DNA of 64,000 bases from Incurvaria masculella (taxonomy: Eukaryota; Arthropoda; Insecta; Lepidoptera; Incurvariidae), in contig OX335659.1 in NCBI GenBank assembly GCA_946894095.1, positions 1,433,501 to 1,497,500 of the forward strand. The letters are read 5' to 3'. The notes under the pieces were generated by a model. That model ran no database searches, was not told where the DNA came from, and was given only the letters and a program-made list of their open reading frames with translations. Positions 1 through 64,000 of the stretch are shown one piece after another; positions within the stretch are counted from its first letter, which is position 1, and each line of letters begins with the position of its first letter. Both the position numbers and the translations under genes were made by a program.

Positions 1-379
1 AATTAACCACTTGGTTTGGTACAATTTACGAATGGAACTGTTACTCCCAAGTGACTAGTTCGTTCTTAGGTAGGACACATCACAATGTAATCTTGCATTC
101 CATTAAATTTCTAGCTGAAGACTTCACTCGGGTTAGTTTCGTTGTGGACATTCCCCCCAACGGAGCCTGGTAAAATGTTTAATTTAAACGATCAGTTCAA
201 CTGCGCCACCTAACTGGTCCAACTATAGCTAAGGGCCATACTGGCATGTACTGGTGGCCTCATAAGGTGGCATCAAATAGGAATACGTAATACGAACACC
301 CACCATCCTAAGGTTCTGCAAGTAGTGCAAAAAACAACATTTCAGTAAAAACTCATGCTGATGGCCACAACAGACTCAC
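1..379. other. Intron downstream of the last visible neurexin exon
   Basis: AT-rich sequence following the donor GTGAGT (plus 374-379) of the exon at 380-571. It presumably leads to the EGF-B exon outside the window. I see no exon or recognisable repeat in it. Confidence 0.5.
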
Positions 380-571
380 CAGAGTCCTGCTGCCGGGAGT
401 AGGCGGTGAGGTCCTGCGGCCTCCCGTTGAGCACCAGGTCGCGGACGCAGCCAACGAAGCCCTGACGCAGCGCCGCCGTCCAGAGCGCTGGAGGTGTGTT
501 CGCCGGGGAATACTCCGCTCCCAGGCCGCCGACGTAGAATGGGCCGTCCAGTTCCAGCTGATTCGACTCCC
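380..571 (-). CDS. Nrx-1: Neurexin-1 exon: LNS3 C-terminal half
   Basis: 192 bp, phase 1 in and 1 out. The acceptor is ATCAG at 572 and the donor is GTGAGT at 374-379. It encodes ESNQLELDGPFYVGG, then a linker and WTAALRQGFVGCVRDLVLNG: the last beta-strands of LNS3 with the conserved YVGG turn and the cysteine of the terminal LNS disulfide. The first two bases complete a glycine codon with the final G of the exon 3055-3247, giving the TPGES junction expected of neurexins. The exon is GC-rich in an AT-rich surround. Short frames on the same strand in this stretch are out of frame with the exon. Confidence 0.9.
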
Positions 572-3500
572 CTGATTGTCAATTTAGTCACGTGAGTATC
601 ATTTTGATTGCATTTGTTGCAGATTTCTTTATAAAAATAAAAACTTATATTACACTGCTAGTGTTTAAGCCCATTACACTTAAAGGGACTTCGATCAACC
701 CAAGTCACTCGGCCTTCTTATATTGCAGTCCCAGCATGGCGTGTCCTGGCATGGCGCCTAATTCCTATGCGGTGTGTTGGGCTAAAATAATTGCAGTAGA
801 GATGGTATTAGCCATCTATGACGTATTACAAATAAAATATCATGAAATACATGTGACAGATCAAAAAAGGTACGCTTACAATCGTCTGCTCCCAAATGGC
901 TGTAGCCGGTGTGATGATCATGAATGGATGCTGTTTGTGGAGACTGGCCTGCTGTCCTGGCCAACTAGCGTCTTGAACTCTGCGCTGGCGCCGTCGACGG
1001 TGACGCGGCCGTGGCGCCCGGTGCGCCGCAGCAGGAACTCGTTCCAGAGCCCGTCGTCGACGCGGCGCCGCGACGCGCACACGCGCACCCTGGCCGAGCC
1101 CAGGTTTATGTGCACGTATATGTGCCCGTTGAGGAGTTCCATCTCGAGCAGGTCCGCCTATAGGACAACCAACCTGGCGTCTTGAACTCGGCGCTGGCGC
1201 CGTCGACGGTGACGCGGCCGTCGCGCCCGGTGCGTCGCAGCAGGAATTCGTGCCAGAGCCCGTCGTCGACGCGGCACCGCGACGCGCACACGCGCACCCT
1301 GGCCGAGCCCAGGTTTATGTGCACGTATATGTGCCCGTTGAGGAGTTCCATCTCGAGCAGGTCCGCCTATAGGACAACCAACCTGGCGTCTTGAACTCGG
1401 CGCTGGCGCCGTCGACGGTGACGCGGCCGTCGCGCCCGGTGCGTCGCAGCAGGAATTCGTGCCAGAGCCCGTCGTCGACGCGGCACCGCGACGCGCACAC
1501 GCGCACCCTGGCCGAGCCCAGGTTTATGTGCACGTATATGTGCCCGTTGAGGAGTTCCATCTCGAGCAGGTCCGCCTATAGGACAACCAACCTGGCGTCT
1601 TGAACTCGGCGCTGGCGCCGTCGACGGTGACGCGGCCGTCGCGCCCGGTGCGTCGCAGCAGGAATTCGTGCCAGAGCCCGTCGTCGACGCGGCACCGCGA
1701 CGCGCACACGCGCACCCTGGCCGAGCCCAGGTTTATGTGCACGTATATGTGCCCGTTGAGGAGTTCCATCTCGAGCAGGTCCGCCTATAGGACAACCAAC
1801 CTGGCGTCTTGAACTCGGCGCTGGCGCCGTCGACGGTGACGCGGCCGTCGCGCCCGGTGCGTCGCAGCAGGAATTCGTGCCAGAGCCCGTCGTCGACGCG
1901 GCACCGCGACGCGCACACGCGCACCCTGGCCGAGCCCAGGTTTATGTGCACGTATATGTGCCCGTTGAGGAGTTCCATCTCGAGCAGGTCCGCCTATAGG
2001 ACAACCAACCTGGCGTCTTGAACTCGGCGCTGGCGCCGTCGACGGTGACGCGGCCGTCGCTCCCGGTGCGTCGCAGCAGGAATTCGTGCCAGAGCCCGTC
2101 GTCGACGCGGCACCGCGACGCGCACACGCGCACCCTGGCCGAGCCCAGGTTTATGTGCACGTATATGTGCCCGTTGAGGAGTTCCATCTCGAGCAGGTCC
2201 GCCTATAGGACAACCAACCTGGCGTCTTGAACTCGGCGCTGGCGCCGTCGACGGTGACGCGGCCGTCGCGCCCGGTGCGTCGCAGCAGGAATTCGTGCCA
2301 GAGCCCGTCGTCGACGCGGCACCGCGACGCGCACACGCGCACCCTGGCCGAGCCCAGGTTTATGTGCACGTATATGTGCCCGTTGAGGAGTTCCATCTCG
2401 AGCAGGTCCGCCTATAGGACAACCAACCTGGCGTCTTGAACTCGGCGCTGGCGCCGTCGACGGTGACGCGGCCGTCGCGCCCGGTGCGTCGCAGCAGGAA
2501 TTCGTGCCAGAGCCCGTCGTCGACGCGGCACCGCGACGCGCACACGCGCACCCTGGCCGAGCCCAGGTTTATGTGCACGTATATGTGCCCGTTGAGGAGT
2601 TCCATCTCGAGCAGGTCCGCCTATAGGACAACCAACCTGGCGTCTTGAACTCGGCGCTGGCGCCGTCGACGGTGACGCGGCCGTCGCGCCCGGTGCGTCG
2701 CAGCAGGAATTCGTGCCAGAGCCCGTCGTCGACGCGGCACCGCGACGCGCACACGCGCACCCTGGCCGAGCCCAGGTTTATGTGCACGTATATGTGCCCG
2801 TTGAGGAGTTCCATCTCGAGCAGGTCCGCCTATAGGACAACCAACCTGGCGTCTTGAACTCGGCGCTGGCGCCGTCGACGGTGACGCGGCCGTCGCGCCC
2901 GGTGCGTCGCAGCAGGAATTCGTGCCAGAGCCCGTCGTCGACGCGGCACCGCGACGCGCACACGCGCACCCTGGCCGAGCCCAGGTTTATGTGCACGTAT
3001 ATGTGCCCGTTGAGGAGTTCCATCTCGAGCAGGTCCGCCTATAGGACAACCAACCTGGCGTCTTGAACTCGGCGCTGGCGCCGTCGACGGTGACGCGGCC
3101 GTCGCGCCCGGTGCGTCGCAGCAGGAATTCGTGCCAGAGCCCGTCGTCGACGCGACGCCGCGACGCGCGGACGCGCACGCTGCCCGAGCCCAGGTCCATG
3201 TGCACGTATATGTGCCCGTTGAGCAGCTCCACCGCGAACAGGTCCGCCTGGAGGAGGGTTCGGGCGTTTTTGGACGGCCTTCGAAGGCTTCAGTATGACT
3301 ACCTTCTTTTTGGAAAGCACATTTTGTATAGCGCAACATATGGCGTACTCAGGCTCTCATTAAAAAGGCGCCCGAGGACGCACATAGGCTAACGCTTTTT
3401 GGAACGAAAATCATGTCCACCGGCCAGGCGTTTCTACGTCCCATTTGTGAAGGTAAGGAAATATCACGGCGGAAGTGATTTCTTTTGTTGAAAATTAATT

Positions 3501-6500
3501 TATATTTCGCGCGGGAAAGTCTCAAAAGGTTAAACGAGAAAAAAAATTAACTAACTAATATTTTTCAGCCTTTTGTTTGTCAAATATTTTAGTCAACATG
3601 AGCATTGGAACGTTTGCGTATGGGAAATGTGATGTGTTGGCAAATACGTTCTATATTTGAGTATGTTTTCTCTGTCAATGAACAAAAATATACTAACTAC
3701 TCCTTGGCCCAAACATGCCTGGGAATATTTGGTTAACGTTTGGACCATAAGTACGTAAACACCCAGTATTATGTAATATTATCACATGCTTAACACACCT
3801 ATTGGTATTTTTATATAGCTGCATAATTACAAATACAAAGGATGCATGCATTGACAAAAGAGTTCAATAAAAGTCTCGGTTAGAGAAAGATACGTCAAAC
3901 TTATAATAAGGTTAACATTTGATTAAACAGGTTACTGTTTACAGAACCTTACATAGGGTCTTTTTGATCTTATTCATAAAAGATGACGTATTTAATCATA
4001 CGTTGACGTAACTTTAACATTGATATATATTGACCAAACGTGCCTTAATAGCTAATTGATTAAAATGGATGCAAAATTCGCAAAGTGCATTTAAAGTGGA
4101 TACAAAATTGATATGCAGACATATTAATCATAAATGTGCAGTCGTTTTAAAAAATATAGTTAACTGCTATAAGCAGTGGATTGAACGCTCAATGATCCAT
4201 AATAATAGATCTTCAGACTGTTTTTTTATTTTACTAGAGATTGATCATGGCTAATGAAGCATTTCAAGTCTCAATCAAGTGTATCTACGAACTATTCGTG
4301 TAACCATTCGCTAAATTATTGTTAGGATTTGGTTCAGACGATCACAATGTGCTAGAGTACCAAACATGTGCTCAAACATCAAACATTTCGACGCTCACAA
4401 AAACGAATAAACAAACAAACACACACAAAGTGGGTGAAACTTTATAAGGTAGGGTTACTCAATTGTTGGGTTCTTTAATCAATTTACCATGTGACTTAAA
4501 TTATCTTAATTTTACTAAAAATTTTCAGTTCATTCATGCAATGTTTGATCTGAAGTTCACTTGATCATAAAATTTTGTTCGTGATGTTATATATTCTGAT
4601 ATTTTTTTAATAAAATTTTCAGTAAACTTCAAAACAAACCTTTTTAATGAGTCCGAATAAGAGTGTAATGTTAATGATACTAACAGGCAAGAAGTTAAGG
4701 AAAGAGGTGATAATAAAATAAATACACATGCCTATGATAATGACGAAGAGATGAAGCTATGAAGGGATGGTTGATGGAATTTCGCTAATGTCAGACATGA
4801 CAATGATACCAATTACTAAAATTAAAAGTTTTTTGACAACTCTAAATAAAAATGTATCTCATGAAGAACCAAGAGAGGGTCTAAATGTTGTCGATGATGG
4901 TTATGAGTCTTCGGCTGATTTGGTCGCTCAGTTCAACCCCAAAAGCTTCACCCCTTACCGTGCAACCTACCCTTGGTGGCTTGGCGCCGGTGTTGAAGAC
5001 GATGAGACCGTTGGGTTCGTTGGTGCGAAACTTGAAAGAGATAGTTCCGGTCTTGACTGCCTCCCATTTTGGTAGAATCTGAAAGTCAAGACGCAGTCTT
5101 ATTTCCATACGAAAAAAAGAAAGTCGTTTTCGTTCCTATTTTGAATATAAAAACTGGCTTTATGTTTTCTCCAAATACTGATAGTTTTTTTAATATTAAA
5201 TGGTGGGAAAATGGTGGGAGAGAGGCCCTCACATCGGTGTCTGACAACGCCCGTGAGCTTTCAAACACTGACCGGCAGTGCGATTACGCAAAATTTGAGG
5301 ATGGTGCCGCGGTACGTGTAGGTGCGCCCCCGTCATTTCTAAAGCGCGATTACGAAGCCGTTTTTTATCCACCTACATCCAGCACGTAGCACGTAGGCTC
5401 TCTAGTTGCGATGAAGCTACTGCGCAGTAGAATCAATTTTGACAGCTGCGGGTTCATTCACGAAGCGACCTCCCCGCATTTGACAGTTCTTTGGCGTTTC
5501 GTAATACCTATTCCACGCGAAATGTATGGAGTTGACCTAATTGCTGCGGGTAGCGCTGAGTGCCGCACCATTTGTGAATGCATCGATTTCGTAATCGCAA
5601 AAGCTGTCATATTGCTGTAAGTACAGCAACCTACACCCAATTTTGTGCTTCGTAATTGCACTGCCGAGCTGCGAAAACCATGCAGGCCGGCCAAGTACTT
5701 TTCACACCATGTTTTAAATACAGGGCGCTGCAGGCATCTGCACTCGGCAGGGATTGCATTCTACAGTTGGCCGATGGTGTTGGGACCTTAAATTCAAAAA
5801 ATAAATAAGCCCTTCGTTCTTTAATTTCAATATATTCACGCAAGCTAAAATAAGCGTTTACCACCCGTTTCCGGGATAGTCGTAGCGAGTGCGCTAACCG
5901 TCTACTCAAATTAATCAAGAAGCACTCGTATAAAGTGTACAGTCAACTAAATGATCTACCTACTTGGATAGTCTCTACCTTAAACTTCTCTTACCGATTA
6001 AAAATTAAATGGAAACGGAGAACATGATACAAATACAGAAGCCTTGTGTGGCTTATCGGTGGAATTTTGTTTTAAAATTTAATGTAATGTCTGGTAATTT
6101 TTAGACACCAAAAGAAAAAAATAAACATGACAGTCATACAGTTTAGTAACCTTGGTTGTAGGGATATTGGCGGTGCATGATGCATGTATACATTCGCAGA
6201 CATAAAAGATTTGAAAAAGAGAAAAACTAGTGGTTTCAAAATATTTAGACCGATCTTTGTATTGATGTACAACGCTTACTTGTACGCTTTCATCGGTAGG
6301 TGTTTGTATAGTCACTGTTACAAATGGTTTACGAAATTATAGATTATTTTGACGGTTGTTGCTTACTTTCATCGGGAACTCTGAACTTTCTACTGTACAA
6401 GCTTGTCTGTATGCGTGACTTCAGCAGGTCATTACCAAATCGCTTTGACACGTGCACAGGAAACTTGGGCGGTATTTAAGTCAGCGTTATTAATTTCCGT

Positions 6501-9500
6501 TGACTATTCGTGTTCGCGCGACTGTACCTGCAGCTGAAAGCCTCTCCGTTTATTCAGGAGCCCTTCAGCTGACAAATGACGTCCGAATACCGCCGCTATG
6601 AGTGCGGGCCTCGGGTTCCCATCTCATTTGAAGGGGCTTCTCCGGACAGATTGCTGTTAATAACCTCGAGAACACGAACTGATTCACGCAGTGATTGCCC
6701 TGATGGTACATTTTTATTATAGCTCGCACGGCCAGAATTATTCCGATGTTGGTTTTACTTAGATTGAGTTGGGTTTTTATCCCTATTTTTCGCGGACGAG
6801 CGGTAAAGTATAATGTATCATATTTCTTGCCAACTCAGTCATTACAATTTTTAAGTCAAGGTTGTGATTTTTTTTTTAAAAAGTTTAAATTTGAAAATTT
6901 GATATATGTATGAAATATGATGTGTCGATAAAATTGTAATATTCATAATTTCATCTTCATTTAGTTGTAGAATTCGATACATCGATAATTTATTGCTATT
7001 TTTAGTAGAAATCAATGACCACCAAAAAAAGAAATCCATTATATCTATGGCATAATCGGAACTAACCCAAAATTTTGCTAAAATTAAAATTAGGGTAACT
7101 GATAAACTCGCAACATGTTATTTATTAAAATATTACCAACGATTGACGACAGCGATAACGGGTTTTTAGAAGAAACTGGAGTAAATTATCAATTTTAAAT
7201 TTTGTCTTGGCAGAACGGGAAATTATCATTACCATTCCCAATAATGTTAGGCTGTTTTAAATAAAGAATCATTATTTTTCAATTCTTCGGAACATACATT
7301 TACTCCAGTTATAACTCATTCTCAGCTCTGAGGTTCAACATCCAGTCTGGTAGCGAGACTATGACATCTAGCAAGGATCACCAGCCGGTATACCGACCTA
7401 ATTCATTGCAGCAATGCATAATGCAATTATCGGAATCCCAAACGCATTGCTTCGTGTCTTCCGACGTCATTCCAGAGGCAAATTGTACAGTCGCTATAGT
7501 ATAGATATACTATAATTTATATTTATGTATGTATGTCTCGAAACGTCTCTACCGTCAAAAATGCAGCATTGTTGAAGGTGTTTTGCGTTCTGGCTTATGA
7601 GCTGCAACCCTATTGTATGCACCTTATTACGATCGTAGGAAACAAAATCTAACAGTATAGGACACAATATATGTTTGCTGTTATGAGGAACTTCACATTG
7701 ATCTCATCGGTCAAAACAAAAATTATCTTTCTTTTTTCTTATTTTATTTTTTGTCATACACTATTCATATACTCCTTCGTACTACAACTGTTGCCATATT
7801 TGTGAAACACGAGGCTGAACTAACATATTTTCTAAGCTATATATTTATCAATATATTAATATTAATATCTCTATGTAACTCTGTTCGTATTTCCCACAAA
7901 TTGAAGACGACGTAAACGGTATATTAAAATCAGAATAATAAAAAAACACGAACTTTTAGAATCCTTTGAATGAAGGCGAATCTTTGATTTTATTGATTCT
8001 TCAAGGTTTTGTCAGAAACTAATTTCTTAATTATACTTCCGGATAAGATCACAGTCAGTCAGCGTATTTGCGTCCACTGCTGGACATACGCCTCTTCAAT
8101 TTTTCTCCAGTCCTCCCGGCCCTCAGCGGTACAGTACCACTGCTTTCCGCCGACGCACCTGATGTCGTCGTCCCACCTCAAGATCACAGAGCGGAACGCT
8201 TTCGTATATCGAGCCACTCACCAGGTGAGCGTCCCTGGTGGTGAAGGTGACCGGGTCGGCAGTGTCGGTGGCGGTGCAGGAGTACTCCAGCCTTCCGGTC
8301 ACGGTGATGAGCTTGCTGCCCGTGCGCGCCAAGTCTATGAGATTGAGACGCAGCGTGTCCGCTGAGAACTCCACCTGGGCAGTTCGAATTGAGTGTAAAC
8401 ACTTAATGCTTCAGAAATTGGATCACACAATATGATTTATACAGTTACGTAAAATTTAATTCTTAAAAAAATCTTGCAATTTTGTGGATTCCATTGCATA
8501 ATTTAGGAATTCGTTTTCCAAAGTAATGTTTATATTCTAAGAATATAATTTGGAGTTTTAAGCGGTCTCTCAGCTGTTTACTTTAAAAATGATGGAAGCG
8601 GACGGACCAGATTGTATAATTAGTTCTTGGAGCCAGGGAAGAACGGGGGAACAACAGAAAGGCATTAAATAAACCGATTCTCCGCAAATGAGAAAACAGA
8701 GCAGATGTCAAATATTTTACTGTTAAGAGAACAGATGTTCAACCACAGACCCAGCATTGACCTGGATGGAAAACACGGACATTTTTTTATTGCCGCTTTG
8801 ACCATCTTTTTATCCAATGCGATGGTACCAACCCGGGGAGATTAAACCCTACCACCTAGTAGGGAAAGGGGACCTACAGTTTTACATGGATTCCGAACCA
8901 TGAAGCAGTTCGTATTTGTAGCGGAAGGCACTTATCCAACTCAGAATGAGAAAGAAAGTGGTGCATGAAAGGGGCGAGGAATTGACCCCAGGCCTCTGGT
9001 ATGCTAGGCAAGTCCCCGCGCCACTTGGCTACAAGACGCTCGCTCGAGAGATATTCTAAAACTGGTGCTTTCCATGGAGTGGTAGAAGTCTGGAGCAGAA
9101 CCGACCTTCTTGAGGCACCCGATGAAGTTGTTGTGGACGCGGGCGCCGAGCAGCGCGCGCGCGTTCAGCGAGCCGCCGACGTGGGCGCGCGAGCTCGCCA
9201 GCATGGAGAACTGGCCGGCGACGTGCGAGTGCTCGGCGTACACCTCGTCTACCACGGCGGATACCTGCGACCCAGATTGAACAGCTTGGATATGGGAGTG
9301 GACACCTAGGGCCCAGATTTAATAGCTTGGATATTGGGGTGGACACCTGGGACCCAGATTTAATAGCTTAGATATTGGGGTAGACTCCTGGGACCCAGAT
9401 TTAATAGCTTTGATTTTGGGGTAGACGCCTGGGACCCAGATTTAATAGCTTGGATATTTGGGTAGACACCTGGGACCCAGATTTAATAATTTGGATTTGG

Positions 9501-12500
9501 TGTAGACTCCTGGGACCCAGATTTATTAGCTTGGATATTTGGGTAGGCACCTGGGACCCAGATTTAATAGTTTGGTTATGGGGGCAGACACCTGGGACCC
9601 TGATTGAATAGCTTGAATATTGGGGTAGACGCCTGGGACCCAGATTAAACAGCTTGGATATTGGGGTCGACACTAGGACCATTGGTGCCAAAGAAATGTG
9701 AAATATTGTTGAAGTAGGAATAGGGTCCTACACACGAGCTCAATTGGTTTCTCAATTGTGCCTCGCGAGCTTGTTTTCGCGAGTTGAAGTTGATTTAAGT
9801 TATCTGAGTACCTTTGGTCTCTCAGCACAATGTTTTTGATAAAAAACGCAATTAAGGCTAAGGAATGTGACATGTATTTATGTATAATCGACCGTGAAGC
9901 AAGGACACATTAATTGAAGAAAGAGCCCAGTAAAAAGAACTACTTTACGAATATACTGCAAGGCTGGACCCGAACCAGCAAAACATACCATTCGCGGGTA
10001 TTGCGTCCACCAATTTCGCTTTACACGGTCGATTATAAATACATACATGTCACATCCCTTGGAATAAGCGACCTACCTGCTTAGTACGAAAAAGTATATT
10101 TATTCAATAAAGGCTTTCGCAATCAGCATGCATTATTTCATTTCATTTCATTTATTTATTCAACTTCTGGTAGTAAGACTACACTAAGTCATGTCACAAT
10201 TTGATTGATCCGCGGATTCGATCAACCAGTGAAGAAGAACCCGCAAAGAAACTTCACTGGTCTATAAATTATATTTTTTTTTTGTCTTTTTAAGGCGACA
10301 TAGGACCCTAGAACGATCATAACCGATACGCTATCGTTTTATATTTTTAGTTTCCATAATAAGCACTTCTATGCAAATTTAAATCGGAAAACCTTGACAT
10401 GGAACCATTTTATGATTTGGATTAATATAAGTTGGTACTTGCCATTAAAATTCCAGCCTTAAACTGGTTTGAAAAAATTTTAAATCCCACAACATAAGCA
10501 ATAAGGGTATTTTAATAATATTATATTAATTACAATTAATGAAAATGTTAGCAACTCTGGGGAATGTTGTCCTTGATTTACTCAGAATCGCTCTTGTTTT
10601 AGTTAATATTAATTAATATATAGCCAAAATAAAAAAAAATCTAAACGCGACACTAGATAATTGATTAGTGAATACAATCCAATATTAAAATTATATCATC
10701 AAAGCTTATGTTGTCGGCGTTAACGCGCTTCAAAGTTTTTCAAATCGATTTAAGCTTTGAATTTTAATGGCAAAACCAAATTTTTATATTTCTAAATTAT
10801 GAAATGGTTCAATGTCAAGGTTTTCCGATAACACTGTTTGCATAAAAGTTCTTATTATGGAAAATAAAAATATAAAACGGTAGCGTATCGTTTATTGTCC
10901 TTCTAGGGTCTTATGTTCCCTTAATTTGTGAAGATCCCTGGGTTTCTTATTCCATTGGTTGGTTGCAGTGTTCTAATTAGGGTAAGTGAGTGTAATGCGA
11001 CCGAACATTTTTATTTGTTGTGGATAATGAATTCCTTGTTTTTTGTGCAACCTCAGTTCTTAACCTTAATAAATTCTAAACTTCTAAACATATCTTCATT
11101 TAATTCTAAATTAATGTTCCACCCTATACAAAACCAGTTTCAATTGACGCATACATTTTTGGAACCTCGCTCAAGTGCGCTACGACAAAAATGCTCCTTG
11201 GCAGCAAAGAGTTATTAGCCCGGGAAGTTGAGCGCGCCCAACGGACACCAGAGAGTACTGAGAATAATGAGCATAAGTCTTCAAGTCTCGCGGACACAGC
11301 CTGGCGCATGGGGCCAGGTCACACTGACGAGCGATGCCATTCGAACCAAATGAACTCTCGAACAACCGACACTCACATGTCAATCGATATGTTTTGTATT
11401 TGGCTGTAAGGAAATGACATTTTAATTTAAGAAAAAACTCTAAGCTGTACTTTATAAATATATAGCTGAGGCTTGAGGATGATAAACATAAGGCTCAACT
11501 CGAGTCAGTTACGTTTTGAGCCTTGATTTTAAAACGTTCAAAAAACCAAAAGTTTTAGCTTGACAATAGCTCCACCTACCGGGTTGAACTAGCAAAAAAC
11601 CATCGTGACCTCGTAAATACAAACTCAAAAAAGTCAAGAATTACATACGCCGGGCTATTACACCTAAAGCTAGGATGGCAATTCATAGCTGTGTATCGGT
11701 GTCTACACTTATGTACAGAATCGGTATGGCAGAAGAGGCATGTGTAGAATAAATGCATTAGAAATAAGTTCCTCGAGGAAGGTACGCGGATTTAATTTTT
11801 ACTTTCGAAATGACTGGGTTAGAAGGCAGTATAAATTGAAAAAAATAATTAAACGATATCCTGGAAAGGTGCCAATAGAGGAGATTTTTTACATAGTTTA
11901 ATGGGCCTAGTTTTCTCATCATATGGTTATTTAGAAAGAGTGTGTTGTTAGCAAGTAACATATGATATAATAAAAGTAGTGTAAATTGAAAAACAATATT
12001 GTGATAAGAATTAAAAGAAGAATAACGAACTAGCATGAGAACAAGGTCCCGCGTATATGTTTTTCAACTGTAATCATAAAAAACATAATAACCAAAATAT
12101 CTGACAAATTCGCCGATCGCAAAGTAATCGTTGTCGCATCGCTCGCATATGTCGTCCATAACCGTTCTCTCTAAGGGAATGGGAAGTTGTAAAAGTTATT
12201 TATTATTGAAGCAGTTGGCTGCATGTGTTGCCCTAAGCGCCTTTATTGGTTCGTTTGGCGAAAGTTCGTAAAATCGTCGGCGGGTTGGCCAACTGACAGA
12301 CGTTCCTTCGAGCTCGATAAAGTTTCCCGTTATCGGTGTCTGGCTTCCCTGTCTGCTGTTTTTAGGTAATTAATTTATGTTTACTTCTGCTCGGTACGCT
12401 GCTGGCAAGTTTCGAACTTTAGTACGTTTCTTCGTGAAATAATTTTATGAACACAAATTATAAAATATTATATTTTAGTTGGACCATTATCATTTGACAA

Positions 12501-15500
12501 CTGAATTAAAATGAAAAAGAGCGAAAAAAATTTAATTGAAAGCGATCTACTTCCAAAATTGTTTGCAAAAGGATTGTGAATTTAAATGCGTTGATTGCAT
12601 CCAGGGCGTAAGTGAAGGCACATTTTTGTTACAAAAGCGCTAAAACACATCTTGAAAATGAAAAAAATGAAACATATATTTCATATTGAGCTATATTTGA
12701 AACGCATAAAAATAATAATGAAAATAAAAAAATACATCTTACCCTCCTAAATACACCGACAAAATAAAAGTAAACATCTTACTCTATATTAATAAATGTT
12801 TTTTTAACTTAAATGCTCATTTATCTTATTTGATTGATCGAAACACAACCAACTTATATATATACAACGTTATATATAACATATATCTTTAAACTAAAGC
12901 TAGATCATCAATTAACAAATATCCTTTTGTATTATTTGACGGTTGTGTAAATTTTTACTAACGCCTTTAAAATGAACGAAATCGGCCATAATCACGCCCT
13001 AATAATAAAGATATATGACTGTGAGACAAACCAGCATAAATATCAAGATATATGACTGTGAGACAAACCAACGTCAATACCAAGATAATTGACTGTGAGA
13101 CAAGCCAGCATCAATATAAAGATATTTGACTGTGAGACAAACCAGCGTCAATACCAAGATAAATGACTGTCAGACAAACCAGCATCAATATAAAGATATA
13201 TGACTGTGGGACAAACCAGCATCATCATATATCATCTACATAACTTACATCGTAAAGCAAACGGAAAATAACGTAAAAATGGTCGCATGCAAAGACTGTG
13301 CCCTGCAATTTAATTTAGTATTCAGCGCAAGGTGAGTTTGTTGTTTCATCCACGGAACCCTGCTGCTTCCGGCCGAAGAAAAGCCACCATTACGTACGAC
13401 CGACCACAAGCTCCCTCTACGCCCGCATCAGCGCGTTCGAAAACAAAAATTGCCGCATTCCGTCTCATTATGCGCCGGATAAATGAGCGAGACAAAACAT
13501 CGAGCCCGCCGGCATAGACTGCGCGCTCTAATTGTTCCGTTCTTTTCAATTTTTGCTCGTCTATTTTATTCGTCTCCTATTCCATTATTCGTAGCGGCAA
13601 ACGACGTATTAACGCGGTTATAAAGGCCCACTTCTGTTTGCTCGCTGGATGAGCGTTTGGAATGGTTTTTCGGCGTTACCAGCTGTATAGGGGCGTTATT
13701 GGAAAATGTTGAAATGGGAAGTTTGGGAACGTTTAAATGGACCTTTAAGCGAGGACTATTTTCTGAATTCAAAGCACGTGTTTAGTGTTTGTAAGCAAAT
13801 TAAGTTTTGGGTATTGGATTAGTAAATAAGTAGGGTATTGTAGCAGGAAAGGTTGTGCTGCCTATTTAGGATCCATCTGCCCACTCCATTTGCCTAAATT
13901 ATTAAAACTGTAAAATTTAAAACTCTTTACATCGACGTCGGTGAACACCATATTGGGAAATCCTTATAGACCTGATATTTAGCGAATAATGTCAATCGAT
14001 TAATTATATGGTACATCATATTATTTGATTCAGGTAATATAACATAAATATTCAGGCCATTTCAACAACTTAATCAATTTAGAGTGGAGTGCAAAATCTC
14101 TGGTTAGTATGGTTATCAATCTTCATTGTTCTTCAGGCGAAAAATAAGGACGGATGTATTTTAATTATTAAATGATAACTAATGATATTAGTAAATTAAT
14201 TTGAATATTAGCGTTCAATAGTGTTTTTACTTAATGGGCTGATGAATGTACTTGTCATCTAAATGCCCATTGTTTATTTAATATATCATCCATGAATTAA
14301 ATTATGGTAGTTTTATAACTAACCAATCAAATTTTAAAATAATTGGATATAACTGCTCGTTCATCTAAAATCAATGTCCACACGCAGAAAGAAAAGTTTT
14401 TTTCCTAAACTTTAAGGAAATATCCTATAGACAACATAACTTTTGAAAAGTAAATACAATAATACTATTGTATTATTGTATATATTATTGTGTTGATTAT
14501 CAAAACGCTGTAAACTAATGTAATACGTGGTGCATAATTACAACAACAACAACAACAGTTACAGTTACAACTTACTTCATGGATATTAACCACATTTGAC
14601 CGACGAACCATATTCTTTGTATTTGATAAATTATACCATGTGAAAAACTAGATTTTTTAACTTTATTTTTGGTCGAAAATCCATAGATTATTTTGCAAAA
14701 AGTCAATCAATTCCAAAACCGTGTCTATACGTTCACTTACCCGACAGAAGCTGGTGAAGGAGGTGATCTGAAAAGTAAAAAAAACAATAATTTAAGTCGG
14801 GACATTCTGTTTCAAATTCCAAAATTACTATATTAAAAAAGTACCACTAGGAAAAAAAACACAATAAAAACCAAAAATCTATGAAACTAATTAAATAAAA
14901 AAGAATTTACAAAAAGCTCTGGAACACATTTCATTAATTTCAAGACCTATACATATAAACTATGCATAGAAACGCCAATTATAAATATGTATGCTGCCCT
15001 TAACCCCAACTAAAAATTCACACAACCAGAGACAAAGCTAGCATTCATCCATTTAACTCTCCAATTTGTACAAGAGCAGCCATCACAACGCTTCACACGT
15101 GCCTTACATCGTAACACACGGAATAATATCGCCACAAATCATCAAAATAAACGCTTTTAGTGTGTTGTACGATAGCGACCTCGCGCCGCCCGCGACCCTC
15201 CTGATAAAAGCCCTCCGAAGGCCGCGGTAAATTATTGAGAAGGCCTGACTATACCATAGACACTGTTCGTTCGCTCTCGATGCGTCAGTACGTTCAATGG
15301 GGAAAATGATAGCCTATACAGCCTATACAGGGTGTTAGGTAATTCGATACATTCCTCCTAAGGGGTCGTACTAATGCTAATTTGCAACAAATTAGTCCCA
15401 TAATGTTTTAAAAACTTACGTTTAGCCCTGACGATGCTTCCGTCGTGGGAGGCGAAACATGTCGGCGAAGCACGGCATTGCACACCGGAAAACAGTTAGT

Positions 15501-18500
15501 TTTCAAAACATTATGTACAGCGAAGGTGTAAATCTAAGAACATAAATTAGTCCCAATAAACTGGGCATCGAAAGCTGGCACTTTTTCTACCATAGGAATT
15601 TCGGAATAGCAGAGTTAGTTGACAGATGGAATATTTATTCCAGGCCATCGTATTGAAAAAATATTGACATGAATTGATTTCTAATTTCAAAACCATGGGA
15701 ACGGAATATTTATTCCAGGCCTTGCATCTTATTGAAAACATATTGACATGAATTGATTTCTATTTAAAAACCATTTTAAGGAAGTCGAAGTGTCGGAATA
15801 ACACAATAAGTCTAAAGTCGATCAAGTGAACGAAATATTTATTCCAGGCCTTGCATCTTATTGAAAACATATTGACATGAATTGATTTCTATTTTAAAAA
15901 CCATTTTTAAGGAAGTCGAAGTGTCGGAATAACACAATAAGTCTAAAGTCGATCAAGTGAACGAAATATTTATTCCAGGCCTTGCATCTTATTAAAAACA
16001 AATTGACATGAATTTATTTCTATTTTAAAAACCATTTTTAAGGAAGTCGAAGTGTCGGAATAACACAATAAGTCTAAAGTCGATCAAGTGAACGAAATAT
16101 TTATTCCAGGCCTTGCATCTTATTGAAAACAAATTGACATGAATTGATTTCTAATTTAAAAACTATTTTTGAGGAAATCGAAGTGTCGGAATAGAACAGT
16201 TCGTCTAAATTCGATCAAGTGAACGGAATATTTATTCCAGGCCTTGCATCTTATTGAAAACATATTGATATGAACTGATTTTAATTTCAAAACCATTTTT
16301 AAGGAAGATCTTCTTAAACAATTCATCCCTTTCTGTAGCACCGAAGTGTCGGAATAGCAAGGCCCGTCAACTATTCTCTAGCACCTTTTCTACCATCGGA
16401 ATGTTGGAATGGGTCAGACGAGGGTACGGAAACATTTGAATTCCACACCTCAAGCTTAGCATCACATTGAAATGATTGACATTGATCGATTTCCTTCACC
16501 GAAACGTGATGAAAACCAAAATTCAGATTATTATACAAGCCAATGCGAATGGTTTTTTTGCGTTAAGAACGGCCCGTAATCTATGCTCCCCATACAAACG
16601 TAGTTTACTTATCATTTAAAAACCGCTGTTCCAATTAAATTGATAATTAATATCTAAAATCAGGGAACCAATATCTGTGTTTGCATGCTTTTTTTTTTAA
16701 TCCAAACCGAATCACATGAAAGCAAAAACAAAATCTTCATACTAATTTTGTTTTCTCTGTGGTTTGACTCAGCATACATTTATCGAAAAAACAAAGGCAT
16801 GCAGACACAGATATTTGTTGCCAGATATGTGATACAAATATCAAGTAAATTGCTACAGTGGTTTTCAAATGATTAGTAAACTACGTTTGTATGGGAGGCG
16901 AAATTTTCTGATGCTTACGGGGGCACCTTAAGTTCCTGAATCTTATGAAATGATAACATGAAAAAAAACATGCACAATTTCAGCTAACGTTCTACCAATA
17001 CAGTTAAAAATGTATTAGAAAATGATATTTTTTGCATGGAAAAAAATGCTGAATTCAAGTCTCAAACGTATTATTTTTCAAGTTTGCTGCTGATATTGAC
17101 AGTAACTAACATGCATTTTTATAGAGTGTAACATTATCTACCAATTTAGTTAAGGTTATGTTTAACTTTCTGAAATATCGTTAACGAAACAATACAAAAA
17201 CCGATTTCTGGCTTTATGCGGGTTGGTCACATTTCGAAAGATTTATTTCGAGCTGCTCTAACTGAGCTAGACGTCGGGCTCAGGCTATCACGTTGCAATT
17301 AAAAAAAACCGGCCAAGTGCGAGTCGGATTCGCACACGAAGGGTTCCGTACAAGATTTAACAAAAAAAAAAATTTAACACATTTTTTGTATGGGGCCCCC
17401 CTTCAATTAATATTATTATTTTATTTTACCTATTTGTTGTTATAGCGGCAAAATAAATACACACTCCGTGAAAATTTCAGCTTCCTACCTATTACGGTTC
17501 ACGAGATACAGCCCTGTGACAGGCGGACGGACGGACGGACGGACGGACAGCGGAGGCTTAGTAATAGGGTTCCGTTTTTACCCTTTGGGTACGGAACCCT
17601 AAAAATGGGTCCAAAATGTTTGGGTATAAGAACGCTCTTCAGGACGATATAGGAGATGTTTCGTCTCTTTCTCCGCCCTCGGAATGTCGTAACGGGCGAC
17701 AAGGCCTATGGTTGGACGAGCGCACAGAAATATTTATGTGGTAGAAATTAGGCCTATTACTTTCCGTGAACGGCGCGTTTGTCTAGCGTCGGGTCGTAAT
17801 CCATTGTGAATGTTCATACATAATTTATGTGCTTTGTTGAATAAGGGGCTCAAAAAATAACTCGTTTCGTGTTCCCATCGTGACCGATTGTAAGCACAGT
17901 TTATTCCTTTTCGAACATCAATTATGGACAGGTGAATAATGATTCATAATTGTATTTGCGGATATTTGGTAAGTCCTTCAATGTCATCACGATTATTCAT
18001 TTACAAATTTTATAAGGTCAATAAATATCGTATTGTTTTCTCAACGGTAATGATTTAAAAATATATTTAATAATAATAATTACAAGTATTCAACACTCTT
18101 TCTGTCAGCTTCGGTAGCTCAGTGTGCGACGCCTTGTGGTTTGATAAGCTGGAAGCACCTCTGAGCGCGGTTAGGTTCTGGATGGGTAACCATTTTCAAC
18201 CGTTTTCACGACCAGCCGTGGTTCGGATTCCACGTAAAACTGTAGGTCCCCTTCCTTACTTACTAGGTAGGGTAGGGTTAATCCTGGTATTTTGATAATG
18301 ACTAAATGAATGAAATGCGATTTTGATAACGACGGCAATATGTTTGAATGTTCAATCTTTGCAGTCAATGCCCGCCATGCAGGTAACGCGTTAAATCAAT
18401 GTATGTAGGTATCATCTTAAAGACTGTGTTAGTAGGAGGCATTAATTACGGGAGAAGTATTCTAAATTATGGGTATAAAGCGGGTGACGAAATCAGTAAA

Positions 18501-21500
18501 CGCAATTCCCTAGAATGGTATGTTTTGCTCTGCTCTTTTGGTATGTATGTGATACATATCACATTATTTCATGGAATATTTTATTTAATGTATTCAAGCA
18601 GTGAATGAGATGAGCCCCATTACAATCACCGCCACGATAGGCTAATAACTGATTCAACCAAACCAGGAACGATAATATTGTACCAAATACGCATCGATTT
18701 GTTGTTAAAACATCCAACTGGTTTTAGCTGAGAGCAGCAACAATTGGTTATTCTAATAAACCGGCCAAGTGCGAGTCGGACTCACACACGGTTCCACAAG
18801 GGTTCCGTACCATCGTACAAGATTTAACACAAAAAATCAAGTGTTTTGTATGGGACCCCCCATTATTTTTTATTATTCTTTAGGGTTCCGTACCCAAAGG
18901 GTGAAAACAAAACCCTATTACTAAGCCTCCGCTGTCCGTCCGTCCGTCCGCCCGTCCGTCCGTCCGTCCGTCCGTCCGTCCGTCCATCTGTCCGTCTGTC
19001 ACAGGGCTGTATCTCAGTAACCATAACAGATAGACAGCTGAAATTTTCACAGAGTGTGTATTTATTTTGCCGCCTTAACAACAAATAGGTAAGATTAATA
19101 AATAATGAAAATTAAAGGGGGGCCCCATACAAAAAAAAATATTTTTTTGGAAAAAATCTTTAACGATGGTGCGGAACCCTTCTTGTGCGAGTCCGACTCG
19201 CACTTGGCCGGTTTTTTATTTTACCTATTTGTTGTTATAGTGGCTACATAAAAATAAATACACACTCTGTGAACATTTCAGCTGCCTACCTATTACGGTT
19301 CACGAGATACAGCCCTGTGACGGACGGACGACGGATGGACGGACGGACGGACGGACGGACAGCGGAGGTTTAGTATTAGGGTTCCGTTTTCACCCTTTGG
19401 AGACGGAATCCGAAAAACATAATTACAATACAAAAATACCCGGCCTAATTCATTTCTGTGTTTGGGTTTCTCTGCAATTCTGCTGTCAATTAAAACAAGC
19501 CTCGGTTAGCCCAGTGGTGCAACGCGATTCGATAGATGGGTGACTGTTTTCAACTGTTGAGGCTGGCCGTGATTCGGATTGCGTACTCTATAGGTGGCTT
19601 CTTACCTTTGTAAGAACCTTTATTACTTACTAGGTGGCAACCCAGACCTCTGGTATGCTGGGCAAGTCCCCGCGCCACTAGGCTACGAGCTGCTCGAGGC
19701 TTTCTGACCACTTGTATCCTTAACGCCGCGCAAACAAGAAACAACAATGCTTACCTCCTGGATTCTTGACCTTGTGCCACTGCGCGCAAACAAGAAACAA
19801 ATACTGGCAAGCCAATCGCTTACCTCCTGGATTCGACGGTGCATGGTGACCTTGTGCCACTGCGCGCAAACAAGAAACAAATACTGACAAGCCAATCGCT
19901 TACCTCCTGGATTCGACGGTACACAGTGACCTTGTGCCACTGCACGCAAACAAGAAACAGATACTGACAAGCCAATCGCTTACCTCCTGGATTCGACGGT
20001 ACACAGTGACCTTGTGCCACTGCGCGCAAACAAGAAACAGATACTGACAAGCCAATCGCTTACCTCCTGGATTCGACGGTACACAGTGACCTTGTGCCAC
20101 TGCGCGCAAACAAGAAACAAATACTGGCAAGCCAATCGCTTACCTCCTAGATTCGACGGTGCACGGTGACCTTGTGCCACTGCGCGCAAACAAGAAACAA
20201 ATACTGGCAAGCCAATCGCTTACCTCCTGGATTCGACGGTGCACGGTGACCTTGTGCCACTGCGCGCAAACAAGAAACAAATACTGGCAAGCCAATCGCT
20301 TACCTCCTGGATTCGACGGTGCACGGTGACCTTGTGCCACTGCGCGCAAACAAGAAACAAATACTGGCAAGCCAATCGCTTACCTCCTGGATTCGACGGT
20401 GCACGGTGACCTTGTGCCACTGGTGGTCATCAAAGCGCACCTTCGCTGGCTTGATGTGCATCTCTTGCTTCCCGTTTGCGAGTCCCATGGTCAGTGAGAC
20501 TCCACCGTCCCGCACGGCCAGGTTGAGATAGTCGGCGCCATGACCTGGCCACATTGACATCACTGAGTGGGCAACGATCAATGGTTAGCGCCATATTATG
20601 GATTGTGCGTCTGGCAGCATCTACAGTATGCGCCCTAACAATAAATTGTGAGCTTGCTTGGTTTAAAGTATTTTATATATAAATTTTGTGAGTAAACTGA
20701 GTTACTGACAACGCCCATGGGCTTTGGACTTTTTTAAGAGCTGTGAACCGGTCGATCAGGTGCTTCTTCACATTATTTTTGAATAAACGCACGGTACATT
20801 TTTGGTGGCAACAATAAGTCAGCATCCATGCCCGTGTATTCCACAGTTAATAAAAATAAGCTGATAAGTTTGGTTAACAATATGGTAGCAGTTTTCATAA
20901 AAAAACCTTCGAGCGTGGGTTAAAATGTTCATCAATCAAATACCTGTGTAGAATAGAAGACCATTGGGCTGTCGCGTCTTGAAGTATATAGAGATGGCAT
21001 CTTGTGTGCTGACGATGGGTTCCCCTCCAGTCTGCGTGAGGTCGTACGAGAGGAACTCAGTGCCACGGAACGTCGCCTCTGATGGAGCTTTATCTGTGGA
21101 CAAAGACGTCATGGTTTATATACATATATCTTGCTGGGTCTCTCTGGTCTAGGGTAGTAGGGGATAAAAGTATTCGATATTGGACACCGGGTGGCTAAGC
21201 TCAAACGGCAGTGGGCTGGTCACGTCAGCCGAAGAGACGACGACCGTTAAAGTAACCGTGTCCTACACTGGTGGCCGTGGACAGGCAAACGGAGTGTGGG
21301 AAGACCACCCGCCAGGAGGGAAGACGACATCAAGTGCTTCGGCGGAAAGCCGTGGTTCTGTACCGCTGAGGGCCGGGAGGACTGGAGAAGGATTGGAGAG
21401 GCGTATGTCCAACAGTGGACGCAAACACGCTGACTGAATTTACGGAACGGAGTCTCTGATATTGCTTCGTCTTGTAGTGCATACATAGAGATAGCGACTG

Positions 21501-24500
21501 TCAGTATGCGTAAAGTGTTATTTGAGGAACTCAATCCTCCCACCTACGTTCCCCTCCAGTCTGCGTGAGATTATCTGGGGAAGTTATGACATTGTTAATA
21601 CATACCAAGCATTCCTATAGTAAAATAGTACCCATTTCAGGACTTTTCGAACCGGTTATTATCAGAATCTAGAAAACAATTTAACAAAACTTGCCCCTTG
21701 ACTTAAATAGTGTTGGGAAATATGGTAGAAATTTCATCACCACAATTCGTACTAAGACCAAATAAAATATCTCCAAAATAGAAAAACATTTAGGACCGTT
21801 TAACCTCGCTGTGACCATTGAGAAGGTATTGAGTTTACCAAAGAAAGAGGCTCTGGTGGACCTCATTGACTTTCACTCATCTAAAAAATATCGCCCAATA
21901 GAAGCTTCCAGGAACACGTGGCTGGACCCGAACAAAACACCAACACATGAGTAATTAATAAAATAGTAATTAATCAAATCAATCATCAATCATTTCCAGG
22001 CCTTTCGATGAAAGTTTTCAGTATTCTCCATTCAATTAATTTAACTGAGTAATAGTGAATGGCAAATAATTTCACTATTCCTTCCTGTTTCAGAAGGAAC
22101 AGAAAGCAAGAGGTGACCCACGGCGGGTGTAACGTGAGGTAACCCACCGGAAAGTTATCGACGTGTCCCTCTCGCACCTACGAAGATGTGTGAGCGAGTG
22201 TTCGCAGCAGTTATACCTGAAGCGCCATTAATTAATCAGGGCCCGACCTGCGGACTCGTTACAAAGTTTCGAGAAGTCTCTAGCGCGGAGCGGCGGGGAG
22301 CGGGGTCGGCGGGTGATGCGGGAGGGGGCGACCGAGGCTCGCAGAAAAGTTGCCGTTATTGGAATTCTCTGTATTGATAGAAGTTCGCAAGTTTTATCGA
22401 CTTGTGAGAGGTAATTTACTTTGCGACTTTACGCTGAAAAAGATATGTTCGCTCGTTATTCCTTTTGTGTTATTATATTCAAGATGAGATTGGATAAACA
22501 TATCATCTACAGAGTTTTTTTTAAACTTTACATTAAAACACATTTTATGTCATACCTATCCCTGTAAAGCCTAGGTATATAAGTCTGGAAAAAATCTCTA
22601 CAAAGTATAGTCTAGATCATTTAGAATATAACGTAAAGTGTAAATGTTAGAAGAAAATTATGCTATAATTATCATGGAAATTATTGTCCGCTTTAATCAG
22701 TTAATAATAACATTTTTGATAAGTTTTGTTTTTCTAATCACGCAAAGTCATTATACTCACAAACATATTTCTAATGGCTTACGCAATTTGTTTTAATTTG
22801 AACAGCAACCCCAAAAATTAACAAAACTGATAGTCGATTTAAAAAATTGTTCTAATAAGTAAAAAAAAAGGAAAGATTGAAGCAAGATAGTGGCATTCAG
22901 ATTGCAGTATGAAAGAAATAAATTCTGAAATGGTTTTCAAGGCTTTTATGATAAGGGCTAATGACTCCCGACGAAGTTACTCTGTCGATTTGTCTTTGTT
23001 CGTGGTAGTCGAACTTACGTGGACTAGATGGAAAAAATTTAACAAATAAAATAACCGACTTCAAAGGAAAAGCACTAAAAAATAAAAAATAATTTCCATT
23101 TTTGTAGTTACGATTTCTGTTATTTTTTGAGTCGGCGTCAGCCGGACACGCGCTGCGCCAATCAAGATAAACTAACCTAACCTAACCCAACCTAACCTAA
23201 CCTAACCTAACCTTGGCTGACACCGACTCAAAAAATAACAGAAATCGTAACTACAAAAATGGAAATTATTTTTTATTTTTTAGTGCTTTTCCTTTGAAGT
23301 CGGTTATTTTTATTTTTGTTAAATCTGTTTTTTTATTTGTTTATTTTTTAGTAAATCTGAAGTACACTTACTAATTTGTAGACGTCCTTTCCAATAAAAA
23401 AAGAATCACCGAAATCGGTTGGCGTTATATTGAGTTATTCGTCCATTTGTCCCGCACATCTTAATACAAATTTAAGACTTTTATGATTTTCTCATGGGTA
23501 TCATTGTCAGAACTTAACCAAATTAAAATGGGACCACTTGGGAAGCACTAGCTATCATTTAAAAAAATAATCATCAAAATCGATTCACCCAGGCAAAAGT
23601 TATGAGGTAACAAACATAAAAAAAAAAAAAAAACAAAAAAAAAACATACAGACGACTTGATAACCTCCTCCTTTTTTTGAAGTCGGTTAACAAAGGACGT
23701 ATCCCTGAGTAGAGATGTACTTAAATGAAGAAATTAATGAAAAGAAAATATGCCCGATGCTAAACCAACTGTGTTATGAAGGGCTACATCGTCACCCATC
23801 AAATAAACGTTGCTCTGATGTAGCATATGCTGATATGATACGAGATGGCGCTGATTTCGCGTGTTAATGCAACGTTCCGGCATTTTTTTTAAATAAAAAA
23901 TTACGAGAGGGACACCCGGTAGGAATGACGTTTCTCTCGCTATAGTATGTATTACCTCAAGAAAAACTTTAGTCCTTAAGAGTGTTAAATGAAATGAAGG
24001 CTACATCGTCACCCATCAAATAAACGTTGCGCTGATGTGGCATATGCTGCCCCACTGTCTACGAGATAAATTTTTTCGAAATAAAAAATTACGAGAGGGA
24101 CACCCGGTAGGAATGAAGTTTCTCTGGCTATAGTATGTATTACCTCAAGAAACACTTCAGTCTTTAAGAGAGTTCAATGAAATGAAGGTTACATTGTCAC
24201 CCATCAAATAAACGTTGCTCTGATGTAGCATATGCTGCTCAACTGTCTACGAGATGGCGCTGATTTCGCTTGTTAATGCAGCGTTACGGCATTTTTTCGA
24301 AATAAAAAAATTCGAGTGGGATACCCGGTAGGAATAAAGTTCGTGGTCTAGGGGCTAGAAGACTTGCATTTCATGCGAGAGGTCTGGGTTCAAATCCTCG
24401 CCCTGACATGCTCCACATTCTTTCTCTTTCTGAGTTGGATAAGTGCATTTCGTTACAAATACGAGTTGTTCCATGGTTTGGAACCCATGTAAAACTGTAG

Positions 24501-27500
24501 GTCCCCTTCCCCTGCTAGATGGTAGCCCGCCCGGGTTGGTACCACCGCATTGGATGAAACTATGGTTGAAGCGGCAATGAAAAATTGTTCGTGTTTTACA
24601 TCCAGTTTAATGTAGCCGTGCTCATAAAAGGAAGATCCTGGCATGGCACCTAATTCCTTCGGGAATGTGGTGTATTGGGCTAATATCATAACGGTAGTTG
24701 TGTAATATTAGCTTACCATGTCAGGAAAAAGACTACAGGGTCTTTAAGAGATTTAAATCAAATTTGAATGAGATTAAACACTATTGCTGAGTGCATCGTT
24801 TACATTTCAGTCCCAACGCATTGTATTGCATTACGGACGGAAGTTGACACTAATGCCTGTCTTCTTTTTCACGAAAAAAAGACAAGTGAAGAAAGAGATA
24901 GGTAACATTTCGGCCACAAAAAGGATGAACGTTTTTAGCGACACGTATTCCCGTGTTAATAACGCGATAAGCAACATATTTCTGAGATTATAAATATCAT
25001 TAATTTTTTTCATTTCATTTATTTAAACTTTTTAGTAGTCAAAATACACTAAGTTACGTCACAAAGATCCGCGGATTCGATCAACCCGGTAAAGAAGAAC
25101 CCGCAAAGAAACTTTACGGGCTTACATAACATATTTTCCCATCCAAAATTACTTAGAATCACAACACACTTAGATCTAAATGTAAATGCTATTGCCAAAC
25201 AATTCCTTGGTAGAACATATTAAGGCAAAGAACAAAGAACAATAGAAACAGCAACCCTCAGTTTAATTTAATTTATAGCATTACAAGTATTCTCTCGTGT
25301 AAAAGCCGTCGTTACCTTAACCTATATCCAACTGACTTAAAAACAACAGTCAGTATATACCTGAGTATTTTTTTAATGTAAGCAAGCTGCATGAGGTTTC
25401 TCTTTCCCCCTACATTAGCCTACGGGTCAGTGCGCCCGAATCGATCAGTTTGCTTCATGGCTATTTTAGGAGGCCCATTTGCAGGCACCCTTGTGTTAAC
25501 TTATTCACACATTGTGGATTTTGTTGGATTAGCTGTGCAGGAAAATGTCTTCATTTGAACCTTACTGAAGGGATATCGAAAAATTCGTCTTGTTTTTTCA
25601 TTTTAAGGGTTCCGTACCCAAAGGGTGAAAACGGAACCCTATTACTAAGCCTCCGCTGTCCGTCCGTCCGTCCGTCCGTCCGTCCGTCCGTCCGTCCGTC
25701 TGTCCGTCTGTCACAGGGCTGTATCTCAGTAACCGTAACAGATAGACAGCTGAAATTTTCACAGAGTGTGTATTTATTTTGCCGCTATAACAACAAATAG
25801 GTAAGATTAACAAAAATTTAAAACTAAATGCATAATTTTTTGTACGATGGTACGGAACCCTTCGTGTGCGAGTCCGACTCGCACTTGGCCGGTTTTTCAC
25901 GTTATTTCGGAACTTTCTATAAAAAAGTGCACGGCGTCTTACTAAAAAAGTGCGCAAAGTCTTTACTTTAAACTTAAAAAATACACTTTCACAAAAAAAA
26001 AACAAGTACGATTTAATGTAAGGGATTCTTCCGGTTCGAATAAGTTATTATTTGTAAATGTCACCATGTTAAACGCGGAATAGGGAGAAAATGCACATAT
26101 TCACAGTCTACATTCCAAAAATAAGAACCCACAGATCTTCTAGAAAACTATCGGAAAACTATGGAATGAACTCCCTTCCGATGTATTTCCCCCAAAGTAC
26201 AACCTGGGGTCCTTAAAACATTGTGTGAAGAATGGTCAAACATGGTCCGTTCGTTTTCGCAAATTGAATAAAATCGTTTTCGTAAATTCGAAAACCCATG
26301 GGCGTCGTCGGGCACGCCATATGCCGCGCTTAAGGTTGTCCAACCCGGCGGCCTCAACTTATTTGCGGGCACGGTACAAAACCGTGCTGTTACGCTCTGG
26401 GACCTTCTCTGTTTCTAAGAATAAGACGGGCTCCGTTATGAGGAAGATGCAATCTGTCCACAAAAAAGACAATGTGCATAGTGTATGATTTGGTAAGATT
26501 TACGAAAATTTTAATTTCAAAACGACTTATAGCTAAAAGTAAACCACGACCACTGTAGTCAAAAATCTAACAAAAATCAAATAGATTATAAATCTTGATT
26601 AAACAAGCTATGTCTGATAACTAATCTTTTTAAGATGTTCTTACTTTATCATTGCGTAATCCACCTCCAAAGTAATTGTATAAAACGCGCGAAAAATCCG
26701 AACTTTCGGACGTTATAACTTGTAAACCAAACACAATTTTACAATGCCAATGGTCATCAGACATCTAGTTCAATCAAATAAAGCTATATTGAGCAAAATT
26801 TTGGATCTCTGACAAGAAATATAGGCGTGATCTTCTTTCCCCTTTTGTATGGGGAAATGAGCGGGGACATTAAAAAACCATTTCATTTGAGTAATTAAAG
26901 AAAAATATTAACACAAAATTCAATTTAACCGAATTAAGACATTAATACCTTGTTTAGTTAACAGCGTAAGCAATTAAGAGCAGTTTTACTTTGACCATTG
27001 ACCACAAAGAAAAATATTCTATAATATTCGATACTAAAATATTCTACATCCACCGTTCTTCCATGCTCGCTGGCAGCTATGAAGAAAGTCAGCTATGATG
27101 GAATTCCGCCGGAAGATAGCTCTATTGTTAGATGTTTTAATAATTCCAAATTATTTCAAATTGAACAATACCACTGAAGAAAAAGGAAAGTGAAGAGGCA
27201 ACACGTCGACGCTATACGGTCAAAGTGGCCATATAATTGTGTGGGAATCCGGCGGCCTGTCGTATGCCACACAGTCGAAACATCGCCACCTCGAATGTGC
27301 TTTAAAAATGCGTTCGTCTAGTCATTTCCCACCCACACAGACGCCCCAAACGTCTGCGACTATGTTTTGCATGTGGCATGTACATTTAAGTTGGATTGGT
27401 AGTTTTTGAAAATTAGAGACAGCGGCTCTCATAGAAGGCGCGTAAGATGGCATATCTCATTCCTTTTTATCGACCGATCCTTTTAGCTGTCGACAATATT

Positions 27501-30500
27501 TTTAAATAATAAAAATCTAAAACGTTACCAGTATTTAAATATTATCAAAAAAACATTAATATATCCACGGTAATTTGGTCACAATAATTAAACCAAATGA
27601 AAAAAAAAACACAAATATAGTGTACTAAAATGATCATTAAAGTCAACATATAAACAAATTGTACGAAAATTTAGTCAGATATTCGTCAACCTAATAATTC
27701 ACATTATAGGAAAGCTTGTACGTTAACAGGTTATTTAACTGGCGTATAAAAATAACATTGTTTTTTTATTGCTGTTAATTACCTGGCATGATAATAAATT
27801 AATACTTTCATGTAATATTAACAGTTACAAATTGTCTAACACAATTTCAATATTGCGTTCCAATAATGACAATGTTGCGGCATGGCACCAATGTCCTTTG
27901 GGGATCCGGCGTGAAGTGGATAGCATTACCAAATACCCTTCAGACGACCCCGTGACCTTTGTGTCAAAACGCTTCATTCATCCCCTACATTTCCTCTCGC
28001 TCCAACAGCAATTTCCCACGCACGTGGGCGCCACCCACACGCCGCTGTCCTCCCCCCCCCTCCACCCGGCCACATATAGGCCAGGAGAGATAGTCCTAAT
28101 GTCACAGTCAAATTGTACTCAATTTCCATAACTTAAGGTGCCAGTACACGGGCATTTTTTGAGGCAATTATTGCCAAACATAGTGGCAATTCATTTCTGG
28201 GCAATTGTTGCTAAACATAGTCATATTTATTGGATATTCTTTGACATAGTGAAGCACTGGATAAACCAAGCAAAAGGAGCAAAGATCTCTAATAGAAATG
28301 ACGTTCGTACCTACGCAAACACTAATTTATTTTATGTATTTAATATTAACTATTTCATTTTATGTAAATATTGAAAACACGAATTCCATTGCCCAAACAT
28401 CAACAATGTGCATTTATATTAGCATATACCTACAACAAATTATTATTAAAATTTGAGTACCTACTAATAAATATATGTACTATACGTATACGTAGTTTTA
28501 TAACACTGCTCAGAGTGGCCAGTCTGAGTTCTCACCTAAATTGGCGTTTACGGCAAACCGATCGACTGGCGTTTTCTCCAAGCTCCATGCAAGATTTTAC
28601 TAATATTTTGTGGTTTTACTTCTTTAGGCTGTCAAAGTCAAACTCGGACTTCCGATTTGTATGAAAACGCGGAGTCGACGTAAACGGCAACGTCGACGTA
28701 TTTACGGCAACGTTGAGTAAGCTGTCAAATCAAGCTCGGACTCGCAAATGTTAGTTCGCTTAACGCCCACCGCGCGCGAATTAAGCTGGAGACCGGGGCG
28801 AAAGGCTTTTAAAAAAGAAGTCTTTACTTGTTTAATAACTGTAACAGAATGAATGTATTTGGTAAATAATTAGTAAGGTAAACTATTCTGCATCAGCAGA
28901 TATTACGTGTTGGTTAGTTGCCAGGTGCAATGTAGGTTGCACCATCGGCATTTCTATAAGCAGAATGTCTTATTAGGCAACTTAACTCCTCCATCCCTAG
29001 GGGAAAAATCATCTGAGGGTGTCTCAGTACTCTGATGATTTTTCTTTACATAATGGTTATTGCAAAAATTTAATTTTAGTTTACAAAACAGAAATGTGGT
29101 AATGGTTGTGATTATGAATACTATCGCATATAACACTATAGTTGCTACACTGATTGAATTAACACTTATTGTCTTTTCTTCATTATCTTCGTCTTGTAGG
29201 ACTTGCGAAAGCTGTTGGATGTCCTTGAGCTGGATGTCCTCGAGGTGCGTGTCTGTAAGCTTCAGGGTCTTGGTTTGTCCTGTAGTCACGGTATATAGGG
29301 CACGTGGCTTCAGCTTAGGTATGGGGGGTAAGGGGTCTACGGTCTGGCTGTAGCTGCTTTGTTGAGGTCTGATTTTGTGTCCTTCTATGTCGATCTCGCA
29401 GTGGTCGTTGTTAGAAAGGATGTACGTTCCCTTTATAAGTTGTCTTGTAGTTCCTGTCGTGCAATTCTCTGTAAGCATAGTCTCGTTCTGGGCGTAGATG
29501 ATCCATTGGTGTTTTTCTTTGAGTTTATAAATTGACAGGTCGCCGACGTCGATCTTGTGTAACTCACAGGATGGTAGGGTCTTCTTAAATAGCATGAGTT
29601 CTTCTATGCAAGGTTGTTTGAAGTGTGGGATCTCATCTTCTTGTTGGCACAGATATCTTTGTTTCTCTATGGTCTCACATGATTTCGCGAGCGGCTTGAA
29701 TTTCGTTCCCTTCACTAGGAGGTAAGGGTATTTAGGTATGATAGTGCAAGTGGAAAGGATTCTAGGATTATATATTGGAATAGGAATGACATTGTAGAGT
29801 GTGTATGTATCTTTTTCCACCAGTGGTACTTCTAGAATAAAAACTAAAGTACTGCCCTTAATATAAGCTTTCATCGCTATATTACGTTCTAATTTTATAA
29901 TATTACTAATCTTAGCTTCGAATATTAAATTATTACTTTTCTGAATGTCCTCTAAAATCTGTAGCAATTCGGTTGAATTTACCACTGACTGATGCAGGGT
30001 ATTTAATTTACTCAGGGCTATTGCCGTTTCTATTTCGCTAATTCTAGTGTAAATTGTTTGAAAGTTAAACATAAGTAGATTAAACGTAGATAGTATATTG
30101 TATGTATGAAAACTATGGTATGTTTTCATTTCAGTTTTGAGTAATGCATTTTCAATTCTTTTTATTCTTTGGGCGAGAGAGATGGTATTTCTATTTTGGG
30201 AATCGGTTGCGTTTATTTGCTTGGAAATTATTTTTGAAATAAGTGTCACCTTTTTATGCAGGCCATTTTGCTTTAGTTCGATTTCTGAAATAGTTTTTTC
30301 GTACTTATCTGCGTCTGCGTGATCTAGATTTCCTGTGATTAGTTTTACGATGGAGCCGAGAGGGTTTAGTATACCTCTTTTATTCCTTGAATTAGGAAGA
30401 ATTTGGTTTAGTTTGTTAACTGTAATGGACATAATATATTCTAGCTCTATTTTAAAACTTAAAAACTCCTTATAATATATCCCATTGTTCTTAACTATGT

Positions 30501-33500
30501 ATTCTAATTCCTTACATTTTTCTATGTTGTTTTTTATTTCTACTTCAATTAACTTTAAATCTATTTTCTTAAAAATTAACCATTCATCCCTCTGAACTTG
30601 AGAATTCCCCATCATCAGAGGAAGAATTCCCGGGTTGTCCGTTATCTTCATTATCTCTGCTGCGTGTCCTGATTCCGCTAGGCCCAGCAGTGCCGTACAT
30701 AACCTGTGGAGGGCGTTTAATTTGTTTAATAGGTACTCTTGTTTGTCTTTTCCCTAATTGTACTGGAACTATGCCTCTTTTTGGTTTTTCTAGTACATCG
30801 GCTTTTTCATACCTAGGTTTATCTTTTCCTTTTCTTGTTCGAGTAGTCTTCATAAATATCTTGTCAGTTATATTAAATTCTGGGGGATCTTCTCCACCTT
30901 TCTTTCTTTGAACTTTTTCCTTGTTTATTTTAGTGTTTTCGGAAATAAATTCGTATAATATCTTGGTTCTTTTTTTATGATCTTGAAGCAATTTTTGTAT
31001 CAAATTCTTTTCAGTATTGATGTCAAAGACATCCGAAAGACTAGTATGGCCAAACACAATTTCGAAAGGTGTGAGATTTGTGGTTGTATGGATAGTATTA
31101 TTGTATGCCATAATTGCATAAGTCATTACCGAGGTGACATCACTTTGCTTTTGATCGTATTTCGCAAGTCTATAAATCTCTGTCAGTGTTGAGTGGAATC
31201 GTTCAACTATTGCGGTTGAGTTTGGGTTATTAGGGGTAGTTATGTGTAATTCTATGTTATAAAAAGCTGTTAGTTCTTTCATTAGTTCGTTATTAAATTC
31301 GGCTCCCGAATCGCAACTAATTTTCTGTGGTATTCCGTAACAAGAAAAATATTTTATAAGGGCTCGTACAACTTCAGGGGTGCTCCTGTTGGGAATTTCG
31401 AAAGCTTGCGCGAGTTTGCTGAAGGCATCTACGGCTGTTAAAAAATATACTTACTTTCGATTGAGAACAAGTCTATAAAAATTTCTTGAAATGGAGAATC
31501 TTGTGTTTGGGTTAGTTGAAGGTATGGCTTTAAGGGTTTCCTGTCATATTTGAGTTTTCTACAAGGCTCACAGGAGTTTATGATAGCTGAAACAGTCTCC
31601 TGCATGTTTGGAAAGTAGTATGAACGTTTTAATCTTGCTAGGGTCTCCTTGATTCCTCTGTGACACGTCTTGCCTTCGTGGCATTTTAAGATTAAATCTC
31701 TTTGGTCACCTTCATCTGTGATATTTACGACTCTTTCTGTACATTCTACAAAGTTTTGTGCACCCTTTTTGTACAAATTTACAATCGCTGTACTAAATAG
31801 TTTTCTATGTTCTTGGTCCTCGAAATATATAAAATACTTCTTCTTGTAATCCACGTATCCTTTAATAAACTTTTTAACTAGTTCTTCGTTATTAGTTGGC
31901 AGGTGTACTTCTAATCTTCTTTGTTTCGGTATGGAGATATCTTTTACAGAGAGGTTGTTCCTTTTCCATGTGTATATAATTATTTGGTTTCCTTTAGTGT
32001 CTATTGCGTCATTGGATATTGGGATTCCTAGGTGTTCTCGGTTTGAGATGGAGTGGGCTGTGTCGTTATCTGAGTCTGCTAGTTCAATTCTTTCAGGTTC
32101 TTTTGATGTTGGATTATCGTCCTTCTCTTTTTGGTTTTCATATTCTGCTTCCATTTCTGCAATGATTTCAACGATTTTGTCGTCATCGTCAACTTGTACT
32201 ACCATTGAATCTAAGTCATCGTCGATGGCATTTACTTTGATTCTTGATAAGGCATCAGCGTTGCCATTGCTGGTACCTTTTTTGTATTTGACGTCGAAGT
32301 CGTATTCCTGAAGTCTTAATCTCCAACGCATAAGCTTACTGTTTGGGTCTTTGAGTGAATATAGCCAGGCTAAGGGTTTATGGTCGGTGTTAATTGTGAA
32401 TTTCTGGCCGTAAAGGTATGGACGGAAATGTTTTACGGCCCAGACTACTGCTAAAAGTTCTTTTTCTATTGTGCTATATCTGGTCTCAGTCTCGCTTAAG
32501 GTGCGACTGGCATATGCACATGGTTTATCGCTCCCTATGGGTCCCTGCGACAAAACTGCTCCAATAGCATAATTCGAAGCGTCTGTGGCCAAAATCCACG
32601 GTTTTGAGAATTCCGGGTATTGCAGTAGCGGTGCATTTGTAAGAAGTTCTTTGCACCTTTCAAACGAACGTATATATTCTTCCGATAAGATTATCTTTTT
32701 TCCCTTTTTTAGGCAAGAGGTCATAGGTTGGGTTATTTTGGCAAAGTCTTTTATAAACTTACGGTAGTATCCTATTAATCCAAGAAAGCTCTTAATTTCG
32801 GTCGGGGTTTTGGGAATCGGGTACTTCAATACTGCCTTTATTTTGTCGTCGTTCGGCTTAAGTCCGTCTTGTGTTATTGTATGGCCTAAATATAAAACTT
32901 CTTTACGTAAAAATTCTGATTTGTCTAGTTGTATTTTCAAATTTGTTTCCCTGAGTCGTTGAAAGATGGTACGTAATTTTTGTATGTGTTCTTCTAGGTT
33001 GGATGAAAATATTATAATGTCATCTAAGTAAACTAAACAGTGTACACCTTGGAGGCCTCTAAGGATATTATTCATTGCCCGTTGGAATGTCGCTGGTGCT
33101 GTCTTCAGTCCAAACGGCATCCTGGTGAATTCATAATGACCGAATTGGGTACTAAAAGCGGTCTTTGATCTGTCTTCGGGGTCAACTTCAATTTGGTGGT
33201 ATCCACTGGCTAGGTCAAGGGTCGTAAAGTATGTACTGTTACCTAACTTATCGAAAAGGTCAGTAATATTAGGTAAGGGATATTTGTCGTCAATTGTTAT
33301 GTCGTTTAGTCGTCTGTAGTCGATAACCATTCTCCATTTAGGTGTTCCGGAGGCATCCATTTTTTTTGGGACTAAATGAACTGGGGCGCTCCAGGGGGAG
33401 TTTGATTCCTGTATCACGTTATCTTGTAAAAGTTGGTCGACCTGCTTTTTTATTTCTTCGTTTTGTTTTGGTGGTTGGTGGTTGTATGGGGTCCTCATTT

Positions 33501-36500
33501 TTTGTGTTTATTTTGTGTTTTACATGGTTCGTAAAAGTTAAGGGTAGCTTATCGCAGTAGAATATGTCTTTGTACTCCTTACATGTGTCAAGTATAATTT
33601 TTTTTTCTTCTTGATTCATATGGTTAAGTCTTAATTTCTTGAGATTTTCGTATTGTAAAGATTGTATGTTTTTTATTTCGTCAGTTGTAAAAGTAATATT
33701 TTGTTGAGATTTTTCATTTCTAAGCATATCAACCTTAAATGGTCGGTGTATAGTCAACGTCATTTGCTGGTCTCGCGTGTTTTGAATTACAGTTGTCGCG
33801 CGGCCATTCTCACATTTCACGATAGCGCGAGGCATACGGACACCGCCAGTGAATTGTGCAAATTCGAGTATTGCGTCGCCTTGGTGCAAGTTCACGGGAA
33901 TGCTGACGCGTTGCTCACAGCGGGGTGCGATTATAATATCCTCCTTTCGTGGGGCTGTATAAGTGAATGGGATAGTTGTTGTCTTTGTTCGTAGTAGTCG
34001 GTTTTTCATGTCGATGCTAGCGTCTATTTGGTCTAGTAAGTCGCTGCCTATTAGTCCATCGTATCTATGATCTACGTCATACACGTAAAATTTATGTTTG
34101 TCTTTGCTGTTAAAAGTCTTAAATAGGGGGGTGGTTACTACTCCGTTATGTAAGCTACTGGCATGGGTACTAGTTACCTGAAAAGGTTCGTAATGTAAGT
34201 AGTCGTTAAGGTATGTCTCAGCAAGTCGGGGACTGATAAAAGACCTTGTGCTACCCGTGTCAATCATGAACCGTGCGTTTATTTCGGGTAGTGTTACATA
34301 AGGTAATTTTAGTTCTGGGTTATAATTTAGGGAAATATTGGTTGGTTCGAGGCTGCTATCGAAAAATTTTCGACGGTCTCTTCTACCTCCTGTTCAACTG
34401 GGCACGACACTTCCTCGTAATCGCGATAGTCGTTCCAATTGCTCGAGTCCTGGTGGTCAGCGTAATCGCCTCCTGCTGCTTCGTACGAGTACTCGGGGTC
34501 GACATCGTTACAAAATAATTCCTCCGAGGTAAATTGGGGTCGAGGTGCTAGGGACCTCATAGTCACGTCCGTCTTAGTCGGTGGGTTTTGAGTAGAGACT
34601 TGAGCTCGGGGGTAGTTTTGGTTTCTTTGAAAATTATTTGAGTATGAAGGTCGGGGTCCATTAAAATTATTTTGGGGTCGGTTTGGTTGCCGTTGGGGGA
34701 AGTTAGGGGCTGTCTGCCTGAAGGTTTGCGACTGTTGCGCCGCTGGATAAGGGGACCTTGTGACGTCCTGCGATGTCTGGGGTCGGCTTTGAAGGGGGTA
34801 TCTGTTATGTACAGGGTTGAGGTGGTTTTGTGGTCTCTGTGAGTGCCCATCGTGCGGCCTAGATGTGTTGGGCCGGTGCTTGGCATAGTAGAGCGTCCTG
34901 AAATTCGTCTCCTCTATCACTATACTAAGAGCCTCTTCAAGGGTTGTGGGACTTTTTAGCCTAACTATCCTTACAAGATCGCTAGGCAAGTTAAATAAAA
35001 ATACATGAAGAGTAAGATTGTTATATATTGCTCGCTTGCTAGCGTTCATAGCGGGGTCGGCGGTATTTTGGTTGACCTTTGATAACAATGAATTTTTTGT
35101 TTCGCTTATTCTATTGCAAAAATCGGGGTAGCTTTCGCCCTGTCTTAATTTTAAATTTTCTAACTCGAGAGCCAGGCAGCTTTCGCTACGTGGGTCGCCG
35201 AAATTTCTTTCCAGGATCTCACGCACCGTTGCCCAACTCAAAATATCATCCCTCTCACCTATAACTGCGGCTGCCCGCCCACGTAACTTGCTTGTTAGAA
35301 CGTGGTATACGTATTCATCTTGGGTGGGATCACCACGGAAATTTGAGATGATGTACTCACACTTTTTGATAAAAAGGCTTAGATGACTCTTGTCCCCGTC
35401 GAATTTAGGGATCAATTCGATCATGTCCCTGGGGATAATATTTAACTGGGGATTCGCCATATTATTTATAAAATCTTTAACTGTTAAATATTTTAAGTTA
35501 AGTTATATTGATAAAATCTATTTATTTATTTAATTTTTCGTTAAAAGTGTCTGAGAGAAGTTGATCTAAGATACACACAAAAAAATATCCTTAACTACTG
35601 TACCGACTGGAGATTTTGATCCTGTCGGTTGCACACACTGTACTGATTTCGAAGTACCTACGACGTATGTACCCTCGAGAAGTTGATCAAGGACACACAC
35701 ACTATACAAGTGGAAACAGGAAGAGGACCGATGGATAGTGAAAAGTTCTACTCACAACACCGTCGTTACTGTCATGCTCCACCTGGATTCTGCACAGCTT
35801 GGTCACACACTTAATAAATTTGTTTGGTTCTGGATCACCGTCGAATTGTAGAGACAAAAGTCCTGGCACCACTCGCGTCACGACTAGGTCCACGCAGCGT
35901 AGAATTGGATACTCTGCGATGGCGTCTGGATGCGTCTGGATGCTTCTGGATACGTCTGGATACGTCAGGACTACGGTGATCCTACCGGCTGCGCCAATTA
36001 AGCTGGAGACCGGGGCGAAAGGCTTTTAAAAAAGAAGTCTTTACTTGTTTAATAACTGTAACAGAATGAATGTATTTGGTAAATAATTAGTAAGGTAAAC
36101 TATTCTGCATCAGCAGATATTACGTGTTGGTTAGTTGCCAGGTGCAATGTAGGTTGCACCATCGGCATTTCTATAAGCAGAATGTCTTATTAGGCAACTT
36201 AACTCGCGCTCCTCAATTTCTCCGTACATTTGAAAACGCCAGTCGATCGGTTTGCCGTAACGCCAATTTAGGTGACAACTGAGACTTCGGGTACAGATCA
36301 TAGATTGTCATCTTGAGGTTGCCTCCTATAGGACAAACCTAGTTTAGTATAGGATTTAACATTCACTTCTGTAACTACTGTTTTATCAAATAAATAAATA
36401 AATACATAAAAATAGAATGAGCAATATAGAGCAATAATCTTTGTTTTGCTCACCTAATTGGAAACTATGTATTTAATAATGTTTTATGTGACTGGACATG

Positions 36501-39500
36501 GATGGCTAATACCACACCTTCTGTCATGGTATTAGCCCAAGACACCACATGGGAACTAGGTGCCATGCCAGGACCTTCCTTATATTGCACGGCTACATTG
36601 AACTGGATGGAAAACACGGACAATTTTCATTGCCGCTTCGACCATCGTTCATTCAATGCGATGGTACCAACCCGGGCGGGATTAACCCTATCACCTAGTA
36701 AGTAAGGAAGGGGACCTACAGTTTAACGTGGAATCCGAACCACGGCCAGCCTCTCTCAACGGTCACCCATCCAAGACCAGACCGGACCCAGCGTTGCTTA
36801 ACTTCGGAGAGCGATCGCCGAAGTGTCGCGCCACTGGGCCACTGAGGCTGACAAATATCTGATCTTTGCTTTATTTTTCGTAAGTTTTGAAACGCTTACT
36901 AAAATCATGTATCGTGCAAGTTTTGGGTATATAACTGGATGGCTAATACCAGGATGGATGGTTAGTGTAGGACCGAATTCCCGTAGAAATTAGGTAAGGT
37001 GCTCGCGACTTCTGTGTACCGCGTCGACTATTTTCTTTTTCTGTTATTAATTAAAATGAAGTTCAATTTTTTGTACGCTTCGGTGGGTATTTTTTCAACT
37101 ATTGAATTTTAAACGGATTGGTCAGGGTTAGAAATTGGGTATTTTTAATTTCTTTTGACTGTGGCTCCTGGCCTGGACTATGAAGTATAAGTTCTGACAC
37201 GTGTTTACTCGTCACTGACAGCAACATATACGCTATATATAAATAAAGTTTGTAAGTGGGGTTGAATAAGGTTCATGCATAAAAAATACGTCTTGCTGTT
37301 GGAGACATACACAACAATTACGTAAACTATTGCACATCTAATGAATTAAATCACATAACAATGTTGTTGGTTTTCGCGAACAAGAGATTGGATATACTTA
37401 AGATTATGATTATCCTTAATAACGTAACACAATGCGTTGACAATAACGGTCGTTATTTGACCGTGTCAGGCTTCGTGAAGATGACTTCAAACTATTTAAT
37501 AAAAAAATTAAAGTATGCATTTTACAATAAAAAAATAATTACAGTGACATCTTAACAACCTTCTTATTTATTGACATTAAAATTAGCAATTTTTCCTCGC
37601 CGCACCCGATATTTCAATTTTGAAATTATTTGCTGCCTGTCACGATACACATCAATGTTCATATAGCACGCGCCAATTAATGAATCTACACATTTTCAGA
37701 ACCATTTTTTGCACAGTGCTCGGCCTCGCTCGCATTGTCAGCGCGAAGCGAATGTGCCCGCGGCCTGAAAAGCCTTTAATATATTGCGACCGTTTGGGCC
37801 GCTTTCAGTCGGAAAACTGAAATCGATTTCAAGTAGTAGATTTTATGCGACTTCATCTTCTTTTATGTTAAGCGCGGCATATGGCGTACGTCCTGGCCTA
37901 AAGTTGTCCGACGATGCCCATAGTTTTTCGAACATTCAGGGCGGCTGCGAAAACCATGCCGGCCGGCCATGTGCTCCTTCACAGGGGAATAGGATCGGTG
38001 GGTTCTAATTTTTTTAATGTCGACCTCTCGAGTTGGTACCGAAAAGATGGCTGAATCGGCAATTTTTTTTCCATCTAGTTCAATGTAGCCGCGCTCATAA
38101 AAGGAAGGTCCTGGCAAGGCACCTAATTCCTTCGGAAATGAGAGTGTTGGATGAATATTATGAACGTTGGTGTGGAATTAGTCATCCATGTTCAGTAATA
38201 TAAAAAAAACTGTCTGTCGGTTTTTCAGCCTGTTCGCTCTTAACTCAATAACGACGTTCACGATTTTAAATATATTTATGTATTTTGCCTTCAATTATAG
38301 GCTTCATGAAATTATACTAAAGAACTTGAGAGGTTGGGCGTTGAGGTTAAAAATACGAATGAAGTCGGAGAAAAACTACTCGTTTTCTCGGAAATTGTTG
38401 GCATCTGCCAGTAAAGAGCATACAATTACCACCCAAAATAGCCAACGGTAAAGAACGTTGCCAGTCATATCATAATTAGCGGAATAACAAAGAGAACGCG
38501 AGAAAGCTTTGGCGCTGAATAAAAACAAGCTCAATTAACGTGCACAAAGCTCGTGTAGGGGCGGGCGGCGCGGCTGCGGTGGGCGGCGCGCCTTCAGCGA
38601 CCATGGAAGGACTTGAGTAGCAACCGAAATGAAAACATTGACAAAAATATTACTACGTTACGACAGGCCCTTCCATACAACATAAATGGAGCAACAAAAG
38701 TGGTGTTATATGTACACCACTTTGTCGTCAGACAGCGCTCGCTGTCGTCTCGCGCCTGTGCGTCGCCTCTGGCTAATAATGCGCCCCAAATATGCCCGAA
38801 TGTGCGGTGAAACCGTGCAATAAGTACGTAGCAGGCGACAGAATGTTATGAAAGGGGATCTCCTTACCTTTTGCATATCACTGTTTGTATTGGGTTGACG
38901 TGTAATTTTCATACAAAAACATACAGTATCTTAGTGTATGTAATGTACTTATAAGATGAATAAAAATGAAATTAAATAAAAAATGGGGGCGGTTGGTCAA
39001 CATGTATGGCCTGGCTTCCTTAAAATTTGCATGGGATGAAAAAATTAAGTCCAGGGGACATAACGTGTCAGATATCGTTAGAAGTCTTCAAAAACTGCAG
39101 GTTTCAGAGTAACGTTTTTGTTCATGTCAATACTTTTATTATATATTATAGTTTATAATATCATAACAGCGGGTAATATTAAATGGATTTTTTTTTATTT
39201 TTCTTAAGCATTGCATATATGCTAGGCTCTCACACAAGAGGTACCTGACGATGTCAATTTGCTTTTATACTTTCACGGGGTTGCGAAAACCATGCCAGCC
39301 GAGCAGGTTCACGCCATGTTTGGATGAACCCACAGGGTTATCCCTCGACAGAGAGTACATTTCATAGTTTACTGACCCTATAGGTAAAGAATATGTAATT
39401 GTACACATTTTAATTTTCAGGTAAATATTGTTTTTAAATGAAAACAATAACAATTATAAATATCATTTGCTCTAATATGATACTTATTTTATAAGATTTA

Positions 39501-42500
39501 AGGTTTTTGGGTTTTAAGGTGTAAGGGTTTTGTCAGCCTCAGTGGCCCAGTGGCGCGACACTTCGGCGATCGCTCTCCGAAGTTAAGCAACGCTGGGTCC
39601 GGTCTGGTCTTGGATGGGTGACCATTCGACCGTTGAGAGAGGTTGGCCGTGGTTCGGATTCCACGTTAAGCTGTAGGTCCCCTTCCTTACTTACTAGGTG
39701 GTAGGGTTTATCCCGCCCGGGTTGGTACCGTCGCATTGGATGAACGATGGTCGAAACGGCAATGAAAATTGTCCGTGTTTTCCATCCAGTTCAATGTAGC
39801 CGTGCAATATAAGGAAGGTCCTGGCATGGCACCTAGTTCCCATGTGGTGTGTTGGGCTAATAACATGATAGAACTTGTGGTATTAGCCATCCATGTCCAG
39901 TCACATAAAAAAAAAAGATTAAAATTCATTCAAAGTGATTTATTAATTTGTACCCTTAGATGAAAGGGCGTAACGATATAAATGCTAAGAGAATAATTTT
40001 GATAAAATTTCTTAGCGTAGGAACAATAAGCGAGACAAGCGCCATCTATAAGATAGTAGAGAAATAGAGTCGATTTATGCAAATGTGAACCTATAAAAAA
40101 CGTGAATTCACACATATAGGTAAACTAAGTTAATCAACTAGTCTAGCTAGTTCTATCGATCAATCGACTCCAAAACTCGACGTAACTCAAAGTTCCTGAA
40201 ACTTTCGAATAATCTCGTTTTTCTTCATTCTCAGAAGTAAATCTCGGGTTTCAGATAAATCGAAGGCGGCTAAGTTACCCGTGTCCCCGCGATCCTCGAC
40301 CCGACTTACAACCCGATCCGCAACTCGACGTCCGCTATTCAGCAGATCCGGCGCCGCGTCCGCGAATTACGTGGTCGGTCTCCGTTGGGTCGGAAACCGC
40401 GTTGGGCTGTCTGCGGGGCCATTAGGGGCGTTTGTGCATCGTGACGCGGCCGGACGGGGCCCCGCACGCCCCTCGCCCCCTCGCCCGAGGGGGGCGCGCC
40501 TCTCACGACCCCCGTCCCCGTAACGTGTGTACACATGTGAACCGCGCATGTCGCCGTAAGCGTGTTTGCATGGCATCTCGTCGAGTGATGTTTGAGTTGT
40601 CGTGTGCCGGTGTAGTGTGAGCCCGATTGTCTCTCGTTCCGTCGAGGACGGAGTGCTTCTAGGGTGATAAAATAAAGAGGCGTTACGATGTATGTTTTTA
40701 ATTCTGCGCTGTTTTGACATAATCTTTGTAGAATACATCCGTTTATTTACTGACGCCTGATACATTTTATATTTTCAAATTTCAAATTTCAAATTTCTTT
40801 ATTAGACAGTTTATGAAACAAATTACACAAGTAGCATAATATGTAATATTAGTGTTACTATTTATAAATAAGCAGCACATGTGGCAGTTCCTACCACCTA
40901 AACTGGCCCGTAGGCTGTCTCATAGGTGGCAGGTTAGCGTTCTAGCCTAAGTACGCAATACTACACCTGCAGTCCTGGCAATAGTATTGTGTTCTCAATA
41001 CATACTACTACTGCGGATGCATAAAGCTCACAAACACAGCCAGTCATTTAAAACTGTTTCATCATTGCAATGACAAAATTTTGTTGAACGGAATGAGATA
41101 AACCGCTTTAAAAATGAATATATTGGGAATGTGGGTAGGTAGAACTTACAATAGTGCAGACCAGTATCAGATTCTATCTATCGGCTGTTTGTCAAGAGAG
41201 TGTCAAAGAATAGAATAAGTTAAGACACACCACAGCTTAAGAAATATACATGCTTCAATTAAATTTGTGTACTTATGTTTTACTGACAGTAAAGTAAAAA
41301 AAAAAAATTGAAACTAATTTTTCAAGTTTAAGGACCAAATGCCAGCAATGAATTATATACTAATAATAATAATAATAATAGTAAAAAAATATTTAATAAT
41401 ATTAATATATATATTTTAGCTAAATAAAATAATTAAAATGTTAGTTAACGTAGTTATTACTCTTTGTTAACATAGAGTTCTTTAAAAGCTTTTGAAGTGA
41501 AACTTCTTTGGTGGCGGGTCTCAAATTTTCAAGCGTTACGAAAAGTTAAGGTCGCTTGAAGGCTATAGTTAGACGCGTGTTGTGGGACGCAGGGACGGAC
41601 TGGTAGGGTGCCTCAGCAGAGTCTCACACGAATACAATGGCGATGAAAGGGAAGACGCCGCACCGGATAGGAAGCGGGGGGAGACACGTACTTGCGTAGT
41701 ATTTGCTAGTTATGACGCGCTGATGGGAAAACGGCAGGGGAGAGGTAGAAGCAGTGGTGAGACGGATTTCTCGTAACGCTGCTTATGCTCGTTGTGTTTT
41801 CATTTGGGATCATACCCGCATTCTGAATTATTATTATCACTTGTATGCAGGCTGTCAACGAACGTAGATCTTCGAGGTTTAGGCGTGTTATCTTAAATGG
41901 TGAAAACGTGATAAAAATCTGACAAGTAATTTACGAGATATTCGCATATGAAGACTGTTTAAACGGTACATTGTCCATAAATTTAAACCGATTAATACGA
42001 TTAAAAATAAACAAAGAGGAAAAATACGTTCAACATCGAATATAGATTACGTAGTTTAAAAAAAACCACCCAAAGGCTAGTCGGACTCGCACATGAAGAG
42101 TTCCGTACCATCGTACAAGATTTAACATAAAACAATCAGGTTTTTTGTATGGGTATCTTTAATTTTTAACATTTTTATTTAACCTATTTGTTGTTATAGC
42201 GAAAATGAAAATTTAAGCTGCATACCTATTACGGTTCATAAGAAACAGCCGTGTGACAGGCGGACGGACGGATGAACGGACGGAGAAACATCGAAAGCTT
42301 TGTAATAGGGTTCCGTAGGCACCCTTTGGGTACGGAACCCTAAAAAGAATCGACGGTCGTTTACAACCTGTAAATACTTTATTTTTCCGTCTACAATATT
42401 GAGCAATAAATTCCGCTTCTATCGCGCGTGTCCTCCAGCTATACCTAGGAAAGGAAACCTACAATTTAACATGGATTCCGAACTATATAGCAGCTCGCAA

Positions 42501-45500
42501 TTGTCACTAAATTTACTTATCCAACTAAGAGAGAATGCAATGGTGGATGCAAGATATAGGGAATAAGCGAATCTAATCCTTGCTTCGCTAATCTAATGCT
42601 TGCACTAGAAATTGTTCCACGAGGGCAGATTTAAATACGTGACGAACTGAAAAAGATGCTATGCAAAACACGGTCAAGATAATACATACGTTCTAGATTC
42701 TCTCTCAGAAACGAATTAAGATCTTTTCATGAACAGTTCTCCCTGGCTATTCAAGTCCCCTATTTGAATGGCGCAGCAGAGCGTAGACTCTTTCTAGTGA
42801 AAATGATTTGAAGGATAGTATCATAGAATAAACATTTCAACTTCAATTGATTTTCTCTTGGACTTGATAAAAAGTTGAATTTCACATTTGTTTTTACACA
42901 ACTGGACAAAATACTACGAATTACACCCCACGTTATGGTTCGTGACCAACACTCGTGCAATTTCGTGTGAATAAAGTGCTATGCGAAAACTATAATAAAA
43001 TATAACATCTTTTTGGGGAAAAATTTCGACAGAGAAAATAGAATAAAAAATAACAGAAGTTGACAATATTTTTTCTTTCTGTATTAAGTTTAAGGTTAAG
43101 AAGTTAGACACACGCGTTTTTTGGGGTTGGTGCCAACCTGACTGGGCTTATCCCTACTGCATATTAGGGGAAGGGGGTAAATTTTGGATGGATTCCGAAC
43201 CATGGAGTTTATGTTTACGTAAATGATTTCTTTTACCAAAAGAATGCAACGATTTAACGGGAAAGTTAATTACCTTCTAAAAGTTACGACCTCTGTTTTA
43301 CTATCTGCGAGAGCTGTAACCTTATGGTATAACCTGTATTGTATATAGGTACCTGTACCAATCCATGCCTGTACCTTAGTTCTGTCACTGTACATTTCAG
43401 GGACAAAAGGTCCAATGTCGCGCGCTCCGATGAATAGGGCTGATAACCCTGAAAGCTTTATTGGAAAAGGTCGACTCAATTTCAGCAAGGGAGAACCGTG
43501 TGAAATATGTAAATTCGACGTAAAGGCGGATTTAGATGGCTGAAGATGGCCGTTAGCGTATACCGAATATGCGATATTTTTAGATTTTATTTTAGCCTTT
43601 CTAGTTTGTCATTTTGTACGTCGAAGTTGTCAAATTAAAAGGAAAAACCGAATGCTTTAGGTAATGTTGACTTCACGTATTAAAAAATTGGAGTAGTTTA
43701 ATAATAAAATTAATCAAGTGTTTTTTATGTGGCTGGACATGGAGGGTTAATACCACTCATGGGAACAAGAAGAACGGGATGAAAAACACGAACAATTTTG
43801 TTTTTTTTTTATGTGACTGGATATGGATGGCTAATACCACACCTTCTGTCATAGTATTAGCCCAACACACCACATGGGAACTGGGTGCCATGCCGGAACC
43901 TTCCTTATATTGCACGGCTACATTGAACTGGATGGAAAACACGGACAATTTTCATTGCCGCTTCGACCATCGTTCATCCAATGCGATGGTACCAACCCGG
44001 GCGGGATTTACCCTACCACCTAGTAAGTAAGAAAGGGGACCTACAGTTGAACGTGGAATCCGAACCACGGCCAGCCCCTCTCAACGGTCGAATGGTCACC
44101 CATCCAAGACCAGACCGGACCCAGCGTTGCTTAACTTCGGAGAGCGATCGCCGAAGTGTCGCGCCACTGGGCTATTAGACTAGGAGGTCGCGACAAAAAT
44201 GGTAACGATATCGTAAATGGCTGAAACGGGTATCACGGGATAAAGACCAACCCTCTGAAACTAAATGTGTCAGTCTGCCTGTTCCAAGTGGTTGCGTTAC
44301 GTAGATAAAGCGCCTGAAAACTAGTTATGGTAACAAAAAATATATATGATAAGGTAAATGGATGCAAATACCGAAGCATGAAAGTATCAGTTAATACTTG
44401 CTTAGCAATACAAAAATTGAACAAACATTTGGTTGCATTTCGTAGTTATAGGCGATTTAGGATACAGATATAACTTAAGGTATATTTAAGTATTTAATTA
44501 AAAAACCGACTGGTTATTGTTGCATAATTAATAGGCATCAATGTTTCCAGACAACCAGTATATTCATCAGCAGGTACATACCAGCATCGATTTTATATAG
44601 CCAATCTAGATAACACAACCACTTGGCACGGGCAGACCGACATATTTAGCATCAGAGGGTTGGTCTCTAACATGTGAACCCAGATTCAGCCATTTACCTT
44701 ATCGTGACCAAAAATGTCGTGACCTCCCGGAATATATTGAGGCTGACAAAATTTTTTCATTGCCGCTTCGATCATTCAATGCGATGGTACCAAGCTGGAC
44801 GGGATTAACCCTACCACCTAGTTATTTAGGAATGGGACCTACTGTTTAACGTAGAATCTGAACCGCGAACGACAAATCCCTTAGTCGGCTCTTACGACAT
44901 GCAAGAAAATAAATGCTGTGGGCCCAATTATATTATCTTTACTGACCAGAACCCACACAGCACAACCTTAATGTCACCTTAATTTAAATTTAAAGATAGT
45001 TCGTCTATTTATCACCTGTTGGTCTTTTTACCTACTAAATAATCATTTGGTTTCAAACCCGATTTGTTACCATCGCACTGGCTGAATGTAATGGAAGCGG
45101 TAATAACAATTTTCAGTATTTTCCGTAATTTTTAAAACTTAAATTTGCACGTGCTCAATGACTAGAAAGTCCTTAAACCGTTGTACTTTTGTTTTTTCTA
45201 TGTCTGTGTTCTATTAGTTCAACCTGAACTATTTAAATCAATTTAAAGCCCCTTCTCTAGTTATAAATTACCACGAGTAAAAAATTTAATTTAATTGGAG
45301 CCATTGATAATTTTCTTCATTTTAGGTCGGCCCGTAAGCTTCAGAAAATTTCGCCTCCCATACAAACGTAGTTTACTAATAATTTGAAAACCACTGTTCC
45401 AACTTACTTGATATTTGGTATCTAATATTAGGCTACAAATATCTGTGTCTGCATGTCTTTGTTTTTTCGGTAAATGTATTCTGGGTCAAACCACAGAGAA

Positions 45501-48500
45501 AACAAAATTCGTATGAAGATTTTCTTTTTGCTTTCATTTCATTCGGTTTGAATAAAAAAAAAAAAACAAAAGCAGGCACAGATATTTGTTGCCTGATATT
45601 AGATATTAAATATCAATTTAATTGGAATAGCGGTTTCCAAATTATTAGTAAACTACATTTGTATGGGGAGCATAGCTTACGGGCCGTTCTTAAGTAATAA
45701 ATATAAAACTCGGCACACGTTTGCCTTTTCAAATAGCGCAAGCGATCACCTTTGACATTTTCAGTTCCAGCTTGCTATCGGTTTCAGTTTACAGTTCTAC
45801 CTCCAAGGCCCGCGCTTGCCTGTACCGATATAATGCAATCAAGGTTTATTGGTTGCGCTGAAGGCTTCGACACTACGAAGGCGGTCGGTCCGTACAAAGT
45901 CACCAATAGTTCTGGAAGAGCTGGTTGCAGTTTTTGATTTTTTTCACTGGTTTTAAACTCAGTCGTAATCCCTAAGATAAGTCGAAACCCTTCCTGAAAT
46001 TTAAGCCTAGTTTACTAGAATAGCAGTGGTATAACACACGGGTGGAATAATATTAAAACTTAAGGCCCTGGTACTAGCCAAATCGCAAAGTTAGACGAGG
46101 CACCCCAAGTTAACTAAATAAGTCTGACGATTATAAGTGTCATTCTTACAATATATGATTCCTTGTCTAGGAATCAACCTATTTTCGTTAATGTATGTTT
46201 CCTTTTTCTTTACAAAATACATTGCGGAAACGGTGTCCATTTCCGAACTTTTTTGACTAAATGTAGAAATCTAAAAGCAAATGGAATTTTTTGTTTATGC
46301 AGATATGGTTTTTTTGCTTATATCTAGAAATCGAATTACTTTCAGATTTCTAATGAGAAAAATAAACTTTTTTATTTTCATTATTATTTAAATAAATGAT
46401 GGAATCAAAAAATTTTAACAATCCATTATCAGTCTGGAGTTCTATTTGGATTTGCTGAAGCGTCTCACTACATATTATTACATTTGTTAAAAAGTGCATT
46501 TGTATGGCGCGAGTAGTTGGCTAGTCCTAGCGCCTTAACTAAATGCATATGTGGCACTAAAGAGGAAAGTAATGTTGATAAAAAGTGCAGTATTTTTTTT
46601 CTGTCATAATAAAATCCACCCTCACCTTTGTTACCATTTTCTAGAACCCTGTACTTGTCCTTTACTGGCCCTTTAATTAATTACTTTAATTAATTACTGT
46701 CCATCTGTCTCTCAGTGGATCGCTACTATCATGTGAACTGTTGCTAATGACTCCTATGAAAACATAAACATTTCTAGGACAACTCCCGATAAGTCTAAAT
46801 TCATTGCAAAAAAAACCGTTATACAAGTTTCTAAATTGGATCCATGGAATTACTTTTCGAGAAATATCGAGTGTCTCAGTTATAGTTCCAAGAACAACAA
46901 AACCATATATTTTGCAGTAAGGGCAGATTTGACTATTTTATGTGCAATCTTCTTCGAGTTCATCAGTTATTTCAGGGTGGTTCGCATTAACAAAAACCCG
47001 GAGAAAATAGTCCAAACGAGTTTATCGAACGCCTTGGTGGCTAGTTTTGGTCTTCAAAACGAGAGATGACACGACCTGAAAGTGCGGTTTGCAGCAAAGT
47101 CATTGTTTCACGTGCGGTGTGAAAAATGGCGCTATCATGTTGAAAGCAATTTCGTCCACATGGCCCGGTAACGATTGCCGTCGACAGTAACGGCGGTGCA
47201 TAGCTGCTAACAAAGCAACGGTGGCCATTTCAATGAAAATTAATTCAAATAAAATTAAACCGATATTTTTTTCATGTGTGAACGTCATCACTACCTCCTC
47301 TATGTAGAAAAAAAGTAAATAAAATATTAAATCAATATATACTTTTTTAGGGTTCCATACCGAAAGGGTAAAAACGGAACCCTATTACTAAGCCTCCGCT
47401 ATCGGTCCGTCCGTCTGTCCGTCCGTCCGTCCGTCTGTCACAGGGCTATATCTCATGTACTGTAACAGGTAGGAAGCTGAATTTTTCACAGATTATGGAT
47501 TTATTTTGCCGCTATAACAACAAATAGGTAAAATTATAGAATAATAAGAATAAAAGGGGGCCCATACAAAAAACGTGTTTTTTTTTGTGGTAAATATTGT
47601 ACGATGGTACGGAACACTTCGTGTGCAAGTCCGACTCGCACTTGGCCGGTTTTTTACTTTTTAAAATTGTACTTACTGAGACACCCATTACAATCGTTAA
47701 TATAGGAGAATGTCGCCCATCTTTTAGATGAATGAAAAAAGTCATCCACAGAACTGTAAATGTTGTTGATAGAATTTCGACTGTCACTCTACCGGTAATG
47801 CCGACGTGAATAGTTTATTTGAGTGCCAAGGTAACGGAACGGAACGTGTCGGCGGCGCTCAGTTTCGGTCGGGGATGACGGTGGTCTGTATCGATTTTCC
47901 TTCGTCGGCGACGCGTCAGAACGTTCTGGGAAGAGAAGCCGCGGGCTTACATAATTACGAATGATTTCCGTCACGCCACTGTGCCGCCGGTTTCTTTGTA
48001 CGACGTCCGGGATAATACCGGCTGAAGATTAGCGAGGTTCTCATACCCTGTCCGTGCATAAGGTGCATTCGCTAGTGATTGAGGTGGGGTTTTAGTGGAT
48101 TACAAGCAAGCAAAGGGTATAGAGTCGAAACGGTATTAAGGCTAAAACGAGCGTGATTTAAATAAAGACCAGCGGTATTGCCCGCTAAAACCAATGCAAA
48201 GTAAGATTGTATTAGGTGCGCTTAGCCCTGTGGCTTGGGGCAGGTAACGGGAGGAGGCACGTATGGGCCGTGTCTAATGTTATAGTGTATGGAGTGGTAA
48301 ACTCTATTCGTTTATACGCTCTCAGGATTTAAATAAAAATGTACAAGGGGTATCGTAGAGGAACGTGGCGATAATCCTTTCGGTAAATATTATTCGCGAG
48401 GGTTATTTCACGCAATTTTACAGATTATGTGGAGAGATGAAAAGGTGGGTCAGGTCTTGAGACCCACAGCTGCGCAGCTGCTCTCCCCTAGCCGTGATTT

Positions 48501-51500
48501 GAATGTTGTATATGTGTTAACTCGCTGGGAAACTTCGTTAGTGCAATGTAACTTCCTGTCTAGCTGGTAGCGCCATCTACCGCCATGTTAACTAGCTTCT
48601 ATGCATCTATTTGTTGCATTTGTGGCATATGAAACTAGCAGCTCTTAGTAGAGAGCGCTAGGTCGCCACAATGACATACGCCACAGAATAACGGAATCCG
48701 ATTCATCATCCCATAGTAGTGCACGAAGCGAAATGCCGAAGCATGGGATGACAGTTCTGATTCGAGTATTTTTTGACAGGACAGAGAGAAATTCGTTTTG
48801 GGCTCGCCCTGCATTTTGACGGGAGGACTAACGGTCTGTCTCTTTCGCAAAAGGCTCTTTGACAGCAAAAGTGTCGGACACATTTTTTCGTCTAGCTCTC
48901 ATCCGCAAAAGGCGCAATAAGGAACATAGTCAATATAGTCAATAAAAAAAATATTTCTGTTCCATCCAGTTCAATGATGCCACCCTCATAAAGGGTTGGT
49001 CCTGCCAATTCCTTTGAGAATGCGGTGCGTTGGTCTAAAACATGACGATGGGTGATGTACTATCCATCCGTGTCCAGTTACATAAGCAAAATAGCTTCAC
49101 ACGACACTTCAATCACACAGATAACAATCACTATAATCATTATTCATTGTCTTTCGAACCATTAGTAAATTATTAAATTTCTGTGAAATGTGAAGGATAC
49201 AAATAGATAGATAGATAGAATAGTAGAATTTAATGTGTCATTCTTAGGGAACAAGACTCTTAGCTCCGCCTTTTCACCGTTATGGGACAATTCTCGAAGA
49301 AGATTGTTCTTTATTGGTGCGCCATGAGGTCTAGAATTTGGTAGAGTGTTCGAGAAAGAAGCTCAACCGATATAAAAGCCGCTCTCAGCTCGAGCCGGTC
49401 GGTCTTTTTTTGGGAAGCGAATCGAAACGAGCAATACCAGGCGATAATAGACTCCAAATTGATACAAGTGAACTAGCTCTTCCATTGAAACAGTACAACG
49501 ATTGAGAATGAGTAAAATTGAGTGGAGGTTTTAGGGAATTTTGTTACCAATAATTACTTGTTGTACATCAAGTTCTCAAATTGTAAAACATTGTAAGCGG
49601 TGTCTGTTATGTTTAACTATGATTTCATACCAACCTAAACATGTTGACAGTTTGAAGTGTAGTATGCTACCATAAGATTTTTTTTTTATGTGATTGGACA
49701 TGGATGGCTAATACCACACTTTCTGTCATGGTATTAGCCCAACACACCACATGGGAACTAGGTGCCATGCCAGGCCCTTCTTATATTGCACGGCTACATT
49801 GAACTGGACGGAAAACACGGACAATTTTCATTGCCGCTTCGACCATCGTTCATCCAATGCGATGGTACCAACCCGGGCGGGATTTAACCTACCAGTAAGT
49901 AAGGATGAATGCTCAGCAAAGAATAGGAACAGGTTAGTTTTCGAAATCGACGTAGTTTAAAATTGCTTATTTGTGAGTTTCTTTGTAATTTATTCAAATG
50001 AAAAAAAAAAAGCAGACTTTTATTTACTTTTGGTATTTTCGCCTCTATTTACACCCCACCAGCGTAACAGTATGCATACATGCATTCATTAAAATTATTT
50101 AAAATTGTATATGATTTGAGATTACCGTGATTAACACTCAATTTAGGGTTTGTGGAAATCGGCTTACTCCCGGTGTATCCATGATATTGCACGACGTTTC
50201 TGACCAAACGTTCGGTCCATCAGTCAACAGTTCCCTGTTGACCGCCGCCGGCACGGGTGCTCGCCTGATGATGGACCCAACGTTTGGTCCGAAACGTCGT
50301 GCAACATCATCGACACACCGTGAGCAAGCCGTTTTCCACAAACCCTAAAATAATTAATCGGTTTAATATTACGTATGGCGGGTAAAGGTATAGGAACTAA
50401 CGGTTCTCTAAAAACCCATGAAAGCAATCGCGATACGAGAGTGCGGAGTGTGAAGTGCGGAAATCCAGAACGCCTTACCTATTCAACGAGGAAAGGTTCC
50501 GATTCTATGGAGTGCGGCAAGCGTTCGTGACATAGTCCGCACACGCGAGCTAAGCTTAGCACTTCCAACAGTTAGCCGCTAAGTACCCTCTATAAATAGG
50601 TACTTTATTCTGAGCTTCCTAACGGCACTCGAATATATAAAAGCACTCTGCCTTAAAAGGCCGTGCATGATTGCTTTCCAAATTTATAGGTGTACTGTTT
50701 GATTCCTAAATAAATAAAAAAAACATAAAAAATATGATTTTATGTATGACAGATTGACATTTAAAATCTTTTTTAAATTATAAATTAATTCTTCAGCAAT
50801 ACATGCAAACTTATACTTAAGGTTAAACAATTTTATTTTAAAATTGTATTTTCTAGCTTGGTGTTTTATCCACCAGGTTGCGACGTAAGGTTCAGCCACC
50901 GGTGAGAGTGGCACAGAAGATCATATAAATAATGATAGCATTCGTTCGGCGTTGACGTTATCCATGCCATCTATATTAGCTTAACGGTGTCACTTTGCGA
51001 CAGTGTTTAAAGCTGATCGCACGCGTCTGCAACGCGCGCGTTCCCAGCGGATAGTGTACGGAGACAGAAACGTATAACGTTGCGACCTCAGTGCTGCATA
51101 CCTCGCTAGCAAGGTGAACCCTCGTAGTTTCCTTCGCGACACTCACACACTCCTGCGATCCCCGTAGATAGTGCACGAGTGTAGGGCGACAGTAAGTATA
51201 CTTTTGCGACGTCAGAGCTGCGTACCTCGCTCGCAAGGTGCGCCCTCGTAGTCTCCTTTGCGACGCTCGCAAACAGGTGGATTGCAAGCTCGTGAGCCTG
51301 GCACGGGTCGACATGCTCGCATTCACCGTGAATAGTGCACGAGTACCCGGCGACAGTAAGTATACCGTTGCAACGTCAAATCTGCGTACCTCGCTCGTAA
51401 ATGTGCGCCCTCGGAGTCTCCTTTGCGATACTCACATACAGGGGGATTGAAAGCCCGCGGGCTCGTACGCGTCTGGAACTCTCGTGTTCCCCGTGGATAG

Positions 51501-52586: not shown

Positions 52587-53124
52587 CTGTCGGAAGGGAG
52601 AAGCTCGTTTTGAGTTGTACAGTCAGGTCGTTTCAGTAAGAAATTCAAAATAAAAAACGCTTAAAAAATAAGGTACTCTAATGTTTTATATATTTGTTCT
52701 GTACTGATGAGATATACACATGAAACAATGTATGGGTTGAATGGCCACCATTGCCAGGACTCTTTAGACGAAATTTTTTTCAGTTAGGGCAGCTGGATTC
52801 CTCGAAAATTCTTTTTGAGTTCCTCAGTTGTCTAAGGTTGATTCGTATACCTTTTTTTTTTCGATATAACCCGCTCAATGTTTGCTATCAAACTTTTTAT
52901 AGCAGGCCGAAATGATCACGTAGCTTGCGAATCGTCACAGAAAAAAAATTCAATTTTCTCAAATTCTACCAAGCTGTAATGCACTATTTTCCTTAATCTC
53001 TATGTTTTAATTAAACAAACATCAAATATGGGTGATTAAAAAATTGGCAGTCGAAAATGGCGCGCGATTCGAAATTAAAGTTCTTGTTGAAAAACCATTA
53101 TATCCATCCAGATTGAAGTAATCT
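52587..53124 (-). other. Nrx-1: Neurexin intron upstream of EGF-A, unassigned
   Basis: AT-rich start (in plus coordinates) of the intron that should lead to LNS1. No exon recognised up to 64000; retroelements fill most of the rest. Confidence 0.4.
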
Positions 53125-54075
53125 AATAAATATTATAAAGGGGAAAGTTTGTAATAATGGATGGATGGATGGATGGATGGATGGATGGATGGATGGATGG
53201 ATGTTTGTTACTCTTTCACGTAAAAACTACTGAATAGATTTTAATGAAACTTTACAATAATATAGCTTATACATCAGAATAACACATAGGCTACAATTTA
53301 TAAAGATATTGTGCCCATGGGCTTTAGAACTTTCATGGGGCTGCGATGCCGGTAGCGCTACTTCACACCAAGGGGAGCGGGGCCGGGGGCGGTGGCGGGA
53401 GCGGGGCCGGGGGCGAGGCGGGCGGTCCGCCGGGGGCGGGTGCGGGGAGGGGGGGGCGGGTACAGCTTGGTATTTCCCGCAACTTTAGGACTACTTGGCA
53501 AAATCCTTGAGAACCAATTACTCGATTTAGATGCGAATTGTATCTAAGTCTAGCCTGATTCTACTCAAAACCTATAGGCTACATAATATAACGCTTCATT
53601 ACCTGAAGGGTGAGTAGAGAGTGTTCAATTCTTATAACTTGCGAACCACTAACCCGATTTATGTGCGTATTTTATCAATGTATAGGATCTCTGGGAGCAG
53701 TCAGGTTCGAGATGGGTTACTGTTTTCGATGTTGAGGCTAGCTGTGGATTGGAGTCCACGCAAAACTTACCTACATTACACGTTACTTACTTACTAGGTA
53801 AACAATGTTGCAGTGCAAGTGCAGAAAGGTTCTGGCGGCAAATGCTTTTTTTTAAATAGCCACCAAATGTCAACGAAGCTCTAAATGTGAATTATTGGAT
53901 GTTACTCACTAAATCATGCTATTTCGGCTCGAACGATCTTGATTAAATTTGGTAGATGGATACATTGTCCTGGACCAGTTTGACCCTATTTTGGACCAGT
54001 CATGTGGGCTATTTTTTCATCCACGAAATAATTTAGCCGACACTAACCCGAGCGGAGCCGGGTACCGCAGCTAGT
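53125..54075 (+). mobile_element. Degraded non-autonomous retroelement-like repeat
   Basis: Starts with AATAAATATTATAAAGGGG-type sequence, an ATGG microsatellite (53157-53203) and CTTTCACGTAAAAACTACTG. It ends GAGCGGAGCCGGGTACCGCA then GCTAGTA, an ending common to a lepidopteran repeat family. A GC-rich block (53373-53462, GGGGCCGGGGGCGG) and a 5S-SINE scrap (53690-53790) lie inside. Class not certain: RTE-derived or Helitron-like. Confidence 0.5.
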
Positions 54076-54108
54076 AGTGTAATATTTCTTTAAAATATTT
54101 TGAAGAAC

Positions 54109-54231
54109 AAAAACATAATGTTTTTATCACGACTCCTGTCTGGTTCAACTTTCTTCGTCCGCGGAAATGGAACCTTCTTTGAAAAGTGAAGAATCCATGA
54201 GAAAATAAATTAATGTGACTATTGAAGGAAC
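54109..54231 (-). repeat. Breakpoint segment J, outer copy
   Basis: 123 bp that is the reverse complement of 57951-58073. Here it is fused directly to truncated pol sequence at 54231. It carries CATAATG flanked by A and T runs at its outer end. It marks where the inverted duplication re-used spacer-side sequence. Confidence 0.85.
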
Positions 54232-56800
54232 GCTTATCTTCAGTAAGTCGATGCAATGGCTTAGCAATCTCGGAGAAGTTTCGGACGAAACGACGGTAGT
54301 AAGAGCACAGTCCTAAAAACGCACGAATTTCTGTCTTATCCTTCGGAACTGGCCACTCTTGTACGGCTTCGATCTTCTTTGGGTCAGTTTGGATGCCATT
54401 TTCGGAGATAACGTGACCCAAATAGCTAACCTGACGCTTGAAGAAAGAACATTTATTGCCACTTAGTTTAAGGTTAGCTTGGTGGATTTTGCTCAAAACA
54501 TTCTCCAAATTCTTAATGTGATCATCAAATGTCCGCCCTATTATGATGATGTCGTCCAGATACACTAAACAAGCTTTCCCGATCAGCCCAAAAAGTACTC
54601 GTTCCATAAGCCTTTCGAAGGTCGCGGGAGCATTACAGAGTCCAAACGGCATCACTTTGAATTGCCACAGCCCATGCCCTGTCGTGAATGCTGTCTTCTC
54701 CTTATCTTTTTGGTCGATTTCCACCTGCCAGTAGCCGCTCTTCAGGTCCAGGGTTGTGAACCACTTCATGCCACTTAATGTATCCAGCGTGTCATCAATC
54801 CTAGGAAGCGGATAGCTGTCCTTTTTCGTTACATCATTTAAGCGTCGATAGTCCACACAAAATCTGGTGCTGCCATCTTTCTTCTTCACCAGAACTACGG
54901 GTGAACACCACGGACTTGACGAAGTCTCTATAACATTATTTTTCTGCATATCAGCTATCATTTTCTGAACTTCTTCTTCCTTAGCTACGGGAACGCGTCG
55001 TGGCCTCTGTCGTATTGGAAGAGCATCTCCTGTATTAATGCGGTGCTTAACCATGCTAGTTCTACCAATATCTCCTTCGTGCGAAGAGAAGATGTCTAAA
55101 TATCGCGTTAGCAGACTTGCTGCCTTCTGCAACTCATCAACAGTCAGGTCCCGTCTGCTGTCTTCCAAAAGAGCGGCCACCTTAGATCTCCCTGTGGTCA
55201 ACGCCTCTGAGGAAACTTCATCACATTTGCGTAGCCAGGATACTTCTTCTCTGCCACACTTGAGCACGCCATTTGCCAAATCTATTTTACAGTTGTTGGT
55301 TCTCATAAAGTCCAAACCGAGAATGCAATCATCTATGATATCTGCTAAAATGGCGGTATGACGATAAGTTTTACTTCCAATTTTAATTGTCACTTCCATC
55401 TCTCCATGGACAGGTATGTGCTGGCCGGTAGCTGTCTGAAGCCTGCAAACATTGAAATATTGGCGACGATTCCATGTCACGTGGCCAAAGGTTTTCGACT
55501 TAACAACTGTACGGGACGCTCCGGTATCTAAGGTCAAGTTGCATTTTATCCCGTTCACTTGACCTTCAACGAGCAGGCTGTTCCCAGTAAATGCCTGTGA
55601 AATTGTGACTTTCGGGGCATCTATTCTACCAGCCAGCACCCGCCCCCCGGTACTGGCTTTCACTCGTTTCCCTGCTGCGCGTCCTCGACCGCAGCATCGG
55701 AGATTATTTTTTTTTGTCTCGGGGCAGTTGGTCCGAAGGTGCCCCAGCTCATTGCATCCGTAGCAGCGTGGAGTAAATTTACGTCTACCAGGTGTTCTGG
55801 TTTCCGAAGTTAACACTTCTCTTACCCGATGCGCTCGAGGATCTGATCGGACTGCTTCAACCTCCAATGCGTGGGCAAGAGCGTCCTTCACCGTTGTGTG
55901 GTGGCCTAGTCGTACAGCCGCTCGCACTTCGATGTCCTTGATGCCATCCACAAAAGCCTGCACCAAGTAATCGTCTAATGAAGTCTTCGGTGATGATTGG
56001 TGGGCCTTTCGAACCAGTTTTTCAATTTCCAGGGCCCACTGCTGAAGTCCTTCACTTGATCGCTGCACTCGGTCACGAAGTTGAGCGCGGTAAACGTGCT
56101 CCAAGTGCTTGTCACCAAATCTTGATTCAAGTGCTTCAAGAAGCTCGTCATAAGTGACCTCGTCGCCAAGAGCTTCAAGTACATGGAGAGCCTTGTCTCG
56201 TAATCCCAAGGTCAGAGCAGTCTTGGCTTGGTCTTGACTCCATCCATTCGCTTTGATGACCGACTCAAACTGGCGTTTGTACGCCGCCCAAGATGTTGTG
56301 CCATCGAAAGGAGGAACCTTAAATCTTGTTCCCCCTGTTGCCGATGAAGTCATAGTCACTCCACAAGTCTTGATCTTTTGCACTTCTTCAGTTATCTTTG
56401 ATTCAAGCCCGTTCAGCCGCTTTTCATGACGCTCAAGGGTTTGGTCTTGCTCTTCGATTCTTGAGCTGACCTCATCCAACTGCCTCTTTATTTTAGCGTT
56501 GGATTCCTTGACGGCCAGCATTAACTCTAGTTGCTGTTCTTCCTGACGGCGGGCCTGCTCTTCCTGACGGCGGGTCTGCTCCTGCGACTGTTCTTCCTGA
56601 CGGACGGCTTGTTCGCGGAATTTTTCCTGCATGAAATGTATCAGCGCAGCCAAGTCCAATGCAGGATTCGGCGTCATTGTTTGATGGCTTTCGAGGCCTT
56701 GCGTCCCTGAAGCAGCCCCATCCTTAGCCAGAGTTGGGTCGGCTGCTGTCTGGCTCCTGGTCCTCATACCTTCCTTGTCTTCCCTTGGTGTGATCGGCAT
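54232..56800 (-). pseudogene. gag-pol: Truncated gypsy gag-pol (inverted copy)
   Basis: Open from the Met at 56800 through gag, protease (LDTGASRTVV) and RT (YLDD) to LHRLTEDKR, where real pol sequence ends at about 54232. The frame then runs about 53 chimeric codons through segment J before a stop at 54071, giving a 909-codon frame. RNase H and integrase are absent. It differs from the complete copy at only a few residues (for example TLAKDG for TLAEDG, GRIDAP for GRIEAP). It cannot support its own integration. Confidence 0.88.
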
Positions 56801-56826
56801 CTCTAATCCCCGCTTCTGACACCAAT

Positions 56827-57332
56827 TGTTACGCGGGTAGGGTGCGGATTAGAGTAGAAACACCAAAAGTTAACAAATGTTCTTTTATTGAAAACAATTC
56901 ACGAATGAAACACAAACAAAGACAATTTTGTGTCACTTCGATCACCAAATTCTAAATATCGCTGAACTGTATCACTGAGAGCTAGTTCACTCACTTTACT
57001 GCACTATCGCTTGTTGTCTCGCTCGCTTCACTATTCAAAATAGACTGGCGGCAGTGCTGGCTGAGGCGCCTTGTATATCGGTGGAGCTTCTTTCTAGAAA
57101 ACTCCACCGAATTCTAGGCGCCCCCCACCTGGCGGGCCAGCCGAGAACAATCTCTATCGGGAATCGCCCGACCGTTCCAGAAATTGCTCTCAGCCAGATG
57201 CGCCAAACATTTTTGTTATATTGTACCAGCACCACCGAATCACTATCGCGATAGAAGTTGTAAGCAGCGCCATCTGTTGACGAAACGCATCGACGTTGCA
57301 GCCGAACTCCAACAGATGGCGCGCTCGTAACA
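56827..57332 (-). repeat. Gypsy LTR, inverted copy
   Basis: 506 bp from TGTTACGAGCGCGCC to CCCGCGTAACA on the minus strand. It matches the LTR at 58407-58912, including TATACAAG, more closely than the LTR at 63396-63901. Confidence 0.92.
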
Positions 57333-57666
57333 ATACCAATGAAATCGTATGCAAAAAGAAATTAAGACGATATTCTTTTGATTACTTTGATGGTTGAAAA
57401 TATTTTTTAAACAAACGTTTAAAAGCAGAAACATGCCCAGACGCACAATACAAGTCCTCCTAAAATAGTTTTAATTTAATTTAAAAAAAATAAGAATGTA
57501 CAATCCTGTGTGTACACAATAGTGGAGAATAAACGAATGAAGTCCAAATAAAATTATCTCGAAGGTTGGTGGCACTTATGGGGGGCTTATTCTGCATTAT
57601 ATGCGAAAGAAAAGAACTTTTTAACTTAGGAAATAACTCAGGCATTTAGATTTAAGGGTGTATAAA

Positions 57667-57950
57667 GGATGTAAACCCGTGAAGTTTCTTTGCGGGTTCT
57701 TCTTTACTGAGTTCATCGAATCCGCGGATCTATTAGTTTGTGACGTTACTTAGTGTAGTTTAAATTTCAAAAGATAAATAAATGAATCATCTTAATAGGC
57801 GTCGTAATAAGTTGAATTGTAAAATTCAACAAAAGTGACTTTACAATTGTAGACATGACCCAAGGAAGAACTCAATTTAGTATAATATATTCTGATTGGT
57901 CCTATTCATTTGATTGATCCTGTGGGAAACTTATTTTTTCTTACTTCTAT
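57667..57950. other. Spacer of the palindrome, with a LINE 3'-end fragment
   Basis: Unique sequence at the centre of the inverted duplication. 57680-57800 is a plus-strand copy of the 3'-end family at 10137-10265 (GTTTCTTTGCGGGTTCTTC, GAATCCGCGGATC, AGATAAATAAATGA). The remainder is AT-rich. Confidence 0.6.
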
Positions 57951-58073
57951 GTTCCTTCAATAGTCACATTAATTTATTTTCTCATGGATTCTTCACTTTT
58001 CAAAGAAGGTTCCATTTCCGCGGACGAAGAAAGTTGAACCAGACAGGAGTCGTGATAAAAACATAATGTTTTT
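57951..58073 (+). repeat. Breakpoint segment J, inner copy
   Basis: 123 bp between the spacer and the flank of the complete element, starting GTTCCTTCAATAGTCAC and ending CATAATGTTTTT. It is the reverse complement of 54109-54231. This copy is the likely original because it is continuous with the spacer. Confidence 0.85.
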
Positions 58074-58406
58074 TTATACACCCTTAAATCTAAATGCCTG
58101 AGTTATTTCCTAAGTTAAAAAGTTCTTTTCTTTCGCATATAATGCAGAATAAGCCCCACATAAGTGCCACCAACCTTCGAGATAATTTTATTTGGACTTC
58201 ATTCGTTTATTCTCCACTATTGTGTACACACAGGATTGTACATTCTTATTTTTTTTAAATTAAATTAAAACTATTTTAGGAGGACTTGTATTGTGCGTCT
58301 GGGCATGTTTCTGCTTTTAAACGTTTGTTTAAAAAATATTTTCAACCATCAAAGTAATCAAAAGAATATCGTCTTAATTTCTTTTTGCATACGATTTCAT
58401 TGGTAT

Positions 58407-58912
58407 TGTTACGAGCGCGCCATCTGTTGGAGTTCGGCTGCAACGTCGATGCGTTTCGTCAACAGATGGCGCTGCTTACAACTTCTATCGCGATAGTGAT
58501 TCGGTGGTGCTGGTACAATATAACAAAAATGTTTGGCGCATCTGGCTGAGAGCAATTTCTGGAACGGTCGGGCGATTCCCGATAGAGATTGTTCTCGGCT
58601 GGCCCGCCAGGTGGGGGGCGCCTAGAATTCGGTGGAGTTTTCTAGAAAGAAGCTCCACCGATATACAAGGCGCCTCAGCCAGCACTGCCGCCAGTCTATT
58701 TTGAATAGTGAAGCGAGCGAGACAACAAGCGATAGTGCAGTAAAGTGAGTGAACTAGCTCTCAGTGATACAGTTCAGCGATATTTAGAATTTGGTGATCG
58801 AAGTGACACAAAATTGTCTTTGTTTGTGTTTCATTCGTGAATTGTTTTCAATAAAAGAACATTTGTTAACTTTTGGTGTTTCTACTCTAATCCGCACCCT
58901 ACCCGCGTAACA
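58407..58912 (+). repeat. Gypsy 5' LTR
   Basis: 506 bp, TG...CA ends (TGTTACGAG, GCGTAACA). An inverted repeat GCGCCATCTGTTGGAG / CAACAGATGGCGC sits within its first 70 bp. The TATA-like box here is TATACAAG (about 58662), and AATAAAAG lies at 58851-58858. Confidence 0.92.
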
Positions 58913-58913
58913 A

Positions 58914-58930
58914 TTGGTGTCAGAAGCGGG
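58914..58930 (+). promoter_or_regulatory. Primer-binding site of the gypsy element
   Basis: TTGGTGTCAGAAGCGGGG begins two bases after the LTR end, the position and TGG start of a tRNA primer site. tRNA identity not determined. Confidence 0.75.
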
Positions 58931-58938
58931 GATTAGAG

Positions 58939-61900
58939 ATGCCGATCACACCAAGGGAAGACAAGGAAGGTATGAGGACCAGGAGCCAGACAGCAGCCGA
59001 CCCAACTCTGGCTGAGGATGGGGCTGCTTCAGGGACGCAAGGCCTCAAAAGCCATCAAACAATGACGCCGAATCCTGCATTGGACTTGGCTGCGCTGATA
59101 CATTTCATGCAGGAAAAATTCCGCGAACAAGCCGTCCGTCAGGAAGAACAGTCGCAGGAGCAGACCCGCCGTCAGGAAGAGCAGGCCCGCCGTCAGGAAG
59201 AACAGCAACTAGAGTTAATGCTGGCCGTCAAGGAATCCAACGCTAAAATAAAGAGGCAGTTGGATGAGGTCAGCTCAAGAATCGAAGAGCAAGACCAAAC
59301 CCTTGAGCGTCATGAAAAGCGGCTGAACGGGCTTGAATCAAAGATAACTGAAGAAGTGCAAAAGATCAAGACTTGTGGAGTGACTATGACTTCATCGGCA
59401 ACAGGGGGAACAAGATTTAAGGTTCCTCCTTTCGATGGCACAACATCTTGGGCGGCGTACAAACGCCAGTTTGAGTCGGTCATCAAAGCGAATGGATGGA
59501 GTCAAGACCAAGCCAAGACTGCTCTGACCTTGGGATTACGAGACAAGGCTCTCCATGTACTTGAAGCTCTTGGCGACGAGGTCACTTATGACGAGCTTCT
59601 TGAAGCACTTGAATCAAGATTTGGTGACAAGCACTTGGAGCACGTTTACCGCGCTCAACTTCGTGACCGAGTGCAGCGATCAAGTGAAGGACTTCAGCAG
59701 TGGGCCCTGGAAATTGAAAAACTGGTTCGAAAGGCCCACCAATCATCACCGAAGACTTCATTAGACGATTACTTGGTGCAGGCTTTTGTGGATGGCATCA
59801 AGGACATCGAAGTGCGAGCGGCTGTACGACTAGGCCACCACACAACGGTGAAGGACGCTCTTGCCCACGCATTGGAGGTTGAAGCAGTCCGATCAGATCC
59901 TCGAGCGCATCGGGTAAGAGAAGTGTTAACTTCGGAAACCAGAACACCTGGTAGACGTAAATTTACTCCACGCTGCTACGGATGCAATGAGCTGGGGCAC
60001 CTTCGGACCAACTGCCCCGAGACAAAAAAAAATAATCTCCGATGCTGCGGTCGAGGACGCGCAGCAGGGAAACGAGTGAAAGCCAGTACCGGGGGGCGGG
60101 TGCTGGCTGGTAGAATAGAAGCCCCGAAAGTCACAATTTCACAGGCATTTACTGGGAACAGCCTGCTCGTTGAAGGTCAAGTGAACGGGATAAAATGCAA
60201 CTTGACCTTAGATACCGGAGCGTCCCGTACAGTTGTTAAGTCGAAAACCTTTGGCCACGTGACATGGAATCGTCGCCAATATTTCAATGTTTGCAGGCTT
60301 CAGACAGCTACCGGCCAGCACATACCTGTCCATGGAGAGATGGAAGTGACAATTAAAATTGGAAGTAAAACTTATCGTCATACCGCCATTTTAGCAGATA
60401 TCATAGATGATTGCATTCTCGGTTTGGACTTTATGAGAACCAACAACTGTAAAATAGATTTGGCAAATGGCGTGCTCAAGTGTGGCAGAGAAGAAGTATC
60501 CTGGCTACGCAAATGTGATGAAGTTTCCTCAGAGGCGTTGACCACAGGGAGATCTAAGGTGGCCGCTCTTTTGGAAGACAGCAGACGGGACCTGACTGTT
60601 GATGAGTTGCAGAAGGCAGCAAGTCTGCTAACGCGATATTTAGACATCTTCTCTTCGCACGAAGGAGATATTGGTAGAACTAGCATGGTTAAGCACCGCA
60701 TTAATACAGGAGATGCTCTTCCAATACGACAGAGGCCACGACGCGTTCCCGTAGCTAAGGAAGAAGAAGTTCAGAAAATGATAGCTGATATGCAGAAAAA
60801 TAATGTTATAGAGACTTCGTCAAGTCCGTGGTGTTCACCCGTAGTTCTGGTGAAGAAGAAAGATGGCAGCACCAGATTTTGTGTGGACTATCGACGCTTA
60901 AATGATGTAACGAAAAAGGACAGCTATCCGCTTCCTAGGATTGATGACACGCTGGATACATTAAGTGGCATGAAGTGGTTCACAACCCTGGACCTGAAGA
61001 GCGGCTACTGGCAGGTGGAAATCGACCAAAAAGATAAGGAGAAGACAGCATTCACGACAGGGCATGGGCTGTGGCAATTCAAAGTGATGCCGTTTGGACT
61101 CTGTAATGCTCCCGCGACCTTCGAAAGGCTTATGGAACGAGTACTTTTTGGGCTGATCGGGAAAGCTTGTTTAGTGTATCTGGACGACATCATCATAATA
61201 GGGCGGACATTTGATGATCACATTAAGAATTTGGAGAATGTTTTGAGCAAAATCCACCAAGCTAACCTTAAACTAAGTGGCAATAAATGTTCTTTCTTCA
61301 AGCGTCAGGTTAGCTATTTGGGTCACGTTATCTCCGAAAATGGCATCCAAACTGACCCAAAGAAGATCGAAGCCGTACAAGAGTGGCCAGTTCCGAAGGA
61401 TAAGACGGAAATTCGTGCGTTTTTAGGACTGTGCTCTTACTACCGTCGTTTCGTCCGAAACTTCTCCGAGATTGCTAAGCCATTGCATCGACTTACTGAA
61501 GATAAGCGACAGTTTACCTGGGACGAGGACTGCACGAGTTCATTCCAAGAACTTAAGCAACGTCTCTGTAACGCTCCTATCTTGGGTTATCCCGAAGCCG
61601 ATAAAGAGTACATAGTCGACACCGACGCGAGTAATACCGGAATCGGCGGGGTACTCTCCCAACTTCATGAGGACAAGGAGATCGTTATAGGTTATTTCAG
61701 TAAATCCCTTTCAAAGCCTGAAAGGAATTATTGTGTGACAAGGCGAGAGCTTCTGGCGGTGGTGAAGACTTTGCAGCATTTTACCAAGTATCTTCTCGGC
61801 CGAAGATTCCGCTTAAGGACTGACCACGCTGCGTTAAAATGGCTGCTTCAGTTTAAAAATCCAGAAGGGCAGGTTGCGCGCTGGCTGGAACAGCTGCAAG

Positions 61901-63384
61901 AGTATAACTTTGAAACAGAGCATAGAAGTGGTAAATCCCATGGAAATGCTGACGCTTTGTCTCGTCGACCCTGTCCAGAAGAGTGTAAACACTGCATCAG
62001 GGAAGAAACAAAGGAAACTGCCCGTTTAAAGGCGATCCGAATGGATAACATCAGTGAAGAATGGAGCAATGAAAACATGAAGCTAGCACAGGAGGAGGAC
62101 GAAGATTTAATGCCCATTATTCGCTGGAAGCGATCAGGAGAGGCAAAGCCGGAATGGAAAGATGTTTCCGCAATGAGCACTGCGACTAAGAGTTACTGGG
62201 CTCAGTGGTCGAGCTTGCTACTTCATAACGGTATCCTTTACAGAAAATGGGAAACACCTAACGGTAAGGATACCTCTTTGCAATTAGTCATCCCCAGAAC
62301 TAAGATAAAAGAAGTTCTTCGTTGCCTACATGATGGAACTTCAGGTGGACATTTGGGAATAAAGAAAACGCTCCTGAAGATTCGCCAGCGGTTCTACTGG
62401 ATTAATTGCCGCGACGATGTTGAAGAGTGGTGCCGTAAATGCACGTCCTGTAGCGCTGTCAAAGGTCCTCAGACACGGAGCAAAGGAGCTTTAAAACTCT
62501 ACAATGTTGGAGCTCCGTGGGAGAGAATCGCTATTGACGTGGCTGGCCCTTTTCCCCCAACTAATGACGGCAACCGTTACTTTATGGTTGTGATGGATTA
62601 TTTTACTAAGTGGCCTGAGGTATTTGCAATACCAAATCAGGAAGCAACCACGGTTGCACAAAAATTGGTCCATGAAGTTTTCTGTCGCTTCGGAGTACCT
62701 CTCGAGATACACACCGATCAAGGCAGAAATTTTGAATCCCGAGTGTTTCAGGAGACATGTCGATTAATGAAAATCCATAAGACCAGGACAACTCCATACC
62801 ACCCACAATCAGATGGAATGGTGGAACGATTTAATCAGACATTGGAAAGACACTTGGCCAAATTGGTGGAGGAACATCAAAAGGATTGGGACCAGTATAT
62901 ACCTCTCTTTCTATTGTCTTACCGAACAGCTGTGCATGAAAGCGTAGACGAAACTCCAGCCTACATCAACTTTGGACGCGAGCTTAGACTACCAGCTGAC
63001 CTTCTGACGGGATGTCCACCGGAGGCCTCTCGTAGTGTAACAGAGTACGTGTCAGATCTTCGAGGGAAAATGGACACTGTATATAAACATGTCCGAGAGG
63101 TTGGTCTACGAACAAGCGAACGGATGAAGACACGTTATGACCGCCGGGCTCATGGCAACGTATTCGAAGAAGGATCTTTAGTTTGGCTTCATAATCCTTT
63201 ACGTAAGAAAGGAAAAAGTCCCAAACTGCAGCCAAAATGGGAAGGTCCTTATACAGTGGTGACTAAAATGAATGACGTGACATATCGTATCCGCCGGAAT
63301 GATAGATGTCAGGCTAAAATTGTACACGTAGATCGTCTGGCCCGATACCACGGAGACAATTATGCTCGAGACGAGCATAACTAA
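58939..63384 (+). CDS. gag-pol: Gypsy Gag-Pol polyprotein, 1481 codons, intact
   Basis: One frame holds the whole replication set. Gag: Gln/Glu/Arg-rich coiled coil (about 60-145), capsid-like region (about 155-320) and one CCHC knuckle, CYGCNELGHLRTNC, at 346-359. Protease: LDTGAS near 424-429. Reverse transcriptase: FCVDYRRLND near 647, LDLKSGYW near 684 and YLDD at 747-750. RNase H: TDAS near 895, TDHAALKW near 961, NADALSR near 1003. Integrase: zinc finger H1131/H1138 with C1168/C1171 region, catalytic D1200 (AIDVAGPF), D1260 (HTDQGRNF), E1296 (GMVERFNQ), and a GPY-type module near the end (KWEGPYTVV). No env. The start Met lies 26 bp past the LTR. Fusion of gag and pol in a single frame is seen directly; activity is inference. 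Confidence 0.93.
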   Translation: MPITPREDKEGMRTRSQTAADPTLAEDGAASGTQGLKSHQTMTPNPALDLAALIHFMQEKFREQAVRQEEQSQEQTRRQEEQARRQEEQQLELMLAVKESNAKIKRQLDEVSSRIEEQDQTLERHEKRLNGLESKITEEVQKIKTCGVTMTSSATGGTRFKVPPFDGTTSWAAYKRQFESVIKANGWSQDQAKTALTLGLRDKALHVLEALGDEVTYDELLEALESRFGDKHLEHVYRAQLRDRVQRSSEGLQQWALEIEKLVRKAHQSSPKTSLDDYLVQAFVDGIKDIEVRAAVRLGHHTTVKDALAHALEVEAVRSDPRAHRVREVLTSETRTPGRRKFTPRCYGCNELGHLRTNCPETKKNNLRCCGRGRAAGKRVKASTGGRVLAGRIEAPKVTISQAFTGNSLLVEGQVNGIKCNLTLDTGASRTVVKSKTFGHVTWNRRQYFNVCRLQTATGQHIPVHGEMEVTIKIGSKTYRHTAILADIIDDCILGLDFMRTNNCKIDLANGVLKCGREEVSWLRKCDEVSSEALTTGRSKVAALLEDSRRDLTVDELQKAASLLTRYLDIFSSHEGDIGRTSMVKHRINTGDALPIRQRPRRVPVAKEEEVQKMIADMQKNNVIETSSSPWCSPVVLVKKKDGSTRFCVDYRRLNDVTKKDSYPLPRIDDTLDTLSGMKWFTTLDLKSGYWQVEIDQKDKEKTAFTTGHGLWQFKVMPFGLCNAPATFERLMERVLFGLIGKACLVYLDDIIIIGRTFDDHIKNLENVLSKIHQANLKLSGNKCSFFKRQVSYLGHVISENGIQTDPKKIEAVQEWPVPKDKTEIRAFLGLCSYYRRFVRNFSEIAKPLHRLTEDKRQFTWDEDCTSSFQELKQRLCNAPILGYPEADKEYIVDTDASNTGIGGVLSQLHEDKEIVIGYFSKSLSKPERNYCVTRRELLAVVKTLQHFTKYLLGRRFRLRTDHAALKWLLQFKNPEGQVARWLEQLQEYNFETEHRSGKSHGNADALSRRPCPEECKHCIREETKETARLKAIRMDNISEEWSNENMKLAQEEDEDLMPIIRWKRSGEAKPEWKDVSAMSTATKSYWAQWSSLLLHNGILYRKWETPNGKDTSLQLVIPRTKIKEVLRCLHDGTSGGHLGIKKTLLKIRQRFYWINCRDDVEEWCRKCTSCSAVKGPQTRSKGALKLYNVGAPWERIAIDVAGPFPPTNDGNRYFMVVMDYFTKWPEVFAIPNQEATTVAQKLVHEVFCRFGVPLEIHTDQGRNFESRVFQETCRLMKIHKTRTTPYHPQSDGMVERFNQTLERHLAKLVEEHQKDWDQYIPLFLLSYRTAVHESVDETPAYINFGRELRLPADLLTGCPPEASRSVTEYVSDLRGKMDTVYKHVREVGLRTSERMKTRYDRRAHGNVFEEGSLVWLHNPLRKKGKSPKLQPKWEGPYTVVTKMNDVTYRIRRNDRCQAKIVHVDRLARYHGDNYARDEHN

Positions 63385-63395
63385 GGAGGGGGCAG
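63383..63395 (+). promoter_or_regulatory. Polypurine tract of the gypsy element
   Basis: AAGGAGGGGGCAG lies immediately before the 3' LTR, overlapping the gag-pol stop codon: the usual plus-strand primer position. Confidence 0.8.
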
Positions 63396-63901
63396 TGTTA
63401 CGAGCGCGCCATCTGTTGGAGTTCGGCTGCAACGTCGATGCGTTTCGTCAACAGATGGCGCTGCTTACAACTTCTATCGCGATAGTGATTCGGTGGTGCT
63501 GGTACAATATAACAAAAATGTTTGGCGCATCTGGCTGAGAGCAATTTCTGGAACGGTCGGGCGATTCCCGATGGAGATTGTTCTCGGCTGGCCCGCCAGG
63601 GGGGGGGCGCCTAGAATTCGGTGGAGTTTTCTAGAAAGAAGCTCCACCGATATAAAAGGCGCCTCAGCCAGCGCTGCCGCCAGTCTATTTTGAATAGTGA
63701 AGCGAGCGAGACAACAAGCGATAGTGCAGTAAAGTGAGTGAACTAGCTCTCAGTGATACAGTTCAGCGATATTTAGAATTTGGTGATCGAAGTGACACAA
63801 AATTGTCTTTGTTTGTGTTTCATTCGTGAATTGTTTTCAATAAAAGAACATTTGTTAACTTTTGGTGTTTCTACTCTAATCCGCACCCTACCCGCGTAAC
63901 A
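63396..63901 (+). repeat. Gypsy 3' LTR
   Basis: 506 bp. It differs from the 5' LTR at about four sites: GATGGAG for GATAGAG, AGGGGGG for AGGTGGG, TATAAAAG for TATACAAG and CAGCGCTG for CAGCACTG. Followed by GTAT. Confidence 0.92.
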
Positions 63902-64000
63902 GTATTTATTTGCATTAATTCACCTTCAGTCGTTCAATGACTTGTTTTACTACGAGTAGATACTAGTCAACCCCTGGATTCTCTAAGTCCAAAAAATTGG
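63902..64000 (-). other. Flank beyond the gypsy insertion
   Basis: The start of unique sequence after the target-site copy GTAT. AT-rich, nothing recognised. Confidence 0.4.

Follow-up and report, generated by a model that had tools for sequence, protein, structure and literature searches.

Arrays copied from exon borders in neurexin-1 and seven other genes of the moth Incurvaria masculella

Four of the eight exons visible in a 64,000-nucleotide stretch of the Incurvaria masculella genome (C19:1433501-1497500, hereafter the window) have a tandem array touching one edge. This raises the question of what the arrays are made of, and whether they have a cause in common that also acts at other exon borders. 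A previous reading of the window from its letters only (the sequence-only reading) had assigned the exons to a single neurexin gene and had taken all four arrays to be copies of their own exon's splice border. We mapped the gene and its arrays and searched the genome (552 Mb in 31 contigs) for further cases.

Neurexin-1 and its tandem arrays

A query built from the exons of the gene gave its best matches, at about 76% identity, to neurexin-1 of many Lepidoptera (Nymphalis io, Vanessa and others), and tblastn with lepidopteran neurexin-1 proteins mapped 23 exons on the minus strand at C19:1414126-1542011. The assignment to a single neurexin gene was therefore correct, and the host of the window arrays is lepidopteran neurexin-1. 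A short minus-strand frame at about 14740-14770 of the window, FQ-ITSFTSFCR, between exons 20384 and 9264, is possibly a neurexin micro-exon absent from the exon map.

Three of the four arrays (A1, A2 and A4) proved to be head-to-tail copies of the 3' part of the adjoining exon together with its splice donor and 14–44 bp of intron, so that exon-derived arrays occur at 3/8 neurexin exons in the window. For these the sequence-only reading was accurate. It had given 209 bp in ten copies at exon 3055-3247, where TRF counts 11.0 copies of a 209-bp unit over 961-3249, that is, the real exon plus 10 copies; 80 bp in eight copies at exon 20384-20544, where we found seven full copies and a truncated one (TRF unit 80 bp, span about 19760-20422); and 143–156 bp in nine copies at exon 52445-52586, where there are nine exon-matching stretches (span about 51000-52543). 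The fourth array, A3, had been described as about ten copies of a 41-bp unit made of acceptor plus exon start. Its copy number and its contact with the acceptor were confirmed, but the unit is intronic: blastn found no copy of the start of exon 9106-9264 within A3, which was ruled out as an exon-derived array for that reason.

Table 1. Exons, arrays and further loci with exon copies. Positions without a contig name are those of the window.
Feature	Position	Strand	Description
Neurexin-1 exon without array	381..572	-	tblastn
Array A1	949..3054	-	10 downstream whole-exon copies with 14–16 bp of intron each, unit 209 bp
Neurexin-1 LamG exon, source of A1	3055..3247	-	193 bp; splice signals, tblastn
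Neurexin-1 exon without array	4971..5078	-	tblastn
Neurexin-1 exon without array	8219..8374	-	limits from tblastn
Neurexin-1 LamG exon adjoining A3	9106..9264	-	tblastn
Array A3	9263..9680	-	intronic minisatellite with a 41-bp unit, 10.2 copies; its end nearest the exon coincides with the acceptor of exon 9106-9264
Array A2	19760..20383	-	7 full and 1 truncated copies; unit made of the exon's final 39 bases and 41 bp of intron
Neurexin-1 LamG exon, source of A2	20384..20544	-	donor CCAGGAG/GTAAGC; tblastn match
Neurexin-1 exon without array	20942..21094	-	limits from tblastn
Array A4	51000..52444	-	units of 143 bp next to the exon and of 156 bp beyond them, with decayed distal copies; outer limit approximate
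Neurexin-1 EGF exon, source of A4	52445..52586	-	tblastn, junction reading
Array A5	C19:1420468-1421633		donor-side, 195 bp x6; last 141 bp of a neurexin exon and 54 bp of intron
Array A6	C19:1430191-1430656		intronic, 176-bp unit, adjoins a neurexin donor
L039, cadherin domain	C1:32.87 Mb		213-bp unit from a 195-bp exon; six copies nearly complete, besides decayed remnants
L040, cadherin domain	C1:30.40 Mb		whole 309-bp exon and 4 bp; one full, one partial copy
L041, cadherin domain	C9:0.094 Mb		whole 202-bp exon and 45–47 bp; four full copies, one partial
L042, STK24/25-like kinase	C5		donor-side array, 150-bp units up to the end of the stretch examined
L043, MAPK-like kinase	C7		donor-side array, 139-bp units up to the end of the stretch examined
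L048, PKA-like kinase			decayed donor-side copies; 50 bp at 90%, 60 bits
L065, Ion_trans	C21		acceptor side, 179 bp x6.2, 99%
L066, Shaw-like K channel	C17		one downstream copy, 211 bp of exon interior, 94.8%, without donor

The source exon of A1 has a GC content of 0.72 and is bounded by the acceptor CTCCTCCAG and the donor CCAG/GTTGGT; its copies are 90.7–93.3% identical to it. Nine copies are near-identical to one another; the 13 differences that set them all apart from the real exon are confined to the exon's 5' half. One of these nine has an additional difference, located in the 3' half, and in the outermost copy (949-1157) the 3' half has diverged as well. The resulting layout, E1-5' / (E1-3'+E2-5')n / E2-3', is the remnant expected of unequal exchange between the exon and one diverged duplicate. 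Identity to the Nymphalis io neurexin is 87.9% for the real exon and 76–78% for the copies, while tblastn bit scores run the opposite way (100 for the real exon and 99.8–106 for the copies, most of them slightly above the exon). When the genome was searched for the A1 exon, a search that gives lower bounds, no copy turned up outside the A1 locus.

Going outward, the full copies of A2 match their exon at 100, 100, 97, 95, 95, 95 and 97%, and in A4 the two stretches beside the exon match at 100% and the seven distal ones at 74–84%. A gradient from young proximal to old distal copies was clear only in A4; the inner copies are all alike in A1, and also in the cadherin-like locus L039.

A TRF scan of 200 kb around the window added the arrays A5, which is exon-derived, and A6, which was ruled out as such, having about 7–10 exon bases in common by eye and no blastn match. 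With A5 included, 4/23 neurexin-1 exons carry an exon-copying array, all donor-side, and two further exons adjoin an intronic array, A3 and A6 showing that purely intronic arrays can end at exon edges too. The source exons of A1, A2, A4 and A5 are intact and align to orthologous neurexins without stops (tblastn).

Copied borders elsewhere in the genome

The same anatomy recurs on other chromosomes in seven further genes (three cadherin-like, three kinases and one ion channel), which brings the total to 11 copied borders in eight genes, 10 donor-side and one acceptor-side. They lie on the chromosome-scale contigs C1, C5, C7, C9, C19 and C21. The splice site within the copied part is the donor in the seven arrays whose junctions were read (see below) and in L042, L043 and L048, and the acceptor in L065. 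At L041 the copies belong to two alternating subtypes, with 97/95/97/95% identity to the exon. The kinase at L043 is one that we take to be Nemo-like. The Shaw-like channel L066 was set apart from the copied borders, as its copy stops short of the donor. With seven further genes and this one truncated copy, the prediction of a shared process visible at other borders of the genome was supported.

Other candidates were rejected. Two alternative pore exons at about C26:25865800-25866200 (L067), in a presumably Shaker-like channel, are 90% identical over 51 bp and keep the frame, the donor and a stretch of the upstream intron, as an ordinary alternative-exon pair. A group of fairly evenly spaced I-set exon matches at C1:27208451-27221562 resembles a Dscam variable-exon array, and we assume the gene to be Dscam; its copies are diverged. 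L044 is a single open frame.

Genome searches with Pfam families returned at least 48 LamG, at least 150 cadherin, at least 137 kinase, at least 152 I-set and at least 98 Ion_trans matches, with 128 of 629 kinase candidates scored, and the match lists were read by eye for evenly spaced similar matches. At least eight loci with exon copies (A1, L039–L043, L065 and L066) were found among the 585 matches listed, which is a lower bound and not a rate because the lists are partial and only long copies can be detected in this way. Two further sets were drawn without regard to repeats, one of kinase and one of LamG matches. Of the first 20 kinase matches sampled in the order of the list, one had copies (L048). 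No such array was seen by eye among the I-set matches listed (of at least 152), and none of 16 LamG matches in 10 loci elsewhere had copies at the bit-score threshold of the avian screen; these LamG controls were hand-picked, and some contain stops or sit in long open frames, so that not every one has a border nearby. The lack of arrays in the I-set and LamG matches makes the frequency of copied borders uncertain and possibly low. A special status of neurexin was not established (4/23 against 1/36 exons, Fisher p=0.07).

Exons with copies tend to be GC-rich; GC-rich exon edges that stall replication had been named in the sequence-only reading as one possible cause, next to R-loops at splice sites and a local repair process. 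Their median GC content was 0.65, against 0.56 for exons without copies (10 vs 54 exons, one-sided p=0.0015; L065 and L066 were left out, and the ascertainment of positives and negatives was mixed). By GC class, copies were found at 0/20 exons below 0.5, 3/21 at 0.5–0.6 and 7/23 at 0.6 or above. A bias toward chromosome ends was not established, using rounded positions on contigs of known length only (Mann-Whitney p=0.15; the outer third holds 6/9 loci against 49/155 background positions).

Anatomy of the unit and its explanation

Junctions were read in seven donor-side arrays (A1, A2, A4, A5 and L039–L041); L042 was left out, its first spacing being irregular. In all seven the unit consists of an exon tail, the donor and 4–54 bp of intron, with lengths of 209, 80, 143, 195, 213, 313 and 249 bp and starts at exon positions -1, 123, 44, 49, 6, 1 and -1, respectively. 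In 4/7 arrays the copied block begins no farther than 6 bp from the 3' splice site of the exon, and in 7/7 it ends no more than 54 bp past the donor. Unit length is a multiple of 3 in 3/7, without frame preference. None of the seven units read contains upstream-intron sequence beyond the AG, an absence consistent with selection against any copy that splicing would include.

We consider it likely that these arrays are exon stuttering in a lepidopteran, in which GC-rich exon edges are duplicated locally in tandem and the duplicates are neutral. In a first step, the 3' part of a GC-rich exon, with the donor and up to about 55 bp of intron, would be duplicated into the neighboring intron, possibly when polymerase or end joining errs at a GC-rich exon block surrounded by AT-rich intron. 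Unequal exchange or gene conversion would then expand, contract and homogenize the young array, and copies that are older and more distal would decay; the composite layout of A1 and the alternating subtypes of L041 argue for unequal exchange. Selection would preserve the real exon and a single working donor/acceptor pair. The array itself would then be neutral ballast in the intron, which splicing probably passes over in favor of the exon's own donor. The higher orthologue identity of the real A1 exon, compared with its copies, argues for such selection on the exon. Length variation is presumably ongoing, and splicing presumably normal.

The donor excess may partly be due to selection, since a donor-side array leaves the first donor by the exon and an acceptor-side array puts decoy acceptors ahead; L065 shows that exclusion from the acceptor side is not absolute. 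It may also partly be due to how the loci were found. We are doubtful of the broader proposition that GC-driven instability of exon blocks, with the unit set by the exon itself, is general in animals as distant as moths and birds; under it, the block limits near the splice sites would fit a process that is coupled to transcription or splicing, or to the sharp GC step at exon borders, and that duplicates exon-sized blocks again and again.

Ordinary minisatellite birth, commoner in GC-rich sequence and without any tie to exons, would also yield some arrays at exons, which would then be noticed because they are recognizable. Stuttering exons are indeed GC-rich, and 9/13 arrays in the neurexin span (merged TRF arrays of period at least 30, placed against the 23 exons) are not exon-derived. 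From array length alone 1.72 contacts with a neurexin exon are expected; five were observed, a number reached in 3882/200000 permutations. When the source unit is treated as the random variable, 0.69–0.78 exon-overlapping arrays are expected against four observed (P(≥4) 0.004–0.006), which speaks against a process without a tie to exons, these placement statistics being post hoc for three arrays and the fourth (195 bp) lying beyond the stretch of the sequence-only reading. The enrichment of arrays at exon edges within neurexin is modest. Also at odds with this explanation, 44 GC-rich islands beyond exons and arrays in the neurexin span stand against a single short GC-rich array away from exons (33-bp unit, C19:1519764-1519857), a rough comparison since absence of arrays was part of the islands' definition, and the exon-derived arrays mostly exceed the others of the span in length and uniformity. 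We regard minisatellite birth without an exon tie as unlikely.

It is very improbable that the copies are functional, whether as alternative or mutually exclusive exons or as regulatory decoy splice sites. The donor-side units read have no upstream-intron sequence beyond the AG, their lengths are mixed modulo 3 with 4–54 bp of intron between copies, orthologue identity is below that of the real exon, and unrelated genes show the same pattern. These points outweigh several features that a function would account for: alternative splicing is heavy in neurexins, most copies retain an intact GT donor, and the A2 unit creates a pyrimidine-rich CAG ahead of a 36-nt exonlet. Differences between copies and exons also show a third-position excess (62/57/96 by codon position, p=0.002). 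Such a skew is to be expected where some of the divergence accumulated in the exon, which is under constraint, but it is also compatible with some constraint on the copies.

Capture and re-insertion of exon pieces by a mobile element or an extrachromosomal circle is more improbable still; rolling-circle intermediates can produce tandem concatemers, but every array adjoins its own source exon, the A1 exon (the only one so searched) has no copy elsewhere in the genome, and no common flanking sequence was noticed by eye between arrays. An assembly artefact, with reads collapsed or falsely expanded, would explain that many copies are 99–100% identical to one another and is barely credible given the copy-specific divergence or decayed copies in several arrays (A4 with near-identical proximal and decayed distal copies), the alternating subtypes of L041, the differing unit lengths of A4 and the several contigs affected.

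Comparison with known systems

The arrays had been put forward as a candidate for an undescribed phenomenon. This has to be withdrawn, because exon stuttering on avian dot chromosomes, an intronic local tandem expansion (Hron et al. 2026; PMC12954441), has the same anatomy in the passages that we compared. In both cases a lateral part of the exon is copied with the donor or acceptor from a source at the border, the blocks measure tens to hundreds of bases, the exon itself is intact and there is a tie to GC-rich coding sequence. In those passages avian stuttering is reported for 115 chicken genes, with 236 introns affected, 190 of which lie on dot chromosomes, and was not found in other vertebrates save one gerbil gene group; it is also marked by extensive intron-length variation between individuals, and its mechanism is discussed as speculation only (PMC12954441). 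The moth case differs in its insect host and in its location on six chromosome-scale contigs, not dot chromosomes. Its arrays are tidy and head-to-tail, whereas the avian blocks are called less organised, and 10/11 borders are donor-side, the avian ratio not being given in the passages compared (PMC12954441). The copied borders here do not fall in a special chromosome class, which is a property of the avian distribution and not of the arrays. The moth arrays are real in the assembly, local and recurrent, and are the same in kind as avian exon stuttering. In the open-access literature searched we found no insect case, and the stuttering terms occurred in PMC12954441 only.

Clusters of mutually exclusive exons, such as the Dscam-like cluster and the L067 pair, are likewise exon-sized tandem duplications within one gene. 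Their copies have diverged, unlike the proximal or inner stutter copies, which are often near-identical, and the donor-side stutter units contain no upstream acceptor sequence. The donor-side stutter copies read are not complete in-frame exons with an acceptor and donor of their own. Another parallel is intron gain in potato RdRp, where a single tandem duplication spans an exon-intron border, brings splice signals with it and creates a new intron (PMC4974935); here many copies pile up within an existing intron instead.

Its dispersal over an insect genome shows that this anatomy does not require dot chromosomes, and the moth provides a second, independent system for testing explanations based on GC content, recombination and repair. 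The copies are also an annotation hazard, because they resemble extra exons and are counted as such by six-frame domain searches; those of A1 make up 10 of the at least 48 LamG matches listed. If such arrays are common across Lepidoptera, they would provide a steady supply of extra splice sites and of intron-length variation in genes such as neurexin.

The window also holds other repeated elements. A 3,436-nt inverted repeat (54231-57666 and 58073-61508, 100% complementary, 406 nt apart) overlaps two opposite gypsy-like retroelement frames, with long pol-type ORFs and the family assigned by eye, and a further pair of inverted arms of 511 nt lies at 56827-57337 and 63391-63901. Another putative retroelement occupies 28954-35502 on the minus strand, with gag/pol-type frames and, apart from these, a possibly envelope-like frame of 599 aa. 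A short dispersed element recurs at about 36430-36705, 39694-39929, 43671-44030 and 49712-49960 with similar translations (LAQ..TTWELGAMPGPS, and in other frames). Runs of the tetranucleotides GTCC/CGGA occur at 17524, 18934, 25658 and 47405, several of them in similar flanking frames, which suggests a repeat family carrying the microsatellite.
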